DNA from: Candidatus Zixiibacteriota bacterium
GTDB lineage: Bacteria > Zixibacteria > MSB-5A5 > DSPP01
Length of the DNA stretch: 64,000 bases
NCBI GenBank assembly: GCA_022614805.1
Contig: JAKEHY010000025.1
Coordinates: 1 to 64,000 of the forward strand
Reading direction: 5' to 3'
Under the pieces are notes generated by a model. The model did not search any database, had not been told where the DNA came from, and saw only the letters and a list, made by a program, of their open reading frames with translations. The stretch's first letter is position 1; every line of letters starts with the position of its first letter. A program made the translations under genes and the position numbers. Shown here piece after piece: positions 1 through 64,000 of this stretch.

Positions 1-471
1 CAAATCCCGCACTTCCAGCTCCACCAAGTCCAACAACTCCGGGTCGTCCACCATATCCACCTTGTTCAAAAACACCACGATGAAGGGTACCCCCACCTGC
101 CTTGCAAGAAGAATGTGCTCCCGCGTCTGCGGCATCGGGCCGTCGGAGGCGGATACGACCAGGATGGCTCCGTCCATCTGGGCCGCCCCGGTTATCATAT
201 TCTTGATGTAGTCGGCATGCCCCGGGCAGTCCACGTGGGCGTAGTGGCGCTTGTCGGTCTCGTACTCCACGTGGGCCGTGGCGATGGTAATCCCCCGCTC
301 CCTTTCTTCGGGAGCGTTGTCGATGGAATCAAAGGTCCGAATCTGGGCCAGCCCTCTCCGGGATAAGACCATCGTGATGGCCGCCGTCAGGGTGGTCTTG
401 CCGTGGTCCACGTGCCCGATGGTCCCCACGTTCACGTGCGGCTTCGTGCGCTCAAACTTCGGCTTGGACAT
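1..471 (-). CDS. tuf: Elongation factor Tu, N-terminal part (cut by window start)
   Basis: EF-Tu is the GTPase that brings aminoacyl-tRNA to the ribosome. The 157 codons present begin [20 protein letters not shown] and carry the G1 P-loop GHVDHGKT (residues 19-26), the switch I motif RGITI, the G3 motif DCPGH (about 81-85) and the G4 motif NKVD (about 136-139). The start ATG (469-471) lies behind GGAGG on the minus strand. Domains 2 and 3 lie outside the window. tRNA-Thr sits just upstream on the same strand, the classical tRNA-tufB arrangement, which supports one transcript. The identification is secure; whether this is the only tuf copy cannot be seen. Confidence 0.97.
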
Positions 472-602
472 TTACTCTTCCCTCCGCTTTATCTTCCTTG
501 TTTCGCTTTTTCAACGTCGCTGCTGCTAACCTTTATAACCAATCCCTGTTCCCAAGTTTTTGTTTTTCCCTAATCCCGAATCCCTAATCCCTGTTTCATC
601 AC

Positions 603-675
<73 letters not shown>

Positions 676-802
676 GGTGGTAACTCGGTTGTCTCCTCGC
701 GTTTGTACCGGTTTTTTACGGCCTAAAAAACGTCCTATAAAAGACCTTTTCCGAAACTCCGAGAAGGCAATATCTTACCCTCCCGTTTTCGGGTAAACCC
801 CA

Positions 803-830
803 AAAATACAGTTTGTTACAGGTTTGTCAA
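803..830 (-). promoter_or_regulatory. Putative sigma70-type promoter of tRNA-Thr/tuf
   Basis: Read on minus, TTGACA (830-825) and TATTTT (808-803) are separated by 16 bp. The start would fall near 796, giving a leader of about 120 nt before the tRNA. Found by eye only. Confidence 0.45.
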
Positions 831-852
831 TAGGTTAGGGCAGAAAAATTTT

Positions 853-1422
853 CTACTCCGCTTTGGCCTCCTTTACCTCCGCCCCGGTGTAGTAGATAAC
901 CAGTTCGGCCTTGGCTCCGGCGTTGGACTTGGCCGAAAATTTCGACAGTTCTTCCGGAAATTCCGCTTTTAGAAGAAATCCCCGATTGACCTTCTCCCCT
1001 TTTGCCCAGGCCGAAACGAGTTGCGTGATGTCCAGTTCGATTTTATCCCCCCGATTGGCATCCGCCACGGCATAGGTGGGGGCTTCCTCATCCACCGAAA
1101 GCACCTGCCCGTTTTGCAAGGAGGTTATCGTCCAGTCGCTGGTAATCGGTGCCAGCTTCAGGGATAAATACTGGTCCCGTGTCGAATCCCGCTGGACGTG
1201 GAGAACCAAACCGGCGAAGTCAATCCGGCTCCCCTGCGGTATCTCCGGCAAATCAAACTTGAATACCTCGAAATTCTGTCCCGTTGGCGTCAGTTGCGGC
1301 ACGAAGGCCGCATCGCCGACGTTAACCCGAACTTCCTCCGCAAAAACTGTTGCTACAGAAACCAAAACAAATACTACTGTTATTCCGAGCATAGCGAGGA
1401 ATCTCGTTTTTTCGTTTTTCAT
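853..1422 (-). CDS. Secreted protein with DNRLRE/CBM96-like beta-sandwich
   Basis: The 189-aa protein starts with a signal peptide (residues 1-28, ending VFA-EE). The rest resembles the DNRLRE (CBM96-like) beta-sandwich: FKFDLPEIPQGSRI, then WTITSLQNG, an ELDITQLVSAWAKGE segment, GFLLKA and a final ELVIYYTG strand. Such modules usually sit on extracellular enzymes or adhesins; here one stands alone. The gene follows the M6 protease by 9 bp, and its AGGAGGAGAAG ribosome site overlaps the protease stop codon, so the two are probably co-expressed. The domain call is by pattern and the function is unknown. Confidence 0.8.
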   Translation of the reverse strand: MKNEKTRFLAMLGITVVFVLVSVATVFAEEVRVNVGDAAFVPQLTPTGQNFEVFKFDLPEIPQGSRIDFAGLVLHVQRDSTRDQYLSLKLAPITSDWTITSLQNGQVLSVDEEAPTYAVADANRGDKIELDITQLVSAWAKGEKVNRGFLLKAEFPEELSKFSAKSNAGAKAELVIYYTGAEVKEAKAE

Positions 1423-1431
1423 CTTCTCCTC

Positions 1432-4392
1432 CTACTTTACCAACATCATCTTTTTGGTCTGCAAATACGTGGGCGTCTGCAACTTGTAAACATACATCCC
1501 GGAGGAAACCGGGCTGCCCCGGTCATCCTTTCCATCCCAGAGAAACGTGTACGGCCCGGCGGCAAACGGCTCCCCGGAAAGCATCTTCCGCACCCGCTGT
1601 CCCAGGATGTTGAATATCTCCAAGCTAACCCTCTCCGGCTTCTCCAGATTAAACTGAATCAGCGTGGTCGGGTTGAAGGGATTGGGATAGTTCTGATACA
1701 ACTCGGTGGGCTTGGGCAGAATCTCCTTCTCTTTCTCCTCCCCCACGGCCACCCGCCCGGGGCCGCCGCCAGAGGTAAGATAGGGATTCCGGTCCACGTT
1801 AGGAGAAAACCGATAGCTCGGCGGCGGCCAGGCGTTCCACTGGTTTAATTCGGCCTTTATTTGGGGGGAGGTACAGGTGCTGCATTCGACATCGTACACA
1901 TATTTCCAACCTGAACCGGAAGCCGTGGTGACGATTTCATTGTTGCCGGAGTCGAGCGGGTTCGCTGCCGTTCCCAAGTTGGTGACCTGTCCGTTGATGT
2001 GGGCGGTGACTATTCCGTTTGCTCCCCAGTTCGTAACCTCACTTCTCCTCAGTTTCAAATAGTTAGGACCCGCCGTGGTGCGAATCACATCCGGAGAACG
2101 GTAGGGCGTGGTCGCAGAAGCCAGCGCACAATTGGTCAAAAATGACCGCCCGCCCTGAAAGTTTTGAAAATGCTCGGCAGAAAAATAACCGTTTATGGTA
2201 GTGCCGACAACCGGCAGGATTTTGGTGCTGTCAATATAAAAATGCCCCTGGGTATGAATGCCGATGTAGCTCAAGGAAGTATCCCCCTCAATTACGCAGT
2301 TTACAACCGAATCGACGCTTCGATAAATAAACATACCGTAGTAGCATGCCTTCACCGTATCTGAAACCAGCTTGGCTCCATCTGTGGAGGCCTCGGTTCT
2401 AACATAAATGCCAAACCCTCCCGAAGGATAGCTGCTCACCGAATCCACCCGGCAGCCCCGAATGGTCAAACTGTCCGTGTTGGCGGCATAAATCCCATAT
2501 ATCTTGCATCGCCCGATGCGGACGTTTTTAATCGTGTGCAGATACCCAGACGAATCCTCAATCCCCGCATAGGCGTGGCGGATGACGGCATTGCTGCAGG
2601 CGAAAACGCCACCGGGTTTAATCACAATGCCCCGCCAATCCTCCGTGCTGGCCTGCGCTTCCGGTTTGGAAGAAAGAATCTTGACCGGGGAAGCGGCCGT
2701 TCCCTTGATTATCAGCGCTCCTCCGCTATCGACCCTCATTTCGCATTTGGCTATATCCACGCCCGAGCTTTGATTGTCTTCGTTGGCTTGAAAATATATC
2801 GTAGTGCCGGACTCAATGGTCAAAGTCTTTCCGACGTCAACCGTAATATCCCCCGTGATGGCAAAAACCTTGTTCGGCCCCCAGGTGGTGTTCTGGGTGA
2901 TATGCCCATACCAGTTGTTCACCAACAAATCGGCGGTGGCGACCGACTGGAAAGTTTTGTTGATATTTCGCACCGCCACATGCGTGGGGATATTTTGGAT
3001 TCTTATTTCTCCATCTACAATACCAGGAACGGACACCACCGAATCTATGTAACCGTCACTGGAAGGATTGCTTAAACCATCAAAGTGTATCTTGTTATTC
3101 TGCTGATGCCAATAACAAGGAGCGCTGACAGTATTCGGGGGTTGAAACCCAACATAGGTGGTGCAGCATTGTTTAACTAGGAAGTCAAGGCTGTCTAATC
3201 CGAAAGCTGTATTCGCCGTAGAGTCCTGCCAATTCGATGTATAGTTAAAAAGCCCTTGAGCCAGCTCGGGGTCAATTTTTTTGTGGCCTTGTTCTGACCC
3301 GTAAGTTCCCGTTTCATCTATGTGCCAAATCATCAGCCCGCCCTCTCCGGGTATTTCCTGCTCCCAGATGCCATTGGTATCATCAACAGCAGGATTGACC
3401 CCCTTATGATTGGTGACAAGAAAATACTCGCTATCGTTTTTTGCAGCTTTGAAGATTGTTCCCGTTGTAAGATAGTCGGGTATCGTTCGTCCGTAAATGG
3501 GAGAGTTGACGGAGATTACCGTATCGTGCCAGCCGAGAAATATCCGACTGTAGGGGTCCAAAGGCACCGCACGCAAACCTGGAAAACCAGTCCCCATAAT
3601 CGAAAAGGAGCCTAAATTCCACCACCCCTTATTGGGGATGGGGGGGTCCCAATGCCCCCATCCCCCACCGTAAAGATCGGGCAGTCCGAGTACATGACCC
3701 CATTCGTGCGCGGAGAACGCAATGGCCCGCTCGCGTCCGCTGGCCTGGACCACGGCATGCTGGTAAGGTGCCACTATTATTGTTTCACCGTTTAAAGCCG
3801 TATCATGAGTTGGATACAACCAGTCGGGAACATACGGGCAATTCCCTATAAGGTTCACTACTATAAAGAAAAGTGCGTCTACTCTGCCATCGTCATCGCC
3901 GTTTCCACCACAGCAGTTATCCTGACTCGCCGGGATGCCATTGGGTCCATCATTATCGAAGTCGGCGAAATTTATTGAATCATCCACCTCCTCCAGTACC
4001 TGTCTCCAAAATTCCTCAAATGTATCTTGCCTACACGGGTCACCGGCTGAAGAAAAGGTAAAACATTGACCGCTGCGACTCAAAGCGCTCGAATTAAGAA
4101 TGTATTTTCCCAGTGAATTAACCCTAAAATATCCCGGCACACTGTAGCCGACCGTTGGAGTCCAAATATCGTCCCACCAATTCGGCAACGTTTTGCTGGC
4201 GTTTGCGCGGGTGGCGTAGATGGCGACCGCGCTTAAAGTCCGCTGGCCCGCCGGCAAACCCGGCTGCACGATGTTCGAGGTGAGGCAGTTGAGAAGCGCA
4301 GAATCCCCTTGGCAAAAAGCTCCATTAGGAAAGAAAAAACTAACGAGGCACAAAAGAACAAAACCGACAGCCTTGCAGCAATGATAGTTCAT
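1432..4392 (-). CDS. M6-type metalloprotease with beta-helix and T9SS type A sorting domain
   Basis: A large secreted zinc protease candidate (986 aa). After a signal peptide (about 1-28) comes an M6/immune-inhibitor-A-like domain with the zinc motif HEWGH near residues 229-233, followed by GLPDLYGGG. Residues about 480-880 look like right-handed parallel beta-helix repeats. The last 95 residues, with YQNYPNPFNPTT and WDGKDDRGSPVSSGMY, form a FlgD-like/T9SS type A sorting domain, so export by a type IX system is likely. I chose the ATG at 4392 because AGGAGG precedes it; an upstream in-frame start would overlap the preceding gene. The ribosome site overlaps the stop codon of the PD40 gene, implying coupling. 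Confidence 0.88.
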   Translation of the reverse strand: MNYHCCKAVGFVLLCLVSFFFPNGAFCQGDSALLNCLTSNIVQPGLPAGQRTLSAVAIYATRANASKTLPNWWDDIWTPTVGYSVPGYFRVNSLGKYILNSSALSRSGQCFTFSSAGDPCRQDTFEEFWRQVLEEVDDSINFADFDNDGPNGIPASQDNCCGGNGDDDGRVDALFFIVVNLIGNCPYVPDWLYPTHDTALNGETIIVAPYQHAVVQASGRERAIAFSAHEWGHVLGLPDLYGGGWGHWDPPIPNKGWWNLGSFSIMGTGFPGLRAVPLDPYSRIFLGWHDTVISVNSPIYGRTIPDYLTTGTIFKAAKNDSEYFLVTNHKGVNPAVDDTNGIWEQEIPGEGGLMIWHIDETGTYGSEQGHKKIDPELAQGLFNYTSNWQDSTANTAFGLDSLDFLVKQCCTTYVGFQPPNTVSAPCYWHQQNNKIHFDGLSNPSSDGYIDSVVSVPGIVDGEIRIQNIPTHVAVRNINKTFQSVATADLLVNNWYGHITQNTTWGPNKVFAITGDITVDVGKTLTIESGTTIYFQANEDNQSSGVDIAKCEMRVDSGGALIIKGTAASPVKILSSKPEAQASTEDWRGIVIKPGGVFACSNAVIRHAYAGIEDSSGYLHTIKNVRIGRCKIYGIYAANTDSLTIRGCRVDSVSSYPSGGFGIYVRTEASTDGAKLVSDTVKACYYGMFIYRSVDSVVNCVIEGDTSLSYIGIHTQGHFYIDSTKILPVVGTTINGYFSAEHFQNFQGGRSFLTNCALASATTPYRSPDVIRTTAGPNYLKLRRSEVTNWGANGIVTAHINGQVTNLGTAANPLDSGNNEIVTTASGSGWKYVYDVECSTCTSPQIKAELNQWNAWPPPSYRFSPNVDRNPYLTSGGGPGRVAVGEEKEKEILPKPTELYQNYPNPFNPTTLIQFNLEKPERVSLEIFNILGQRVRKMLSGEPFAAGPYTFLWDGKDDRGSPVSSGMYVYKLQTPTYLQTKKMMLVK

Positions 4393-4400
4393 GGTTCCTC

Positions 4401-5342
4401 CTATGTTTGTTTTAAAGTGTTTGTAACCGTTATCCAATAAATTCCTGCCAAGCTCAAAATGAAAATTAGAAAAAGCAAAGTCCTGTTGCTTCCAGCGGGA
4501 ACTTTGCTCAAATCGATGCGCTTGCTAAGAAAAATGTCGCCATTTCCACCTCCCAAATCGGGGCCTCCTTGAAAAAACAAACTATCGCCAGAGGGTACAA
4601 TGGATGGTGTTGCCCCTCTTCCTCCCAACTGTTGTCTTAGATTATACGCTGGAAACTCCCATCCTGAACCATTCCATCGAGCTACATAAATGTCGCTAAT
4701 ATCGTGAAAATAAAGCCATTGACCGTCGGCAGGCACCGAAGGGTAGTAAGGGATACTTCCCTGCGCCCACTGCTCTTCTGGAACAGACCAGGAGGAGCCA
4801 TTCCATTCACTGACGTAGATGCCATACCTCCCGAACGGAAACAGACTATCCGGGTCGGCGCTGGAACTGAAAAACAGCCGGCCATCCGGCGCAAGATGGG
4901 CTGAAAACTCCACCCCCGGTGTGTTCACCGGATAACCTACGTTAACTGGTGTTCCCCAGTCATTCAAAGAAGGATTCCAGGTGGAAACCCAGATGTCCCA
5001 CAAATGGCCTTCTCTGGAATCGGCCACAAAATAGAGCTTTTGCCCATCCGCCGAAACACTCGGGGATTGGTCAATACCAGGACTACGGTTAATCTGCGGG
5101 CCTAATTTTACCGGGGTATTCCAATCGCTTCCGTTCCAATCTGCATACCAGATGTCGCCGTCCCTCATAAAATAAAGCCGGTTTCTTGGCCCGTCCCAGA
5201 AGGGGTCGGACTCTACTGCAGAAGTATTTATTGGCGGGCCTAAATTTTGAGGTGGGCTGAACCAGGGTTGGGAAAAAGCGACCCCGGAAAAAAGTAACAC
5301 TACCCCTATGGCAAGGAGCAAACGGAGTCTTGCGACCGTCAT
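4401..5342 (-). CDS. Secreted PD40 (TolB-like) beta-propeller protein with C-terminal TM
   Basis: A 313-aa protein with a signal peptide (about 1-24, ending AFS-Q) and repeated WD40-like PD40 blades. The blades recur as DPFWDGPRNRLYFMRDGDIW, PSVSADGQKLYFVADS, FSAHLAPDGRLFFSSS and PSIVPSGDSLFFQGG. A hydrophobic segment (about 285-304) followed by a short basic tail may anchor it. PD40 propellers usually serve as interaction platforms. It leads an apparent three-gene operon with the M6 protease and the DNRLRE protein. The start ATG follows GAGG. No catalytic residues are recognised. Confidence 0.82.
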   Translation of the reverse strand: MTVARLRLLLAIGVVLLFSGVAFSQPWFSPPQNLGPPINTSAVESDPFWDGPRNRLYFMRDGDIWYADWNGSDWNTPVKLGPQINRSPGIDQSPSVSADGQKLYFVADSREGHLWDIWVSTWNPSLNDWGTPVNVGYPVNTPGVEFSAHLAPDGRLFFSSSADPDSLFPFGRYGIYVSEWNGSSWSVPEEQWAQGSIPYYPSVPADGQWLYFHDISDIYVARWNGSGWEFPAYNLRQQLGGRGATPSIVPSGDSLFFQGGPDLGGGNGDIFLSKRIDLSKVPAGSNRTLLFLIFILSLAGIYWITVTNTLKQT

Positions 5343-5429
5343 TATTAAACCTCTACCGATAAGATGGTGCGGAAAGGAAACTTGTCAAGCCGTATTTGTA
5401 GAAAGTGGAAACGGAAACTTACTACCGCC

Positions 5430-7319
5430 CTAACAGGCCGGGCGGCCGGCGAACATTATGTTCAAAAGCGTGACGATGTCCGAGGCGGACAAAAACCCGT
5501 CGCAGTTCGTGTCCGCCACCAAAAGCTCGCAGTTGGGGCCTTCGGGATCGTTGAAAAGGCAGGCAATTAGCGTAACAATATCGGCCGACGAGCGAAACCC
5601 GTTCCGGGTCAAATCCCCGCGAATACTGGTCACCTGATACTCCACCCACACCTTTTGGGGAGTGTTCAAAGCGTCGGAGGAGGTGACGAAAACCGTGTCG
5701 GTGTAGCTCCCCGGCAAAACGCTGGTGGAGACGATGCCAACGGTTGCAGAGGTAGGGGCAATGCCGGAATCGGGCGTCACGGCCAGCCATCCAGCGGCGC
5801 GGTTCCACTCCGCTCTCCAGTTCAAACTTCCGCCGCCGTCGTTCGTGACGGTCATATTTTTTCCGGCCGGCGGCGCCCCCTTGTAAATGGCGGAAAAAAT
5901 CGCCCCCTCCCGGCTCAAAGCGATGAAGGGCTGGGGATAGGTCACCTGCAAATCGGCGGTCATCACCGAATCGGCATTGGAAATGTTGAAAACCGCCACC
6001 TGCGTCGGCTGAAGTGTATTGTTCAAGCTGTTCGGGTTGGAGGTTTCGTTGAACGCGCGGTTGTTGGCGCTTCCCGGAAAAACATCCCCGGCATCCCCCC
6101 GGCCGAATCCGTCTTCGAGATGCTTCCAGCCGTCCGCCTGCTCCAAGGCCACCCGAAAGCGGGTTTCGTTGTCGTTGCCGGCCACCGCCTCGTCGATGTG
6201 CCAGATTAAAAGCCCGCCGGCGGGCAGGTAGCTGTCAAACCCGCGCCGGAAGCGGTTCTCCACCAAAAAATATTCCATCCCGCCGTTGCCGTGCGTCCAC
6301 AATCGGTACACGGCCGGCTCGAACTGCACGGTCGGCAGGGAAACGCTTGCTTGATCGGCGGTGAGGTTGATGGGGGAAAGCCACCCCACCTCCTTCTTGC
6401 ACCAGGCGGACATATGCGCCGGCGTGCGGCTGTTGTTCTGGTAATTGCCGGCCGACATCACGCACCAGACCCCGATGCCGGAGGAGGAATAATCGGTGTC
6501 GTACAAATCCGGCAGGCCGAAGAGGGCGTGCCCCGCCTCGTGGCAGAAAACGCCGATTTGTATCGGTATCGGGCCGGGCTGCTGCTCCGGCTCGATGGAA
6601 TAGTGGGCCAGAATCATGCCGTCCCGGGGAATAAGGGGAGCCGTGTAGGCGTGCGACCAGATGTCCGAGGTACGGCCGGTGTATTCCGCCCCCGGCCCGG
6701 AATGGATGACGAAAAGCCCGTCCACCGCGCCGTTGTTGTCGGCGTCGAACTGGGAGAAATTCACGTCCGCATCCGCCAGGGCAACGGCGTCGACCACGAA
6801 CCGTTGCCCATTGTTGGGATAGCTCCCCAGTCCGTAGGCGTTGTTGGTGTAGTATTGGTTGGTCTGCGGCAGGGTGTAGGGGCCGAAGACCGTGCCGACC
6901 ACGACCGTCTGCCCGTAGGAAACCTCTTTGAAATAATCGGTCATACTGCCGGTCGGATTCGGGCCGAACAAAACCGCCTGCAATTGGTCGCGCGTAACGT
7001 TAAGGCCGTCGGACGATGTCGGCCGGTCGGAAGGGGCGGCGTAAATCACCACCACTTTGATGGTGTCCGGCGGCGCCAAAGCGGCGCTGACTTTTCCGGA
7101 AAAGGAGAATTTGGCCCGATACGGGTTTGGGTTCGGATACCCCGGCTTTTCCTTCCAGCTTTTGTACTGGAGGGCGAAATCCCCCCACTTTCCCTCCCGT
7201 TTAAGCCGGGCTTCCAAGTCGGGATGGGGCGGGACGGCTTGGCTCGAAAAAGGGGTAAATAGGATGACGGCCAGACCTAAAAACAGCGCTTTTTTCTTCC
7301 CTCGCAACTTAATCCGCAT
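5430..7319 (-). CDS. M6 family metalloprotease with Ig-like/BACON-like domain and dockerin
   Basis: The 629-aa protein begins with a signal peptide (MRIKLRGKKKALFLGLAVIL onward, cleaved near SSQA). The M6 domain carries HEAGHALFGLPDLYDTD with zinc-binding His260, Glu261 and His264. Residues about 468-566 form a BACON/Ig-like domain. The C-terminus is a dockerin-like calcium pair (DLTRNGFRSSADIVTLIA and DTNCDGFLSASDIVTLL) ending GRPAC. I reject longer in-frame starts because that extension is translated from a REP palindrome (7421-7438). It is a second M6 protease beside the gene at 1.4-4.4 kb, but with a dockerin tag instead of a T9SS tag. Confidence 0.87.
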   Translation of the reverse strand: MRIKLRGKKKALFLGLAVILFTPFSSQAVPPHPDLEARLKREGKWGDFALQYKSWKEKPGYPNPNPYRAKFSFSGKVSAALAPPDTIKVVVIYAAPSDRPTSSDGLNVTRDQLQAVLFGPNPTGSMTDYFKEVSYGQTVVVGTVFGPYTLPQTNQYYTNNAYGLGSYPNNGQRFVVDAVALADADVNFSQFDADNNGAVDGLFVIHSGPGAEYTGRTSDIWSHAYTAPLIPRDGMILAHYSIEPEQQPGPIPIQIGVFCHEAGHALFGLPDLYDTDYSSSGIGVWCVMSAGNYQNNSRTPAHMSAWCKKEVGWLSPINLTADQASVSLPTVQFEPAVYRLWTHGNGGMEYFLVENRFRRGFDSYLPAGGLLIWHIDEAVAGNDNETRFRVALEQADGWKHLEDGFGRGDAGDVFPGSANNRAFNETSNPNSLNNTLQPTQVAVFNISNADSVMTADLQVTYPQPFIALSREGAIFSAIYKGAPPAGKNMTVTNDGGGSLNWRAEWNRAAGWLAVTPDSGIAPTSATVGIVSTSVLPGSYTDTVFVTSSDALNTPQKVWVEYQVTSIRGDLTRNGFRSSADIVTLIACLFNDPEGPNCELLVADTNCDGFLSASDIVTLLNIMFAGRPAC

Positions 7320-7420
7320 ACAAAAACAGCCGACCCGCAAGTCCAAAAGAATGTTCGCCAGCCTCCGGGGGGCTGTCAGAATATACGCACGAAAAGCCGG
7401 TTTTGGGGGGGGAAATTTTC

Positions 7421-7530
7421 CCGACACTGAAGTGTCGGCTACCAAGAAGGCATTGGAAAATAAGCTGCAAGGTTAATGGTAGCCTCGACTTCAGTCGAGG
7501 GTTTTTTCCGAGGCTAAAGCCTCGGCTGCC
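7421..7530. repeat. REP palindrome cluster (three elements)
   Basis: Three GTAG/GCAG-headed palindromes: 7421-7442 (reverse orientation, CCGACACT/AGTGTCGG arms), 7479-7500 (forward, CCTCGACT/AGTCGAGG) and 7508-7530 (reverse, CCGAGGCT/AGCCTCGG). They fill the divergent intergenic region between the M6 protease and the barrel gene. Confidence 0.85.
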
Positions 7531-7594
7531 AACAAAAGGAATATCTTTCGAGGGTTAAAAATTGGCCTTCCGGCTGCCGATAATATAGAATAGT

Positions 7595-8551
7595 ATGAAC
7601 GGCTCGCCAACTATGGGAAACTTCCCATTTTCCGACCGGACGCCGAAGGGGCGGATTTTTCCTTTTTCCGTCCCCCGCAAGGCCCTGCTTTTGACGGCTC
7701 TTTTAAGTTTTGCTTTCGCAGCCGGGTCAAATGCCCTTTCCCTGCGGGACGGACTGACGGGGCGCACCGGGGTGGCCTTTGAATCCGGCATGGCCAAACC
7801 GATTTTGACCGAACGGGCCGACGCCTGGACCGTCAGCTTTCCGAAAGGGTTTCTGGTAAAACAGGAGTTCTCCAACCGCTTCTTCGCACTGCATTACTTT
7901 CGCTCCGAATCCCGCCGGGCGGCAACCGGCGGCCCCGGCGAGGGGGCCGGCTTCACCTTCTCCGCAGGGGAGGATGCCGACCGGCTGACCAACAATTTCT
8001 TCATCTTGTCGATGGAGCACCCGGTCCGTTCCTTCTGGAAGCTGGATAATTACGTCACCGTGGGACTCGGCCTGAACAGCTGGAAAATGACCGACGCTTC
8101 CGGGGAGTTGAAGCAACTCGAGGATTTGAACGGCCGCTTTTTCGATGCCAAAGACGACCGCATCATTTTAGCCGTCGGCGCGGGGGGGCAAATCTTTTTC
8201 AGCGACTACCTCGCCTTGGACGTGGGGGGGGACTTGTTCTACAACACCAAAATTCTCTCCCAGTTCCGGGGGGAGCGCAACATCAAGAACAAAAACAACT
8301 ACGGGCTCTTTAATGCCCTGACCAGCCTGCATACCCGCTTGAACTTCTACTTCGGCCGCCCGCGCGACACGGACGGCGACGGCGTTCCGGACAACCGCGA
8401 CGCCTGCGACAACAACCGCCCCCGCGAGGTGGTGGACTGCGACGGCTGCACGCTCGACAAGGATGCCGACGGGGTTCCCGACTGGCTGGATTTGTGCGCC
8501 GGCACTCCTTATGGCAGCCAAGTGGACGGCGACGGCTGCCCGCTCGAATAG
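7595..8551 (+). CDS. Outer-membrane-type protein with thrombospondin type 3 calcium repeats
   Basis: A 318-aa protein with a signal peptide around residues 25-47. A beta-strand-rich body follows, consistent with an OmpA-like N-terminal barrel. It ends in TSP3 repeats rich in Asp (DTDGDGVPDNRDACDN and DKDADGVPDWLDLC), finishing QVDGDGCPLE. In OmpA-like proteins TSP3 repeats normally lead into a peptidoglycan-binding OmpA domain, which is missing here: the stop follows the last repeat. A G8 run at 8224-8231 lies inside the coding sequence and could slip. No clear ribosome site is seen, so the start could also be the ATG at 7613. Confidence 0.75.
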   Translation: MNGSPTMGNFPFSDRTPKGRIFPFSVPRKALLLTALLSFAFAAGSNALSLRDGLTGRTGVAFESGMAKPILTERADAWTVSFPKGFLVKQEFSNRFFALHYFRSESRRAATGGPGEGAGFTFSAGEDADRLTNNFFILSMEHPVRSFWKLDNYVTVGLGLNSWKMTDASGELKQLEDLNGRFFDAKDDRIILAVGAGGQIFFSDYLALDVGGDLFYNTKILSQFRGERNIKNKNNYGLFNALTSLHTRLNFYFGRPRDTDGDGVPDNRDACDNNRPREVVDCDGCTLDKDADGVPDWLDLCAGTPYGSQVDGDGCPLE

Positions 8552-8631
8552 CAAAAAAATCTCCGGCCCTTGTAACCGCCCTCAACCGATGCGAAACTTG
8601 CGCTCAACTGGTCTCGGGCTGGCCCTAGACC

Positions 8632-8671
8632 GGTAGCCGACACTTTCCGGTAGCCGACACTTTAGTGTCGG
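8632..8671. repeat. REP element plus half-element upstream of RAYT gene
   Basis: A half-unit (GTAGCCGACACTTTCCG) is followed directly by a full GTAG-headed palindrome with CCGACACT and AGTGTCGG arms, ending about 40 bp before the transposase start. Confidence 0.85.
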
Positions 8672-8709
8672 GGATTGAATGAAAACTCCGCCTCTGCTAT
8701 ATTCCGTAG

Positions 8710-9162
8710 GTGGGCAACTTTTCCCATGTGATATTGGACAATCAAATCTATTTTATCACCACAACTACAAGAGAGCGGGACAAGGTCTTTACCTCGGATG
8801 AAAATTCCCGGGTCATGCTGAAAATTTTTGAAGAAATCCGGGAATCTGGGGCGGCAAAAATCTCTGCCTTCGTCATCATGCCCGACCACCTCCACTTGGT
8901 AGTAAAGCCGGAAAAGAAGTCGCTGGACAAAATTATGCAGAAAATCAAAGGCAAATCCTCACGCCTGATTAACCAGCTGCGCAATAGGAATGGCGGACTC
9001 TGGCAAAGGGAATACTTTGAACGGGCCATACGGGACGAAAAGGATTTGGAAGAAAAATATCAATACATTGTATACAATCCTGTCAAAGAAGGCCTGGCGG
9101 AAAGGCCGGAAGAATATCCTTATTCCTCAGCGGCATTGAAAGAAATGGTGGATGAGCCGTAG
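8710..9162 (+). CDS. REP-associated tyrosine transposase (RAYT, Y1/IS200-like)
   Basis: A 150-aa single-domain Y1 transposase of the TnpA-REP group. The HUH motif is in AFVIMPDHLHLVV (His60, His62). The catalytic tyrosine is expected in YQYIVYNPVKEGLA (residues 117-130). RAYTs bind and cleave short palindromes carrying a GTAG head. Exactly such elements flank this gene at 8632-8671 and 9179-9310 and recur through the window. No terminal inverted repeats or second ORF are seen, so it looks domesticated and not an intact insertion sequence. The start is GTG at 8710; no strong ribosome site is present. The ORF looks intact and probably active. Confidence 0.9.
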   Translation: MGNFSHVILDNQIYFITTTTRERDKVFTSDENSRVMLKIFEEIRESGAAKISAFVIMPDHLHLVVKPEKKSLDKIMQKIKGKSSRLINQLRNRNGGLWQREYFERAIRDEKDLEEKYQYIVYNPVKEGLAERPEEYPYSSAALKEMVDEP

Positions 9163-9178
9163 AAGAATAAAAAACCTC

Positions 9179-9310
9179 CGTAGCCGACACTCGTAGCTGA
9201 CACTCGTAGCTGACATTCGTAGCTGACATTCGTAGCCGACACTCGTAGCTGACACTCGTAGCCGACACTTTAGTGTCGGAGAAAAACCCTCGACTAAAGT
9301 CGAGGCTACC
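9179..9310. repeat. Tandem half-REP array plus full REPs downstream of RAYT
   Basis: Seven head-to-tail 13-bp units of the form CGTAGC(C/T)GACA(C/T)T run from 9179 to 9269. The last is completed by TTAGTGTCGG (to 9279) into a full palindrome. An inverted element with CCTCGACT/AGTCGAGG arms and a reversed GTAG head follows at 9288-9309. Confidence 0.9.
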
Positions 9311-9642
9311 ATCTATATATTATCCATAAATAAAGCGGCCCTCCTCGGAAAAGAAGCATAAATGTAACTGACGAATAGTTTCCTCTCCCCCTGTATTTAA
9401 GGGGGAGACAAAGAAGGGATTGGCATTTTTTCTCCCCCTTGAGGGGGAGATTAAAGAGGGGGTCTTTTCCGCCGATACAAAAATCACAGGCCTTTGCGGC
9501 CGCAGCACCGAGAGGGGCTCGCTTGGGGAGGGGGGATTTGGGATGCCGTTCGCCCGTACGGGCGACGATATGAAGGAAAACCCCGAAGCGAGGAAACTGT
9601 GCCGCCCGCAAGGGCTTTTTTTTTCTTTCGCTCGAAAAAAAT
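9311..9642. other. Gene-free stretch with low-complexity palindromes
   Basis: No credible gene. It holds CCCCCT-rich hairpins around 9386-9461 (paired CTCCCCCT and AGGGGGAG arms) and an A/T run near 9608-9640. Reading frames crossing it are repeat-derived. Confidence 0.6.
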
Positions 9643-9722
9643 CCTCGACTGAAGTCGAGGCTACCATTGAATATTATCCATTCCCCACCGCCCCACATTG
9701 GTAGCCGACACTTTAGTGTCGG
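9643..9722. repeat. REP pair
   Basis: A reversed element (CCTCGACT/AGTCGAGG arms, 9643-9664) and a forward element (CCGACACT/AGTGTCGG, 9701-9722) flank a short AT-rich spacer, ending about 35 bp from the dehydrogenase stop codon. Confidence 0.85.
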
Positions 9723-9756
9723 GGACAAATCATTTGCCCATACCGCAAGAACTTCC

Positions 9757-11214
9757 CTAACAGGGAAACGGGCTGCCCGAAAAAGTGAAATTCACCAGAA
9801 GCACCACGTCCGCGGCGCTCGGGGCGCCGCTGCAGTCCAAATCGCAGGCGGCCGCCCCCGCCGGCGGCGGGATGGACGAAAAGACGCAGGCCACAAGCGT
9901 GACGATGTCCGCCCCGCTCATTTTGCCGTCCAGATTCAAATCCCCTTTCAAAAAGGCAATCCGCCGGAACTGGCCGCTCGTGGGGGCGAAGTTCACGAAC
10001 TGCAAAAGGTAGTACAAAGCCCCGTCCGGCCCGACTTGAAAATCGGAACCGGAAACGAAACCGGCGGCCCAGTCGGCGGCGTTCGGCTGTCCCGGCACCG
10101 GCGGCGGAGTTATCCAAGTGGAGCCGGATTTTTTTATCCGCCGCATAAATCCCTGGTAGTAGTCAATGAAAAAATAATCGCCGTCGTATTCGGCCGGAAA
10201 GTTGTAAAAATTCGTCGCGGGAATCGGACGATACAGCCCGGCGGAAATTATCGAGGCGGTGAATCCGGAGCGGTCGTAGTAGGCGATGGGGGGGATGAAA
10301 CTGCCGTTGCCGCTTCCCCCCGGCTCCGTGCAGCCCCCCACCACCTGTGTGTCCGGCCCTTCCCGGAACGGCCAGCCGAAGTTTTCCCCGCCCCGACATT
10401 CATCCGCCTCCTCGTAATTGCTCTGTCCCACGTCGGCGATGTACAAATTCCCCGTTTGCGGGTCGATGTTGAAGCGGAACGGATTCCGCAGCCCGTAGGC
10501 CCAGGCGAGCCGGGCGTTGTCCGAACCGGGAAAAGGATTATCGGCGGGCGTGATGGACGATTTGGATGCCGGTCCGGAACCGGCCCCCGGCAGGCTGTCG
10601 ACGGAGATTCGCAAAATCACTCCCTTGAACGAGCCCGAATCCTGCGCGCGGCAAAAATCGGCGTCCTCCCCCAGCGAGGGGTAGAGCCGGCCGTCCGGGC
10701 CGAAGCGCAAGGTTCCCCCGTTGTGGTTGCCGGCGGCGTCCGGAATGTCGGTGATGATGTCGTAGCGGCTGCCGAGTGACAGGTTATGGCTGGCCGGGTC
10801 GTTCAAATCTCCGCTGGCCGTGAACATCGAAAGATAAATGGTGGAACCCGGCGTGCGGTCGAAATAAACGTATACGTATGGCCGCGTCGGCCAGTCCGGG
10901 TCGATGGCGATTCCCAAAAGTCCCTGTTCGTTCCCGGCCGTCTGCACGTCGGCGATGGTCGTAATCGGGTCGGTCGTTGAAATAGCGCCGTTTACAATCA
11001 TCCGGATTCTCCGGGTCTTCTGCTCGGTGAACAAAATCCGACCATCGGGTAAAAAAGCAAAAGCGGCGGGCTGGGAAAGTCCCCCGACTATAAGCTCGTC
11101 AACGAATCCGGTCGGCACGGTGGCGGCCAAGGCGGAATTTTGAAAGGGAAAAACAAAAACGGCCGCCAAAAGCGAAGCGGCGAATCCGCCGAAGAAAACC
11201 AAAGCTTTCTTCAC
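9757..11214 (-). CDS. PQQ-type glucose/sorbosone dehydrogenase-like protein with dockerin
   Basis: A secreted six-bladed propeller of the GSDH (soluble glucose/sorbosone dehydrogenase) family, 485 aa from the GTG start. Family signatures are [55 protein letters not shown] and [13 protein letters not shown] dockerin-like pair ([18 protein letters not shown] and [17 protein letters not shown]) ends SPFPC. These enzymes oxidise sugars using PQQ in the periplasm or outside the cell. An upstream ATG (11301) is rejected because that extension is translated from a REP. The GTG at 11212-11214 sits where a TATAAT box predicts transcription to begin, suggesting a leaderless mRNA. Confidence 0.85.
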
Positions 11215-11220
11215 AACGAT

Positions 11221-11250
11221 ATTATACGGTAAAGAGAGGAAATCCGTTAA
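11221..11250 (-). promoter_or_regulatory. Putative promoter of the dockerin dehydrogenase
   Basis: On minus, TTAACG (11250-11245) and a perfect TATAAT (11226-11221) are 18 bp apart. The expected +1 falls on the GTG start codon. Confidence 0.45.
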
Positions 11251-11269
11251 AAAGAAAATCCTTTCCCCC

Positions 11270-11291
11270 GTAGCCGGCACTTCAGTGCCGG
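11270..11291. repeat. REP element (CCGGCACT/AGTGCCGG arms)
   Basis: A GTAG-headed palindrome between the dehydrogenase and the first gene of the dockerin array. Its stem differs from the common GACAC type by a compensated base pair. Confidence 0.85.
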
Positions 11292-11307
11292 AACAAATCA
11301 ATTCGGC

Positions 11308-12075
11308 TTAACACGGAAACGGCTCCTGCAAAAAGACGGCGTTCACTTCCGTAACCACGTCCGCGCCCGAGGCCTGCCCATCGCAGTTCACGTCGCAGGA
11401 AACACCCCCCGGCGGCGGTTGGCTTTGGAACACGCAGTTTAACAGGGTCACGATGTCCGCCGCGCTCATCCTCAAATCAAAATTGAAATCCCCTTTCGGA
11501 TAGGCGGTGATGACGCTCTTCACAAAGTTGACCGGCACATCTTCCGCGATACCGGCCAGCCAGCTGGAAAAATAACCACCCCTATGGTTCAGTACCACGG
11601 CCGAATCCAGCTCAAGGGTTCCCGCACCGCCTCGAACCGTGTCAAATTTGATTTCCCAGACCGCCTTGCGGGTGGCGTTGGGCGGTTCCACCGTGGAAAG
11701 GTCGCCGGGGCTGTACCCAGCCGCCACAAGGAAAGTATCCGGACTTGCACCGTTATAGCCGCCAAAATTGCCCACCCCGAAATCGTTCAGAGTCGGGGTC
11801 AAAGTCGTTATCACGGACGAAAAAGTCAGGAGGCCCGAAGCAGTCCTCGACAAAAGACCGTAGGTCCCGCCGGAGGTGGAAAGTTCCTTTAGGGCCAAAG
11901 TCATCCAGGCCAACGAATCTTTGTTGGTGATATAAACCTTGACGGTTGTATAGGGTTGGCCGGTCCCCAGCTGAACGGTTTTGGATTCCAGAATTATCGA
12001 ATCCCGCGGGTCGGGCTGCGCCCATACCACCGAAGCGGCAAGCAAAAAAATAAGAGCAAACATTACGCTTTTCAT
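11308..12075 (-). CDS. Secreted beta-sandwich-dockerin protein, array member 1
   Basis: A 255-aa protein with signal peptide MKSVMFALIFLLAASVVWAQ and one beta-sandwich module (DSIILESKTV, VKVYITNKDSL, AVWEIKFDT, VPVNFVKSVI; cohesin-like at best). The dockerin-like pair DFNFDLRMSAADIVTLLNC and DVNCDGQASGADVV ends EPFPC. The start ATG follows AGGAGG. It is the last gene of a six-gene same-strand paralogue array, and its signal peptide is identical to that of array member 2, indicating recent duplication or gene conversion. The role is unknown; surface assembly is an inference from the dockerin. Confidence 0.85.
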   Translation of the reverse strand: MKSVMFALIFLLAASVVWAQPDPRDSIILESKTVQLGTGQPYTTVKVYITNKDSLAWMTLALKELSTSGGTYGLLSRTASGLLTFSSVITTLTPTLNDFGVGNFGGYNGASPDTFLVAAGYSPGDLSTVEPPNATRKAVWEIKFDTVRGGAGTLELDSAVVLNHRGGYFSSWLAGIAEDVPVNFVKSVITAYPKGDFNFDLRMSAADIVTLLNCVFQSQPPPGGVSCDVNCDGQASGADVVTEVNAVFLQEPFPC

Positions 12076-12086
12076 ATGACCTCCTT

Positions 12087-13361
12087 TCAGCACGGAAACG
12101 GCTCCTGGTTGAACACGGCTTGCACTTCCAAGACCACGTCCGCGCCGGAGGCTTGCCCGTCGCAGTTCACATCGCACGAAGCCCCTCCCGGCGGCGGTTG
12201 GCTTTGGAACACGCAGTTTAACAGGGTCACGATGTCCGCCGCGCTCATCCTCAAATCCTGATTGAAATCCCCCTTCGGGTAGGTGACGGTGACAACGCTT
12301 TTCAGAAAATGGGCCGCCACATCCACCGCATGTGTGGTGGTTAACAGAGCAGGTCCAACTGGAAAAGCGGGATGATGCACCGTATCCAATTCGAACGTTC
12401 CTACGTTGGTCAAAACCGTGTCAAACTTTATTTCCCAGACTGCCTTGCGGGTGGCGTTGGGCGGCTCGTTGGTGGCTGGGTCGACCCCGTCTCCCCCGGC
12501 GAAGACAAAGAAAGTGTCCGGACTGCTGTTGTTATACCGGAACTGGGCCGCCGAGCCGTAGATGAAGTATGTCAAGGGAGTTATGACCGAGCCAAAAGTC
12601 AGATTGCCCGCAACGTTTCTTGGCAAAATGCCATACGCCCCGCCGGAGGTCGATTTTTCCAAAAGCGACAGACCAAGAAAAGACAGCGAATCTTTGTTGG
12701 TGATGTAAACCTTGACGGTCGTATAGGGATGGCCTGTCCCCGGCTGAACGGTTTTGGATTCCAAAATGACGGAATCCCGCGGGTCGGGAACCAAAACCCT
12801 TACGACGCTTTTCGCAAAGTTGAACGGCACATCCTGCCCCGCTGTGTTGAGCAACTCCGTGTAATGGCCCACTGTCGTTCTAACCGTGTCCAGTTCAAAA
12901 GTGCCCGCATTGCTTAAAACCGAGTCAAATTTGATTTCCCACATCGTCTTGCGAACGGCATTGGGCGGCTCAATGGTGGAAGGATCGACTCCGTCGGAAA
13001 GGGCTACAGCAGCGAAAGAATCGGGGCTGTCACTATGATACCAAGCCGTAGCCAACCCTGCGCCGTAGCGGATAGTCGATGCCAACGTCGTGATTACCCC
13101 GCCAAAAGTCCGCGGCCTGCCCAATATGGCGTAAGCACCGCCAGATATGGAAGTTTGCTGCAAAGCCAACATCATACCAGTCAGTGAGTCTTTGTTGGTG
13201 ATATAAACCTTCACGTAGAGATAGGCGGAGGTATCCGTCTCCCCCCGGACTCCCGGCGCCACGCTCTTCGATTCCAGAATGATGGAATCCCGCGCGTCCG
13301 GCTGCGCCCATACCACCGAAGCGGCAAGCAAAAAAATAAGAGCAAACATTACGCTTTTCAT
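12087..13361 (-). CDS. Secreted double beta-sandwich-dockerin protein, array member 2
   Basis: A 424-aa protein with signal peptide MKSVMFALIFLLAASVVWAQ and two copies of the array module. One opens DARDSIILESKSV, the other DPRDSVILESKTV; each has the YITNKDSL strand and an EIKFD segment. A single dockerin-like pair ends EPFPC. The start ATG follows AGGAGG. The sequence around the start is nearly identical to that of member 1, and the 3' dockerin codons match the neighbours closely. Internal module duplication probably happened by unequal recombination between array genes. Confidence 0.85.
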   Translation of the reverse strand: MKSVMFALIFLLAASVVWAQPDARDSIILESKSVAPGVRGETDTSAYLYVKVYITNKDSLTGMMLALQQTSISGGAYAILGRPRTFGGVITTLASTIRYGAGLATAWYHSDSPDSFAAVALSDGVDPSTIEPPNAVRKTMWEIKFDSVLSNAGTFELDTVRTTVGHYTELLNTAGQDVPFNFAKSVVRVLVPDPRDSVILESKTVQPGTGHPYTTVKVYITNKDSLSFLGLSLLEKSTSGGAYGILPRNVAGNLTFGSVITPLTYFIYGSAAQFRYNNSSPDTFFVFAGGDGVDPATNEPPNATRKAVWEIKFDTVLTNVGTFELDTVHHPAFPVGPALLTTTHAVDVAAHFLKSVVTVTYPKGDFNQDLRMSAADIVTLLNCVFQSQPPPGGASCDVNCDGQASGADVVLEVQAVFNQEPFPC

Positions 13362-13372
13362 ATGACCTCCTT

Positions 13373-14131
13373 TCAGCACGGAAACGGCTCCTGCAAAAAG
13401 ACGGCTTGCACTTCCAAAACCACGTCCGCGCCGGAGGCCTGCCCGTCGCAGTTCACATCGCAGGAAGCCCCTCCCGGCGGCGGCATGCTTTGAAACACAC
13501 AGTTTATCAAGAGCACAATGTCCGCCGCGCTAAAAGCCAAATCCAAATTGAAATCTCCCTTCGGGGCGACCGTGATGACGCCTTTCACGAAATTGACCGG
13601 CAAATCAACTATGGGTCGGAGGCTGGTAAAGTAACAACCCGGCTGGCCGGCTATCATGGCGGAATCCAGTTCAAAGGTTCCCCCACCGCCTCGAATCGTG
13701 TCAAATTTGATTTCCCACACCGCCTTGCGGACCGCATTGGGCGGCTCCGTCTCCAGGTCAGACCCATCATACCCGGCTGCAACTATGAACGAATCCGGAC
13801 TTTGACCGTCATACCGGCTGAAATTGGTCGCACTATAGATTCTGAAAGAGGGGGTCAAGGAATTTATCACCGAGCCAAACGTCAGGATGCCAGAAGCGTT
13901 CCTCCGCAAAGTGCCGTAAGCTCCGCCAATGGTTGTAACCTCCTTCAATGTCAAAACCAGATAAGCCAGCGAGTCCTTGTTCGTGATGAAGACCTTGACG
14001 GTCATATAAGGACTTCCGGCGCCGGGTGCCACGGTTTTGGATTCCAGAATGATGGAGTCCCGCGCATCCGGCTGGGCCCAGCCAATGCCGGTTAAAATTA
14101 ATAAAAATGCAACCACCAGAATGGTCTTCAT
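13373..14131 (-). CDS. Secreted beta-sandwich-dockerin protein, array member 3
   Basis: A 252-aa protein. The signal peptide (MKTILVVAFLLILTGIGWAQ) differs from members 1-2. It has one array module (DSIILESKTV, VKVFITNKDSLAYLVL, AVWEIKFDTI) and a dockerin-like pair (DFNLDLAFSAADIVLLINC, DVNCDGQASGADVVLEV) ending EPFPC. The chosen ATG follows GGAGGGAGT. Its stop lies 11 bp from the next gene's start, so the array may be one transcript. No enzymatic motif is present. Confidence 0.85.
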   Translation of the reverse strand: MKTILVVAFLLILTGIGWAQPDARDSIILESKTVAPGAGSPYMTVKVFITNKDSLAYLVLTLKEVTTIGGAYGTLRRNASGILTFGSVINSLTPSFRIYSATNFSRYDGQSPDSFIVAAGYDGSDLETEPPNAVRKAVWEIKFDTIRGGGGTFELDSAMIAGQPGCYFTSLRPIVDLPVNFVKGVITVAPKGDFNLDLAFSAADIVLLINCVFQSMPPPGGASCDVNCDGQASGADVVLEVQAVFLQEPFPC

Positions 14132-14144
14132 ACTCCCTCCTCCC

Positions 14145-14921
14145 TTAGCAGGGAAACGGCCGCTCATTGATCGCGAACTCTATTTCAAAGACCACGTCCG
14201 CGGCGGAAAGTCGCCCGTCGCAGTTCAGGTCGCAGGCACCGACCCCAGCAGGCGGCGTCATTTCATTAAAAACGCACAAAATCGTCCAAATGATGTCGAC
14301 GGCGGTTATCCTTCCATCCTCGTTCATATCTCCTTTGTCGTAGGCCACCGTTATGACGCTTTTCACAAAGTTGACCGGCAAATCCGCGACCGGCGAAATC
14401 TTGGTGAAATAACACCCCGGCTGACCCGACACTACGGCGGAATCCAGTTCAAAAGTTCCGGGGTAGTTGTAGGTGATGGCCGAGTCGAATTTGATTTCCC
14501 ACACCGCCTTGCGGACTCCATTGGGCGGCTCAAAGGTGTTTGGGTCGGTCCCATCAGCCCCCGCCCCGATTACGAATGAATCCGGACTGATACCGTCATA
14601 CTTGCTGAAAATGGTCGCCACACCGTAGCGGAAAGAGGGAGTCAAGGGAGTGATGACCCCGGTAAAAGTCCGCGGATAACCCAAAATACCATAGACCCCG
14701 TTGTAGGTGGAAACTTCCTTCAGGGACAAAACCATATAGGCGAGCGAATCCTTGTTGGTGATGTAAACCTTCACATAAAGATAAGCGGAAGTATCCGTCT
14801 CCCCCCGGTGCCCCGGCTCCACGGACTTCGATTCCAGAATTATGGAATCCCGCACATCGGGCTGCGCCCAAACCGTTGTTCCAAGAAGTAAAAAGCAACC
14901 TGCAATGAACAACTTTTTCAT
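14145..14921 (-). CDS. Secreted beta-sandwich-dockerin protein, array member 4
   Basis: A 258-aa protein with signal peptide MKKLFIAGCFLLLGTTVWAQ, one module (DSIILESKSVEPG, VKVYITNKDSLAYMVLSL, AVWEIKFDS) and a dockerin-like pair (DMNEDGRITAVDIIWTILC, DLNCDGRLSAADVVFEI) ending ERPFPC. The start follows AAGGAGG. The module shares the TDTSAYLYVKVYITNKDSL stretch with member 2, while the dockerin is the most divergent of members 1-4. Confidence 0.85.
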   Translation of the reverse strand: MKKLFIAGCFLLLGTTVWAQPDVRDSIILESKSVEPGHRGETDTSAYLYVKVYITNKDSLAYMVLSLKEVSTYNGVYGILGYPRTFTGVITPLTPSFRYGVATIFSKYDGISPDSFVIGAGADGTDPNTFEPPNGVRKAVWEIKFDSAITYNYPGTFELDSAVVSGQPGCYFTKISPVADLPVNFVKSVITVAYDKGDMNEDGRITAVDIIWTILCVFNEMTPPAGVGACDLNCDGRLSAADVVFEIEFAINERPFPC

Positions 14922-14998
14922 TTGAACCTCCTTTTCAACACGGCCAAATTAACTACCCTCCTTCAAACATAATCTATACGCTGCATTGCCCTATTTTC

Positions 14999-15048
14999 GT
15001 AGCCGAGGTTTTAACCTCGGAAGAACCCTCGACTGAAGTCGAGGCTAC
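14999..15048. repeat. Inverted REP pair (BIME-like)
   Basis: A forward GTAG element (CCGAGGTT/AACCTCGG arms, 14999-15020) faces a reversed one (CCTCGACT/AGTCGAGG, 15027-15048) across 6 bp, with both GTAG heads outermost. Confidence 0.85.
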
Positions 15049-15068
15049 GGGCGTATGAAAATTCCTTT

Positions 15069-15845
15069 TCAACACGGCCAGGTCAAGGTCACGAAATTGT
15101 ACGTTATCATCGTTATGATGTCCGCCGCCGAGAGTGTCCCGTCGCAGTTCAAATCGCAGGCCGCCCGCCCCGCCGGCGGGGTTTCGCCGCCGAGCACACA
15201 CCGTATTTCCCAAACAATGTCCGCCCCCGTCACGCCATCGCCGCCCAGATTCAAATCCCCCTTTATGCCAACCGAAAGCACCCCCGGCCGAAAGTTCACC
15301 TCCACGTCTAACGCCCGGATGCTGGTGAAGTAGCTGCCCAGTTGACTTCCGAAAAGAAAGGCCTCGCTGATGAGCATCTCCCCCGCCGTTGCGGAAGAGG
15401 CCCTGAACTTCAACGCCCAGACCGGCGTCCGGGCGGAATGAGGCGGCCAGTTGGTGGCCGGGTCAACCCCATCACCACCGCCGGGCAACTTAAACGCATC
15501 CGGGCTGACATCGTCTACTGTTGCGCCCAGCGCCGTGAAGAACGAGCCGAAAGGCGTCAGGGGGCGCACGATGCTGCCAAAAGTCAACTGGCCGGTGGCG
15601 GTTCGGTTCAAAAGGGCATATCCTCCACCGGAAATGGTCCGCGTGGAACAGTTCAGCACCATATAGGAGAGCGAATCCTTGTTGGTGGTGTACACCAGCA
15701 CCTCAAAGGCCGGCGTTCCGGGCGGTGTTCCAGCCAACCCGGATGCCACCGCCTTGGATTCGATGATTATCGAATCCCGCGGGTCCTGTGCCCAAGCGGC
15801 TGTTGCGGCGAGCAAAAACATAAGAGCAAGCTTTACGCTTTTCAT
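15069..15845 (-). CDS. Secreted beta-sandwich-dockerin protein, array member 5
   Basis: A 258-aa protein with signal peptide MKSVKLALMFLLAATAAWAQ, close to that of members 1-2. It has one module (DSIIIESKAVASG, VLVYTTNKDSLSYMVL, PVWALKFRA) and a dockerin-like pair (DLNLGGDGVTGADIVWEI, DLNCDGTLSAADIITMI) ending LTWPC, the least typical ending in the family but still with terminal Cys. The ATG follows AGGAGG. A REP pair separates it from member 4. The signal peptide matches members 1-2 while the module has diverged, which points to mosaic evolution. Confidence 0.84.
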   Translation of the reverse strand: MKSVKLALMFLLAATAAWAQDPRDSIIIESKAVASGLAGTPPGTPAFEVLVYTTNKDSLSYMVLNCSTRTISGGGYALLNRTATGQLTFGSIVRPLTPFGSFFTALGATVDDVSPDAFKLPGGGDGVDPATNWPPHSARTPVWALKFRASSATAGEMLISEAFLFGSQLGSYFTSIRALDVEVNFRPGVLSVGIKGDLNLGGDGVTGADIVWEIRCVLGGETPPAGRAACDLNCDGTLSAADIITMITYNFVTLTWPC

Positions 15846-16033
15846 ACGACCTCCTGTGGGGTTAAAAACCGGCCGGAAACAAAAAGCGGGCAACATTCCG
15901 CCGTCGGCAAAGAACAATGCGACCGGCAGACCTGCCCGTTCATTTTACGCTTTTCCTTTCCGGTAAAAGCTAATCCGCCGGGAAGGGCGTGTCAAGAGAT
16001 ATTACTGTCATAATTCTGCCTTACCCCTTCTTC

Positions 16034-16110
16034 GTAGCCGGCACTTCCTTGCCCCGAGCATCGTCGCGGGGAGTGCCGGGGGAAGAACCCTCGACTAAAG
16101 TCGAGGCTAC
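16034..16110. repeat. REP pair, one with enlarged hairpin
   Basis: A GTAGCCGGCACT head and its AGTGCCGG partner are separated by an inserted CCCCGAGC..GCGGGG hairpin (16034-16079). An inverted CCTCGACT/AGTCGAGG element with reversed GTAG follows (16089-16110). Confidence 0.8.
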
Positions 16111-16133
16111 GGATGGAGGCTACCAGGTCCGGA

Positions 16134-17708
16134 CTAACACGGAAACGGCACTTCCCGAAAGATGGCGTCTATCATTGAGACGACGTCGGAGGGGGAGCCG
16201 TACCCGCTGCAGTTCACATCGCAGGCCCATCGGCCGGCCGGCGGAGGCTGGTCCGCGAAGTTGCAATTGATGATGAGCACCAAATCGGCGCCGGAAAGGG
16301 CTCCGTCGCCGTTCAAATCCCCCTTGCGCAGCGAAACGGCAAAATCAAGCCGGCAGTTGGAAAAAGCCCCGCACAAATCCCGCACCTGCAGGGTGGCCGA
16401 CTGCAAACCGGTTTGCGACCCGGCGGGCGTCCACTGCGCCAGACCGGAGGGGGAAACCGAAAATCCGGCCGGGCCGGAAACCACGGAGAAAAGCAGATTT
16501 CCGGCATCCGCCAAATCGGCATCGGCGGCGGAAAGTTGCCGGGAGAAAGCCGTGCCGGTGTCCGCCGTCAAAACCTCTCCCGGGCAGTCCGTAAATGCGG
16601 GGGTGGCGTTTGTGACGACTAACTGGAATTGAGAGGTATCCGCCAGCGGCCCCGGACTGCACGAGCCGAAAGCATCGGAGGTTTTGATTTGAATCGTCCG
16701 TGGGGAAATGCCAACATCAGCGCAGCCGGTTGGATACGACCAGCTTCCGTTCGAAGCCACCGTTCCCGGCCCGCTCAATTTCGAAAAGACAAATCCATCC
16801 CCCGCATCCGGGTCGGAGGCGTTTATCTGGTTTGTGGCCGTCTGCCCGTGCGAAACCGTAATGACGTTTTGCTCCGGCGAGGAGGAGGGGCGGGTGTCTT
16901 TCACCTTGAGTTGGAACGAGCAGTCGGACGGGCTTCCGGAACCGGGGGTGAAACGCACTCCCACCGATATGTTCCCCGTATTACACGCCCCGGAAAAGCT
17001 GTACATCCCCGTATTCGGGTCTATCGTTCCCGGGCCGGAAACCATAGACCAACTGCCGGTCTGGCCGCAATCGTCGAAATTGTAAGATGCCGGGCGGCCG
17101 TACAAAACCTCGATGGGGGAATCCGGATGGGGACAGCCCAAATCGCAGAAGGGAGCGGACACCGCCACAATACCCCGGACGAAATTCGCTTCCACCGGCT
17201 CTCCCGCTATGGAAACAAAACCAACCTGATTGTCAAAAATCTGGGCCGAGTCTATTTGCACCTCCCCTGCGGGCGCCCGTACGGAGTCGAATTTCAGTTC
17301 CCAGAAGGCTTTTCGAGTTGGATTGGGCGGTTCGGCCGTGCTCGTGTCTCTCGGGTCCCAAAAGGCCGACCAAACGGCCGAATCGGGATTGGCGCTGTTT
17401 ACAAAAGGAGAAAATACCGGATTATCGCCCAACGTGCCCGTAAGCCGGTTGCAGGTTCCGGCAAACGTGCGCGGATAACCGAGAACGACAAACGCCGCGC
17501 CGTCGATGGTGCGAATTTCCACCGGCAGGGTGAAATTGGCCAGGGTGTCTTTGTTCGTTATGTAAACTTTGAGCGTGAAAGCGGGCGAACCGACAAGGCC
17601 GGGGCTGATAGCCTTCGATTCGACAATCACCGAATCCCTTGGGTCGGGCCCCTGGGCGAAGGCGAAATTGGAACCCGCAATCAACAATACGGCAACCATC
17701 CTTTTCAT
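16134..17708 (-). CDS. Secreted multi-domain Ig-like dockerin protein, array member 6
   Basis: A 524-aa protein with signal peptide MKRMVAVLLIAGSNFAFAQ. It has an N-terminal array module (DSVIVESKAISPG, LKVYITNKDTL, AFWELKFDS) and then about three Ig/cadherin-like repeats (residues about 190-455) with segments such as GPGTIDPNTGMYSF, VVSGPAGFSVSPSGLAQWTP and LQVRDLCGAFSNC. The dockerin-like pair DLNGDGALSGADLVLIINC and DVNCSGYGSPSDVV ends VPFPC. The start follows GGAGAGG. As the 5'-most array gene it may be the first of a transcript. The Ig repeats suggest an adhesive or scaffold role (inference). Confidence 0.85.
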   Translation of the reverse strand: MKRMVAVLLIAGSNFAFAQGPDPRDSVIVESKAISPGLVGSPAFTLKVYITNKDTLANFTLPVEIRTIDGAAFVVLGYPRTFAGTCNRLTGTLGDNPVFSPFVNSANPDSAVWSAFWDPRDTSTAEPPNPTRKAFWELKFDSVRAPAGEVQIDSAQIFDNQVGFVSIAGEPVEANFVRGIVAVSAPFCDLGCPHPDSPIEVLYGRPASYNFDDCGQTGSWSMVSGPGTIDPNTGMYSFSGACNTGNISVGVRFTPGSGSPSDCSFQLKVKDTRPSSSPEQNVITVSHGQTATNQINASDPDAGDGFVFSKLSGPGTVASNGSWSYPTGCADVGISPRTIQIKTSDAFGSCSPGPLADTSQFQLVVTNATPAFTDCPGEVLTADTGTAFSRQLSAADADLADAGNLLFSVVSGPAGFSVSPSGLAQWTPAGSQTGLQSATLQVRDLCGAFSNCRLDFAVSLRKGDLNGDGALSGADLVLIINCNFADQPPPAGRWACDVNCSGYGSPSDVVSMIDAIFREVPFPC

Positions 17709-17781
17709 TTTAACGCCTCTCCTTTCCGATGGAAGTTAACCATTTTTAATCCGGGGTCAACGAATAAAATTCCAATTCGTC

Positions 17782-17918
17782 GCAGCCGAGGTTTTCCTGT
17801 CCCGACTTGTCCCGAGCTTTGTCGAGGGAGCGGAGTCGAGGGAAACCTCGGAATTAACCTATTTTTGGTAGCCGAGGCTTTAGCCTCGGAATTGACCCTC
17901 GACTTAGGTCGAGGCTAC
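17782..17918. repeat. Cluster of three REP elements
   Basis: 17782-17851 is a long palindrome (GCAGCCGAGG..CCTCGG) interrupted by a CCCGA/TCGAGGGAG hairpin. 17868-17889 is a forward GTAG element (CCGAGGCT/AGCCTCGG). 17897-17918 is a reversed GTAG element (CCTCGACT/GGTCGAGG). Confidence 0.8.
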
Positions 17919-18002
17919 GATTCAAGGGGCTGCCATTTTTGTGAAGATTATGACGGCGGTCAGACACGACTTTGACAAAATTGCCGATATTCTCCAGCGA
18001 CG

Positions 18003-18242
18003 ATGAGCCTGCTTTTCAAAAACAACCTCCCCCGGGCGCGGAAGTTTTTCATCGGCGCAACCTTATTCTTTTCCGGCTGGACGGTTTTGAACGCCGCTTC
18101 GGCTTTGCAGTTTAACCCCCTCTGGGAATTCAACTGGCTGGCCTCGCTGGCCGTTTTCGGAAAGGCGTGCGGCTCCAGCTTCAGCTGGTGGTTGACGGAA
18201 AAACGGCTGAAAAAACAGACGCAGCCACAGGTATTCGTTTGA
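18003..18242 (+). CDS. Small hypothetical membrane protein
   Basis: A 79-aa predicted protein with two hydrophobic segments (FFIGATLFFSGWTVLNAASA and WLASLAVFGKACGSSF) and a basic C-terminus (EKRLKKQTQ). It has no recognised family and no clear ribosome site. It is the only plausible reading frame between the dockerin array and the RNA-like region. Confidence 0.4.
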   Translation: MSLLFKNNLPRARKFFIGATLFFSGWTVLNAASALQFNPLWEFNWLASLAVFGKACGSSFSWWLTEKRLKKQTQPQVFV

Positions 18243-18570
18243 AGGGTTTGAACTTATCCAGCCTGCATCTGCCAGCGGGCCGATAGTCTAAACCTTATTG
18301 CAAAATGCAACACCAAGTATGAAACGGTTTGCAACTGTTTTAACCCGTTAAGCTTAAACTAATTGCGGACAAAAGTGACGGTTTTTGGCGGTTTTCGCCT
18401 GCAAAAGATGAAAAAATTCTTTCTAATCCTTTTGTTTTTTCTCTGTTAACGGAAATTTTTGCAACTATCACATTCGGGTCACATTCTTTTTTAACTTGCG
18501 CAAGGCCGGATGAATCGGGCTAAGTGCTTGACGGCACGAGAATTGCTTTTTGTCAACATTCGCAATTGGT
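18243..18570. other. Gene-free AT-richer stretch
   Basis: No gene seen. It is more AT-rich than its surroundings. A TTGACGG box at 18528 and an AATTGC..GCAATT dyad (18541-18567) lie just before the structured RNA candidate. Confidence 0.5.
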
Positions 18571-18578
18571 TTGAAAAG

Positions 18579-18660
18579 TTTGGGAGAGTGGTGCCGCGCT
18601 GGTATTGTACCCCAGCCACCTGACGTTAGAGTCGGGCATCCCCCCTCCACCACTCCCCAA
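18579..18660 (+). ncRNA. Candidate structured RNA (three-way junction)
   Basis: The ends form a long helix: TTGGG-(A)-GAGTGGTG (18580-18593) pairs with CACCACTCCCCAA (18648-18660), with one bulged A. Inside are two hairpins, GCTGG/CCAGC (18598-18616) and CCTGAC/GTCGGG (18619-18636). A strong intrinsic terminator follows 12 nt downstream. I could not match it to tRNA, 5S, SRP, 6S or a riboswitch I know. The strand is chosen from the terminator. It could be a small regulatory RNA or an unrecognised riboswitch without its gene. Confidence 0.45.
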
Positions 18661-18671
18661 TTCAATTGAAA

Positions 18672-18699
18672 AGCCCCGGCGAAAGCCGGGGCTTTTTTT
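18672..18699 (+). terminator. Intrinsic terminator after the structured RNA
   Basis: Arms AGCCCCGGC and GCCGGGGCT with a GAAA loop, followed by seven T. Confidence 0.85.
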
Positions 18700-18739
18700 G
18701 CGGCACTAAAGTGCCGCCTGCGGACTGGCTATTGAAAAC

Positions 18740-18763
18740 CCCGGCGAACGGCCGGGTTTTTTT
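18740..18763 (+). terminator. Second intrinsic terminator
   Basis: CCCGGC/GCCGGG stem, loop GAACG, then seven T. It stands in tandem about 40 bp after the first. Confidence 0.6.
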
Positions 18764-18924
18764 GTAGGGGCGAACCTTGCTTGCGGTGAGCGAAGTCGAA
18801 TCCGTGTTCGCCCTGTAGGGGTTTGCCTGCCCGGCCAGGGATTAATCAAACCCCTACGACAGACAAAACTATGTAGGGGCGTATCTTCAGATGTGCCCGA
18901 TAAGGGGAAACCGCAGGTTTCCCC
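18764..18924. repeat. GTAGGGG-type palindromes
   Basis: Two elements starting GTAGGGG: one with GGCGAAC..GTTCGCC arms and an inserted hairpin (18765-18814), the other a diverged GGGGTTTG..CAAACCCCTAC copy (18816-18860). Confidence 0.6.
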
Positions 18925-19317
18925 TTATTTTTTTCCTACCTGTATGTGAATGTGCGGAAACCCCTCTCCCCGGTCGTTGGCCAGAATGGCCCAGCCGGGG
19001 AGCTCGTCCCACCAGGTTTCAAAATAGTTCCACAGCGCTTCGATTTCCTCCGGCCTTAAATCCCGCGAGCGGAGGTCAATCGCGCGGCAGGGGGTGTCCA
19101 GATGGGCGCTGGGGCGGACGCGCCCGGCCCAGGCGAAAAATTGGGGATAAAGTTCCTTTTGTTCCTCTTCCGTGCGCCAAACAGAGGTGACCAAAAGTTC
19201 CCGCCCGAATTTTTGCTGAAAGAAAAAGTCCAGCTCGGCCGCGACGGCCCGCAGGCGCGGGTCGGTGGCGTTAAGGTTGTAGAATTGGCTGCGCAAGGTG
19301 TCGTGTTTGAATTGCAT
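18925..19317 (-). CDS. M15-like peptidase (phage endolysin-type)
   Basis: A 130-aa single-domain protein with the M15/hedgehog-type zinc signature: SAHLDTPCRAIDLRSRD (an SxH..D pattern, about residues 75-91) and the late HIHIQV (about 121-126), which supply the metal ligands. It probably cleaves peptidoglycan peptides. There is no signal peptide, as for many phage endolysins. It is the last gene of the minus-strand phage head module, where a lysis enzyme is expected. Length fits stand-alone phage M15 endolysins. Host cell-wall remodelling is the alternative. Confidence 0.75.
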   Translation of the reverse strand: MQFKHDTLRSQFYNLNATDPRLRAVAAELDFFFQQKFGRELLVTSVWRTEEEQKELYPQFFAWAGRVRPSAHLDTPCRAIDLRSRDLRPEEIEALWNYFETWWDELPGWAILANDRGEGFPHIHIQVGKK

Positions 19318-19385
19318 AGTCTCCCTTTCAAGGTTGACCCCACCCCTACCCCTCCTTTTAGGGGAAGAGAATTGTTTTGCCCTAT

Positions 19386-19413
19386 GTAGGGGTTTGATTA
19401 ATCAAACCCCTCC
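19386..19413. repeat. 28-bp phage-block palindrome, copy 1
   Basis: Arms GTAGGGGTTTGATT and AATCAAACCCCTCC, a near-perfect palindrome. It is followed by a GGGCGAA..TTCGCCC element. Confidence 0.9.
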
Positions 19414-19473
19414 GGGCGAATCTTGTGTTCGCCCCCAAAGGGCAGACACACCGGTCTGCCCCTACAAGGGCAA

Positions 19474-20505
19474 TTACCAGGTAAACTGCCAGTTGGATTG
19501 ATTCGGGACGGCCAGCGTGCGTTTGGCGATGGGGGTGGCGGAGAGGTAAATGGTGAATTCGTATTTCGTGGTTGACGGCGTCAAACTCGAATTCGGATAC
19601 AAATCGAGATACCAGTAGCCGGAGGAATTGGTGGAAGCCGCCTTGAGATAGGGCGAGATTACGATGGAACCGGCCTTCAAGGGGGAGGTTTTAATCTCCG
19701 CCGTGACGGTTACCCCCAAAAGCGAGTCCGCCGAAAGGCCGAAAACCCAGCCATAGACCCGGCAGAGGGATGGGCTGGATGGGGTTCCGGGGTCGAACAA
19801 CGTGCCGGAGTAGTTTTTCGAGGTTGCACCCGACACAATCAGTGTTTCCGGAGCGGTAAAAATATACCCCGGCTTGAACAGCCGGACGAAGTAGTAACCG
19901 GAGTTCAAATTGAATTTGATGACGCCATTCGCATCGGTATTCCCGATGACCTGGGTGGCCAGCTGGGTGGAAGAATCGACTACCTGCACCTGTACGCCGG
20001 CGATGGGAACGGAACCCTGCTTCACGTTGACGGTGACCGGATTGGAGCCGACACCGAGCGTCAAAACCTGCGCAATCGTATCGGAGGAGGCGACGTTCAC
20101 CTCCGGGTAGGCCGAAGTGACGGAATAGGTGAACCAGCCTCCCTCATCAAAATTATGGGAAGCCCGCCCGCCGTTTTTCCAGATTAAAACCCGGACAGCG
20201 TAGCCGCCGGTCGAACCATCCGTTTTGGAAGCCCGAAAGGCGCGGCGGAAATTCCCCGGCCAGATTCTGTCGGTTGAGAAAGCGACGAAGGTCGATTCGA
20301 AAAGACTTCCCTGATAGAAGCGCCAGTAGGCAATGGAGTCGCCGTCCGTCTCTTTCAGCCCGAGCGAGTCGTGGAAGTTGCCATAAAGATAAAGCGTGTC
20401 CCATTTGACGCCGCTGGAGTTGCGGAACTGGCCCCATAAATCGGCGCGGGCGGAAGTGGACAAACCAGTTAAAATCGCAAGCACAAAAAGAATTTTTCTG
20501 AACAT
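19474..20505 (-). CDS. Secreted protein with carboxypeptidase-regulatory-like domains
   Basis: A 343-aa protein with signal peptide (MFRKILFVLAILTGLSTSAR-A). Residues about 140-225 form a transthyretin-like fold typical of carboxypeptidase-regulatory domains (VNVKQGSVPIAGVQVQVVD, GVIKFNLNSGYYFVRLFKPG). A second Ig-like unit runs to the C-terminus (VYGWVFGLSADSLLGVTVTA). It lies inside the phage-type module on the same strand. A signal peptide is unusual for a virion protein, so it may be a cargo or surface-modifying gene. It has no dockerin and no sorting tail. Confidence 0.7.
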   Translation of the reverse strand: MFRKILFVLAILTGLSTSARADLWGQFRNSSGVKWDTLYLYGNFHDSLGLKETDGDSIAYWRFYQGSLFESTFVAFSTDRIWPGNFRRAFRASKTDGSTGGYAVRVLIWKNGGRASHNFDEGGWFTYSVTSAYPEVNVASSDTIAQVLTLGVGSNPVTVNVKQGSVPIAGVQVQVVDSSTQLATQVIGNTDANGVIKFNLNSGYYFVRLFKPGYIFTAPETLIVSGATSKNYSGTLFDPGTPSSPSLCRVYGWVFGLSADSLLGVTVTAEIKTSPLKAGSIVISPYLKAASTNSSGYWYLDLYPNSSLTPSTTKYEFTIYLSATPIAKRTLAVPNQSNWQFTW

Positions 20506-20523
20506 AGTTCTCCTTTGAAAAGC

Positions 20524-20604
20524 CCGACGCTGAAGCGTCGGCTACCAATCCGGGCCAGACCCAAAATGGTAGCCGCAATATGGTAGCCGCGACTTCAGTC
20601 GCGG
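20524..20604. repeat. REP pair with CG-rich stem variants
   Basis: A reversed element (CCGACGCT/AGCGTCGG, 20524-20545), a bare GTAGCCGCAATA half near 20569, and a forward element (CCGCGACT/AGTCGCGG, 20583-20604). Confidence 0.8.
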
Positions 20605-20617
20605 GTCTTCTCCCGTT

Positions 20618-21208
20618 TCACTTTTTCAACAGCCGGTTGCGCCTCGGGGAGGCCCCGCCCGAGGCCGGGGTGTAATAAACCGTGACCCGCACGTGGTCGA
20701 CGTTGATTTGATTGTTGCCCGTTTCCTCGGAGGTGTATTCCATCCAGACCCGGAAGTTGGCGTTGAAAAACTCCGCGGCCGACCAGCTCCGGCCCCACGT
20801 ATCGTTGGCGGTACAGCCGGCCGGGAAACAATAGTAGGCATCCGTTGTGCCGGTCACATCGTTCGTTTTGACGGCCGTAAAGCTGGTGCCCCCGTTCCAG
20901 GACAGGGCGCAACTGACCGTGACGGGCAGCCCGCCCGTGCCGGAACGGGCCATCTCCCACTCGACTAAAATCCCGTTAATCGTGCCGCTGATGCCGGAAA
21001 AATTGAAATCCCAGCAGGCCATCGTGTCGCCGACCGTTCCCTCGACGGCGTCGGCATCGTTGGAGGAAAAAACGTTGGCCGGGCTGGTGAACTGCCCGAC
21101 CGCCGTTGTCGGATCTTTCGGGCCGGTGTCGTCCGCCCGCGCAAGCGGCGCGTGCAAGGCCAGACAGAAAAGCACCCATCCCAGGCCGCACAGGCTAACT
21201 TTTTTCAT
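20618..21208 (-). CDS. Secreted hypothetical protein in phage-type module
   Basis: A 196-aa protein with signal peptide MKKVSLCGLGWVLFCLALHA..ARA. The mature part looks like one beta-sandwich (TMACWDFNFSGISGTINGIL, FRVWMEYTSEETG, HVRVTVYYTPASGG) ending with a basic tail RRNRLLKK. The start ATG (21206-21208) follows AGGAGG and overlaps the end of the upstream small gene by 14 bp, implying coupling. The fold resembles carbohydrate-binding or DNRLRE-like sandwiches (weak). Function unknown. Confidence 0.65.
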   Translation of the reverse strand: MKKVSLCGLGWVLFCLALHAPLARADDTGPKDPTTAVGQFTSPANVFSSNDADAVEGTVGDTMACWDFNFSGISGTINGILVEWEMARSGTGGLPVTVSCALSWNGGTSFTAVKTNDVTGTTDAYYCFPAGCTANDTWGRSWSAAEFFNANFRVWMEYTSEETGNNQINVDHVRVTVYYTPASGGASPRRNRLLKK

Positions 21209-21455
21209 CGCCGGGGACCTCCTTCGGCTGTTCCACGGATTTTCCGGCCCGCTCGAGCATTTCCAAAAAAGGCCGGAGAATCTCATCCTTGGAAGTTTCG
21301 TTCCGGAAAAGTTTGTGTTTCAACTCGATGGTTTTCAAGGCGTCGGCGGCTTTCAGCTCGAGGCTGCCTTTTTCCACCATTTCCAGGATTTTTTCGAGGA
21401 GGATTTCAAGATAGGCCAGGTCATCGGCCAGTTCCTTCGGTTTTTGGTTTTGCAT
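21195..21455 (-). CDS. Small helical phage-module protein
   Basis: An 86-aa, almost entirely helical, charged protein (ADDLAYLEILLEKILEMVEK; ALKTIELKHKLF). The ALKTIELKHKLF segment is reminiscent of helices in small terminase subunits, but no HTH can be demonstrated. It is translationally overlapped with the next gene. There is no obvious ribosome site. Function unassigned. Confidence 0.5.
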   Translation of the reverse strand: MQNQKPKELADDLAYLEILLEKILEMVEKGSLELKAADALKTIELKHKLFRNETSKDEILRPFLEMLERAGKSVEQPKEVPGDEKS

Positions 21456-21535
21456 AATTTAAAACACCTCACCCTTTGTCCCTCTCCATAGGATGGAGAG
21501 GGAAACGGGCAGCCACGGAGGGCTGCCCCCTACGT

Positions 21536-21904
21536 TTATCCCATTTCGACAATCAGCAAATCGACAAAGGCGTTGTCAGCTCCGGCGGTTTTGGCCAGGC
21601 GGAAGAGCTCGTCCGATTCGCCGCCGACGACGATGGCGCCAATGGCCGATTTCGGCAGAACCACCACTTTCGGATTTTTCAGTTTCTGCGGCAGTTTGTT
21701 GCCGCGGAAATCGGTCAGGTTGGCATAAAAGAGGACTTGCTCGACGCCCCCCAGAACGGCGGTTTCGAAAATTATCCGTTTGGTCGAGGCCGTGACCTCC
21801 GAGCGGAGAAGCAAAAGCTCCGCCGCCCCCAACGTGCCGTAAACGGCGACGCCGGGGACGGCCCAGATGCGTTTCGATTTGAGATAGTTCAAGGTTTGCG
21901 ACAT
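21536..21904 (-). CDS. Phage-module hypothetical protein
   Basis: A 122-aa protein without a signal peptide, with alternating hydrophobic strands (IWAVPGVAVYGTLGAAELLL, PKVVVLPKSAIGAIVVGG). The start follows GGAGGATAACGA. It lies in line with capsid genes and is probably a small virion or completion protein (by position). No family recognised. Confidence 0.6.
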   Translation of the reverse strand: MSQTLNYLKSKRIWAVPGVAVYGTLGAAELLLLRSEVTASTKRIIFETAVLGGVEQVLFYANLTDFRGNKLPQKLKNPKVVVLPKSAIGAIVVGGESDELFRLAKTAGADNAFVDLLIVEMG

Positions 21905-21916
21905 TCGTTATCCTCC

Positions 21917-21944
21917 GTAGGGGTTTGATTAATCAAACCCCTAC
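21917..21944. repeat. 28-bp phage-block palindrome, copy 2
   Basis: A perfect palindrome with arms GTAGGGGTTTGATT and AATCAAACCCCTAC, between two phage-module genes. Confidence 0.95.
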
Positions 21945-21967
21945 AGGGCAACCACGGAGGGCTGCCC

Positions 21968-22789
21968 CTACGGTTTTCCCGGCAGCGTCAACGGTTTCAA
22001 GCAGCCCGGTTTTTTGGCGAAGGGGGCCAGAAGTCCCTGCGCCCGCTTGCGATAGAAATTGGACATAATCGCCCAGGAGCGGGACAACTGGTGCGAGGGG
22101 CTGCCCGCCTGCATCGATTCCAACGATTTCACCTGTGCTAAAATCGAGACCGCCAGATAGGTGGCGCCGGCGGAAAGGCCCGGGTCGGAGGAATCGAGAT
22201 GGGCCGGGTCGATGAGCAAAACGACCTGCGCTTCCGCTTCCGCCACGGCGTTTTCGATTACCTCCTGCCCCAGAAAGGCCGGGTCCAGTTTGAAATCGGC
22301 GTAAACCGTCTGGCCGTCTTCGATGATGCCGGTTGCCAGCCGCGTGATTTCCCCTTTGCCGTAGTCAATTTTGTAGTCCGTTCCGCGCGCGTAAATTTTG
22401 AACGGCACATACCAGACCACCACGGTCGCATCGGAAGTCAAAGCCCCGCCCACGAGGCGGCGGATTTTTCCGGCCGGGTAATCGACGGCAAAATCCACCT
22501 GCTCCACGTACACCGTGCCGAGGGAAGAATCGGAGGCGCAGGCGACCGATTCTGGTATCAAATCGGTCGAAGTGAGCGGAACGCCCGCCAACGTGAGCAG
22601 AACCGTTTCCTGGTTCGGCGTTCCATCCTCTTTTCCTTTGACCTTGTCCGAACCGGCAAGAACAGGCGCCCCCGGCAGCTTGACCGGAGAAGTTCCGGCC
22701 AGCTTCAAGGGAAAGTTTTCCACCGTCTGGCCGACGGCGGAGTGTTCGATTAAATGTTTGTGAACGAGCTGCGCATTGGTAAAAGGCAT
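21968..22789 (-). CDS. Phage-module structural protein (head-tail connector candidate)
   Basis: A 273-aa protein without a signal peptide. A short motif is repeated: VDFAVDYPAGKIRRLVGG (about residues 97-114) and TDYKIDYGKGEITRLATG (about 136-153), each a beta-hairpin as in phage structural modules. The C-terminal 90 residues are helical and end with basic and proline-rich residues. It follows the propeller gene by 1 bp, so it is co-translated with it. A head-tail or neck role is inferred only from position. Confidence 0.6.
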   Translation of the reverse strand: MPFTNAQLVHKHLIEHSAVGQTVENFPLKLAGTSPVKLPGAPVLAGSDKVKGKEDGTPNQETVLLTLAGVPLTSTDLIPESVACASDSSLGTVYVEQVDFAVDYPAGKIRRLVGGALTSDATVVVWYVPFKIYARGTDYKIDYGKGEITRLATGIIEDGQTVYADFKLDPAFLGQEVIENAVAEAEAQVVLLIDPAHLDSSDPGLSAGATYLAVSILAQVKSLESMQAGSPSHQLSRSWAIMSNFYRKRAQGLLAPFAKKPGCLKPLTLPGKP

Positions 22790-22790
22790 A

Positions 22791-24215
22791 TCACCCCGCT
22801 ATGTTTGGATAAATGGTTTCCAGAATGGCGGAAAGCTGCGTTCCCACCGGGCCGGTGGAAAAGCCGGTCGTCACCTCGATTTTCAAGAAATATTTCAAGG
22901 CGCCCGAGATGGAGGCTTTCAACCAGACGGAGGGAATTTGCGATTTGTCCAGCCAGAGATAGACGCCCGCGCCGGTGTCGGTGAAATTGTAATTGCCGGA
23001 GTCGGGCGTAAAGGCAGTCCACTCCGAGCCGTTCCAGTAGGAGTAGGCAACCACTCCGCCGACCCCTGCAACCGAGTGGATGGCGCGGAAGAAGTGGAAC
23101 GGTTCCTCGGCGCCCAGATAAAGCGCATCGCCAACGTCTTTCAGCATCGCGCCGGAAGTCGAATGCAAAACGTCTCCGGCAGCGGCCGACGATGCCTCCG
23201 CCGTTTTGTCCTGAAACTTCACCGCCGCCGAGGCGTCATAGACGAAAACTTTGGCGAAGGCCGCTTCGGCGATGAACAAGGGAACCGTGGCGCCAAAGCC
23301 GGTCTCCCCTTTTTGTGAAAAAACCGGTTGGTTTTGCGCCGTGCCGAAGTTTTTCAGATACAAGACTGTTGGCTTGCCGCCCAGGAAAACTAACAAGGGA
23401 GCCCCGCCCCCGGTATCGATTTGCAAAGCGCCGGACCAGGCCACGCCGTCGAATTCCCGGTAAAACAGGCCGGTCGAGCTGACGTAGGTGACTCCCAATT
23501 TTCCATCCGCCGAGGCGCGGATGGCGAAATTGGAGTCGAAGCCCGTGCCGGTCGCAAGCACCTCTTCCGCCGCCCAGACCGAGCCCAAAATCGGGAAGTA
23601 GCGGTCGGCCAGCTTCGTGCCGCCATCGGTATAGACAGCGTAAATCCGGTCGGCAAAGATTTCCACCTGTCCATACACCGGCGTTGTCGTGCCCAAAGTC
23701 AGAGTTGTGCCGACGTCGGTCGGCCCGCTCCCCCAGGTGGCGCCGTCGTTGATGGAGTTTTTGGCCTGCAGGTAATATTTGCTGTCGGCGGCCGCCAGCC
23801 GCGTCCAGATGGCCCAGAGCCGGTCGGTGCGGTCTTTGACTATGACCGGATAGTAGTTCGAATCGGCCGTCAAAATTTGCCTGACCGTGCCAGCTGTCCA
23901 GACGCCATTGGCAAAAGAGAGTTTCACCATCATCAGGGCCAGTGTGGTCGCCTGCGTATAGACCAGGTAAATATTGCCGTCTTTGTCCATCGTGGCGGAA
24001 AATGGCAAATCGGCCGAATCCGTGACGACGTTTTGCGCCGCCGGCCAGGTTGTAAACGGCGGGTCGGCGAACGTCAAGACGATGGTGCCGGCGGACTTCT
24101 GAAAAAGCGCCGCCGCCCGCCCGGCATAGACGCCGGAGGGGATGTGGAAAATTTTCCGCTGCGTCGGAAGCCCGGTCGGGTAGAGCGCCGATGAGGTGTC
24201 CAGGAGTTTTTGCAT
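22791..24215 (-). CDS. BNR/sialidase-like beta-propeller phage protein
   Basis: A 474-aa protein without a signal peptide. The first 330 residues have repeated sialidase-type blades (FSATMDKDGNIYLVYTQATT, YPVIVKDRTDRLWAIWTRLA, FAIRASADGKLGVTYVSSTG). The C-terminal part (about 350-474) contains AYSYWNGSEWTAFTPDSGN and a sandwich-like segment found in tail-fibre-type proteins. By position it is the gene after the major capsid and may be a spike or receptor-binding protein. The catalytic arginine triad of true sialidases cannot be assigned. Confidence 0.65.
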   Translation of the reverse strand: MQKLLDTSSALYPTGLPTQRKIFHIPSGVYAGRAAALFQKSAGTIVLTFADPPFTTWPAAQNVVTDSADLPFSATMDKDGNIYLVYTQATTLALMMVKLSFANGVWTAGTVRQILTADSNYYPVIVKDRTDRLWAIWTRLAAADSKYYLQAKNSINDGATWGSGPTDVGTTLTLGTTTPVYGQVEIFADRIYAVYTDGGTKLADRYFPILGSVWAAEEVLATGTGFDSNFAIRASADGKLGVTYVSSTGLFYREFDGVAWSGALQIDTGGGAPLLVFLGGKPTVLYLKNFGTAQNQPVFSQKGETGFGATVPLFIAEAAFAKVFVYDASAAVKFQDKTAEASSAAAGDVLHSTSGAMLKDVGDALYLGAEEPFHFFRAIHSVAGVGGVVAYSYWNGSEWTAFTPDSGNYNFTDTGAGVYLWLDKSQIPSVWLKASISGALKYFLKIEVTTGFSTGPVGTQLSAILETIYPNIAG

Positions 24216-24234
24216 TGTTTAATCCATTTTCTTT

Positions 24235-24288
24235 GTAGGGGTGAACCTTCAGGTTCACCCTCGGGCGAATCTGAAGATTCGCCCCTGC
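24235..24288. repeat. Paired GTAGGGG-type palindromes
   Basis: GTAGGGGTGAACC/GGTTCACCC (24235-24260) and GGGCGAATC/GATTCGCCC (24263-24285) stand back to back. Confidence 0.8.
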
Positions 24289-24446
24289 GTTATTGGACGC
24301 TGAAAAATCACCCCCTGACCCGCCCCGATTGCTCGGGGCGGGTCGTCCCCCTTGGTTAAGGGGGACAGGCAGGAGGTGTGGGGACGTGTGGCGGGATGCC
24401 CACGCGAGTCTTTCGTTGCGTCAGGAGTCACTCCCGACCCAAAACC

Positions 24447-24474
24447 GTAGGGGTTTGATTAATCAAACCCCTAC
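24447..24474. repeat. 28-bp phage-block palindrome, copy 3
   Basis: A perfect palindrome with arms GTAGGGGTTTGATT and AATCAAACCCCTAC, 30 bp downstream of the capsid gene. Confidence 0.95.
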
Positions 24475-24504
24475 ACGGGCGACCACAAGGGTTGCCCCTA
24501 CCGA

Positions 24505-25602
24505 TTACCAGCTAACGTCCAGAATCAAGCCCGCTTCTTTGACCACCTTGGCATAGGCGACCGATTCGGAAATCACCGCCTCTTCGAGCCTTTGCTCGAT
24601 GACCTTGTCGAACTCCACCATCAGGGGCTGCGAGACGACCTCTTCGATGGCGAAGCGGGCATCCAAACCGATGAGCAAATCGGCCGGGGCGTCGTCGGAG
24701 CGAATCAGCTTGGTGCCCAAAGGCGTAACCAGCTCGCCCGTTTTCTGGAAGCGGAAGCCGACCATCGGGTCCTTGAACTCCGAGAGGGTCAGAATCGTTT
24801 TCAGCTTGTCCTTCGACACTACCAAGGTGTTCATCTCGAAGGGATAAAACTCGTTCCAGAAACTGACCAAATCGGTGTAGGCCAAAGTCCCCGTCACCGC
24901 CGTGTTGATGACCGTGGCGGGATTCGAATTGCCGTCGCCGTTGATTATCGTGTTCACCAAGAGGCCGATTTTGTCCGCCGAAAGCCGGAAGCCGACGTAC
25001 CAGAGCAGCACCTTGAACTGCGCCATCGAGCGGTAGCGCAAAGCCCGATATGAAATGGAAAGCGCCAGCCCGTATTCCGGCACGGTGATGGTGTGCTGCT
25101 GTTCGGTGACTAACATCTCCGGCACCGCGGCCCCTTCGCCGACCGGCTTTAGGGAGAGTTTGGTCTGCGCCGGCGTCACGTTGATGTAAAAAGGCGTGTA
25201 GCGCGAGGCGAAAACCGGCGTCGAAGTCGCAATCAGCGCTTCGAGGCCGGGCCGCATCCGCTGTCCGCGCAAAATTTCCCGGCGGATGAATTCCGGCATC
25301 AAAACCGGCGCGGCCGCGAAAAACTCCTCCACCGTGGAGGCGGCCTTCCCCTCCGTTTTCAACCCGCGCACGACCAGCTGGCGCTCGAAGGCGTCCAGGG
25401 CCGAACCGACCGGCGTGGGGTCGTAGCGTTCGGTTTCGAGCAACTCCGACAGGGTCAGCCCCTGATTTTGCGCTTCGAGATACGTTTCCCGCGAGATTTC
25501 CAGCTGCGCCGCGCGGGTCAAATCGGCCGTCCCCCTTCTCGGCTTCTCGGCCAAAGCGAGCGCCATCGCACTCGGTTCCTCCAGCAATTTTTCCAGTTCC
25601 AT
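24505..25602 (-). CDS. Major capsid protein, HK97-type
   Basis: A 365-aa phage capsid protein. Features typical of this capsid group are an N-terminal helical arm (residues 1-80), a P-domain-like stretch with LSISYRALRYRSMAQFKVLL, then INGDGNSNPATVI, LVSFWNEFYPFEMNTLVVSK, the loop GFRFQKTGELVTPLGTKLI, and a C-terminal VEFDKVIEQRLEEAVISES followed by YAKVVKEAGLILDVSW. It would assemble the procapsid together with the protease at 27 kb and the portal at 51.5 kb. The start has an AAGGAAAATAG leader. The fold call is by sequence pattern. Confidence 0.82.
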   Translation of the reverse strand: MELEKLLEEPSAMALALAEKPRRGTADLTRAAQLEISRETYLEAQNQGLTLSELLETERYDPTPVGSALDAFERQLVVRGLKTEGKAASTVEEFFAAAPVLMPEFIRREILRGQRMRPGLEALIATSTPVFASRYTPFYINVTPAQTKLSLKPVGEGAAVPEMLVTEQQHTITVPEYGLALSISYRALRYRSMAQFKVLLWYVGFRLSADKIGLLVNTIINGDGNSNPATVINTAVTGTLAYTDLVSFWNEFYPFEMNTLVVSKDKLKTILTLSEFKDPMVGFRFQKTGELVTPLGTKLIRSDDAPADLLIGLDARFAIEEVVSQPLMVEFDKVIEQRLEEAVISESVAYAKVVKEAGLILDVSW

Positions 25603-25621
25603 CTATTTTCCTTTCACTTTT

Positions 25622-25762
25622 GTAGGGGTTTGATTAATCAAACCCCCGTCTTCCGGTGGCGCCGAATGGTTTTTGTATTCGGCGTAACGCACATTACAAA
25701 AACCAATGTGCGCCACCGGTAATTGGTATTTTTTGTAGGGGCGAGGGATGCCTCGCCCTTAC
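25622..25762. repeat. 28-bp palindrome copy 4 and neighbouring hairpins
   Basis: 25622-25647 is a palindrome copy (GTAGGGGTTTGATT arm, slightly truncated right end). 25653-25720 forms nested hairpins with CCGGTGGCGC..GCGCCACCGG ends. 25735-25762 is a GTAGGGGCGAGG/CCTCGCCCTTAC palindrome. Confidence 0.75.
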
Positions 25763-25765
25763 AAT

Positions 25766-25787
25766 CCGGCGCTGAAGCGTCAGCTAC
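25766..25787. repeat. REP element (CCGGCGCT/AGCGTCAG)
   Basis: A reversed GTAG-type REP with imperfect stem next to the stop codon of the cement protein gene. Confidence 0.7.
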
Positions 25788-25799
25788 CATCGCCGTTGA

Positions 25800-26222
25800 T
25801 TAGTTCAAGATTAATGTGCAGTCCGTCGTCCCGTTGACGGCGATGACGGTGCCCCGGGCGACGTTGCCGCCGGCCGGGTCGGAAGCCCCCAGGGCCGGCG
25901 CCTGCTTGACCGTTCCTCCGGCTCCGCCCACGACCCGGTTGCCCACCACCGGCGCGGGGGTGGCCAGATTCAAATTGACGATGCCGCCGATTTGCACCGT
26001 GGCCACCCGCTTGCCGCCATCCGCATCGGTGAGCGACAAATCGACTAACTTGCCCAGAAGCACCGCGCCGTCTGTGGCCGGCCCGACCGTGTTGTTGGCG
26101 GTGATCGCGACCGCCTTGCCGACGTCGATATCTTTCAGGTCATCCACACCGGCGGTTTGTTTGATTAAAAAAGTTGCAAAGACGGCCCCCAGACCTTCGA
26201 GGGCCAAATCCCGAACGCCCAT
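25800..26222 (-). CDS. Phage capsid cement/decoration-like protein (DUF2190-like)
   Basis: A 140-aa, glycine- and valine-rich beta protein. The order AVAITANNTVGPATDGAVLL, then ATVQIGGIVNLNLATPAPVV, then NRVVGGAGGTV and a final GTVIAVNGTTDCTLIL fits the capsid cement (DUF2190-like) pattern. It lies directly upstream of the major capsid gene, the usual order. The start follows AAAGGAGAACCA. It probably stabilises the head (inference from family and position). Confidence 0.7.
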   Translation of the reverse strand: MGVRDLALEGLGAVFATFLIKQTAGVDDLKDIDVGKAVAITANNTVGPATDGAVLLGKLVDLSLTDADGGKRVATVQIGGIVNLNLATPAPVVGNRVVGGAGGTVKQAPALGASDPAGGNVARGTVIAVNGTTDCTLILN

Positions 26223-26253
26223 TGGTTCTCCTTTCGTTTGTTTTTGGTTTTAT

Positions 26254-26328
26254 GTAGGGGTTTGATTAATCAAACCCCTACGGTTCCCGGTTTGTTCACC
26301 GTAGGGGCGTATTGCGATACGCCCCCAC
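26254..26328. repeat. 28-bp palindrome copy 5 plus GTAGGGG palindrome
   Basis: 26254-26281 is a perfect 28-bp palindrome. 26301-26328 is a GTAGGGGCGTATTG/CGATACGCCCCCAC element. Confidence 0.9.
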
Positions 26329-26338
26329 AAAAATGGTT

Positions 26339-26584
26339 CTATTTCTGTTGTGATTTGAACCGGACGTCGGCCGCTGGCGAAACGGCTAACGCCGCATCCA
26401 GTTTTTGCTTCAATTTCCTTTTCAGTTCCAGCAATTTTTCGGCGCCAAGACCGTCGAACCCTTCCGTATCTTGTGGCGGGGAGCCGGTGGTGAGAGCCGT
26501 TAGTACGGCGAAAAGGGATTTGACTTCCCGCGCCAGCTCGGCTTTCAAAAGCGTCAGTTCCTTCTCGATTTTATTTTCCGTCAT
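26339..26584 (-). CDS. Small coiled-coil phage-module protein
   Basis: An 81-aa, highly charged, helical protein (TENKIEKELTLLKAELAREV; EKLLELKRKLKQKLDAALAV). Its start overlaps the stop of the preceding gene as ATGA, implying translational coupling. Function unknown; possibly an accessory to the membrane protein encoded just before it, in the manner of two-component holin or XhlA pairs (weak inference). Confidence 0.6.
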   Translation of the reverse strand: MTENKIEKELTLLKAELAREVKSLFAVLTALTTGSPPQDTEGFDGLGAEKLLELKRKLKQKLDAALAVSPAADVRFKSQQK

Positions 26585-26904
26585 CGTTTCCCCGAATTCC
26601 GCTCCAGCTTGGCTTCGATTTTGCTCAAGCGTTCCAAAAGCTCCTCTTTCAGGCGGTAAAAATCATCCTTGGTCATAAAACGTTCGGCCAGTTGCACCTC
26701 GATGGCGGCGATTTTTTTGTCGCTTACCGCCACGGAAGCGGCGTCCGCCTTGGCCGCCAGTTCCAGCTTCAGCCCGGAGACCGTGGCGTAGTAGGCCGTC
26801 AGGATGCCTCCGGCAGTCATTGCAAAGGAGAACAAGAACTTGAGCAAAGTCGCCGCCGTCATCCCCGCCAGGGGACCGGTGCCGTTTTTCTTTTTGGCGT
26901 TCAT
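26581..26904 (-). CDS. Membrane protein with TM and coiled coil (XhlA/holin-like)
   Basis: A 107-aa protein. One TM segment (about residues 18-40, AATLLKFLFSFAMTAGGIL) is followed by a coiled coil (about 48-103; DDFYRLKEELLERLSKIEAK). The layout resembles phage XhlA-type or small holin-like proteins. The start ATG follows AAGGAGGTGTGCAGCG, which belongs to a conserved bipartite leader motif shared with three other sites. It lies in line with other head-module genes. Confidence 0.6.
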   Translation of the reverse strand: MNAKKKNGTGPLAGMTAATLLKFLFSFAMTAGGILTAYYATVSGLKLELAAKADAASVAVSDKKIAAIEVQLAERFMTKDDFYRLKEELLERLSKIEAKLERNSGKR

Positions 26905-26917
26905 CGCTGCACACCTC

Positions 26918-26985
26918 CTTCTATAAATAGTTCCCTTTCGGACAACTCGCTCGAAAGAACTACCGAATTTGGCAATTTCCCCCGG
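26918..26985 (-). promoter_or_regulatory. Bipartite phage leader motif, copy 1
   Basis: On minus: a GCCAAATTCGGT dyad, then TTCGAGCGAGTTGTCC (26955-26940), 9 nt, then the palindrome CTATTTATAG (26930-26921). It leads into the ribosome site of the TM/coiled-coil gene. Confidence 0.6.
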
Positions 26986-27001
26986 TTCCTCTCCTCATTT
27001 T

Positions 27002-27050
27002 CGTAGGCCGGGTTTTCAACCCGGCAGCGGCATTGGAAATGCCGCCTACG
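27002..27050. repeat. Two GTAGG-headed palindromes
   Basis: CGTAGGCCGGGTT/AACCCGG (27002-27024) and GCGGCATT/AATGCCGCCTACG (27028-27050) face each other with heads outermost. Confidence 0.75.
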
Positions 27051-27102
27051 ATGACATGGTTTTATTGGCCCGTTTGATGGAGAGGGGAACCAAGAGCGGT
27101 TC

Positions 27103-27813
27103 TTACCGGCCGTAAATCGGATGCAACCGTTTGCGGCGCGACGGAACGTTTTTCCGTTCCGCAGTTTTAGTGGTGAAAAGCTCCTGATTCTGTTCGGACC
27201 TTCCCGCCAACGGCACCGTGATTTTTGTCCCCGGCACGGCGCCGCGATAGACCAAAGATGTTTCCAGAAGTTTGGTCACGTTGCGGTACCAGAAAAAGGC
27301 GGGCGCAAGCGAACCGTTCGGAACCGCATAGCGGCGGAAGGGGATATGCTCGCAGATTCGGATATCCCGACCGCAGACGGAACATTCCGGCAGCTCGAAC
27401 AAAAAGGCCGCCGAAACCTCCTTGTAAATGCCGCCGTCGATATTTTTCAGCAGATTCAGCGCGCCATCCGAATCCGCCAGCCAGTAAAAATGGACCGCAA
27501 GCCAAGTCTCCTCCATTTTCTCAACCAAATCCGCTTTGAAATTGCGGGCGATGGGAAGCTTCTGGTGGTTATGCCCGACCAGAACCGGGCTGCCCTCGGC
27601 CAGCTCCCCCATTTTTGCCAGCTCTTTTTTGTCGAACCGCCCCCCGAAGGAGTTTATCCGGTTGGACGCCAAAAACATCCGCCGGATGAAAACATCCCCT
27701 TCCCCCAAGGGCCGGTTTGGTTGGACCCGGGCGTTTATCAATTGAACCAGTTCCGCCGTTCCCCAGCCTTCGGGGGCGGCGAGCATTGTCTTTTGTTTCG
27801 TCTCGGTTATCAT
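27103..27813 (-). CDS. Phage prohead protease-like protein with zinc-binding motif
   Basis: A 236-aa protein resembling HK97-type prohead maturation proteases. ELAEGSPVLVGHNHQKLPIA carries a candidate catalytic His81, and GIYKEVSAAF a candidate Ser134. CSVCGRDIRICEH (Cys144, Cys147, Cys154, His156) adds a putative zinc site. It would trim the scaffold and capsid during head assembly. The start at 27813 (MITETKQK) is preceded by GAGGGACT inside the conserved leader motif; the longer in-frame start is translated from that motif. It is the first gene of the minus head module. Confidence 0.7.
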   Translation of the reverse strand: MITETKQKTMLAAPEGWGTAELVQLINARVQPNRPLGEGDVFIRRMFLASNRINSFGGRFDKKELAKMGELAEGSPVLVGHNHQKLPIARNFKADLVEKMEETWLAVHFYWLADSDGALNLLKNIDGGIYKEVSAAFLFELPECSVCGRDIRICEHIPFRRYAVPNGSLAPAFFWYRNVTKLLETSLVYRGAVPGTKITVPLAGRSEQNQELFTTKTAERKNVPSRRKRLHPIYGR

Positions 27814-27816
27814 AGT

Positions 27817-27885
27817 CCCTCTATTAAATGGCGTCCCTTTGGACAACTCGCTCGAAAAGACTGCCGAATTTGGCAAATTTGCGGG
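27817..27885 (-). promoter_or_regulatory. Bipartite phage leader motif, copy 2
   Basis: On minus: GCCAAATTCGGC dyad, TTCGAGCGAGTTGTCC (27856-27841), 10 nt, then CATTTAATAG (27830-27821), directly before the protease ribosome site. Confidence 0.6.
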
Positions 27886-27900
27886 TTTTTCCATTTTATT

Positions 27901-27989
27901 CGTAGCCTCTTATTCGTAGCCTCGACTTCACTTGTCCCGAGCGGAGTCGAGGGAGTCGAGGAATTTTCCGACACTAAAGTGTCGGCTAC
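27901..27989. repeat. REP elements upstream of protease
   Basis: A GTAGCCTCGACT element interrupted by an inserted hairpin (27916-27960) and a reversed CCGACACT/AGTGTCGG element (27968-27989). Confidence 0.75.
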
Positions 27990-28029
27990 CAATACCGGCA
28001 CGGGCCAAAAAACTAAATTCCGTCCCGCG

Positions 28030-28092
28030 CCCCTCTATTAAATAGCGCCGGTTGGGACAACTCGCTCGAAAGTTGTAGCGATTTTGTCAACC
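28030..28092 (-). promoter_or_regulatory. Bipartite phage leader motif, copy 3 (no gene attached)
   Basis: On minus: TTCGAGCGAGTTGTCC (28070-28055), 9 nt, then the palindrome CTATTTAATAG (28045-28035). A TTGACA box lies just upstream (28089-28084). No start codon follows closely; it marks the edge of the left phage block. Confidence 0.55.
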
Positions 28093-28210
28093 TCCCCCCT
28101 GCCGTCCCTTGCACGGACACAAAATTTTGCGCTCCAGCAAATTAACGGCCATTGAGATGGGGATTTTGGGCTTGACGGGGAAAAAACGGTGCGAGTTATT
28201 GCGTCCGGCA

Positions 28211-29764
28211 ATGGAACAAAAATATCCGGGAGGAAATCGCAGCTCCTGGCTTTATGCGGCGGCGGCGCTGGCCATCCTTGGGGCGGTTTTCTTTTTTATG
28301 GCCCGCCACCGGCTGGTGGACGTGGACGAAGGCTACTACCTTCTGGCCGCCAAACTGGTGACGGAGGGGAAAACCCCCTACATCGACTTTTTTTACCCCC
28401 AAATGCCCCTGCTCCCTTACGTGTACGGATGGTGGATGAAACTTTTCGGCGCTTCCTGGTACTCGGCCCGCTGCCTTTCCGCGTTGCTGGCCATTGCTCT
28501 GGGGGCTCTCGTTTACTTTCATCTGACAAAAACGACCGGGAAGCGAAGCTTGGGATTTTTGGGGGCAGCCTTGTTCGCTTTCAGCAGTTTTTCGCTCGCC
28601 TGGTTCACGGTGGTTAAAACCTATTCCCTTTCCGCCCTCTTGGTTTTTCTTTCCTATCTGTTTTTGCGTTCATCCTCTGCTTCGCCTAAAAAATATTTCT
28701 GGGGCGGGCTTTTTCTCGGCTTGGCGGTGGACACCCGGCTGCTTTTGGCCGGGCTGGTTTTGGCGGCGGCCGCACAAATCTTATGGCTGGATAAAACGCC
28801 GGGGATCCGGGCCTCCCGCCTCGGGTGGTGGGCCTTTGGATTTCTGGCCGCCCTGTCGCTCAACGGCTTCTTTTTGACCAACCCGGACAACTTCTTTTTC
28901 AACAACTTGGGCTACCACCTCCTTCGCTCCGATTACGGGGCAGCCGAAACGCTGAAACTAAAATTGGAGACCGGTTTGAAGCTCTTTGGAATCGGCGCCA
29001 CCGAGCCGGCTTTTGCTCTTCAATTTCTCCTGCTTTTTCTGGCCGCCCTCTTTTTTTTCCGCCCGTTTTCCAATTTTGCCCAAAAACCCCTCTTGGGGGC
29101 CATCTTCGCCGCCTCCCTCTTAATTATTTCCTTTTTTCCCACCCCGGCCTACACCCAGTACTTTTGCGTGGCGGTGCCGTTTATGATTGTGGTTCTCCTC
29201 GAAAGCCTGGCGGGAAGATGGAAGGAATGGTTCCCCCCGCAGGGGAAGAAAAGCCGCCCGGTATGGAGATGGGGCCTGTCCGCCGCCCTCTTCCTTTATC
29301 TGGCCGGGGGGATTTTCGACGGCTACCGCTATGCTTTCTGGGGCGAGCGCGTACCGGGGATTGATTTGTCGGAGAACGCCGGCAACTGGAAAGTCGAAAT
29401 CATCCGCGAAATCTCCGGACTCATTGACGCCTATTCGACCCGGACGGGGGAGGCCGTCATCAGCTGGTGGCCGGGCTATTTCGTGGAAACGGAGGCCGTT
29501 CCCCTGCCGGGAATGGAAAACAACTTTGGATTGGCCATCGCCTCCCGGCTGACCGCGGAGGAAAGAAGAAAATATCGAATCGTATCCGAGGAGGAAATCG
29601 TGCGGGAGATTCGGCAACGGCAAGTCGGGCTGGTGGTTTTGGACAACCGGCTGGCCAAACTGCCGGACTTTCACAGACGGGACCGGCTGCTGAAGGAAGA
29701 AGGCTTTGCGCTCGTGCAGGCCGTGCAGTCCACGCTTTTGTACAAACGGCAGGGCGAATTTTAA
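28211..29764 (+). CDS. GT39-type membrane glycosyltransferase
   Basis: A polytopic membrane protein (517 aa) of the ArnT/PMT-like fold, which transfers sugars from polyprenyl-phosphate donors. The first periplasmic loop has the catalytic-type acidic motif (RLVDVDEGYYLLAAKLVTEG) and FFYPQMPLLPYVYGWWMKLF, typical of the family. About ten TM segments follow up to residue 400, then a soluble C-terminal domain. In-frame upstream starts (28109, 28157) exist and no start has a clear ribosome site. It opens the central host-like region. Confidence 0.82.
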   Translation: MEQKYPGGNRSSWLYAAAALAILGAVFFFMARHRLVDVDEGYYLLAAKLVTEGKTPYIDFFYPQMPLLPYVYGWWMKLFGASWYSARCLSALLAIALGALVYFHLTKTTGKRSLGFLGAALFAFSSFSLAWFTVVKTYSLSALLVFLSYLFLRSSSASPKKYFWGGLFLGLAVDTRLLLAGLVLAAAAQILWLDKTPGIRASRLGWWAFGFLAALSLNGFFLTNPDNFFFNNLGYHLLRSDYGAAETLKLKLETGLKLFGIGATEPAFALQFLLLFLAALFFFRPFSNFAQKPLLGAIFAASLLIISFFPTPAYTQYFCVAVPFMIVVLLESLAGRWKEWFPPQGKKSRPVWRWGLSAALFLYLAGGIFDGYRYAFWGERVPGIDLSENAGNWKVEIIREISGLIDAYSTRTGEAVISWWPGYFVETEAVPLPGMENNFGLAIASRLTAEERRKYRIVSEEEIVREIRQRQVGLVVLDNRLAKLPDFHRRDRLLKEEGFALVQAVQSTLLYKRQGEF

Positions 29765-29938
29765 ACCGGAAGGAGACGATTTGTGCTCTATCAAAACACC
29801 GTTCTCGCATCCAAATTAGGGCCGGGCAGGGTAACCGGATAGCTCGCCAAGCCGTTGACAAGCAACGTCCGATAACTTTTCTTTCCTCTGCAACGGGCAG
29901 GTTTTTTTAGCGAATGCACCCTTAAAACGGGAGGTACT

Positions 29939-30799
29939 ATGCCAAAGCGCAAAGCGATTTTGAGTTTGGCCTGCGGAGTCAGCTTCCTCGTTCTGACCGA
30001 ACTCGCCTTCCCCCAGTCCATCTGGATTGACAAAAGCGTGGACAAAGCCATCTGGCTGGAGATACAAAAGCCGGACTTTTCAAAAGAGTTTGACCCGTTT
30101 GTTAATTCCACATTTTCCACTTCCGCCATCTTTCTATCGGCCCGCTGGCGGCTGACGAGTTCGGTGCTTTTGCGAGCGGAAATTCCGTTTGTCAGTGCAG
30201 ACGTTGGAGACCGACGCCGCATTGGCGAAACCGCCGACACAATTTACGATGTGGGAAGCTCCGAAAACCAGTTCGGAAATCCGCTTGTGGGAATAGAGGT
30301 GGGCGGCCCGGACGCTCCCACGGCCGGGGAAATCGGGGTTCGAATCCCGATTGTGGACGACGAGCATTCTTTCTCTTCGCTAATCGGCACCTACACCGAC
30401 TTCGACCGCTTCGAGGCCTTTGTGCCGAAGGTGGTCGTCCTCACCGCTATGGCCAAAATCCAGTATAAGGGGCCGACGGGACTGTTGCTGCGGCTCCGAG
30501 TCGGTCCGGCATTTTTCATCCCCATCGAACGCGCCCCGGAGCATGAACTCTTCGGCGATTACAGCCTCCAGGCGGGGTACCAGTTTGACCGCGTTACTTT
30601 ATTGGGCGGCTTTAGCGGCCGCGGTTTGCTCTCCGAATCAAACGTGGGCAACCGCTTTGTCGACCAATTCGGGTTGGCCGCCGGCTACAGAGCCGGAAAC
30701 TTCATCCCCGGCGTTCACTTACGCTTCCCGCTGGACGTGGAATTGAACGATTTTGTGGATTTCGTTTTTGGCGTCAACGTCGGCTACCGCCTGCCGTAG
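29939..30799 (+). CDS. Outer-membrane beta-barrel candidate A
   Basis: A 286-aa protein with signal peptide (MPKRKAILSLACGVSFLVLT, cleaved near FPQ-S). After the shared QSIWIDKSVDKAIWLEIQKP segment, alternating amphipathic strands run to the C-terminus (VDFVFGVNVGYRLP), as in OM barrels. The ATG follows GGGAGGTACT. It is paralogous to the next gene over its whole length. The function is unknown; porin-like or structural. Confidence 0.75.
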   Translation: MPKRKAILSLACGVSFLVLTELAFPQSIWIDKSVDKAIWLEIQKPDFSKEFDPFVNSTFSTSAIFLSARWRLTSSVLLRAEIPFVSADVGDRRRIGETADTIYDVGSSENQFGNPLVGIEVGGPDAPTAGEIGVRIPIVDDEHSFSSLIGTYTDFDRFEAFVPKVVVLTAMAKIQYKGPTGLLLRLRVGPAFFIPIERAPEHELFGDYSLQAGYQFDRVTLLGGFSGRGLLSESNVGNRFVDQFGLAAGYRAGNFIPGVHLRFPLDVELNDFVDFVFGVNVGYRLP

Positions 30800-30872
30800 T
30801 CTATACGCTGGCGCTAATGGAAATTAGGATGGTTGCGTATATTAAAGCAGAGTGGCAGAAAAGAAGATAAAT

Positions 30873-31907
30873 ATGGCAGGACGCCAAAATTACCCCCGGC
30901 GGGCGCTTCTTTTGTGGCTTGTTTTTATCTTTTTGACCCAAACCGCGCTCGCCCAGTCCATCTGGATGGACAAAAGCGTGGACAAAGTTATTTGGCTGGA
31001 GGTGCAAAAGCCGGACTATACGAAGGAGTATCTCGGCGAGGATTTCTACGACTCCAGGCAAACAACCCTGGCCACCTCGGTTCTTTTTCTCTCCGGCCAG
31101 TGGCGGGTTTCTAAGCCGTTCGCTTTTCGGGCGGAAATTCCCTTCGCAAGCTGGGGCTATAAGGACTACTCCAGGGTATTTTTCATCACAACTTACGACT
31201 ACCCCACCGGCACCCTCGACACCCTCCACTTTTCAGGTTTTTCCGAAACCGGATTCGGCAACCCCTTGGCCGCCGTGCAACTGGGGGGCGGGACCTTTCC
31301 CCTCCTCGGTGAAATAGGCGTCCGCTTTCCGCTTGCCCGAACCGAGCCGGCGGCACGCCTTGCGGAAACAAAACTCGGCGGCAGCTATTCCAATCAAGCT
31401 TTGACCGCCAGCCGCACCATCGACTACGACCGCTTGGAGGCCTTTTTGGAGGATTTTTGGTCGTTTACCGCAGCCGCCGAATATCAATTCAGCGGACCCT
31501 CCGGGGCCATCCTGCGCCTGCGGGCCGCCCCGGTTTGGACCGTATCGCTAAATGAACGCGCCAGGTACGAAATGCTCAATAATCCTTTCGATAATGAAGT
31601 CTATGCCGACTACAGCTTTCAAGTGGGATACCAATCAACGCGGCTTCTCTTGCTCACCGGGGTGACCAGCCGCTCGCTTTTGACTGCGGGCGAAAATGAC
31701 CTCGGCGAAAAAACCATCAGCCACTGGGGCTTTGCCGCCAGCTACTCCATCGGCCATTTCATCCCCGGTTTTCACTTTCGCCTGCCGCTGGATGAACAGT
31801 TGAGCCGGGATTTGGACTTCGTTTTCGGGTTTCACGTCGGCTACGCCTTGCCCGGCTTTTCAAAAATCCTGCAACGGAAGCCGAAAGAACCGGAACTGGA
31901 CGTGTAG
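30873..31907 (+). CDS. Outer-membrane beta-barrel candidate B (paralogue of A)
   Basis: A 344-aa protein with signal peptide (about 1-27, ending TALAQ). It shares QSIWMDKSVDKVIWLEVQKP, the ESETGFGNPL-like region (FSETGFGNPLAAVQLGG) and the barrel-like C-terminus with the preceding gene, but carries an insertion of about 50 residues and an extra C-terminal tail (KILQRKPKEPELDV). The TAG stop codon is the first part of a REP element (GTAGCC), so the REP insertion defines this C-terminus. The start could also be GTG 30852. Confidence 0.75.
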   Translation: MAGRQNYPRRALLLWLVFIFLTQTALAQSIWMDKSVDKVIWLEVQKPDYTKEYLGEDFYDSRQTTLATSVLFLSGQWRVSKPFAFRAEIPFASWGYKDYSRVFFITTYDYPTGTLDTLHFSGFSETGFGNPLAAVQLGGGTFPLLGEIGVRFPLARTEPAARLAETKLGGSYSNQALTASRTIDYDRLEAFLEDFWSFTAAAEYQFSGPSGAILRLRAAPVWTVSLNERARYEMLNNPFDNEVYADYSFQVGYQSTRLLLLTGVTSRSLLTAGENDLGEKTISHWGFAASYSIGHFIPGFHFRLPLDEQLSRDLDFVFGFHVGYALPGFSKILQRKPKEPELDV

Positions 31908-31925
31908 CCGACACTTTAGTGTTGG
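31904..31925. repeat. REP element overlapping a stop codon
   Basis: A GTAG-headed element (CCGACACT/AGTGTTGG). Its TAG (31905-31907) is the stop codon of the upstream gene. Confidence 0.85.
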
Positions 31926-32025
31926 GGATTCTCCTTTCATTTGTTGTATCTTACGGCCTGTGGCCGCCAAGGTTGCGGGAATGATAGGCAAAGCAATCCA
32001 CGAAAGCAACCACCAAGAATTCGCC

Positions 32026-32047
32026 GTAGCCGGCACTTTAGTGCCGG
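32026..32047. repeat. REP element (CCGGCACT/AGTGCCGG)
   Basis: A forward GTAG element ending 13 bp before the next start codon. Confidence 0.85.
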
Positions 32048-32060
32048 GATTTTCCACTAC

Positions 32061-32651
32061 ATGAGTATGGGAAAAAAAGAAGGTAAGCTTTTCTTAAGAA
32101 GAAAAACAAAATTCAAGTCAAAAAAACAACCCATACAATTCCAATTAGACCAGCTCCCAAATACCCCAAAGGCTTGGATAATTAGCAAGAAAGTTGTTGC
32201 AATAGTCACTTTTTTAATAACATTGACGGGAATTTTTGTTGTTTGGCCAAGGCTTTCCGTTTATCCCGGCGAAGCGTTAGACCCTTTCCAGCCATTTGAG
32301 ACTCCATTTATTATTAAAAATGATGGATATTTGCCACTTTTCGATATTGATTACTCTATTCGAGCAGAAAAAGTAAAAGACATGAACAATAATAGCATTA
32401 TTAATTCTACTTTCACGGGCCTGTCCATAAAAATACCTAAAATAAGTGCGAATACAAGTTCTGCTATTTCTATACCTATCCATCAAATTGTCGTTTTCCC
32501 AGCAAAAAATATAACTTATGTGGAGCTCTATTTTTACATCACCTATAAGCTATCCATTATACCGATTACTTTCAAAGAGGCCAGAAGATTTAAAACTGAC
32601 AGGAAATCGGACGGGAGCTTCGTTTGGAATGAGTATTACAGCAAAGAATAA
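32061..32651 (+). CDS. AT-rich hypothetical membrane-anchored protein
   Basis: A 196-aa protein with a basic N-terminus (KKEGKLFLRRKTKFKSKKQP), one TM helix (about 38-60, VVAIVTFLITLTGIFVVWP) and a soluble domain rich in Ile, Ser and Asn. Codon use is markedly more AT-rich than in its neighbours, suggesting recent acquisition. The start is placed at ATG 32061 (or 32067) because any upstream start would translate the REP. No family recognised. Confidence 0.6.
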   Translation: MSMGKKEGKLFLRRKTKFKSKKQPIQFQLDQLPNTPKAWIISKKVVAIVTFLITLTGIFVVWPRLSVYPGEALDPFQPFETPFIIKNDGYLPLFDIDYSIRAEKVKDMNNNSIINSTFTGLSIKIPKISANTSSAISIPIHQIVVFPAKNITYVELYFYITYKLSIIPITFKEARRFKTDRKSDGSFVWNEYYSKE

Positions 32652-32672
32652 AGCAGGGAGGTTCGAAAGACA

Positions 32673-33152
32673 ATGACGCCCCTCCTCAAAACCCTCATCT
32701 TCCTCCTCCTCGTCCCGGTCACCGGCGTCATTTTGATTCCCCGCTGGATTCTGCTCTCCGGCTGGAACCGCACCTTTGAAATCGGAAATTGGAACCTTCT
32801 TGGCGCTCCTCTCATCGCTCTCGGCGCCGCCGGTCTTCTGTGGTGCTTCTGGGACTTCGCCACCTTTGGCAAAGGCACCCCCGCCCCCATCGACCCTCCA
32901 AAAGTTTTCGTCTCCCGCGGCCTCTACCGCTGGGTGCGCAACCCAATGTACGTCGGCATTGCTTTGATACTATCCGGCGAAGCCCTCTTCTTTGAATCCT
33001 GGTCCCTCTTCGGCCTCGCCGCCTTCGTCTGGTTCGCCCAGCATTTGTTCGTCCTGCTCTACGAAGAACCGGTTTTGAAACAAAAATTCGGCGCGGAATA
33101 CGAAGCGTATCTGAAAACCGTCCCCCGCTGGCTCCCAAAACGCCCCAAATAA
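32673..33152 (+). CDS. Isoprenylcysteine carboxyl methyltransferase-like membrane protein
   Basis: A 159-aa polytopic protein of the ICMT/PEMT-like family. The signature GLYRWVRNPMYVG (about residues 88-100) and the C-terminal YEEPVLKQKFGAEYEAYLKT with VPRWLP are typical. Members methylate lipid-linked or small substrates using SAM; the bacterial substrate is usually unknown. About four TM helices. The ATG follows AGGGAGG with 11 nt spacing. It stands between an AT-rich orphan and a FkbM methyltransferase. Confidence 0.85.
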   Translation: MTPLLKTLIFLLLVPVTGVILIPRWILLSGWNRTFEIGNWNLLGAPLIALGAAGLLWCFWDFATFGKGTPAPIDPPKVFVSRGLYRWVRNPMYVGIALILSGEALFFESWSLFGLAAFVWFAQHLFVLLYEEPVLKQKFGAEYEAYLKTVPRWLPKRPK

Positions 33153-33160
33153 TTGACCGT

Positions 33161-33216
33161 CTTTTTTGTCCCCCTTGCCAAGGGGGACGAGGCCGCAGGC
33201 CGGAGGGGGTGTCTTT
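33161..33216. repeat. GTCCCCCTT hairpin repeat, copy 1
   Basis: Two hairpins: GTCCCCCTT/AAGGGGGAC, then GAGGCC..GGCC. The pattern is nearly the same at 37895-37952. Confidence 0.75.
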
Positions 33217-33284
33217 TCGAATTCCCGCTTGACGGCCGCCGCCGGGCCTTCGTTATTGGCCGGGGCGGCGGCAAGAGCTCGATT

Positions 33285-34154
33285 ATGAACTTGGAGCGCA
33301 CGATTTCCTCTCTCTTGGGAAAAACCCTCCGGCTGATTACCGGACGGGGGCTTGGAAAAATCCCCTTTCTGCGCCGGGCGTATGGCTGGGCCGCATCCGG
33401 CCTTCATCCGGCGGTGGAACTGGATGGAATGAAACTCTACCTCCATCCGCAGGATTTGGAACTCTCCAAAAAACTGCTCACCGACAAAACCTGGGAGCCG
33501 TTTGAAACCGGAATATTGGCCGGGCAGGTCAAAAAAGGGGACGTGGTCTTGGACGTGGGGGCCAACGTCGGCTACTACACTCTCCTTTTTTCCCGGTGGG
33601 TCGGCGAAACGGGAAAAGTCTATGCCTTTGAGCCAGACCCGGACAATTTCGCCCTGCTGCAAAAAAACGTGCGGGCGAACCGGCGGCAAAACGTGACTTT
33701 GGTGCAAAAGGGGGTCTCCAACCGGACTGGAAAACTGAAACTCTACCTTTCCGGCCGGAACAAGGCGGGGCATCGCATTTACGCTACCGGCGAAGCCCGT
33801 CCGTCGCTGGAAATCGAATCGGTCCGTCTCGATGATTTTTTCCGGGACTACGAAGGCAAAATCGACTTCATCAAGATGGATATCGAAGGGGCGGAAGCGC
33901 TGGCGCTGGAGGGAATGGCGGAGTTGCTCGCCAAAAACGGGACGTTGAAGCTGGCGACGGAATTTTGGCCCTCTGCGCTCAAAGCCGCCGGCACAGACCC
34001 CGGCAAATATCTAAGCTCGCTGGTGGAAGCCGGGTTTGTGCTCCTCGAAATCGATGAACAAAAAGAGCAGGCTTTGCCGGCGGACGTCCCCGCTCTGCTG
34101 AAAAGAACCGACCCGCCCACTAACCTCCTAGCCCTGCGGGAATACAATCCTTGA
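33285..34154 (+). CDS. FkbM-family methyltransferase 1
   Basis: A 289-aa SAM-dependent methyltransferase. The SAM site is VVLDVGANVGYYTLLFSRW (about residues 87-105), followed by YAFEPDPDNFALLQKNVRAN and the FkbM signature IDFIKMDIEGAEALALEGM. FkbM enzymes often O-methylate glycans or secondary metabolites. It is about the same length as, and clearly paralogous to, the gene at 40.0-40.9 kb. The start (MNLERTISS) is chosen for family length; no strong ribosome site is visible. The glycosyltransferase-rich context suggests surface-glycan methylation. Confidence 0.88.
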   Translation: MNLERTISSLLGKTLRLITGRGLGKIPFLRRAYGWAASGLHPAVELDGMKLYLHPQDLELSKKLLTDKTWEPFETGILAGQVKKGDVVLDVGANVGYYTLLFSRWVGETGKVYAFEPDPDNFALLQKNVRANRRQNVTLVQKGVSNRTGKLKLYLSGRNKAGHRIYATGEARPSLEIESVRLDDFFRDYEGKIDFIKMDIEGAEALALEGMAELLAKNGTLKLATEFWPSALKAAGTDPGKYLSSLVEAGFVLLEIDEQKEQALPADVPALLKRTDPPTNLLALREYNP

Positions 34155-34214
34155 GCGGCGCCTGTCCCCCCTGGCTCCCCAAACCCCCCAAGTAATTCAT
34201 CTGAACTATATTTG

Positions 34215-34236
34215 GTAGCCGACACTTTAGTGTCGG
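34215..34236. repeat. REP element (CCGACACT/AGTGTCGG)
   Basis: A forward GTAG element, followed by a CCCCCTTCCC/GGGAAGGGGG hairpin with GGGGTTAGG (34243-34281). Confidence 0.85.
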
Positions 34237-34386
34237 ATCTGTTTTCCCCCTTCCCGCTTGGGAAGGGGGTCAAGGGGTTAGGTTTGCCTTTCAATCGTCA
34301 ATTTTCCAATTTCCGCTTGACGGCCGCCGACTGTCAATCTTACTTGTCCGCCGAACGGGGAGGCTTCCCCCATTAGGAGGATGCAC

Positions 34387-35112
34387 GTGACGAACCATGC
34401 CGCCGAAACGTCGCCGCGCAAGTATGCCAAAATCGCCGGGCTCCTGTACATCGTTGTCATAGTAGCCGGCGCCTTCGCCCAGTTTTTTGTTCGCTCCAAA
34501 CTCATCGTGCCGGGCGATGCCGCGGCAACCGCCGGTAACATTATGGCCTCCGAGTGGCTGTTCCGGTTCAGCATTGTGAGCGACCTAATCGCAGCCGTCT
34601 GTTATTTTCTGTTGGCTCTCGCCTTATACGTGTTGCTCAAACCGGTCAATAAAAACCTCGCTTTGCTTTTTGTGTTCTTGGTTTCAATCAGCACCGCCAT
34701 ATTCTGCCTCAATTTCTTGAACCAGTTTGCCGCCCTCCTGCTTTTGGGCGGCGCGGGCTACTTGAGCGTATTCGACCGGAACGAGCTGCAGGCGCTGGTG
34801 CTGTTCTTTCTTGATATGCACGGTCATGGATATGTCATCGCCAATATATTTTTTGGCGGTTGGCTCTTTCCCCTCGGTTATTTGGTTTTCAAGTCGGGTT
34901 TCTTTCCCAAAACCCTGGGCGTTTTGTTGATGCTTGCTGCTTTTGGCTATCTGATACCTTTTTTTACGACTTTTCTTCTCCCGAACTACGAGGTGATGGC
35001 ATACCCGGGTCTCATAGTTGCCGTTATTGCGGAGGTGTCATTTTGCCTGTGGCTTTTGATTAAGGGGGTAAACGTGGAGCAGTGGCAAAAACGCGCCCTT
35101 GAATCGGCCTGA
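34387..35112 (+). CDS. DUF4386-type membrane protein
   Basis: A 241-aa protein with about six TM helices. RKYAKIAGLLYIVVIVAGAF at the N-terminus, the central LFFLDMHGHGYVIANIFFGG and WLFPLGYLVFKSGFFPKTLG match the DUF4386 pattern. Function unknown. The GTG at 34387 is preferred over the ATG at 34381 because AGGAGG touches that ATG but lies 6 nt from the GTG. Confidence 0.82.
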   Translation: MTNHAAETSPRKYAKIAGLLYIVVIVAGAFAQFFVRSKLIVPGDAAATAGNIMASEWLFRFSIVSDLIAAVCYFLLALALYVLLKPVNKNLALLFVFLVSISTAIFCLNFLNQFAALLLLGGAGYLSVFDRNELQALVLFFLDMHGHGYVIANIFFGGWLFPLGYLVFKSGFFPKTLGVLLMLAAFGYLIPFFTTFLLPNYEVMAYPGLIVAVIAEVSFCLWLLIKGVNVEQWQKRALESA

Positions 35113-35206
35113 ATCTAACTCATATCGTAGTTGTTGCGGAAAAATGAATACGGTCTGAAAGAAATTGATTGATAGTCATTCGAATTTTTAATGGAAAGGG
35201 AAAAAA

Positions 35207-35635
35207 ATGAATGCAAACAAAACAACCGCAGGATATCCGGTGGATGTGAGGATAATCCTTTCGGCCTTATGGGCCGCTCGAATGTTGAGCGGTTTACAGG
35301 GGGATTCGACGCGCTTGCATGATCCGGCGGCGCTGAAGGAACTGGTGGCAGGAACCACGGCTGTACCGGTAACCGATGAATTATTGTTGGCAATGTCAAT
35401 AATATTTGCGGTTCCGATTTTTATGAGTTTCCTCTCCCTGACGTTGAAGGATAAGGCGAATCGCCGGGCAAACCGCGCTATAGGCATGTTCTTTGTTGTG
35501 TTTGATCTCGCTTTTTTGGGCTTGGTTCTGTTCCAAGGGTCGTTTTCCTATGAGACATTTTGGTCATTTGTATATCCTGTGTTTCCTGCACTGATTGTCT
35601 GGTATGCCTGGAAGTGGCCCCAACAGGAAGCATGA
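35207..35635 (+). CDS. Small conserved membrane protein (DUF6326-like)
   Basis: A 142-aa protein with about four TM helices and the phrases ALWAARMLSGLQGDSTRLHD and LKDKANRRANRAIGMFFVVF. I associate it, with limited certainty, with the DUF6326 family. The ATG follows a purine-rich GGAAAGGGAAAAAA. Codon use is slightly more AT-rich than the neighbours. Function unknown. Confidence 0.7.
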   Translation: MNANKTTAGYPVDVRIILSALWAARMLSGLQGDSTRLHDPAALKELVAGTTAVPVTDELLLAMSIIFAVPIFMSFLSLTLKDKANRRANRAIGMFFVVFDLAFLGLVLFQGSFSYETFWSFVYPVFPALIVWYAWKWPQQEA

Positions 35636-35818
35636 GCCGCTTCCATTTTTTTAAACCACTCAGAGAAAACATGGTAATAGCTTTGGGGCATAATAACTAA
35701 ACCTGACGAAATTTCCTTTTTCAAATTTCATCTTGACGCCCGCCGCCGGGCTTCCGTTATTGAGCGGTGTAACCTAACTCGGTGAGGAGCGGGGAAGAAC
35801 TCCCGGCGCAGCAAAAAA

Positions 35819-36280
35819 ATGAACCCGGTTCAAGAAATAAAGGGAAAAAAACTTCGGCCGCCCCGGGTCTATCTTTCCGAGGAGGACGTGGAGGAGGCCA
35901 AAATCATCCTGAAGCGCAACGGCCCGGCTTTCTACGAGGAAATTTTGCGCTTTCTGTCCCATCCCCTGGCGGCGCGCCGGGCGCGATTGGTGGCCGGAAC
36001 GCGCTTTGTGGAATTTTCCCGCGAATTTCTGGCCGCTCTTCAACCTCTTGCCTTTATCGCGGCCTTCTTCCTCTTGACCAAAGCCTTTGACTTGGCCAAC
36101 CCGTTGAGCTGGGTGGTGCTTTTGGTTTTGGTCTGGCCCTTTTTTAAAGGAAAAACGGAAAAAGAAATCAACTACGAGATTTTCGCCCGACTAATTTGTC
36201 TGGATGAAAAAATCCGCCGGGGCGAATTGGAGGCTCCGGAGCTTCCGTTCGTCAAAACGTCGCCGTTCAGCGAAAACTGA
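35819..36280 (+). CDS. Hypothetical membrane protein
   Basis: A 153-aa protein. A basic N-terminal part (LRPPRVYLSEEDVEEAKIIL) precedes two TM helices (about 70-105, FLAALQPLAFIAAFFLLTKA and SWVVLLVLVWPFF), then a charged C-terminus. No family recognised. No good ribosome site; the start is an estimate. Confidence 0.55.
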   Translation: MNPVQEIKGKKLRPPRVYLSEEDVEEAKIILKRNGPAFYEEILRFLSHPLAARRARLVAGTRFVEFSREFLAALQPLAFIAAFFLLTKAFDLANPLSWVVLLVLVWPFFKGKTEKEINYEIFARLICLDEKIRRGELEAPELPFVKTSPFSEN

Positions 36281-36731
36281 AACCTCTTTTTTCATTTTCC
36301 CTTCGGTATTGCCCTCGGCATCTACACGATTTGGCTTTTGACCCGCAAGGAAACGGCCGGGGTTTTTGCATCCAAGCCATCCCCTTAGCTGCCGTCGGCG
36401 GGTTGGATATGTATTGTTTCCAGACATGGGTAACAAATGAAAAAACGCCCCTGGCATCTACAGAGCGTGACCGGTGGTAACCCAACCGGGTCCTAGCTTG
36501 GTCCAAACCGACTGGACAAGTTTTTACATGCGAAACAGATACCCAAAACCGCTTAGCCCCCGGCCTCCGCTGGGGGGATTCGTTTCCCAGGGGCAGAGGC
36601 CCCTGGGCTACCCTTTGGGTGGGCGCAAAAAAGTGTTACCCATGTCTGGGTACTGTACATCGGCGGGTTGGATACCTCTTGACAGACGCCCCGGCATTGA
36701 ATTATTTTCTTTTCAGCATGGAGGGATTCCG
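36281..36731. other. Gene-free region with inverted repeat and hairpins
   Basis: It holds a perfect 16-bp inverted repeat, CCAGACATGGGTAACA (36420-36435) and its complement (36634-36649), pointing outward as insertion-sequence ends would. Two direct copies of CGGCGGGTTGGATA (36395, 36660) lie nearby. A double-hairpin repeat (36547-36610) also occurs at 38.7 kb. No gene is supported. Confidence 0.55.
36547..36610. repeat. Double-hairpin repeat, copy 1
   Basis: ACCGCTTAG, then a CCCCCGGC/GCTGGGGGG hairpin and a CCCAGGGGC/GCCCCTGGG hairpin. Copy 2 is at 38699-38765. Confidence 0.8.
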
Positions 36732-37802
36732 ATGAAGCAGGATGCTTCGGTAACGTCATCCCCAAGCGCCGCGCCGTACCGCGCTTTCCACTCCCGGTCC
36801 GAAGAGGCGCGCGAGCGCAAGGAGAAAATCCGGGAATTGCACAAAACCAAGCCCATCTACGCGGGCATTGCTCCGGTCTTTTTCGTCATCTGGGCCGCCT
36901 CGGCGTATTTTACCCTGCAGATGCCTAATGTCTGGCTCAAGCTTCCCGGCTATTTTCTTATCGGCGTGGTCCTGCACTCCCTCGGGATTCTGATGCATGA
37001 GGGGCTGCACGGCAAGCTTTTCAAAAGCAAGAAGCCGAATCGCTGGGTCGGGTTTCTCTGCGGCGCCCCCGCCCTCGTGGGGATTTCCGCCTACAAAACG
37101 GTGCATCTTTACCATCACCGCTTCGAGCGGGGAATCGAAGACCCGGATGAATTCGAAAATATCTCCCGCCGTCCTTTCGTTCTTAAACTGGTTCTCTTGG
37201 GCTGGTTTTTTGTGGGGGCCTATTTTTACATCTTCCACGTTCCCATAAACGGGCTGCGGCTCGGCAACCGGCTGGAAAGAAGAAGAATCATCGAAGAATA
37301 TCTCTTGATGATTGCCCTGATTTTCTTGGCCTTCCAAATCGTTCCCATTCAGATTTTGGCCCAGGTCTGGCTGATTCCGATTCTCTTCACCGCCCAGCTG
37401 GCCCAGGTGCGCGGGCTCGCGGAGCACGTTTTCACCGCCGGGGATGACCCCGTGCGCGCCACCCGCACGGTGCACTCAAACTTTCTGGTCCGCTTCTTTA
37501 TGTGCAATATGAACTACCATCTCGAGCACCACCTCTATCCCGGCGTTCCTTGGTACAACTGCCGCCGCCTCCATTTTCTGCTTTTGGACGACATCAAAAA
37601 AGCGGGCGGCTCGGTCTACAACTCTTATCTCGTTTACCTCTGGGATATGGGTAAAGCCCTCTTTTCAAAAGTCACCAATCCGTATGCCGAAACCGGCCCC
37701 CCCGCCGGCTACTACACGCATTATATGCCGGTTTTGAGCGGCAGCGGAGCGCAACCCAACGGCGCCGCTTCGTCAAAGTCAACTCAAACGCCCGCCAAGT
37801 AA
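36732..37802 (+). CDS. Membrane fatty acid desaturase/hydroxylase family protein
   Basis: A 356-aa di-iron membrane enzyme. The three histidine boxes are HEGLH (89-93), HLYHH (125-129) and HLEHH (263-267), with an additional EH at 231-232. TM pairs surround them (AGIAPVFFVIWAASAYFTLQ; YFLIGVVLHSLGILM). The family introduces double bonds or hydroxyls into acyl chains, carotenoids or sphingoid lipids; the substrate is not predictable. The ATG follows GGAGGGATTCCG. The C-terminal 25 residues are low complexity (SGSGAQPNGAASSKSTQTPAK). Confidence 0.88.
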   Translation: MKQDASVTSSPSAAPYRAFHSRSEEARERKEKIRELHKTKPIYAGIAPVFFVIWAASAYFTLQMPNVWLKLPGYFLIGVVLHSLGILMHEGLHGKLFKSKKPNRWVGFLCGAPALVGISAYKTVHLYHHRFERGIEDPDEFENISRRPFVLKLVLLGWFFVGAYFYIFHVPINGLRLGNRLERRRIIEEYLLMIALIFLAFQIVPIQILAQVWLIPILFTAQLAQVRGLAEHVFTAGDDPVRATRTVHSNFLVRFFMCNMNYHLEHHLYPGVPWYNCRRLHFLLLDDIKKAGGSVYNSYLVYLWDMGKALFSKVTNPYAETGPPAGYYTHYMPVLSGSGAQPNGAASSKSTQTPAK

Positions 37803-38103
37803 GCTCGTGTCTTTTCCCTCCCCTTAAGGGGAGGGATTAAGGGTGGGGTCGCCTTTCAATCATCAATCGTCAATCATTCAGTCTTCAATCCCCGTCTTTT
37901 TTGTCCCCCTTGGCAAGGGGGACGAGGCCCGAAGGGCCGGAGGGGGTGTCCTTGCAACCACAACGCCCGTTTTCCGCCATCTCCGGCAAAAATCCGCCAA
38001 TGCTCGTTGCGGATGCCGCCGAACCCTCTTTCCATCCCTTTGTCCGCCAACACCGACGCACCGCATTTGCTTTTGGCATCAAACTTGATGAATATTCGGC
38101 CGT
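37803..38103. repeat. Gene-free repeat stretch
   Basis: A CCCCTTAAGGGG hairpin element (37817-37850), AATCGTCAATC-type direct repeats (37856-37890), and copy 2 of the GTCCCCCTT hairpin repeat (37895-37952). No gene seen. Confidence 0.65.
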
Positions 38104-38682
38104 ATGGGCGGGCCAAAATCAAACTGGGGCAAAAAACTTCTCCTTACCGCTGTGGGAACGTTTATTGTCCAGACTGCCCCGACCATAGCGCAAGATTATT
38201 ACAACCCCAAATCCGAAAAAGCCGCCGAAGTCCTTTCCTTCTTCGGCACGGCCGTGCCGGTCGCTTTCGGCGTCTGGCAGGTGAGCCGGGAAAGCAACAA
38301 CGACTACGGCTCTTTCGTGGCCGCCGGGGGCTTGATATTGGGACCGGCTGCGGGCTATTTCTACGCCGATATGCCCCGGCGGGGACTGATTGGAATGGGA
38401 ATTCGAACAATTTTATTCACTGGAACCCTAATCACGGCAGCCGCCGTGGATAATTCGACAAGCCTCAAACATTTTGACCGGACAAAAGAGGCCGGGGAAG
38501 TCCTCACGGTCCTTGTTGTAGGCACGAGCGCCGTTGCTTTGGCTGCACTCGTAGATATCTTATCGGTTAGGGAAGCGGTCAAAAAGCAGAACCAAAAACT
38601 TTACTACTGCGATTTTACTCTCCTTCCGGCATATTTTACGCAGCACCAAGCGGGCAGCCTGCAACTGCGGCTTGCGTTCTAA
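38104..38682 (+). CDS. Hypothetical membrane protein
   Basis: A 192-aa protein with a signal-like N-terminus (LLLTAVGTFIVQTAPTIAQ) and several hydrophobic stretches (FVAAGGLILGPAAGYFYADM; IRTILFTGTLITAAAV; VLVVGTSAVALAALVDILSV). The C-terminus (AGSLQLRLAF) ends like an OM strand. No family recognised. The start is uncertain because no ribosome site precedes it. Confidence 0.55.
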   Translation: MGGPKSNWGKKLLLTAVGTFIVQTAPTIAQDYYNPKSEKAAEVLSFFGTAVPVAFGVWQVSRESNNDYGSFVAAGGLILGPAAGYFYADMPRRGLIGMGIRTILFTGTLITAAAVDNSTSLKHFDRTKEAGEVLTVLVVGTSAVALAALVDILSVREAVKKQNQKLYYCDFTLLPAYFTQHQAGSLQLRLAF

Positions 38683-38698
38683 TTTTTCATTAACGATT

Positions 38699-38765
38699 AA
38701 ACCGCTTAGTCCCCCGGCTTCTGCCGGGGGGATTGGCATTCCCAGGGGCAGAAGCCCCTGGGCTA
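38699..38765. repeat. Double-hairpin repeat, copy 2
   Basis: Same order as copy 1: ACCGCTTAG, CCCCCGGC/GCCGGGGGG hairpin, CCCAGGGGC/GCCCCTGGG hairpin. Confidence 0.8.
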
Positions 38766-38836
38766 AACTCTCTCGTTTTCCGAATCTCAAAAAATATCTA
38801 CTTGACGGTTCATTGTAACCGGCCTTAATTAAAATC

Positions 38837-39445
38837 GTGCCGATTTTATCCGCGTTGGTGCTGGCCTCCGGCCTTCTGACCGATTCCCCTCCGCCCGATT
38901 TCCAACTGCAAAACTTGAAAAAAGAGCCCGCCAAGCTTTCGGACTACAGCGGCAAAATCACAGTCTTGAATTTCTGGGCCACCTGGTGCGTCCCCTGCCG
39001 CAAGGAAATGCCCCTTTTCGTGGAATTGCAGAACGAGTACGGCCCTAAGGGGGTGCAGTTCATCGCCGCCTCGACCGACCCCGCCAGAGATAGAAAAAAA
39101 GTGGAAAAGTTTACCCAAAAATACGGCCTCAACTTTCCCGTCTGGACCGGCGCGCGGCCCGAAGAGCAAATTGCCTTTCACCTGGGCACTTCCCTGCCGG
39201 CAACGGTCATTTTAGACACCAACGGACAACCGGTTTTTCGCATAATCGGCGAAGCCCAGCGCGATTCGCTCGTTTTGCGGCTGAATTGGCTGCTTTCCGA
39301 CCGAAAAGCGCCAATGCCGGGGGAAATCGTTTTGCCCCCCGGAATCACGCCGGAGCATTGGAAGGAACACGAACTGGGAGAAGAAGAGGATGAGCACGAG
39401 CACGAACAACACGCCCAAACCCCGGGGTCGGAGGTCCCCAGCTGA
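38837..39445 (+). CDS. TlpA/ResA-type thiol-disulfide oxidoreductase with His-rich tail
   Basis: A 202-aa thioredoxin-fold protein. The redox motif is WCVPC (Cys51, Cys54) in LNFWATWCVPCRKEMPLF. The cis-Pro region is SLPATVILDTNG. A short hydrophobic N-terminus may export it. The C-terminus has an unusual Glu/His-rich tail (HWKEHELGEEEDEHEHEQH), a possible metal-binding segment not usual for TlpA. The start is GTG at 38837. It probably reduces or isomerises disulfides in the envelope. Confidence 0.85.
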   Translation: MPILSALVLASGLLTDSPPPDFQLQNLKKEPAKLSDYSGKITVLNFWATWCVPCRKEMPLFVELQNEYGPKGVQFIAASTDPARDRKKVEKFTQKYGLNFPVWTGARPEEQIAFHLGTSLPATVILDTNGQPVFRIIGEAQRDSLVLRLNWLLSDRKAPMPGEIVLPPGITPEHWKEHELGEEEDEHEHEQHAQTPGSEVPS

Positions 39446-39493
39446 CCCCTCTGACCCGGCGAGGGTCGGGCGGTCCGTGGGACTGCCGGGGAT

Positions 39494-40006
39494 TTGGAGG
39501 GGCGCTGGATTGCCGCCGTGCGGGTGATTCCGGACGCCGTCAAGCGGGCCCGGTGGCGCAATACGCTCCAGTTCCGGTTTCTGCCGACCCTCTCCGCCGG
39601 AGTTGAATTGAATCTCCTCTCGGAAAAAGAAATCGCCAACCCACTGGCGAACTGGCTGGCGGTAACGGAAACCAAAACCCGCCCGGCCTTGATTTTCGGC
39701 ACCAGCTCCGACCGCATCGGCACCCCCACCGGCCAATCCTTCTTCGGAACGCTAAGCAAGGATTTAAAATCCCACACTGGGATTCCGATTGCCCCCTATG
39801 CCGGCGTGACCTACGGCACCTACGAGGACAAATGGCGCCCAATCGGCGGGGTAAATATCCGCTTCCCGCATAACTTCTCGTCCTTGATAATTTTCGACGG
39901 CGTCAAACTCCACCCCACCGCCGGCTGGTCGTACAGGAATTTCACCTTCACCTTCCTCCTCGCCGCCGGCCAAGACCCGGGCCTCGCCGCAAGCGTTGCG
40001 TTTTAA
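39494..40006 (+). CDS. Hypothetical beta-rich (outer-membrane-like) protein
   Basis: A 170-aa protein. Alternating strands (NTLQFRFLPTLSAGVELNLL; PIAPYAGVTYGTYED; WSYRNFTFTFLLAAG) and a C-terminal LAASVAF resemble a small OM barrel or its fragment. There is no signal peptide and the start codon would be TTG, so the gene may be 5'-truncated or a remnant. Its stop lies 8 bp before the FkbM start. Confidence 0.5.
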   Translation: MEGRWIAAVRVIPDAVKRARWRNTLQFRFLPTLSAGVELNLLSEKEIANPLANWLAVTETKTRPALIFGTSSDRIGTPTGQSFFGTLSKDLKSHTGIPIAPYAGVTYGTYEDKWRPIGGVNIRFPHNFSSLIIFDGVKLHPTAGWSYRNFTFTFLLAAGQDPGLAASVAF

Positions 40007-40013
40007 TCTGACA

Positions 40014-40871
40014 ATGGGATTGCGCAATTGGGTGTTCTCGACCGCTCGTAAAACTCTTCGCGGTCTGTCCGGCCGGGGACTGGGCACGCTTGGACCGGCC
40101 CGGGCGGCTTATGCTTTGTTCTTCAAATATCTACGCCCGGCGGTTGAAATCAACGGCTACAAAATGTATATCAACCCGCACGACATGGTGGTTTCCAAAA
40201 AACTGGTTTTCGACAATGCCTGGGAGCCGTTCGAAACCGAAATTTTCATGCGGGAAATCAAACCGGGGGACGTGGTTTTGGATATCGGCGCAAACATCGG
40301 CTACTATACCCTTCTGGCCGCCAAGCTGGTCGGCCCGACGGGCCGTGTGTACGCTTTCGAGCCGGAGCCGGTCAATTTCGAGCTGTTGAAAAAGAATGTG
40401 CAGGCCAATGGATTCACCAACGTAATTCTGGAACAAAAAGCGGTCTCCAATCAAACCGGCAGATTGAAGTTGTACGTTAGCGACCAGAATAAGGGAGACC
40501 ACCAAATATACGCTTCCGGGGAAAGCCGCTCTTTCGTCGAAATAGAGGCGGTGCGGTTGGATGATTACTTCCGGGACTATACGGCGGCCATCCACGTCGT
40601 TAAAATGGATATCCAGGGCGCGGAAGGTTTCGCGCTGGAAGGAATGGAAAAACTTCTGAATAAATTTCCAAAGCTGAAGCTTCTCACCGAGTTTTGCCCG
40701 GAAAGGTTGAAAGCTTGCGGAATCGACCCGCGGGAATATCTCGATCGCTTGAAGGCCTGCGGCTTTCACCTGCAAAAAATCGACGACCATAGAGGCCGGG
40801 TGGAGGCCGCAAGCGCCGAAAACCTGTTGCAAATGTCCGCGCCCGAAACTAACTTGTTGTGCACAAAATGA
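40014..40871 (+). CDS. FkbM-family methyltransferase 2
   Basis: A 285-aa paralogue of the 33-kb enzyme. It has VVLDIGANIGYYTLLAAKLV, YAFEPEPVNFELLKKNVQAN, YVSDQNKGDHQIYASGE and VVKMDIQGAEGFALEGM. The SAM-binding and FkbM signatures are intact. It precedes a GT39-type and a GT4-type glycosyltransferase on the same strand, suggesting a glycan-decoration cluster. The ATG at 40014 is chosen over an upstream TTG that would overlap the preceding gene. Confidence 0.88.
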   Translation: MGLRNWVFSTARKTLRGLSGRGLGTLGPARAAYALFFKYLRPAVEINGYKMYINPHDMVVSKKLVFDNAWEPFETEIFMREIKPGDVVLDIGANIGYYTLLAAKLVGPTGRVYAFEPEPVNFELLKKNVQANGFTNVILEQKAVSNQTGRLKLYVSDQNKGDHQIYASGESRSFVEIEAVRLDDYFRDYTAAIHVVKMDIQGAEGFALEGMEKLLNKFPKLKLLTEFCPERLKACGIDPREYLDRLKACGFHLQKIDDHRGRVEAASAENLLQMSAPETNLLCTK

Positions 40872-40926
40872 ATTTCCCGAGTAATTCTCTTCTGTCCCCG
40901 TTCGATTTCCGAAACTCCGTTTACGG

Positions 40927-42546
40927 ATGAAATTGGAAACGCGTATGACAGGCCCGTCCCTCTCCGCCGGGGAAAAACCGGATCTTCCCGGGTTCATTTT
41001 ATGGGTCCTCTCTGCGGTTGCCGCCGTTTTCTTCATTTTTTTCGGCATTGCCCACACTTTCGGAATGGATGAAGCCTGCAGCGTTCATATAGCCATCGGT
41101 TCCCCCTCCCAGATTGTCAGAAACATTTCCGAAAACAGCCACACCCCCCCGCTCTATTACTTTTTGCTTGCCGGCTGGATGAAACTGTTCGGTATTGGAG
41201 AAGTTGCCACTCGGATTCTTTCCGGCCTGTTTTTCATCCTCAGCCTGCCCGCCATCTACGCGCTCGGCAGACGGCTGTATGACCCGAAAACCGGAGCGCT
41301 GGGCGCGTTTCTTTACCTCATCAGCCCCATTGCCATCGGCCAGTCGCAAAACGCGCGGATGTATTCCCTGCTCGGGTTTTTGACCATCCTTTCACTGCTC
41401 TATTTTTTCAAATTGGTCAACGCCAAATCCCCCCGCAAATGGGATGGGGTGCTGTATGCCGCCGCTACCGCTGCCGGCATCTTCACACATTACTGGTTTT
41501 TCTTCGTAGTCGCATCGCAGGTTGCCACCACCCTTCTGCTTTTCCGGGGGCCCTCGCTCAAATGGATCGGAGCCGCTGTTGCAGCCGCCGGGCTCTCCTT
41601 CTTGCCCTGGGTTCCCTCGCTTTTGAAACAAATGGCGAATGGCGGCGCCTACTGGTGGATTCCCAAACCGGACGCCCTTCTTTTCTTCTCTTCTTTTCTC
41701 GGATTTTATGGCGGAGGAAAACAAGGCTTGCCGGTTTTTGCCGCTTTCTTGTTTCTCGTTTTGTTGTCGTTTCATAATTTTAAGCCGCGCCTTGCTTCCT
41801 TGGTTTCGCTGAAACGGTTTTTGGCGCAAAAAAATACTCTATCCCTCGTCTTGCTGTCCGCAATTGCCCTTTTAATCCCGCTCCTGATTTCGCTGGAAAA
41901 ACCGATTTTTGCGCCCAACAAATACACCGTAATCGCCCTTCCGCCCTTCGCTTTGTTCGTCGCTGCGCTGTTGAGCCGGTTTGGCAGCCAGATTTTAGTT
42001 CTGGTGTTTTGCTATGCCCTCCTGGGAACGGTAGTCGCGGCATATGCGCATAGAAAAACCCGCTTTCACGAACACACGGATCAATCGACCGCCGACTACT
42101 TGATTAAACACGCCGCGGACGGCGATGTTTTGCTTTTTGCCGGGGCCAGCCGGTCGGCTCTAGAGTATTACTTGCGCCTTCGGAAGCCGCCAAAAAGCTT
42201 CGTCAAACTGTCATTCCCCGTTGAAATGGCCGCGCACCCTTGCTGGATGAATCGGGAGGACACCCTAAGCCGGCTGCCGCTGCTGACAAGGGAGGCGGAC
42301 AGTTTGGCGGCTGCGTTGGACTCTGCTTTGGTACGGAAAGAACGGAAGGTCTGGCTTATTTACGGCTTTTACGGGGAAATCGACGGGGCCATCCGCGCCG
42401 GCCTCGATCGCCGCTTTCAACTCTTGCAGGAAAAAAATCTGGAAAATGCCTATTATACTTTTTACAAAAAAATCGCCGTCTTTCAAAAACCGAGGGTTCA
42501 TTCATTTCATCAACCGACAACCCCGCAAAAAAAGCAAAACCACTGA
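40927..42546 (+). CDS. GT39-type membrane glycosyltransferase 2
   Basis: A 539-aa polytopic protein. The first loop has the acidic motif GMDEACSVHIAIG, then ISENSHTPPLYYFLLAGWMK, a pattern of polyprenyl-phosphate-dependent glycosyltransferases. Around ten TM helices reach residue 375, followed by a soluble part (STADYLIKHAADGDVLLFAG). The C-terminus (PTTPQKKQNH) overlaps the start region of the next glycosyltransferase. It likely adds a sugar to lipid-linked glycans or proteins outside the membrane. Confidence 0.84.
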   Translation: MKLETRMTGPSLSAGEKPDLPGFILWVLSAVAAVFFIFFGIAHTFGMDEACSVHIAIGSPSQIVRNISENSHTPPLYYFLLAGWMKLFGIGEVATRILSGLFFILSLPAIYALGRRLYDPKTGALGAFLYLISPIAIGQSQNARMYSLLGFLTILSLLYFFKLVNAKSPRKWDGVLYAAATAAGIFTHYWFFFVVASQVATTLLLFRGPSLKWIGAAVAAAGLSFLPWVPSLLKQMANGGAYWWIPKPDALLFFSSFLGFYGGGKQGLPVFAAFLFLVLLSFHNFKPRLASLVSLKRFLAQKNTLSLVLLSAIALLIPLLISLEKPIFAPNKYTVIALPPFALFVAALLSRFGSQILVLVFCYALLGTVVAAYAHRKTRFHEHTDQSTADYLIKHAADGDVLLFAGASRSALEYYLRLRKPPKSFVKLSFPVEMAAHPCWMNREDTLSRLPLLTREADSLAAALDSALVRKERKVWLIYGFYGEIDGAIRAGLDRRFQLLQEKNLENAYYTFYKKIAVFQKPRVHSFHQPTTPQKKQNH

Positions 42547-43706
42547 CTGCCTCCTCCGGCCGTCCTCTAAAAATTGCCTTTCTCACCTCCGGCGATGCGG
42601 CGAATAAAAAACACTGGTCCGGCAGTCCGTACTACATGGCCCGGGCCTTGGAAAAAAACGTTGGGGAAGTCGTTTTTCTCGGCCCCGTCCGGCTGAAAAG
42701 AAAGTGGCTGGGTAAACTGGCCAATCGGACCGCCCGGATGTTCGCAAAGCAGTACGACTACACCCACAACACTTTCATGTCCAAAGCCTACGCCCGGTCT
42801 TTTGCCCGCAAGCTGGCTGGACAAAACTTCGATTTTATCTTCGCCCCGGCCGCCTCGACCGAAATCGCTTTTCTGGAAACGAAACTTCCCATTCTTTATA
42901 GCTCCGATACGACCTTCGAGTTGATGGTAAATTATTACCCCGGTTTTAGCCGCTTGCTTCCATATTCGATCCGGGAGGGAAACTTCGTAGAACGGAAAGC
43001 GGTGAACAAAGCCGCTCTGCTGATTTACCCCACCGACTGGGCCGCCCGTTCGGCGGTCGAGGACTACGGTGCTGACCCGAAGAAGGTGCACGTCGTTCCC
43101 TACGGAGCCAACCTGGATGAAGTACCGGAACGGGAAAAGGTTTTGCAAAGAAAAAAATCCGAGCGATGTCGGCTGCTTTTTTTGGGTGTGAACTGGGAGC
43201 GTAAAGGGGGGCCGATTGCCTTCGAAACACTCTCGCAGTTGGAAAAAACCGGAATCCCGGCGGAGTTGACGGTCTGCGGCTGCACGCCGCCGGCCTCCTT
43301 TTCGCACCAGAAAATGCGGGTCATTCCGTTCCTGGACAAAAACGACCCGGCTCAAAGCAGGCAATTAGCCGACCTTTTTTGGGAGTCCGATTTTCTGCTA
43401 CTGCCCACTCGCTACGAATGCTATGGAGTGGTGTTTTGCGAGGCGGCTGCCTTCGGCCTGCCAGTGATAACCACCGATACGGGAGGTGTCTCGAGCGTGA
43501 TTCGGAATGGAGAGAACGGATATATGCTCCCGTACGAGGCCGGCGGCGCCGACTACGCCCGGCTGATTGCTGAAATTTACGGTGACAACACCCGCTACTA
43601 TGAACTCGTTCGCAAAAGCAGGCAAGCGTTTGAAGAGCGGCTGAACTGGGACTTCTGGGCTCAAACGGTGAGGCGGCTGATTTCCCAAAAATTCGGCCTC
43701 CGATAG
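42504..43706 (+). CDS. GT4-type (GT-B fold) glycosyltransferase
   Basis: A cytoplasmic glycosyltransferase of about 400 aa. The N-terminal Rossmann domain begins LKIAFLTSGDAANKKHWSGS. The C-terminal domain has LLFLGVNWERKGGPIAFETL and the EX7E motif (YECYGVVFCEAAAFGLPVIT). There is no ATG, GTG or TTG in frame near the expected start. Candidates are ATT at 42504 or CTG at 42543, the latter overlapping the preceding TGA. The start is therefore unresolved and coupling to the upstream gene is likely. Confidence 0.8.
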   Translation: MSSTDNPAKKAKPLTASSGRPLKIAFLTSGDAANKKHWSGSPYYMARALEKNVGEVVFLGPVRLKRKWLGKLANRTARMFAKQYDYTHNTFMSKAYARSFARKLAGQNFDFIFAPAASTEIAFLETKLPILYSSDTTFELMVNYYPGFSRLLPYSIREGNFVERKAVNKAALLIYPTDWAARSAVEDYGADPKKVHVVPYGANLDEVPEREKVLQRKKSERCRLLFLGVNWERKGGPIAFETLSQLEKTGIPAELTVCGCTPPASFSHQKMRVIPFLDKNDPAQSRQLADLFWESDFLLLPTRYECYGVVFCEAAAFGLPVITTDTGGVSSVIRNGENGYMLPYEAGGADYARLIAEIYGDNTRYYELVRKSRQAFEERLNWDFWAQTVRRLISQKFGLR

Positions 43707-43724
43707 GGCCTTGCGCATTCAAAA

Positions 43725-43746
43725 CAAAAAAAGCGGCTTCCGCCGC
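43725..43746 (-). terminator. Intrinsic terminator of the TPR/PEGA gene
   Basis: On minus, a GCGGC/GCCGC stem with GGAA loop is followed by seven T, 21 nt after the stop codon. It may also work on plus for the glycosyltransferase, with less support. Confidence 0.65.
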
Positions 43747-43767
43747 CTTCGGCATCCGTCAAGCCCC

Positions 43768-45909
43768 TTATTCCCGGACGGAAAGCTCCGCCAAAACCCG
43801 CGACCAGTCCCGGTGGTTTTTCAACGTGGACAACTCCGACGGGGTGGCCAGCTTCATAAAACTGTCATAGGCGGCCTGCGCTTTCCTTTTATTGTTGGAC
43901 TGGATGTAACTCAAGACCAAATAGCCGTGAATCATCGCCGGCTTGCTGCTGGAGCCAAGCGCCTTCTCAAACGCACGGGCGGCGTCCTTAAACTGCCTTT
44001 CCTGGTATTCCAGCTTCCCCAAAGCGAAAAAGCCGTCCAGCGAACCGCCGAACTTTTTGGTATGCTCCTGAAAAGTTTCCCGCGCCGCTTTCGTGTTTCC
44101 CATCGCCACGTACAAATTCCCCAGCTCCATAAGCGCCCCCCCCTGGTTCGGGTCCGCTTCCAGAACTTTCAGGTACAGCTCCTCCGCCTTTGGATACGAA
44201 CCCTGCTGGGCATAAATTCGGGCCGCTTTCGTAAAATAAGTGTTGCCGGAGCGGACCTCCTGTTTTCCCCAATACGCCTCTCCCAAAAGGGTGTGGGCGG
44301 CGGCCGAGCCGGGACGGATTTTTACCGCCTCGGAAAGGGCCGTTACCGCCCTGGAGTAATCGTTTTTGGCCAAATAATTTTCCCCTTCTTTCAAATAATC
44401 CTCGAACCCTTTGCGCACCGGCTGCTCGGAGACGGTCGGGACCGTTTTTTCGGGAACCAAAGCCACCCGCACCCGGTTCATCTGTCCCGGTTTCAACTCC
44501 ACCGGGTTCTGCCAGTCCTGATAACGCTCCCGCTTGACGGAAAGAGTGTGCCGCCCCGCCGGCAAATCCTTGAAAATTCCCCCGCTCCCCAACGACTGGC
44601 CGTCCAGGTACGCTTCCGCATCCGCGGGCTCAACCGAAAGGGTCAATCCGGCCAAACGCGGCTCCGGCGCCGGCGGCGTTTCCGGCTGGGAGGGGAGAGC
44701 CGGCTTCGGCTCCACCACCGGAATCTGGCTCAAAATCTCCTCCTGGGTGGGCTGCAGGGTGATAATTATCGGGGCAATCCCCCCCTTGGTTACCTCCACC
44801 TGGGCCCTTCCCTCCAACCCCGCCCCTTCCGCCAGCAGGTTGTAGCTGCCGGGCGGCAGCTCTGGCATAACGAAAAACCCGGCCTCGTTGGCGATGGCGC
44901 TTTCCCCTCTTTCCAAGAGGCGCACACGGGCGCCGGGAAAAGTGGAACGGGTGCGGCTGTCCAGGGCCAGCCCGGCGATGCCGCCTGGTGACGGGCGGGA
45001 AACCACCCACAAAAGCGCCCCCGCCAGAAGCAGCATCACCATCGGCAAAACGTAAACCCATCTCCCCCCGCCGGCCGAACCGGGCTTTTCTCTCAAAACG
45101 TAAATCCGGTCCTTGAATGTCAGTTCCTCTCCGGAAGCCAGGTGGGCGCCGCCGACTAAGTGAATGTGCGTGCCTGAAAAATAGGCGATTCCCCGCGCCA
45201 CGGAGGTGGGGGATGGACGGTCGTTTGGGACAGATTCACCGCCGCTCGGCGGAGCGGAGCGCCCTCCCCGCGCGCTCATCGGCAAATCGTTTCGCTTGCG
45301 CTCGATTTTGGGGGAAAGGGTGGAAGCGGCCGATTCGCGGACAGCTCCCCCGGAGGTCGTTTTCCGCGCCGCATCCAGTTCCAACAAAAGCGCCCGGCGC
45401 TCCTCGGCCGAAAGGTAGCTTTTCGGCCCGCCCCCTGATTCTTCGTGGGGCGACGAGCCGGTCGAACCGCCTTTTTCGATGGCGGCCGAAAGGGTCTCCG
45501 GCTCCTCCTTGGCGGTTTCGGGGACGGCGAACCCCTCGCTCAAAGGGGATTCGCTGAAGGCCAAGGGCTCCTCGTCCGCCGGGGCGGGTTGGGGCGCGGC
45601 CGGAGCCGTTTCATTGTCAGGGTTGGCTTCGGCCTTATTTGGATTGGCTTCGGGTTCCTCCGGAGTGGTTCCGACCTTGTCCGTGTCCTCCTCACTTTTT
45701 TCCGGGCCGGTTTTTCCGCCCGGTTCGGAAAGCTTCACAACGCTCACCCGCTGGGTGTCCCCTTCGAGGGTCAACTCCCCTTTTTCCGCCTCCGGCCCCT
45801 CCCCGGCCAGCCCCACCTCCCTGCCTTCCCGGGCGGAAGCTTCGCAGGCCGGGCAAAAAACTTTCCCTTCTTCGTGGATGGTAATACCGCAGCTTTTGCA
45901 AATGTTCAT
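43768..45909 (-). CDS. Zinc-ribbon, TM, PEGA and TPR protein
   Basis: A 713-aa modular protein. The N-terminal zinc ribbon is CKSC..CPAC (Cys4, 7, 18, 21). A long acidic, low-complexity cytoplasmic linker (about 30-240) precedes a TM helix (about 292-313, VYVLPMVMLLLAGALLWVVS). Outside are a carboxypeptidase-regulatory-like domain (GARVRLLERGESAIANEAGF), a PEGA domain (LSVEPADAEAYLDGQSLG) and about six TPRs to the end (YLAKNDYSRAVTALSEAVKI; YPKAEELYLKVLEADPNQGG). It may link a cytoplasmic state to periplasmic assembly (inference). The start is set at the zinc ribbon, behind GGGGGAGAG. Confidence 0.85.
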   Translation of the reverse strand: MNICKSCGITIHEEGKVFCPACEASAREGREVGLAGEGPEAEKGELTLEGDTQRVSVVKLSEPGGKTGPEKSEEDTDKVGTTPEEPEANPNKAEANPDNETAPAAPQPAPADEEPLAFSESPLSEGFAVPETAKEEPETLSAAIEKGGSTGSSPHEESGGGPKSYLSAEERRALLLELDAARKTTSGGAVRESAASTLSPKIERKRNDLPMSARGGRSAPPSGGESVPNDRPSPTSVARGIAYFSGTHIHLVGGAHLASGEELTFKDRIYVLREKPGSAGGGRWVYVLPMVMLLLAGALLWVVSRPSPGGIAGLALDSRTRSTFPGARVRLLERGESAIANEAGFFVMPELPPGSYNLLAEGAGLEGRAQVEVTKGGIAPIIITLQPTQEEILSQIPVVEPKPALPSQPETPPAPEPRLAGLTLSVEPADAEAYLDGQSLGSGGIFKDLPAGRHTLSVKRERYQDWQNPVELKPGQMNRVRVALVPEKTVPTVSEQPVRKGFEDYLKEGENYLAKNDYSRAVTALSEAVKIRPGSAAAHTLLGEAYWGKQEVRSGNTYFTKAARIYAQQGSYPKAEELYLKVLEADPNQGGALMELGNLYVAMGNTKAARETFQEHTKKFGGSLDGFFALGKLEYQERQFKDAARAFEKALGSSSKPAMIHGYLVLSYIQSNNKRKAQAAYDSFMKLATPSELSTLKNHRDWSRVLAELSVRE

Positions 45910-45965
45910 CTCTCCCCCACCGTTCCCTTTGAGTATCGGAAAAAAAAGGCTTATCTTTAACCGGG

Positions 45966-46526
45966 ATGAAAATTGGGACGGTTTACCTTCCGGTCCTGCT
46001 GCTGGCCGGCCTCTTTTTAACCTGCCGGAGGCAAAAAACGGACTCGCAGTCCGCCGTTGCCCCCCCGGCCGCCGCACCCGCCTCCTCCGGGCTGGAACTT
46101 AAAGACCGCCTAAGTGAGGGAAAGGAGTTTCCCCGTTTGAGCGTGGCCGACCATCTGGGAAACCGTTACAATTTGTATGCTCTTTTATCCAAACCGAAAA
46201 ACGTCGTGCTCTTGGTGGATGCCCACTGCCCCGCCTGCGCCGAGGAGGCCGAAACTCTGCAGCGCTTCGCTTTGCGAAGGCCGGACTTGAACGTGCTGGG
46301 TATTTCAAAAGACTCTCTTTCGGCGGTTCTGGCCTTCAAAAAGCGCCACGGCCTGGTTTTTCCGATTTTGCTGGACGTGGAAGAAAAACTGGTGCCGGAC
46401 TACCGGCGGGTGACTTTTCCGACCTTGATTTTGGTGGGGCCGGACAAAAGAATAATCAAACTGTACGAAGGGGGAATTCCCCCGGCAGAAGCGGGGGTGT
46501 TGCTGCAAACCCTTTTGGGGAATTAG
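45966..46526 (+). CDS. Thioredoxin-like redox protein, possible lipoprotein
   Basis: A 186-aa AhpC/TlpA-type thioredoxin fold. A hydrophobic N-terminus ends in LLLAGLFLTC; Cys20 could be a lipoprotein cysteine, though Thr at -1 is atypical. The redox motif is HCPAC (Cys88, Cys91) in VVLLVDAHCPACAEEAETL, and TFPTLILVGPDKR holds the cis-Pro. It is divergent from the zinc-ribbon/TPR gene, with which it shares a 56-bp upstream region. Envelope disulfide chemistry is likely. Confidence 0.8.
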   Translation: MKIGTVYLPVLLLAGLFLTCRRQKTDSQSAVAPPAAAPASSGLELKDRLSEGKEFPRLSVADHLGNRYNLYALLSKPKNVVLLVDAHCPACAEEAETLQRFALRRPDLNVLGISKDSLSAVLAFKKRHGLVFPILLDVEEKLVPDYRRVTFPTLILVGPDKRIIKLYEGGIPPAEAGVLLQTLLGN

Positions 46527-46577
46527 CCGGCGGGGCGCACCAAACTTTCCCTGGCCGGGCAGGCGCCCGAAAGCGGG

Positions 46578-47228
46578 CTACCCTTTCCGTTTCGGTTTGG
46601 AAGGAACCGACGGTTTGGCCGGCTTTTTATCCGGTGCGGCCGCCCCGCCATCCCCCAGGCGAACGACGGCCGGATAAATGGGCGCCCCTTGCGGGGTAAC
46701 GAATTCGAGGTTGGGCTGCATGCTGACGGTGGCCACCGAACGGATGGAAATCGGACGGGATGCGGGCGCCCGGAAAAACATCTTCATCACCAGCCCGTTC
46801 CCCGGGCTCATGGAAGGGGCCCCCGCCGAGAGAGCCGAAAAAAGCCCCACGACGACCGTATTGGCCACCTTGGTGGATTTGTTGACCAGCTTGGTCTGAA
46901 AGAAATCGATGCGCGTCCCGGCCAGGCTGATGGAATCAAACTTCATTAAGGAATCGTGGCGGATGGGGAAGGTGAAGGCGAAAAGGGATTCGTCGTTGAA
47001 AACGTGGAAGTGCAAAACCCACTCCCCCTCCTTGGCCCCTTTTTGCAGGTCCAGAAACAAAGTATCAGCGGCTCCCAGGGAATCCCGCACGGCGGGGGGC
47101 AAAAACGGCACCTCGCCGGGCTTGAGCTGGGTTAATAGGGTTAAAGGGTCTTTTTTCTCTTTCTCTTGAGCAAAAACAAAAACGAAAGCCCCCACCAAAA
47201 GAATTACTGCCAAACCAATCTTGCGCAT
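46578..47228 (-). CDS. Secreted cohesin-like beta-sandwich protein
   Basis: A 216-aa protein with signal peptide (MRKIGLAVILLVGAFVFVFA-Q). The body resembles cohesin-like beta-sandwiches: FHVFNDESLFAFTFPIRHD, KFDSISLAGTRIDFFQTKLV, VGLFSALSAGAPSMSPGNGL, KMFFRAPASR. It ends with a Lys/Pro-rich tail (DKKPAKPSVPSKPKRKG) and has no dockerin. The ATG follows AGGAGG. If truly cohesin-like it could be a partner for the dockerin proteins of the window, which would have to be tested. Confidence 0.65.
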   Translation of the reverse strand: MRKIGLAVILLVGAFVFVFAQEKEKKDPLTLLTQLKPGEVPFLPPAVRDSLGAADTLFLDLQKGAKEGEWVLHFHVFNDESLFAFTFPIRHDSLMKFDSISLAGTRIDFFQTKLVNKSTKVANTVVVGLFSALSAGAPSMSPGNGLVMKMFFRAPASRPISIRSVATVSMQPNLEFVTPQGAPIYPAVVRLGDGGAAAPDKKPAKPSVPSKPKRKG

Positions 47229-47310
47229 TTTTCCTCCTAAGCCCATATTTTGTTATACCCTTGCAATATCGCCCCCAATCCGCCTTTGTCAAGGCAAAAT
47301 CAGACGTAAT

Positions 47311-47419
47311 GTAGGGGCGGGTTTCCCCGTCCCGAGCAACGCCGAGGGAAAACCCGCCCTTTATCCTCGACGGTAGCCGACACTTTAGTGTCGGAAAATC
47401 TCCTCGACTAAATTCGAGG
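47311..47419. repeat. GTAGGGG palindrome and REP pair
   Basis: GTAGGGGCGGGTTT..AAACCCGCCC with an inserted hairpin (47311-47361), a forward REP (CCGACACT/AGTGTCGG, 47373-47394), and a degenerate CCTCGACT/ATTCGAGG element (47402-47419). Confidence 0.75.
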
Positions 47420-47500
47420 CCGCCGTCAGGCCATACGCTTGCCGAACCTCATCCCGGCGGCGGGGTCAAATATACCCTGCTCAACTCCGGCCTATTTTCT

Positions 47501-49012
47501 TCAGCAGGGAAAAGGCGCCTCGTTGAACGTCGCTGCAATCAGCGATACAATATCTGCGCCGGAGAGGTTCCCGGTGCAGTTTACGTCCGCGTAGCACAGG
47601 TTGCAGTCCCCGCCAATCGTTCCGGTTCCATTCTCGTTGAACGTGCAATTTATCAGCAATACAATATCGGCGCCGCTCAAAGTCCCCGAGCCGTTCATAT
47701 CCCCCTTCACCGCCGCACAAAGGCCATAAACAAAAGCCGAACCGGCCTTGGCCGCTCCGCCCGGGTTGGTGGAAGGAGCGCCAATAATGAGGTCAGCTTT
47801 GCCGTCCCCGTTGACGTCTCCGGCCGAGGCCACGGAGAAACCTAAACTGTCGCCGACGGCGGCGCCGTTTATCTGACCGAGCAGGGAGCCATCGGCACCG
47901 GAATGGACGTAGGCGGAGCCGGCGCCGCTAAGCCCGCCTGCGCCGGCGCTAGGAGCGCCGATGATGAAGTCGGCCTTGCCATCCCCGTTGACATCCCCGG
48001 CGGAAGCGACGGAGAAGCCCAGATAGTCACCGGCAGCGACGCCGTTTTTCAGGTAGAGCAGGGAGCCATCGGCGCCGGAATAGACGTAGGCGGTGCCGGC
48101 GTCGCTAAGCAAGCCCACGTCCATAAAAGGAGCGCCGATGATGAAGTCCGCCTTGCCATCCCCGTTGACGTCTCCGGCGGAGGCGGCGGAGAAGCCCAGA
48201 AGGTCTCCGGCGGCGGCGCCGTGTTTCTGGTAGAGTAGGGAACCGTCGGCGCCGGAATAGACGTAGGCGGTGCCGGCGTCGTCTTGCCGCAAAGGGTCGT
48301 TCCTAGGAGTTCCGATGATGAAATCAGCTTTACCATCCCCGTTGTCGTCCCCGGCGGAGGCCACGGAGAAACCTAAGCTGTCGCCGATGGTGCCCCCGTT
48401 TTTCTCATATAGCAGGGAGCCATCGGCGCCGGAATAGACGTAGGCGGAGCCGGCGCCGCTAAACCCGGCGGTGGGGTCGGCGCCAGGAGCACCGATGATA
48501 AAATCAGCCCTGCCATCCCCGTTGACGTCTCCGGCGGAGGCGACGGAGAAGCCCAGAAGGTCTTCAACGGCGCCGCCTTTCTGGTAGAGCGGAAGGACAC
48601 CGCCGCCTGAATAAACAAAGGCGGAGCCGTTGACTTGGCCGGAGAACGGGGCACCGACGATGTAATCGTCGTTGCCATCGCCGTTGACGTCTCCAGCCCC
48701 GGCGACAGACCAGCCCAGAAGGAATAAGTTGCCGTCGCCCTTTCTCGTATGGAGCACAGCTCCGCTGGCGCCGGAATAAACGACGGCCAAACCTGTGTTC
48801 AACTCGCCCTCCAGTTCGAAAGCAGGAAGACCGATGATGAAGTCGGCTTTGCCATCGCCGTTCACGTCCCCGGCCGAAGCCACCGACCAGCCCAGAAAGT
48901 CTTGGGCTGCGGCGCCGTCTTTCTGGTAATGAAGATTAAATTGACCGAAAGTAACTGCCGGCAAAATCAAAACTAAAAGAAATACCGCCAGAACTCCTGC
49001 CCGAATTCTCAT
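47501..49012 (-). CDS. FG-GAP/integrin-alpha-like repeat protein with dockerin
   Basis: A 503-aa secreted protein with signal peptide (MRIRAGVLAVFLLVLILPAVTFG). Seven FG-GAP repeats each carry a calcium loop of the type DVNGDGKADFIIG and an AYVYSGADGSLLY strand; together they would form a seven-bladed propeller like integrin alpha. The C-terminal dockerin-like pair (DMNGSGTLSGADIVLLINC, DVNCTGNLSGADIVSLI) ends APFPC. The start follows GGAGGTATT. The first 36 bp and the whole dockerin are nearly the same in the next gene, indicating duplication. Probably a surface adhesion protein. Confidence 0.88.
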   Translation of the reverse strand: MRIRAGVLAVFLLVLILPAVTFGQFNLHYQKDGAAAQDFLGWSVASAGDVNGDGKADFIIGLPAFELEGELNTGLAVVYSGASGAVLHTRKGDGNLFLLGWSVAGAGDVNGDGNDDYIVGAPFSGQVNGSAFVYSGGGVLPLYQKGGAVEDLLGFSVASAGDVNGDGRADFIIGAPGADPTAGFSGAGSAYVYSGADGSLLYEKNGGTIGDSLGFSVASAGDDNGDGKADFIIGTPRNDPLRQDDAGTAYVYSGADGSLLYQKHGAAAGDLLGFSAASAGDVNGDGKADFIIGAPFMDVGLLSDAGTAYVYSGADGSLLYLKNGVAAGDYLGFSVASAGDVNGDGKADFIIGAPSAGAGGLSGAGSAYVHSGADGSLLGQINGAAVGDSLGFSVASAGDVNGDGKADLIIGAPSTNPGGAAKAGSAFVYGLCAAVKGDMNGSGTLSGADIVLLINCTFNENGTGTIGGDCNLCYADVNCTGNLSGADIVSLIAATFNEAPFPC

Positions 49013-49065
49013 AATACCTCCCTAATGTTTTAAACGCTGCCTGCTCAACTCCGGTCCTTTTTCGT

Positions 49066-50637
49066 TCAGCAGGGGAAAGGCGCCTCGTTGAACGTCGCCG
49101 CAATCAGCGATACAATGTCTGCGCCGGAAAGATTCCCGGTGCAGTTTACGTCCGCATAGCACAGGTTGCAGTCGCCGCCGACCGTTCCCGTTCCATTCTC
49201 GTTGAACGTGCAATTTATCAGCAAGACAATATCGGCGCCGCTCAAAGTCCCCGAGCCGTTCAGGTCTCCCTTCACCGCCGCGCAGGAGGAAGTGATGGTC
49301 AAAAGGTTGTTGCCCGTGCGGCTTTGGCCGTCTGGATTGGTAATGGTCACACTTTGGCTTCCGAGGGAAGCCCCCACGGTGGAGATGTTGAGCGTCACCG
49401 ATGTCGGGCTGTTGAAGGTGACGCTGTTCACGGTAACGCCGCCGCTGACCGTAGCGCTGATATGATTTGGGAAACCGGGCCCGCCAATATCTGCTCCCGG
49501 GTCGAAAAACTCCGAGCCGGAGACGGAACTCCCGGAAATGGTCACGACCACCGAAGCTTGCCCCGGCGCCACGCTGGGCGGCGCAGCCGTTGCCGGGGTT
49601 GCCGGCGGCGGCGCCAGAAGCTGAATGACCCGAACGCCCCAGGAACTGGTCGCATTGCAATATTCCTGAAAAGTCCACATCGTCTGGTCATCGGCCGGAT
49701 CGACGACTGTCTGCGAATAATCCCCCCAGCGTTGCGGCGGACTAGAATAGCTGTAAATCGTGCTGCTCGATTGGGTCAGCGTATGCGCCTGGGTGGTTCC
49801 TAAAGCGTCGGTTCGCAGCCTCCCGGCCGCGGCAATGCTGGCAAATCCCGTAGTGTTATTCAAGCTGGCCCGGCTGGAGGCGATAGCCATATGCCCCTGT
49901 CCCGACATCGCCACGGAGGGAATCCAGAAGCCAAAGGGGTTGCTGGCGGCAGGATCGAACAGCGTCCCCAACTGAACCAAAGTTGGACTGGTGGTCAAAT
50001 CCCCTATTTCATACCAGCGGGAACCGTTGCGATTCCCGGCGGCCGAACCGACTCCGCTGCTGTTTACCTCGATGTTATGCGCGGTCCAAAGCGTGCGGGT
50101 CCCGTTGATTTTATTGGTATGAATCGAGGCGGAAAACAGCCGGTCGTCAATTGCGTCGAGCGTGGCCCCGGGGGAGGGTTGAACCTGCTCCATCGGAAAA
50201 GTGGTTATCGGTACGGGGAGAACGATGTTTCCCGAAAGGGTTGGCGTCCCCCCCGGGTTGTTGACCCGCCGTAAAACCAGCTTGCTGAAAACAAAGACAT
50301 CCACCCCTATAAAGTATCCTTCGGTTGCGTTCGGGTCATCATTCTGCACACCTTGAGGGGTAAAAGGGCCGACACTGCCCACAAAGTCAATGAGTCCAGG
50401 GAACGCCGTGACTGTCAGCGAACCGCCTATAAGGTCGGCCTTGTTGATGACAAACGCGGTGGTATTGGTAAAATTGAACGTAACGCCATCAAACACGTTC
50501 ACCCCCACATAAAGGGCATTCCTGTCAATGCCTAAGGTGGGATAATCAGCAAAATCGGCCGGGTCGCCTTGGAAGCTGAAGAAAGTAAAACTGGAGGTGT
50601 TGGTGATGGTTGAACTGGAACTGACGGCAATCAACAC
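49066..50637 (-). CDS. Dockerin surface protein, 3' part of a frameshifted gene
   Basis: This 523-codon frame is the downstream part of a gene whose 5' part is at 50670-51257. In the same frame, codons upstream read AYPRIRYDRLSGRWFVVCIN and continue into LIAVSSSSTITNTSSFTFFS, so translation should enter from upstream and not start here. The content is a beta-rich surface domain, an IPT/TIG-like domain near 365-450 (PPSVAPGQASVVVTISGSSV; SVTFNSPTSVTLNIST) and a dockerin-like pair ending APFPC. One base is missing in a G8 tract at 50727-50734. The dockerin is nearly identical to that of the FG-GAP gene next to it. Confidence 0.8.
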   Translation of the reverse strand: MLIAVSSSSTITNTSSFTFFSFQGDPADFADYPTLGIDRNALYVGVNVFDGVTFNFTNTTAFVINKADLIGGSLTVTAFPGLIDFVGSVGPFTPQGVQNDDPNATEGYFIGVDVFVFSKLVLRRVNNPGGTPTLSGNIVLPVPITTFPMEQVQPSPGATLDAIDDRLFSASIHTNKINGTRTLWTAHNIEVNSSGVGSAAGNRNGSRWYEIGDLTTSPTLVQLGTLFDPAASNPFGFWIPSVAMSGQGHMAIASSRASLNNTTGFASIAAAGRLRTDALGTTQAHTLTQSSSTIYSYSSPPQRWGDYSQTVVDPADDQTMWTFQEYCNATSSWGVRVIQLLAPPPATPATAAPPSVAPGQASVVVTISGSSVSGSEFFDPGADIGGPGFPNHISATVSGGVTVNSVTFNSPTSVTLNISTVGASLGSQSVTITNPDGQSRTGNNLLTITSSCAAVKGDLNGSGTLSGADIVLLINCTFNENGTGTVGGDCNLCYADVNCTGNLSGADIVSLIAATFNEAPFPC

Positions 50638-50669
50638 ATCGTTGGAGGGGCTGCTAACATTAATACAAA

Positions 50670-51257
50670 CTACGAACCACCGCCCGGAGAGCCGGTCGTA
50701 GCGAATACGCGGATAAGCCGTGCCGGCCCCCCCCTTACGGATACAAAAAAAGTCTCCAGCGAGGTGTTAAGTCCGCCAAGCACTCCGCTTTTGCTAAAAA
50801 CCTTGATGCGGCCATTGGTGGCGACGAGAATCTGCGTCGGACTGACGTCTCCGGCCGGATCCGGCGGGACAAAGCCGGATTCGGTGCTCTGGATTGCCAG
50901 AAAACTGGTCCCCACGGTTTGCGGATTGAGTGCTTGAGGTAAGGATGACAAGGCGGTTTTTTCAACCGGCGCCGGCCATTGGGCGGCCTCCAGCGCATTC
51001 GGATTCCGTTGTTTGTTTCTTAGAGAAATCAAAGGGCTTGGCCTGCTCCGTACAGCGGCAATTGCGGCAAGGCTGCCCGCTTTTTGCTCCCGTGCCATAA
51101 TCTCCGCAACCGTTTCGCTCTTTCCTCTCTCACCGGTCCAAGGAACACCCGGAGTTAAAGCCGGATTTCCGAAAACAAGTGAGTTGGAGAAAAAAAACGC
51201 AACCGGCAAAATCAAAGCCGCACGAACTAACGCCAGAACTCCTGCCCGAATTCTCAT
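50670..51257 (-). CDS. Dockerin surface protein, 5' part of a frameshifted gene
   Basis: A 195-codon frame starting MRIRAGVLALVRAALILPVA, a signal peptide sharing its first nine residues with the neighbouring FG-GAP gene. It continues with QTVGTSFLAIQSTESGFVPP and ILVATNGRIKVFSKSGVLGG, a conserved surface-protein region. After TSLETFFVSVRGG the frame runs through eight G (50727-50734) and then into 20 nonsense codons. Adding one G joins it to the downstream frame. It is either phase-off by slipped-strand mispairing, a pseudogene, or an assembly error. The ribosome site GGGAGGTTTT precedes the ATG. Confidence 0.8.
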   Translation of the reverse strand: MRIRAGVLALVRAALILPVAFFFSNSLVFGNPALTPGVPWTGERGKSETVAEIMAREQKAGSLAAIAAVRSRPSPLISLRNKQRNPNALEAAQWPAPVEKTALSSLPQALNPQTVGTSFLAIQSTESGFVPPDPAGDVSPTQILVATNGRIKVFSKSGVLGGLNTSLETFFVSVRGGPARLIRVFATTGSPGGGS

Positions 51258-51344
51258 AAAACCTCCCGTTATGTTTTTAACCCTGCACTATTAGTATAGC
51301 CTCCCTTTTTTCCTGACGCAAGCAAAATCAATACAAAACCGATA

Positions 51345-51415
51345 TGAATTCCGCCAAAATTGGCAGCTTCTTCGAGCGAGTTGTCCAAAAGCCCCCTATT
51401 TAGTAGAGGGACGTG
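51345..51415 (+). promoter_or_regulatory. Bipartite phage leader motif, copy 4
   Basis: On plus: GCCAAAATTGGC dyad (51352-51363), TTCGAGCGAGTTGTCC (51371-51386), 9 nt, then CTATTTAGTAG (51396-51406) and AGGGACGTGTGTGCACG. It faces right, toward the portal gene about 120 bp away, opposite to copies 1-3. Confidence 0.6.
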
Positions 51416-51533
51416 TGTGCACGAATCACTAATCACCCCTCTCTAATCTCTGTTTCATTTCCCTCCCCCTTCCCGCATCGGGAAGGGGGATTAAGGGGGT
51501 TAGGTCAAATGCCCACCCAAAATGGAGGTAAAA

Positions 51534-52817
51534 ATGCTCAAATTCTTAACAAGGCTTTTCCCCGGTCACAAAAACGCAAAAAAATTCCCCGGTTTTGAGG
51601 CTTCGCTAAAGCTTCACAGGCCGAAAAAACTGTATCCAAAAAGACCGCAGGCAATTTCGGAACCGAATGCCGACGTTTTTCGCTTTCAAACCTGGGACCG
51701 GCCGACGCGGTTGGAGTTCTACCGATTCATAAGGGATAATGTTCCGATTTTGAACTCCGTCATTTGGACTTGGGCAAGATTATGCGCCGCGCCAAATCGA
51801 TTGGAAATCACTGGAGAAACTGCAGCGGAACAAAAAAAGAAGGCGCAAAAAATTCTGCGGGGGCTGGATGAGCGGCTGTACCAATATCCCTTCGCCCGTT
51901 TCGGCGGCACGGATGCGGTTCTGGCCCAGTTTTTCAATTCGCTCTTTACGCTGGGAGCGGTGGCCGGTGAAATCGTTTTGAACCCCAGCCGCACGAAAAT
52001 CGAGAAATTTTTCTTCATCGACCCGGCCACGCTCGGTTTTGTGTGGGATAAATCAGGGAACTGTCAAATATATCAGCAAACCGAAAACGGGGAAAAACTC
52101 TTGAACCCCTACTCGATTTACTACGCCGGGCTGGATGCCGAGATGGCCAACCTGTATGGCCGCTCTATTCTCGGTTCGATTCCTTTCGTCGCCAAAGTCG
52201 AGCAGTCGCTCGTGGCGGATATGCAGAAAACGATGCACAACGCCGGCTACAACCGGATTCACGTCAAAATCAAACCGCCCGAGAAACGGGAGCTGGAAAC
52301 GGATGAAACCTATCTCGAACGCGCGAACAAATATTTCGACGACACGGTGAGAGCGGTGAAGGATTTGGCGCCGGAGGACAACCCGGTGACCTGGAACGAC
52401 GTGGAGATTGAATATATCGGCCCCAAAGGCCCCCTTTCCTCCTCCGAGTCATGGTATATCACCCACAAGGCGATGGTGGAGGACATTTGCGCCGGCACGC
52501 ATCTCGACCCTTTTCTGCTCGGCTATTCTTACGGCACGACCCAGACCTGGGCCCGCTTCAAATACGAACTGGTCTTGCGGCAGGTCGTCTCCGTGCAAAG
52601 AATCGCCAAACGCTTTATGGAATGGATTTACAATTTGGAATTGGCGTTGAACGGCATCGACAATCTGAAAGCCGAGTTCCATTTCGACAACAGAAAGAGT
52701 TTCGACATTCTTGAAAATGCGAAGACCGAGCAGATGAAGTTAGATAATTTGATTAAAAAACAGACCGCCGGATACATCACTTTCGACCAAGCCAAATCCC
52801 AGGCGCAAGGGTCGTAG
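51534..52817 (+). CDS. Phage portal protein
   Basis: A 427-aa portal-type protein. Characteristic segments are the early PTRLEFYRFIRDNVPILNSV, FFFIDPATLGFVWDKSGNCQ, SIYYAGLDAEMANLYGRSIL, the helical SYGTTQTWARFKYELVLRQV and the C-terminal MKLDNLIKKQTAGYITFDQA. It would form the ring through which DNA enters the capsid. The ATG at 51534 is preferred over 51522 because GGAGG lies 5 nt upstream of it. Its partner capsid and protease genes are 23 kb away on the opposite strand. Confidence 0.85.
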   Translation: MLKFLTRLFPGHKNAKKFPGFEASLKLHRPKKLYPKRPQAISEPNADVFRFQTWDRPTRLEFYRFIRDNVPILNSVIWTWARLCAAPNRLEITGETAAEQKKKAQKILRGLDERLYQYPFARFGGTDAVLAQFFNSLFTLGAVAGEIVLNPSRTKIEKFFFIDPATLGFVWDKSGNCQIYQQTENGEKLLNPYSIYYAGLDAEMANLYGRSILGSIPFVAKVEQSLVADMQKTMHNAGYNRIHVKIKPPEKRELETDETYLERANKYFDDTVRAVKDLAPEDNPVTWNDVEIEYIGPKGPLSSSESWYITHKAMVEDICAGTHLDPFLLGYSYGTTQTWARFKYELVLRQVVSVQRIAKRFMEWIYNLELALNGIDNLKAEFHFDNRKSFDILENAKTEQMKLDNLIKKQTAGYITFDQAKSQAQGS

Positions 52818-52840
52818 GGGCAGGCCGCCTTGCCTGCCCA

Positions 52841-52927
52841 GTAGGGGTTTGATTAATCAAACCCCTACACAAAACCGTAGGGGCACGGCATGCCGTGCCC
52901 CTACGGGCGAACGCCGTTCGCCCCTAC
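52841..52927. repeat. 28-bp palindrome copy 6 plus two GTAGGGG-type palindromes
   Basis: 52841-52868 is a perfect 28-bp palindrome identical to those in the left phage block. 52877-52904 has GTAGGGGCACGGCA arms. 52905-52927 has GGGCGAAC/GTTCGCCCCTAC arms. They lie between portal and terminase. Confidence 0.92.
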
Positions 52928-53019
52928 GGTTTTATTTTTTCCCTCCCCTTGAGGGGAGGCTTGCCCGAGTCGCCCGTACGGACGGCCAGGGGATTAAGGG
53001 TGGGGTCAATTTTTTTCAA

Positions 53020-54360
53020 ATGCAGCAAAATGTTCAAAGGTTTCTCGATGAATCCCTCTGGCTCAAGGCCGCCGCCGACCCGGCCTGTTTCGCAGAAACA
53101 ATCCTGGGCGCCGGACTGCATCTTGGCCAAAAAAAATGGCTGACAAACGCCAATAAAAATGAAAACCTGCTCCACGCCGGCAATCGCTGGGGGAAGGGAG
53201 AGGTGCAGGCGTTAAAAATTCTGCACCTTATGCTGTTTCGACTCGCGGGGGGCAAACCCGTCAAGGAAAATTACCGCCTGGCGAACGTCAGCATCACCCA
53301 GAACCAGTCCGAAATCGTCTTTCGGAAGATTCTCCGCTGGATAAAGGAAGCCAAATGGCTGGAAATTCTGGTGAAGGAAGAAAAGCGCACCCCTTTCCCA
53401 ACCATCCGATTGGCCACCGGCGCCGAAATCTCGGCCCGGACGACCCAGAAGCGTGGGGAATATTTGTTGGGGGAGGGATACGATTTCATAAACTTTGACG
53501 AGGCCGCCTTCGACCCGGCGGGGGAATACGTGGCCGACAAAGTGCTGGCAATGCGGCTGGCGGACCGCGGCGGGATGCTGGATTTCACTTCGACGCCGAA
53601 AGGGCGCAACTGGTTCTATCAGCGCGCAGAAAAATTGAAGGTGAATCCACGTTGGGGATACGTCCAGGGAGGCGACACACGCGAAAACCGTTTCGTCAAC
53701 CAGGAATATCTTGCCGAACGGATAAGAAGCTGGCCGGAGAATCTGGCGCGGCAGAACGTGGGGGGCGAGTTTGTGGAGGATGCGGAGACGCTTCTTTTGG
53801 AGGAGGAAATCGAGCGGGCGATTGCGGCTTCCACCGGCCTGTCTTTGCGGCAGGCCGGGGGGCGCTACATCGCGGGGTGGGATTTGGGGCGGAAGGTGAG
53901 CTTTACCACGGGGGCGATTTTGGACATTTCCGAAAAACCGTATCAGTTAGTCGCCTATGAACGCTTTCGCCACCGCAGTTGGGAGCAGGTTTTTCAAACC
54001 ATCCGCAAGCGGAAAAAAGAGTATGGCGGGCCGGTGATGATTGACGCGACGGGTTTGGGGGACGTGGTTTTGGACGAACTGAAGGACATCAAGCCGACTG
54101 GATTTACCTTCAACAAAAAAACCAAAAACGAACTTTTATTGAATTTCAAACGGGCGCACGAGAAAGGGGAAATCGCCTATCCGTATCTGGAGCAATGGGA
54201 GGATGCCGAGACGCTTTGGAGTTTGCGGGCGGAGCTGGAAAGCTTGAATTGGGAGGACAACCAGGAGGCCGATTTTTCTTTCGCCCTCGCTTTGGCCCTC
54301 TGGCTCTTACGAGTCAGAGAAAGTATCGTCCTCCCGCAGGGAAGGTGGGATAAGGTTTGA
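53020..54360 (+). CDS. Phage terminase large subunit
   Basis: A 446-aa DNA-packaging ATPase/nuclease. The Walker A variant is HAGNRWGKGE (Lys59), Walker B is YDFINFDEAAF (Asp160, Glu161), and a coupling-type FTSTPKGRNW follows. The RNase H-like nuclease has AGWDLGRK (Asp288), VMIDATGLGD (Asp342) and EADFSFALAL (Asp418). All key residues are present, so it looks functional. I chose ATG 53020; an upstream in-frame start lies inside the palindrome at 52841-52868. The order portal then terminase is the reverse of the usual one. Confidence 0.88.
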   Translation: MQQNVQRFLDESLWLKAAADPACFAETILGAGLHLGQKKWLTNANKNENLLHAGNRWGKGEVQALKILHLMLFRLAGGKPVKENYRLANVSITQNQSEIVFRKILRWIKEAKWLEILVKEEKRTPFPTIRLATGAEISARTTQKRGEYLLGEGYDFINFDEAAFDPAGEYVADKVLAMRLADRGGMLDFTSTPKGRNWFYQRAEKLKVNPRWGYVQGGDTRENRFVNQEYLAERIRSWPENLARQNVGGEFVEDAETLLLEEEIERAIAASTGLSLRQAGGRYIAGWDLGRKVSFTTGAILDISEKPYQLVAYERFRHRSWEQVFQTIRKRKKEYGGPVMIDATGLGDVVLDELKDIKPTGFTFNKKTKNELLLNFKRAHEKGEIAYPYLEQWEDAETLWSLRAELESLNWEDNQEADFSFALALALWLLRVRESIVLPQGRWDKV

Positions 54361-54531
54361 AAAACTAAGTCGTCCTAATCTGGAACAAAGTAGCCCAAAA
54401 CGGGGTAATATAGGCAGATAGAACTGTCGATACAATAAATAGAGCTTGACAGGTGGTTTTATGGGATTAAATTCCAGAATGCGAGGAGCCGGGGATGCTG
54501 TCGGCTCTATCTTACGAAGGGAGAGATAGAG
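54361..54531 (+). promoter_or_regulatory. AT-rich leader of hicB with hairpin over the ribosome site
   Basis: A TTGACA box at 54449 starts the leader. CTCTATCT (54505-54512) and AGATAGAG (54524-54531) can pair, with the ribosome site GAAGGGAG in the loop, immediately before the TTG start. It could act as an operator or a translation switch. Confidence 0.45.
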
Positions 54532-54882
54532 TTGTCAAAGAGCGGATTTAACTTTAAGGTAAGAGGTTACACCAAGCCAGAAAGCGACCATTACGTCGCA
54601 GTCTGTATAGATTTGAATTTAGTAGGTCAGGGTAATACCCCGGAAGAAGCCATGGATAAAGTCTCAGATGCAATCCGACTTTATTTTAGTTATCTAAAAG
54701 ATCATCCCGAAGAAATTCCACTGCGCTTGCCCCGGAGAGCAAAATTCGGGTTTCTTATGACCTATTGGGGAATTAGGATAAATCACTATATAGTGCATAA
54801 ATTTATTCATCTAAAAAACTGGTTTAAAGAATATAGGCCCTTCGAGAAAAGAGTTATTCCCACCCAATATAAATTGGCTTAA
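54532..54882 (+). CDS. HicB-like antitoxin candidate
   Basis: A 116-aa protein. The partial RNase H-like HicB fold is seen in DHYVAVCIDLNLVGQGNTPE followed by EAMDKVSDAIRLYFSYLKDH. The usual C-terminal HTH or RHH domain is not recognisable; instead there is a basic, aromatic tail (IVHKFIHLKNWFKEYRPFEK). It starts with TTG. It is tail-to-tail with the HicA-like gene, separated by one base, an unusual layout for hicAB. Both are AT-rich compared with the surroundings, suggesting transfer. Confidence 0.7.
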   Translation: MSKSGFNFKVRGYTKPESDHYVAVCIDLNLVGQGNTPEEAMDKVSDAIRLYFSYLKDHPEEIPLRLPRRAKFGFLMTYWGIRINHYIVHKFIHLKNWFKEYRPFEKRVIPTQYKLA

Positions 54883-54883
54883 T

Positions 54884-55129
54884 CTACAATCTCGAAAGTA
54901 TTTTATAAAATTCTTTCTTGCTACATCCAATTTGATTGATTATAGATTTAAGTAAATCGCCGAAAATTTCGTCAAGATTTTTGGGCACTGTTACTAAATC
55001 TTTGTGGGGTTCAATTCGATGTTTATATTGGTGGTGTGAACCGCTGGAACGCTCAACATAATATCCAAGATGGGCCAACACCTTATGAATGTCCCGAACC
55101 TTGATGGGACCGCCGGTTTTACTCACCAA
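54884..55129 (-). CDS. HicA-like toxin candidate (mRNA interferase)
   Basis: An 81-aa dsRBD-like HicA protein. The helix IHKVLAHLGYYVERSS leads into the catalytic GSHHQYKH (His32/His33), then LVTVPKNLDEIFGDLLKSII and a final helix. HicA cleaves mRNAs until bound by HicB. The start is TTG or the following GTG; the ribosome site is weak. It is encoded opposite to the HicB candidate, so the two 3' ends would produce overlapping transcripts. Confidence 0.78.
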   Translation of the reverse strand: MVSKTGGPIKVRDIHKVLAHLGYYVERSSGSHHQYKHRIEPHKDLVTVPKNLDEIFGDLLKSIINQIGCSKKEFYKILSRL

Positions 55130-55399
55130 TAGCCCCGGCCCATGTCCAGATGTGGTTGGTCAATGCCTGCTTCATCGCCAAAGTCATACGCATAGCATAT
55201 ATTTTATAGACCTGCCTTTCTATAACCCTATGCAGGCCAATGCCAAAGTAAATCTTGACATGAGATTTACCGACACTTATATTCAGGTGCTTTCCGTAGC
55301 TCTGTAAGGGGTTACGGTAGTGGAAATGGCATTCACTGACCGGTCAAGGCCGGTTCCTTGTTTAGGATGTTCTTTGACAAATTTAATTCCGAAATCGGA

Positions 55400-55499
55400 G
55401 GAGGGTGTAGGATTCGAACCTACGGGGAGCACTGCCTTGTCAAGGACTACCCCCACCCCGGTATAAGCGGGGCGCATTAAGCCGCTCTGCCAACCCTCC
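55400..55499 (-). tRNA. Class II tRNA-like gene, anticodon loop CTTATAC (TAT)
   Basis: Acceptor GGAGGGT/ACCCTCC, D-arm GCAGAGCGG..AATGC, anticodon stem CCCCG/CGGGG with loop CTTATAC, a very long variable region (32 nt with GGGG/CCCC and CCTT/AAGG pairs) and T-arm GTAGG-TTCGAAT-CCTAC. The overall shape is Ser/Leu-like, yet the loop reads TAT (Ile, AUA) and the discriminator is T. CCA is not encoded. It may be an unusual tRNA, an allo-tRNA or a decayed gene. Confidence 0.6.
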
Positions 55500-55520
55500 A
55501 ATGGTTTTGGGAATAAACGA

Positions 55521-55589
55521 TGCCCTGCCCCCGGATTGAACGGGGAAGGCCCGCTTACGAAAGCGGGTTGGTGTCCGATACCGCAGGGC
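55521..55589 (-). tRNA. Degenerate tRNA-like sequence
   Basis: Acceptor GCCCTGC/GCAGGGC and T-arm CCCCG-TTCAATC-CGGGG are perfect, and the anticodon stem CCCGC/GCGGG is strong. The anticodon loop has 8 nt (TTTCGTAA) and the D-arm is only GGT..ACC, without the usual T8 and A14. It is short (69 nt). The identity cannot be assigned (TCG or CGT would be read). Probably a decayed or non-canonical tRNA, 21 nt from its neighbour. Confidence 0.45.
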
Positions 55590-55594
55590 CTGTC

Positions 55595-55627
55595 AGAAGG
55601 CGAAGTGTCAGCTTCGCCTTCTTTTTT
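55595..55627 (+). terminator. Strong hairpin with T run (plus)
   Basis: AGAAGGCGAAG and CTTCGCCTTCT form an 11-bp stem followed by T6 on plus. The adjacent genes are on minus, so its T run faces the other way. It may mark the end of a plus transcript or act as a boundary. Confidence 0.5.
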
Positions 55628-56144
55628 ACTTATCTTCAATCTTATCTTCTTTTTCCCTAAGTTTCGAGGTCAACTGAACAAAGAGCGTTCCATTTTCTTT
55701 AATTAGTTCAAATAATTCGGGAAGATTTTTTACTTGCCCGTAGGCAGAAACATAGGCATTCTTGGCTTTGAATGAATACCCCTCTTTCTCTAAGTGCCTC
55801 GGCACATCCGATAGCTTCATTTTGGGCGTGCGAAGCAATATGTTCGCCAGTATCGTGCCGAATTGATTGGGGTCATCCGAAGTGATAACCCGAAAAGAAC
55901 GCATTTTCGGTTCACTTGGAATGGTTTCTGGTTTAACCTCCGGTAGAGAGGGGATTACCAAGCTATCCCCCAGTTTATCCTGAAGGTCTTTGATGCACCG
56001 GTCAATCTCTGTAATCTGGGCCTCGACCTGTCCCTGCCTCTGTGAAAGCTCGAACAGTTCCGACTGGAGACGGTTGCGCCGTCTTTGCCAATCCGCCACT
56101 ACTTGCTCCACATTTGTCGCAGACCGTTTCCTCCTGTTCATCAT
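55626..56144 (-). CDS. Coiled-coil protein with possible winged-helix-like C-terminus
   Basis: A 172-aa cytoplasmic protein. Residues about 12-60 form a coiled coil (WQRRRNRLQSELFELSQRQG; QITEIDRCIKDLQDKLGDSL). A linker leads to a compact C-terminal domain (ILLRTPKMKLSDVPRHLEKE; YVSAYGQVKNLPELFELIKE) that may be a winged-helix or HARE-type HTH fold (weak). The ATGATG start follows GGAGGAAA. No family recognised. Coding is AT-richer than the average of the window, and it sits just upstream of the tRNA-like genes on the same strand. Confidence 0.65.
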   Translation of the reverse strand: MMNRRKRSATNVEQVVADWQRRRNRLQSELFELSQRQGQVEAQITEIDRCIKDLQDKLGDSLVIPSLPEVKPETIPSEPKMRSFRVITSDDPNQFGTILANILLRTPKMKLSDVPRHLEKEGYSFKAKNAYVSAYGQVKNLPELFELIKENGTLFVQLTSKLREKEDKIEDK

Positions 56145-56951
56145 TTTCCTCCGCGCCCGGACTATGCGGGCGACAATCCATTATAGCCAATGACCGGGAA
56201 AAAGCAAGGAAATTCTGCAAAAAATACTACAATATCTTGTGGTAGATAAGATGTTGGTAACGATTTTTTGGTATGGTTTTTGCTTATGTGAAAAATAACG
56301 GGCATTGGCCAACTTGGATTAGGCGATTTGGCCAATGGCCGGGTATAACCTATGCGGGTGGGGGGTCTGGGGGGGTTCGGTGGGCGAGGTCACGCTAGTC
56401 AACGAGGCCCGTTGTTACCTCACCCCTCAAGGGTTTCCTGCCCCACCTTTTCCTCGGCTACCCCTCGATTTCCCTTCCTCGACAAGCTTCGGAACTCCTC
56501 GGCTCCGCTCGGAGCAAGCAAGTAGGAGCAAGGCTTAAGGGAAAATTAAGCGTGGGGTTGGGGGGAAGTCAAGGGAGGAAGAACGAACCTAACCCCTGGC
56601 CCCTTCCCGACACGGGAAGGGGAAGGGCGAACGCCGTTCGCCCCTACGTTTTTGGTCTTTTGGTTTTTTGTTTTCGTAGGGGCGAGGCGCCCTCGCCCGG
56701 TGGGGTTTGTGGCGCAGGTTAGGTTTTTCTTAACCTGCGCACCCCGCAGGATACGTCCCGCCGAGGGCGGGGCTTTATCCCGCGCCACATTTACTTTCAC
56801 GAAAATTTTAAAGGGGACACCTGTTTCCTCATCAGCTTCCGTCCTTGAGGGTCGGGAAAATCCGGAAAGGGCATAGTGTCCCCGTTTTTCACATCGAACG
56901 GGTAAGAGCGTATTTCAATCGTCAATCATCAATCCCTCAATCGTCAATCAT
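56145..56951. other. Gene-free region rich in palindromes
   Basis: No supported gene. It contains a C-rich element with CCTCGAC/GGAGC hairpins (56420-56560), a CCCCTTCCC/GGGAAGGGG hairpin (56596-56624), GGGCGAAC/GTTCGCCCCTAC (56625-56646), GTAGGGGCGAGG (56677), a GGGGACAC..GTGTCCCC pair (56813-56884) and ATCGTCAATC repeats (56919-56950) also seen near 37.86 kb. Confidence 0.6.
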
Positions 56952-58364
56952 TTAATTATTGGCCACAATCCACCAGTTCGCGCCGTCGCTGATGATGCTT
57001 ACGTACTTTAATGGCTGAAGAGAGTAGCTCGGGTTTCCGTCAATGGTTTCGCTTCCGAAAGGTGTGATGGGTTCTGCACATGGAGTCGTACCACCTATAT
57101 GCTTAATGGTATAGGCCCGTCCTTTGATTCCGACGGCAGACGGTAATTCCACTCCACAAGGGACACAAAAATTGTTGTGAACCAGTAACACGCAGTCGTT
57201 TGCATTGAGCTTATGGGGTTCAAGGCACACCGTTGGCGTAACGACAACATGAAATGAAATTGCGCCGTTTACCTGCAGGGGGCTGTTTGGAATCGCTGCT
57301 CCCGTCCCGATGCCAACATTCCCCCCGACAATCACGTCTCCGCCGGCGTTGATGCCGCCGCTGTTGTACAGGTAGCCCATAGAAGAGATGTTTCCCGAAG
57401 CATCGATGGAAGCCACCGGGTTCCCCAGCGCATCCGTACACTCTAAAAAGTTGAAACCACCCCCAACCGGTACCTTGCATAAACCAAGGTTATGTCCCAG
57501 TTCATGCTCAATGGTCGTGGCGCCCGAAGGTTCTATGGAAGCGACGGCCGCGCCCGCGCCGTTTTTCCATTCCGTCAGCTTGCTGACCGACGCGGCGGGG
57601 TCCAAAGAAATTTGCTGCAGTATGCCATCATCCCTGCCTATATATATGCTCCCCTTGCTGGTTTTAATCTCTATGGGAACGGGAGCGGGGAAATTGGATA
57701 TCGTCGGCGAAAAACTGGTCAGCTGTATGGCGGGCGTGGCGATGATGCCGTCGGAAGCACAGCTTACCAAAGTTGCGCCGGAGCTGTTTTTTATCTCCAT
57801 CAATGGGGACGTCTGTAGGGGGGAAGCATGAATCGTAAGCGGCGTTTGGACGGGGCCGGGGCCAGACAACACCATATTTTTCGCATTCATTGCGCCAGCC
57901 ACGGCCAGGTCGCTTTGAATCGAGACGTCGCCGGAGATGACCCCGCCGGTGGCACCGTCCACCGTCCCCACCCGCGCCGAGTAGGGAACAGAGGTCAACT
58001 GCGTGCGCGGAGAGGCCTCCGGGTCGGCCCCGACCGAAACCCCCACCCAGAGATTGGCGTTGGAAAATAAACTCGCCGGCAAGGGCTGCTCCGACCCCAG
58101 AACTACGTTAAAAAGCCCGCCGGTGGTGTTCACGCTGAAAGTATCCGACCACAAGGCCGGATTGAGGCCGGAAGCCTCGTCGTAAATCCGAACGGCGACC
58201 GAGTAGCTGGCGTTCGGCACCGGATTGCCGGAGCCATCTTTCAGGATACCCTGGAAATTGATGAGTTGGGGCACCGCTCCAAGGGCTGCACTTGGGGCAA
58301 GCGCCGTGAACATCGAGCAGAAAAGCAGAATCCCCGCTCCCAAAAGCATTGTGGTGCGTTTCAT
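56952..58364 (-). CDS. Secreted fibre-like surface protein 1
   Basis: A 470-aa protein with signal peptide (MKRTTMLLGAGILLFCSMFT..ALG). The N-terminal domain (about 30-150) has AVPQLINFQGILKDGSGNPV, SVAVRIYDEASG, TTGGLFNVVLGS and RTQLTSVPYSARV, shared with the two genes that follow. A repetitive middle contains GGDVIVGGNVGIGTG. The C-terminus (GIKGRAYTIKHIGG; IDGNPSYSLQPLKYVSIISD; ANWWIVANN) matches that of the 59.7-61.1 kb gene, recalling phage-fibre-like tips. No dockerin. The start follows GGGAGGTTTTC. Probably a trimeric surface fibre (inference). Confidence 0.75.
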   Translation of the reverse strand: MKRTTMLLGAGILLFCSMFTALAPSAALGAVPQLINFQGILKDGSGNPVPNASYSVAVRIYDEASGLNPALWSDTFSVNTTGGLFNVVLGSEQPLPASLFSNANLWVGVSVGADPEASPRTQLTSVPYSARVGTVDGATGGVISGDVSIQSDLAVAGAMNAKNMVLSGPGPVQTPLTIHASPLQTSPLMEIKNSSGATLVSCASDGIIATPAIQLTSFSPTISNFPAPVPIEIKTSKGSIYIGRDDGILQQISLDPAASVSKLTEWKNGAGAAVASIEPSGATTIEHELGHNLGLCKVPVGGGFNFLECTDALGNPVASIDASGNISSMGYLYNSGGINAGGDVIVGGNVGIGTGAAIPNSPLQVNGAISFHVVVTPTVCLEPHKLNANDCVLLVHNNFCVPCGVELPSAVGIKGRAYTIKHIGGTTPCAEPITPFGSETIDGNPSYSLQPLKYVSIISDGANWWIVANN

Positions 58365-58747
58365 GAAAACCTCCCTTTGGGTTTTGTGAGGACAGGTCTT
58401 ATGCCTGCCCGTTTCCTTTTGTTCAGACATAGTTCAACCCTTTCGGCAAATTTCCCTCCCTCCTTTCGCCGTTTGAAATGCCTTAAATCAGTGGCTGAAA
58501 GATAACCAACCCGGAGGGCCTGTCAAGGAAAAAGGGCGGGATGAACGAACCTAACCCCCTCCCCCCCTTCCCAGAGCGGGAAGGGGCCAGGGGTTAGGTA
58601 AAAAAAGGGCGGGTTTGTTTATCCCGACTTGCTCCGACCCCAATTTTCTTGGGGAAAGGAACTGAAGACGGGAAAAACCCGCCGCTTTATTGAAGTTAGG
58701 TTGCCATTGTAAGGGCGAGGCATGCCTCGCCCCTACGTCGGCAAAAA
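58365..58747. other. Gene-free region with palindromes
   Basis: An AACCTAACCCC..GGGGTTAGG element enclosing CCCTTCCC/GGGAAGGG arms (58549-58600), and a GTAAGGGCGAGGCA/TGCCTCGCCCCTAC palindrome (58710-58736). No gene seen. Confidence 0.6.
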
Positions 58748-59494
58748 TTACCGCGCGCCGACCTTCGCCTCCGGCCGGATGATGTGGGAGAGTTCCGCCC
58801 ACGGGCTGGAAGCCGCCTTGGTTACTTTGCCGCCGGCCAAACGCACGAGATACGGGGCAACGATGGCGCCCAAAATCGGCCCGACCCAGTACACCCACTG
58901 GTCGGTCCAGTATCCGGAGCCGGCCGCCGCGCCGAACGAGCGCGCCGGGTTCAAAGCCGCACCGGTCAAAGGCCCGGCCACCAGCGTGCAGAATCCGAGC
59001 GCGCATCCGACGGCCCAGGGGGCCGCGTTTTTGGAGATGCGCTCATCGGACATACAGGCCAGGAAGCAAGCCACGAAAATACAGGTGAATAACAGTTCAA
59101 TCAAGACCGCCCCGATGGTGGAAACCCCGCTGCCGACCACCGGCGTGCCCAAAAGCACCGGTTCCCACGCGGAGGCCGGAAACATCCCCCGCGTGACCAG
59201 CCCGGCTACCAGGGCGCCGACCAGTTGCGCGGCGATGTAAAACATAGCGGTCTGTATTCCGATCCGCCCGGCGAAAAAATGCCCGATGGTGACCGCCGGG
59301 CTGATGTGCCCGCCCGAGCTGTGCATGGTGAAGGTTAGAAGCGCCGTGAAGACGAAAACGTTCGCCAGCGCGATTCCGACCCAGCCGATGTTCCCCCCGC
59401 TCATAACGTCGGCGGAGAAGGCCCCGGTCACCGTTAAAACGAAGATGAAACTGGCAATCATCTCCGTCAAAACCGGTCTATATGTTTTTTCCAT
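58748..59494 (-). CDS. Aquaporin/MIP family channel with SPA first box
   Basis: A 248-aa six-TM channel of the major intrinsic protein family. The second half-helix box is canonical, ALNPARSFG (Asn182-Pro-Ala-Arg185). The first reads GGHISPAVT (Ser65-Pro-Ala) where NPA is usual. Pore-facing Arg185 is kept. MIP proteins pass water or small solutes; a Ser for Asn in box one is uncommon and may alter selectivity. The N-terminal TEMIASFIFVLTVTGAFSAD and PLTGAALNPARSFGAAAG are typical. The start follows an AAGGAGG leader. It is flanked by fibre-like genes on the same strand. Confidence 0.9.
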   Translation of the reverse strand: MEKTYRPVLTEMIASFIFVLTVTGAFSADVMSGGNIGWVGIALANVFVFTALLTFTMHSSGGHISPAVTIGHFFAGRIGIQTAMFYIAAQLVGALVAGLVTRGMFPASAWEPVLLGTPVVGSGVSTIGAVLIELLFTCIFVACFLACMSDERISKNAAPWAVGCALGFCTLVAGPLTGAALNPARSFGAAAGSGYWTDQWVYWVGPILGAIVAPYLVRLAGGKVTKAASSPWAELSHIIRPEAKVGAR

Positions 59495-59690
59495 AACACC
59501 TCCTTGGTTGCCTTGTTAATGGAAAGAAATACCCGCTTCTTTGCTGCTATAATTTTACATTTAACCCCCGCCCTTGTTCCAGCAGCTTATAAGTCGTTGG
59601 TTTACAATAGAATACCCATATCTCCCTTCCGTGTTTCGGGCTTGTCCCGAAGCTTGTCGAGGGGAAGGGGGCTGGGGGTTAGGTTACTAA

Positions 59691-61076
59691 TTATTTCGCT
59701 ATCACCCACCAGTTCGCCCCATCGCTGACGATGGTTACAAACTCGTTTGCCGTTGAAAGAACATAGTTGCCCGCCCCGTCAATGGTCTCGCTTCCGAATG
59801 GGTCTATGGTAACGCCATTTAAAGGCAGTGTTGGCGGCAGATACTTGACGGTATACTGTCTTCCGGCTATGCCAACCGCTGACGGTAAATCGATGGTAAT
59901 GCTGGAACTGACGAGGGAGCACAAAATCACGCTGTGTTCGCCGGTAAGGGTGAGATTGGAGGTGGTATTGGTGATGGCTGTGGCCAAAGCGCCGTTTATC
60001 TGCAGCTTGCTGTTTGCCGGCGCCATCGCCCCGACGCTGACGTTGTCGCCAAAGCTGCTTGCCCCCATCGTGTGTAGGCCGCCGTCCGGGCCGACCGTGA
60101 GCAAAGGAGACCCCGCGCTGTTTTTCATCTCCATAAAATTGGCGGTTTGCCCCGCCACTCCTTGAATTTCGAGACCGGGCAGTGCCGGGCTGGATGTGGG
60201 CAGGAGAATAAAAATACGGGGAGCGCCGGAAAAGGCGCCATCCGGGCCAACCGAGCCGACGGTGAAACCGTCTGCATCCACGTAATCCACGATATTGCCG
60301 GCCAAAGGCGCCAGAAAGCGGGTGGTTCCCGTAAAGCTGCTCGGCTTGAATGCGTGCAGGCCGCCGGTTGGGTCAACGTTAAGCAGGGGCGTTCCCGCCG
60401 CATTTTGAATCTGCAGCAAATTGCCGGTCTGGCGCAGCCCGCCCTGGATGAGCATCGTGGGCTTACTATCGTCGGGCGGGGGTAAAAGCATCATATTGGG
60501 AGCGGTCAGCCCTCCGTCCGGGCCAACATACCAGCAGGGATTGACGCCGCCCGCCTCGAAAATTTCCAGAAGATTGGCGGTCTGGCCCTCGGCGCCCTGG
60601 ATTACGAGACCGGGCGTAATCGGGTTCGGAGGATGAGCCATCATCGTCCCGGCCACGTTTAAATCACCGTTTAACGTACCCCCTTTAGCCCCGTCGATGG
60701 TTCGGACGTGAAAGGCACGGGGCACGGATGCAAGCCGGATTCTTGGTGTTATTACTTCTGAATTCACGACCATTTCTAACCAGAGGGGAACAATTTTGAA
60801 AAGTGAATCGGGTATGGGTGTAACCGAACCCAAATTGAGTGTGAATAACCCGCCCGATACCGCTACAGAACTATGGGTCTCTTCATACAACGGGACACCA
60901 CCGGTAGGTTCGTTATACAGGTGAGACTCCATTGGATAGTTCCCATCTGGAATGGAACCTCCGGGAAGTGTTATCCTGCCCTGAATAAGAGCATATTCCT
61001 CGATGTCCTGTCCCCACGCTGCCGAGCCGAGGAATAAAACCATCCCCATTGCCCACAAGATTTGTAACCGTCTCAT
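59691..61076 (-). CDS. Secreted fibre-like surface protein 2
   Basis: A 461-aa protein with signal peptide (MRRLQILWAMGMVLFLGSAAWG). The N-terminal domain has ALIQGRITLPGGSIPDGNYP, SGGLFTLNLGSVTPIP and RIRLASVPRAFHVRTIDGAK, a diverged version of the domain in proteins 1 and 3. The middle repeats a motif of the kind GQTANLLEIFEAGGVNPCWY, GQTANFMEMKNSAGSPLLTV and VGPDGGLH four times. The C-terminus (YVLSTANEFVTIVSDGANWW) is shared with protein 1. The start follows AAAGGAGG. Probably a repetitive stalk ending in a small tip domain. Confidence 0.75.
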   Translation of the reverse strand: MRRLQILWAMGMVLFLGSAAWGQDIEEYALIQGRITLPGGSIPDGNYPMESHLYNEPTGGVPLYEETHSSVAVSGGLFTLNLGSVTPIPDSLFKIVPLWLEMVVNSEVITPRIRLASVPRAFHVRTIDGAKGGTLNGDLNVAGTMMAHPPNPITPGLVIQGAEGQTANLLEIFEAGGVNPCWYVGPDGGLTAPNMMLLPPPDDSKPTMLIQGGLRQTGNLLQIQNAAGTPLLNVDPTGGLHAFKPSSFTGTTRFLAPLAGNIVDYVDADGFTVGSVGPDGAFSGAPRIFILLPTSSPALPGLEIQGVAGQTANFMEMKNSAGSPLLTVGPDGGLHTMGASSFGDNVSVGAMAPANSKLQINGALATAITNTTSNLTLTGEHSVILCSLVSSSITIDLPSAVGIAGRQYTVKYLPPTLPLNGVTIDPFGSETIDGAGNYVLSTANEFVTIVSDGANWWVIAK

Positions 61077-61222
61077 TTGAAACCTCCTTTTGGGTTTTTT
61101 GTTCCACTTCGCCTCATCTTCGTTGCACTTAACCCCCCCAACGTTCCTTCTTCAATGGAGAAGGAACGAAATGGGATACCCGATTGCTTGGGCTCCCTTG
61201 CCGTCGTGAGGGGAAGCAAAGC

Positions 61223-63643
61223 TTATTCCTCCTTTTCCCAGCTTTCCATAAGGAATTGTTCGCCGGTGAGTTCTTCGATTTTGCGAACCAGTTTTTCCAT
61301 ATTTACTTTGACCACCCGGCCGGTCTTGACGTTTTTGGAATAAAAAACCCATTCGCCAGTTGCTGTGTCATGTGGGGAAAGTAGAGAGAAGTTCCCCGCC
61401 GCATCCATAGCATACAATTCTCCGAAGGAGGAAAGAACGCCCGAGTGTCCGACAGATGGAGAAGGTATTGCCGCATCTTCCAACATCACTGGCCCGGAGA
61501 CTTCCAATCTGTAAGCGGGGCTGGTCGTCCCGATGCCAACATTGCCAGAGAAATTCGCACCGGCAGAGAAATTCGCACCGGCATTGTTAATGCGCATCTG
61601 TTCCACCCCCGACGTGGAAAAGGCGATTTGATTCCCGGTCGGCCAAAACATTCCCGTATTCAAATTTCCTACAAATGAATATGCAGGAGCGGAAGCACTT
61701 CCAGGGCTTGCGGAAACTTGGCCAGTTGAGGTAATTGACATCCGGGTAACGTTTCCGTTCGTGCGCAAATCCAGCCGGTTGTTGGCGCCGTCGTAAACGA
61801 TTCCACCGTCCGCGATGCTGCCGGGTTCGCCAAACAAAACGCCCCGGTCGGAAGCGGTGGGGGAGAGAATGGATACGAAGTTATGCGTATTGTTTTCAAA
61901 AATTCCGACCGAGTTACCGTCCGCCGTTACCGCTCCCGCACTGCCCTTGTGAACGTGCAGCGTTTGCTCCGGACTGAACGTCCCAATGCCAATGTTGCCA
62001 CTGGATTTGATTGAGACTTTTTCTGCACCGTTTGCAAGCAAAGCCAGACTGTTGTCGGAACCTCGATGGATTACTCCACCAGCGAATGACTGGCCGCTGG
62101 TACTGAACAGAACACCTCGATCCGAAGCATCCGGAGCAAGGATGGATACATAGCTATTAGTACTGTTTTCAAAAATTCCAACCGAATTGCCGTCCGCCGT
62201 CACTGCTCCAGCGCTCCCTTTTAAGGCGTGGAGTGGTCCCTCGGGGGCATTTGTTCCAATTCCCACTCCCCCGGCGGCACGGATTAGAAACTGATTGTCG
62301 CCGGTGGAAACAAAATCGGCATTGACGCTGTTATCTGCCCAAACGAAAGAGCCATGGGTTATTGCCTTGGCCCGACGACCAGCAGCAAATGAATTAGTGC
62401 CGAAAGCTTTGTTTGCAACACCACCGGGAACGGTCGCGTAAAGCCCGCTGGCGGTGTCATACAGCCCTCCGCCAACTGTGCAATGGAAGCCGTTGGCCAC
62501 GTTGCCAGAGCCACCGCCAACGGTAGCGGCGATGTCCGTTGCCCAGTTTGCCGCACCGCCGCTTACCACAGAGGCAAGACCGGATGCGCTATTCCCGGCT
62601 CCACCTCCAACTGTTGAGCTATCGCCGCTGGCTATGTTGGCCTGGCCACCCCCGATGGTCGAATTGATTCCAAGTGCCGAATTGGAATCGACGAACAGGG
62701 AGCCGCCCCCACCGGCTACGACCGAATACGGTCCACGGGCATGGTTAAATCTACCACCGCCGACCGTAGCGGCGGAAGCGCTGGCGGTGTTGCCCACCCC
62801 GCCAGCAACTGTAGCCTCCCCGCTGGCGGTGTTGTCGCCACCACCACCGATCGTTGAAAAATTACCGCTGGTGATGTTCTGAATGCCACCGCCGATGGTG
62901 GAATTTAGCCCTGAGGCGGAGTTGGAATCTGCCGCTGTGGAGCCGCCACCCCCGGTTATCACCGAAAAATCGCCGCGCGCCCGATTGTGCCTGCCCCCAC
63001 CCACGGTGGAATGATTCCCGGTGGCAAAATTGCGGGAGCCGCCCCCGATTGTCGAAACAGGTCCGGTTGCGGTATCGCCCGCGCCCCCGCTGACCGTAGC
63101 ATAGTCCGCACCGGCCACGTTATCCGCCCCAGCCACAAAGGCGTCAATTCCCGTATTCGTATGCCCCGGGCCGATGGAAACTTTGCTGGTTATGGTTCCT
63201 CCGGAAGCGCCGTCCACCGAGTTGACCCGATACCCATACGCCACGGACGCTAACTTTTGCCTCGGCGTCATCTCCAGGTCGGGTGAAACGGTAACACCCA
63301 AATAACGTGAGCTATCGCTTAACACCGCGTCCGGTATTCCCCCTACGGTAGCTGAACCTAAAAGCACCGTAAAAAGCCCGCCGGTAGTCCCCACCGACTG
63401 GGTCTCGGACCAGAGCAGCGTGCCGCCCGATGGGGCGTCGTAAATCTTGAACGTGACCGAATAGGTGCTGTTGGCCACCGGGTTGCCGCTCCCATCCCGC
63501 AGGATGCCCTGGAAGTTGATGAGCTGGGGGACGGCTGCCTCGGCTACGCTCGGGACAAGTCCGAAAATCGCTATCGTCCACAGCGCCAAAAGCGCTGTCA
63601 GTAGGCCGGGTTTCCAACCCGGCAAAAACGTTATGCGTTTCAT
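61223..63643 (-). CDS. Large YadA-head-like repeat surface protein (fibre-like 3)
   Basis: An 806-aa protein with signal peptide and the shared N-terminal domain (AVPQLINFQGILRDGSGNPV). Residues about 165-430 hold around fifteen YadA-head-type repeats of the form NSTIGGGxxNxASGxxS, which build a left-handed beta-roll in trimeric adhesins. Two long near-duplicate units follow (ALKGSAGAVTADGNSVGIFE; HVHKGSAGAVTADGNSVGIF). The C-terminus has a coiled coil (VVKVNMEKLVRKIEELTGEQ) but no YadA membrane anchor. The ATG follows GGAGGTGCGTG. It is 15 bp from the S74 gene, suggesting joint expression. Confidence 0.82.
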   Translation of the reverse strand: MKRITFLPGWKPGLLTALLALWTIAIFGLVPSVAEAAVPQLINFQGILRDGSGNPVANSTYSVTFKIYDAPSGGTLLWSETQSVGTTGGLFTVLLGSATVGGIPDAVLSDSSRYLGVTVSPDLEMTPRQKLASVAYGYRVNSVDGASGGTITSKVSIGPGHTNTGIDAFVAGADNVAGADYATVSGGAGDTATGPVSTIGGGSRNFATGNHSTVGGGRHNRARGDFSVITGGGGSTAADSNSASGLNSTIGGGIQNITSGNFSTIGGGGDNTASGEATVAGGVGNTASASAATVGGGRFNHARGPYSVVAGGGGSLFVDSNSALGINSTIGGGQANIASGDSSTVGGGAGNSASGLASVVSGGAANWATDIAATVGGGSGNVANGFHCTVGGGLYDTASGLYATVPGGVANKAFGTNSFAAGRRAKAITHGSFVWADNSVNADFVSTGDNQFLIRAAGGVGIGTNAPEGPLHALKGSAGAVTADGNSVGIFENSTNSYVSILAPDASDRGVLFSTSGQSFAGGVIHRGSDNSLALLANGAEKVSIKSSGNIGIGTFSPEQTLHVHKGSAGAVTADGNSVGIFENNTHNFVSILSPTASDRGVLFGEPGSIADGGIVYDGANNRLDLRTNGNVTRMSITSTGQVSASPGSASAPAYSFVGNLNTGMFWPTGNQIAFSTSGVEQMRINNAGANFSAGANFSGNVGIGTTSPAYRLEVSGPVMLEDAAIPSPSVGHSGVLSSFGELYAMDAAGNFSLLSPHDTATGEWVFYSKNVKTGRVVKVNMEKLVRKIEELTGEQFLMESWEKEE
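63601..63622. repeat. GTAGG-headed palindrome inside a signal peptide
   Basis: GTAGGCCGGGTT/AACCCGGC, the same type as at 27002-27024, here within the coding region of the YadA-like gene (residues about 8-15). Confidence 0.6.
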
Positions 63644-63661
63644 CACGCACCTCCTTTGGAT

Positions 63662-64000
63662 TTAGTTTTCCACCTGCGCTTGAGGTGGCTGGTTTTTCAG
63701 TTTCGCCATCTCTTTTTTCAATTCCTCTATTTCCTTTTGCTGTTCTTTTATGGCCTGCAATAAAAGCAGGGGGAGTTCGTGGTATTGGATGGCTTTAAAT
63801 CCGTTTTCATCCGTGGTGACCAGCTCGGGCAGAATTTTTTCCACTTCCTGGGCAATCAGCCCCTGGTCCCGAACAGCCGGAAGATTGAGTTTGGGATATT
63901 CCTCTTTTCTCCAATCGAACCGCACCGGCTCCAAGCGGGCCAGTTTATCCAAAAGAGGCTCGAACGGTTGGACGTTCTTTTTTAAGCGTTTATCCGAGAC
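63662..64000 (-). CDS. Peptidase S74 (endosialidase chaperone) protein, C-terminal part
   Basis: The visible 112 codons are the C-terminus of a longer gene entering from outside the window. VSDKRLKKNVQPF and GLIAQEVEKILPELV are the hallmark segments of the S74 intramolecular chaperone, which trims itself after trimer folding of fibre proteins. ALEPVRFDW-type and YHELPLLLLQAIKEQQKEIE segments follow, then a terminal coiled coil. It lies upstream of the YadA-like protein on the same strand. It could be the tip of a further fibre protein of this cluster. Confidence 0.85.
   Translation of the reverse strand, partial: VSDKRLKKNVQPFEPLLDKLARLEPVRFDWRKEEYPKLNLPAVRDQGLIAQEVEKILPELVTTDENGFKAIQYHELPLLLLQAIKEQQKEIEELKKEMAKLKNQPPQAQVEN

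Follow-up and report, generated by a model that had tools for sequence, protein, structure and literature searches.

Here, we describe two arms of phage head genes in a 64,000-nucleotide stretch of Candidatus Zixiibacteriota bacterium DNA (GCA_022614805.1, contig JAKEHY010000025.1; the window) that are probably the halves of a vertically inherited, GTA (gene transfer agent)-like head-and-packaging system, derived from phage and domesticated by its hosts across the phylum Zixibacteria. No report of a GTA-like system in Zixibacteria was found in the literature. GTAs are defined by six features: proteins derived from caudoviricetes, full endogenisation (often at several loci), mostly vertical inheritance, a genome that is not or not fully packageable, encapsidation of mostly random host DNA, and delivery of that DNA to other cells (PMC9662315). 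In Zixibacteria, the capsid, portal, large terminase (TerL), protease and decoration protein match phage families, and the genes are endogenised, being chromosomal with the same neighbours across families and split in several lineages. From these genes, we infer that the module would package and transfer DNA.

The left arm (18.9-27.8 kb, minus strand) encodes the maturation protease, coiled-coil proteins, the decoration protein, an HK97-type capsid, four conserved structural genes and a possible endolysin, and the right arm (51.5-54.4 kb, plus strand) encodes the portal and TerL, with ~24 kb between them in this genome (Table 1). An earlier note on this DNA had proposed head-gene arms of opposite orientation at these positions around host-like genes, and all of this is borne out: capsid, decoration protein, portal and TerL were matched by phrog profiles (TerL also by PF03237), the protease retains the GH...K-x-x-S pattern, catalytic H and S included, and a Cys/His cluster in an alignment of 19 sequences, and the inter-arm genes are of host type (glycosyltransferase-like, FkbM methyltransferase, desaturase, AhpC/TSA redoxin and outer-membrane-type proteins). 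The joins are unlikely to be assembly errors, because two features recur in the independent assembly of the sister species (G001): at 28 kb the junction of capsid arm and glycosyltransferase, and at 54-59 kb the TerL-to-aquaporin order.

Table 1. Features of the two arms and their surroundings (positions in the window).
Feature	Position	Strand	Evidence or remark
Endolysin-like protein, M15-peptidase-like, 130 aa, low confidence	18925..19317	-	phrog 'endolysin' E 0.019
Dispersed palindrome, core GGGGTTTGATTAATCAAACCCC	19388..19411	.	Other copies 21917, 24447, 25625, 26254, 52841
F5 conserved protein, 343 aa, surface or fibre candidate	19474..20505	-	CarboxypepD_reg-like domain
Variable secreted-type protein	20618..21286	-	Lineages differ in protein at this module position
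F10 small coiled-coil-type protein, 86 aa	21195..21455	-	F10 profile E 7e-11
F6 conserved protein, 122 aa	21536..21904	-	All-beta; AF2 pLDDT 87
F3 conserved protein, 273 aa, neck/adaptor candidate	21968..22789	-	AF2 pLDDT 87; phrog_18315 E 6e-8, phrog_807
F1 conserved protein, 474 aa, receptor-binding or tail-tip candidate	22791..24215	-	Weak BNR_2 match, propeller-like
Major capsid protein	24505..25602	-	phrog_3922 E 6e-62; PF25209
Capsid decoration (cement) protein	25800..26222	-	phrog_4588 E 2e-7
Small coiled-coil protein, scaffold candidate (function inferred)	26339..26584	-	Position of second F2 element of relatives
F7, 107 aa, holin-/spanin-like candidate	26581..26904	-	One TM segment and coiled coil; weak phrog matches
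Prohead maturation protease	27103..27813	-	phrog_16951 E 3e-16
F16 host gene	46578..47246	-	F16 profile E 2e-46
Leader motif CGAGCGAGTTGTCC-N-TATTTARTAGAGGG	51370..51410	+	Upstream of portal
Portal protein	51534..52817	+	phrog_3753 E 4e-34
Large terminase TerL	53020..54360	+	phrog_2 E 3e-29; PF03237; likely start 53020

The first ATG of the portal gene (51522) falls within the ribosome-binding site, making 51534 the likely start, and the protease start was re-set to the ATG at 27813. The TerL profile has hits at E ~1e-8 to phage TerLs of solved structure (4zni, 5m1f, 5tge), with Walker A/B (ATPase) and nuclease Asp residues conserved; no TerS was identified. The decoration protein shares 59-76% identity with Zixibacteria outside the genus. 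F1, with no phage homologue found, directly follows the capsid in 80/95 loci. F3 has a predicted fold (AF2) of a helical frame enclosing beta-hairpin repeats, with weak Foldseek matches to phage baseplate, tail and neck proteins, and F6 (51 loci) has a weak likeness to H-type lectins and tailspike/fibre domains (best Foldseek E 0.2, nothing significant). The F5 family holds the same place in 53/95 loci; its N terminus looks signal-peptide-like by eye, and its PF13620 match (E 3e-4) is below cut-off. F7 and F10 are found in 49 and 41 loci, respectively. The endolysin-like protein (F26) occupies the same module-end position in 5 loci, and its G001 orthologue matches PF08291 at E 0.08. The profiles of capsid, portal and F3 had no match when searched against PDB sequences. 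Tail or delivery roles for the module proteins, drawn from weak similarity, are guesses.

Under a GTA function, a subset of cells would express both blocks under some condition, the capsid would assemble and then be matured by the protease, and TerL would pump fragments of the host chromosome through the portal. F1, F3, F6 and F5 might build a neck or a short receptor-binding tip, the holin- and endolysin-like proteins would release the particles, and recipient cells would take up the DNA. Genome-wide searches here and in 14 relatives found no sheath, tape-measure (family PF10145, in all 15 genomes) or baseplate-J homologue, in agreement with the earlier note, which saw no tail gene; the system is probably short-tailed or tailless. 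ComEC, present in 15/15 genomes, is required for GTA DNA uptake in Rhodobacter and is also frequent in GTA-free bacteria, and its presence is only permissive for DNA delivery.

The absence of a proven tail or delivery apparatus in these searches, together with the apparently secreted nature of F5 and the variable protein, would also suit a domesticated capsid with a role other than transfer, such as packing DNA or other cargo for storage, DNA repair or use as nutrients, killing kin through lysis, or supplying extracellular DNA, with no delivery of genes. We consider this unlikely, as a portal and a TerL whose motor and nuclease residues are intact point to DNA packaging and the conserved F1, F3 and F6 resemble, if weakly, neck or tip parts.

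The capsid gene is single-copy in 112/133 genomes of the phylum and in 74/79 of the good ones; a narrower scan of 98 relatives found the capsid in 85 and the portal in 86, and the named records are nearly all Zixibacteria. The 21 genomes with no detected capsid are mostly incomplete, but G035 (98%) and G020 (94%) have neither capsid nor portal, so the module is dispensable. Where both genes were found (76 genomes), they form a collinear cluster in 46, with a median gap of 5.4 kb and shared host flanks (F16/F11/F18 upstream, F12/LipA/F15 downstream). In the remaining genomes, portal-TerL lies 13 kb to 1.3 Mb off or on another contig, and all ten split genomes inspected (this one and nine others) are broken between TerL and protease. 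Separation by up to 1.3 Mb is hardly tenable for a self-packaging phage and feasible for a GTA; one headful would probably be too small for both blocks in those genomes.

The separation of the two blocks recurs in several lineages, the contiguous cluster is the arrangement of the majority, and the split here is a chromosomal rearrangement that pulled two halves of one module apart. F16, found in 18 loci and mostly adjoining the portal, indicates by its place near the portal in many relatives that the portal arm here retained its ancestral neighbourhood. The total span of about 35 kb, read earlier as headful-like, is a coincidence of the rearrangement site, since the capsid-portal gap in relatives is usually ~5 kb or reaches 1.3 Mb. 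A packaging element with envelope genes as cargo was likewise rejected: the inter-arm genes show no conservation alongside the arms, being missing between them in the 46 clustered relatives, and the other split genomes examined have no common gene set there.

Head, portal and terminase genes in a module with no long-tail genes could also mark a phage satellite or a capsid-forming PICI, with self-made heads and with tails taken from helper phages. This is very unlikely: no integrase, regulator, primase or other replication gene was seen in or beside the module, which is vertically inherited and near-universal in a fixed chromosomal neighbourhood, and physically split in several lineages, and a helper phage serving an entire phylum is implausible.

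Inheritance is mostly vertical, with co-diversification with the host. Trees of rpoB and the head genes (17 genomes) have 8/14 splits in common (Mantel r 0.87-0.88, p 1e-4) and zero conflicts in which both supports are at least 95; lower-support branches do differ. Between sister species, at high dS, dN/dS is 0.04 for the capsid, 0.08 for the portal and 0.12 for TerL, compared with 0.13-0.39 for five neighbouring host genes; F5 has 0.043, and the variable secreted-type protein, at 0.215, is highest among the module genes. A decaying or disrupted prophage, its head genes parted by host insertions or rearrangement, had been among the earlier proposals, and the split in this genome and the capsid gene of G081, which lies in two distant pieces (and may reflect decay or misassembly), would fit it. 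That reading is likewise very unlikely, given the purifying selection, the same genes in 74/79 good genomes and a separation common to both members of the genus. The earlier note held that relatives with an intact contiguous prophage would speak against its reading; the contiguous module exists, but is itself no prophage. Of its 'GTA-like remnant', the first part is supported and the second is not, since the system is maintained. A widespread Zixibacteria-specific prophage lineage, repeatedly re-acquired at one site, would explain the phage-like gene content, and is comparably improbable because the module is single-copy and sometimes split, with congruent trees, no other phage genes seen nearby and, as earlier noted, neither an integrase nor a repressor seen in the window, and because a capsid and portal scan of 2.9 million viral contigs (IMG/VR) had as its sole match a contig (L141) bearing the same Zixibacteria cluster.

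The palindrome and leader motif described earlier as private to the arms are not. The palindrome has 27 exact copies genome-wide (39 at up to 2 mismatches) and zero in G001 and G002, and was re-assigned from a regulatory site to a dispersed, species-specific, REP-like element. Minus-strand copies of the leader motif lie upstream of the left arm (beginning at 28071), the protease (27857) and F7 (26956); its core occurs 11 times in the genome at up to 1 mismatch, 4 of these at the arms and the rest elsewhere, and a GTA-only promoter was rejected. Both are over-represented in the arms, which make up ~0.5% of the genome (palindrome 6/27, leader core 4/11). Other motif sites were no guide to tail genes, as those inspected adjoin ordinary host genes or contig ends.

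A bolder form of the GTA-like reading, which we hold to be slightly on the probable side, places the system among the oldest GTAs: present across the phylum and kept since its ancestor, domesticated independently, with a short tail or none, its genes in two separable units, and a core part of gene exchange in Zixibacteria. If this is true, a major lineage, here an uncultured phylum, can have gene exchange of phage origin among its core, ancient traits, one more GTA is without recognisable long-tail genes, and the module supplies a marker set for viromes, where such DNA may now count as viral or as bacterial contamination. Portal-TerL has repeatedly become parted from the capsid block, a natural experiment which suggests that selection on the module as a packageable viral genome has ceased.

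Among known systems, the TerLs of Thermus/Meiothermus phages share 25-30% identity with the Zixibacteria TerL; like the TerLs of solved structure, they differ in belonging to true phages with complete genomes, and the similarity is only distant. RcGTA (Rhodogtaviriformidae, Alphaproteobacteria), likened here by description, also has domesticated caudoviricete head genes, vertical inheritance and several loci (PMC9662315). Its particles bear a tail of 49 nm (PMC9662315), whereas no long-tail gene was found in Zixibacteria, where the best capsid family is phrog_3922 and the set, unlike RcGTA, covers the whole phylum. FpGTA of Faecalibacterium prausnitzii has two operons ~125 kb apart and ~40 nm DNA-filled particles without identifiable tails, carrying ~9 kb DNA, and is conserved in 12/12 Faecalibacterium genomes examined by its authors (PMC12946183). 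It differs in that its second operon is tail-tip/lysis rather than portal-TerL, and in having been described from one genus and with demonstrated particles; the Zixibacteria genes are likened to it by description. The two are alike in a chromosomal head-and-packaging operon with a separate operon, holin/endolysin and no identifiable tails. The gut contig MT835508 has capsid and portal genes related to this module at 35.7% and 25.2% identity, respectively; it was rejected as closest phage, its 41 kb stretch being a piece of bacterial chromosome in which a small head cassette lies, and may be part of a system similar to FpGTA.

The earlier note's assignments of capsid, decoration protein, portal and TerL, on a 69 kb contig (C25) of a 2.56 Mb genome that is 93% complete, were borne out by PHROGs and Pfam, and the protease is assigned from a match to phrog_16951 and from H and S residues conserved in an alignment of 19 sequences. 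Coordinates are collected in the table, in which F numbers denote protein families from clustered ORFs.

Features of the two arms and their surroundings in the window
Feature	Position	Strand	Content or remark
Segment near left end	853-4437		
Y1-type (REP-associated-like) transposase	8710-9162		
Secreted protein runs, paralogous	9757-17708 and 47501-50637	-	terminal dockerin-like repeats
Left (capsid) arm	18.9-27.8 kb	-	protease, F7, small coil protein, decoration, capsid, F1, F3, F6, F10, variable protein, F5, endolysin-like protein
Protease start	27813	-	should be moved here, judging from relatives
Palindrome copies, six gaps of both arms	19388, 21917, 24447, 25625, 26254, 52841		
F16, host flank gene	46578-47246		
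Right (portal) arm	51.5-54.4 kb	+	portal, then TerL
Portal start	51534	+	probable
TerL start	53020	+	should be moved here, judging from relatives
tRNA with long extra segment	55399-55499	-	Rfam, 52.5 bits; missed by ARAGORN; ~1 kb downstream of TerL
Aquaporin gene	58748-59494		

The module is phylum-wide and single-copy. Protein searches of 98 relatives recovered capsid in 85 and portal in 86, across 19 taxonomic families and in one copy each per relative bar a few fragmented matches, and profile searches found capsid in 112 of 133 phylum genomes, including 74 of the 79 with at least 90% completeness and at most 5% contamination. A genome-contig scan matched 117 relatives; among the 80 matches listed, nearly all bear Zixibacteria titles and a few have generic or odd ones. 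In IMG/VR, capsid and portal profiles match one contig only (IMGVR_UViG_3300027896_005586); as it carries the Zixibacteria cluster itself, this supposed virus is probably a piece of host DNA.

Clustering of ORFs from 95 loci yielded a conserved order of portal, TerL, protease, F7, coil protein, decoration, capsid, F1, F3, F6, F10, variable protein, F5 and F13. The module occupies a fixed chromosomal place: in many taxonomic families F16-F11-F18 precede it and F12, F20 (by eye, a lipoyl synthase) and F15 follow it, all of them host genes. F16 remains upstream of the portal arm in the window, so this arm retained the ancestral neighbourhood and the capsid arm was displaced relative to it.

The two-arm layout reported earlier recurs in relatives. 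Capsid and portal were both located in 76 genomes; the module is contiguous and collinear in 46 (capsid-portal gap 4-11 kb, median 5.4 kb). Capsid and portal are separated on one contig in 8 (by 13 kb to 1.29 Mb) and lie on different contigs in 22, some merely through fragmentation. Arm separation is a recurrent rearrangement: families f9, f11, f16 and f18 each include contiguous as well as split modules, so that probably at least four separations arose independently. The break falls between TerL and protease in all ten split genomes with inspected neighbourhoods (G000, the present genome, and G003, G012, G032, G036, G048, G049, G059, G065 and G097), which suggests two transcription units. The arms of the sister species (G001) are on different contigs, which reproduce both junctions of the window, that at 28 kb and that at 54-59 kb. 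G001 homologues of the segment near the left end sit close to the aquaporin gene, so a block of ~5-59 kb with both arms may be inverted between these two species. The paralogous secreted dockerin-like families flank the region on both sides and may promote rearrangements. Two single-contig genomes (loci L052, L053 and L054) are exceptions that may reflect decay or assembly error: the module of G081 is broken inside the capsid gene, whose two pieces lie far apart, and in G091, which keeps portal, TerL and protease, capsid went undetected.

The module is maintained. Nei-Gojobori dN/dS between G000 and G001, approximate as dS is near or above 1, is 0.039 for capsid, 0.079 for portal, 0.124 for TerL, 0.094 for F1, 0.087 for F3 and 0.096 for the endolysin-like gene, against 0.13-0.39 for five neighbouring host genes; F7 and the variable protein are under weaker constraint (0.21). 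TerL retains the Walker A lysine, Walker B DE and three nuclease aspartates, and third-position GC of arm genes (0.71) is inside the host-gene range (mean 0.65). The module is also inherited vertically. Trees of rpoB, capsid arm (capsid, decoration, F3) and portal arm (portal, TerL) for 17 genomes, with G001 replacing G000, whose assembly lacks rpoB, share 8-9 of 14 splits, show no conflict with bootstrap of at least 95 on both branches, and have distance matrices correlating at 0.86-0.88 (p 1e-4).

The palindrome and leader motif, previously described as private to the arms, are present there, the former in gaps of both and the latter in 4 copies, but neither is private: the palindrome has 27 exact copies genome-wide (0 in the sister species) and the motif 11 near-exact copies in all. 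Both are strongly enriched in the arms if a uniform model is assumed (p ~1e-7 to 1e-9), a model too generous given intergenic clustering. The GTAG start of the palindrome and the Y1-type transposase suggest a REP/RAYT origin. Different repeated hairpins occupy the arm gaps of G001, which by eye also seems to have a diverged, partly alignable leader motif upstream of portal, protease and F7.

TerL, whose motor and nuclease residues are intact, would together with the portal package DNA into a capsid matured by the protease and bearing the decoration protein. No long-tail gene was found: searches for the sheath, tape-measure and baseplate-J families had 0 matches in 15 genomes, control genomes being positive, though tails that are short or diverged may have escaped them. 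The F3 model (good confidence) has beta-hairpin repeats in a helical frame, with weak similarity to proteins of phage baseplates, necks and tails; for F6, an all-beta domain, the likeness to H-type lectins and tailspikes is weak, and F1 may be a propeller. These proteins could form a short tip that binds recipient cells. Endolysin-like and membrane proteins tentatively suggest release by lysis. ComEC was found in all 15 genomes.

A literature search, with subscription journals and most preprints outside its coverage, found no paper joining 'Zixibacteria' and 'gene transfer agent'. Three of the six features by which PMC9662315 defines gene transfer agents are found in the module. Although entered as 'Bacteriophage sp.', MT835508.1 is a fragment of bacterial chromosome, with ribosomal protein, SecY-like and Rnf-like genes (by eye). 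Its small head cassette (16112-22215) has portal, protease and capsid related to the Zixibacteria family, a TerL-size ORF and three small ORFs. The closest mechanistic precedent for the Zixibacteria module is FpGTA (PMC12946183), and the MT835508.1 cassette is possibly another FpGTA-like system.
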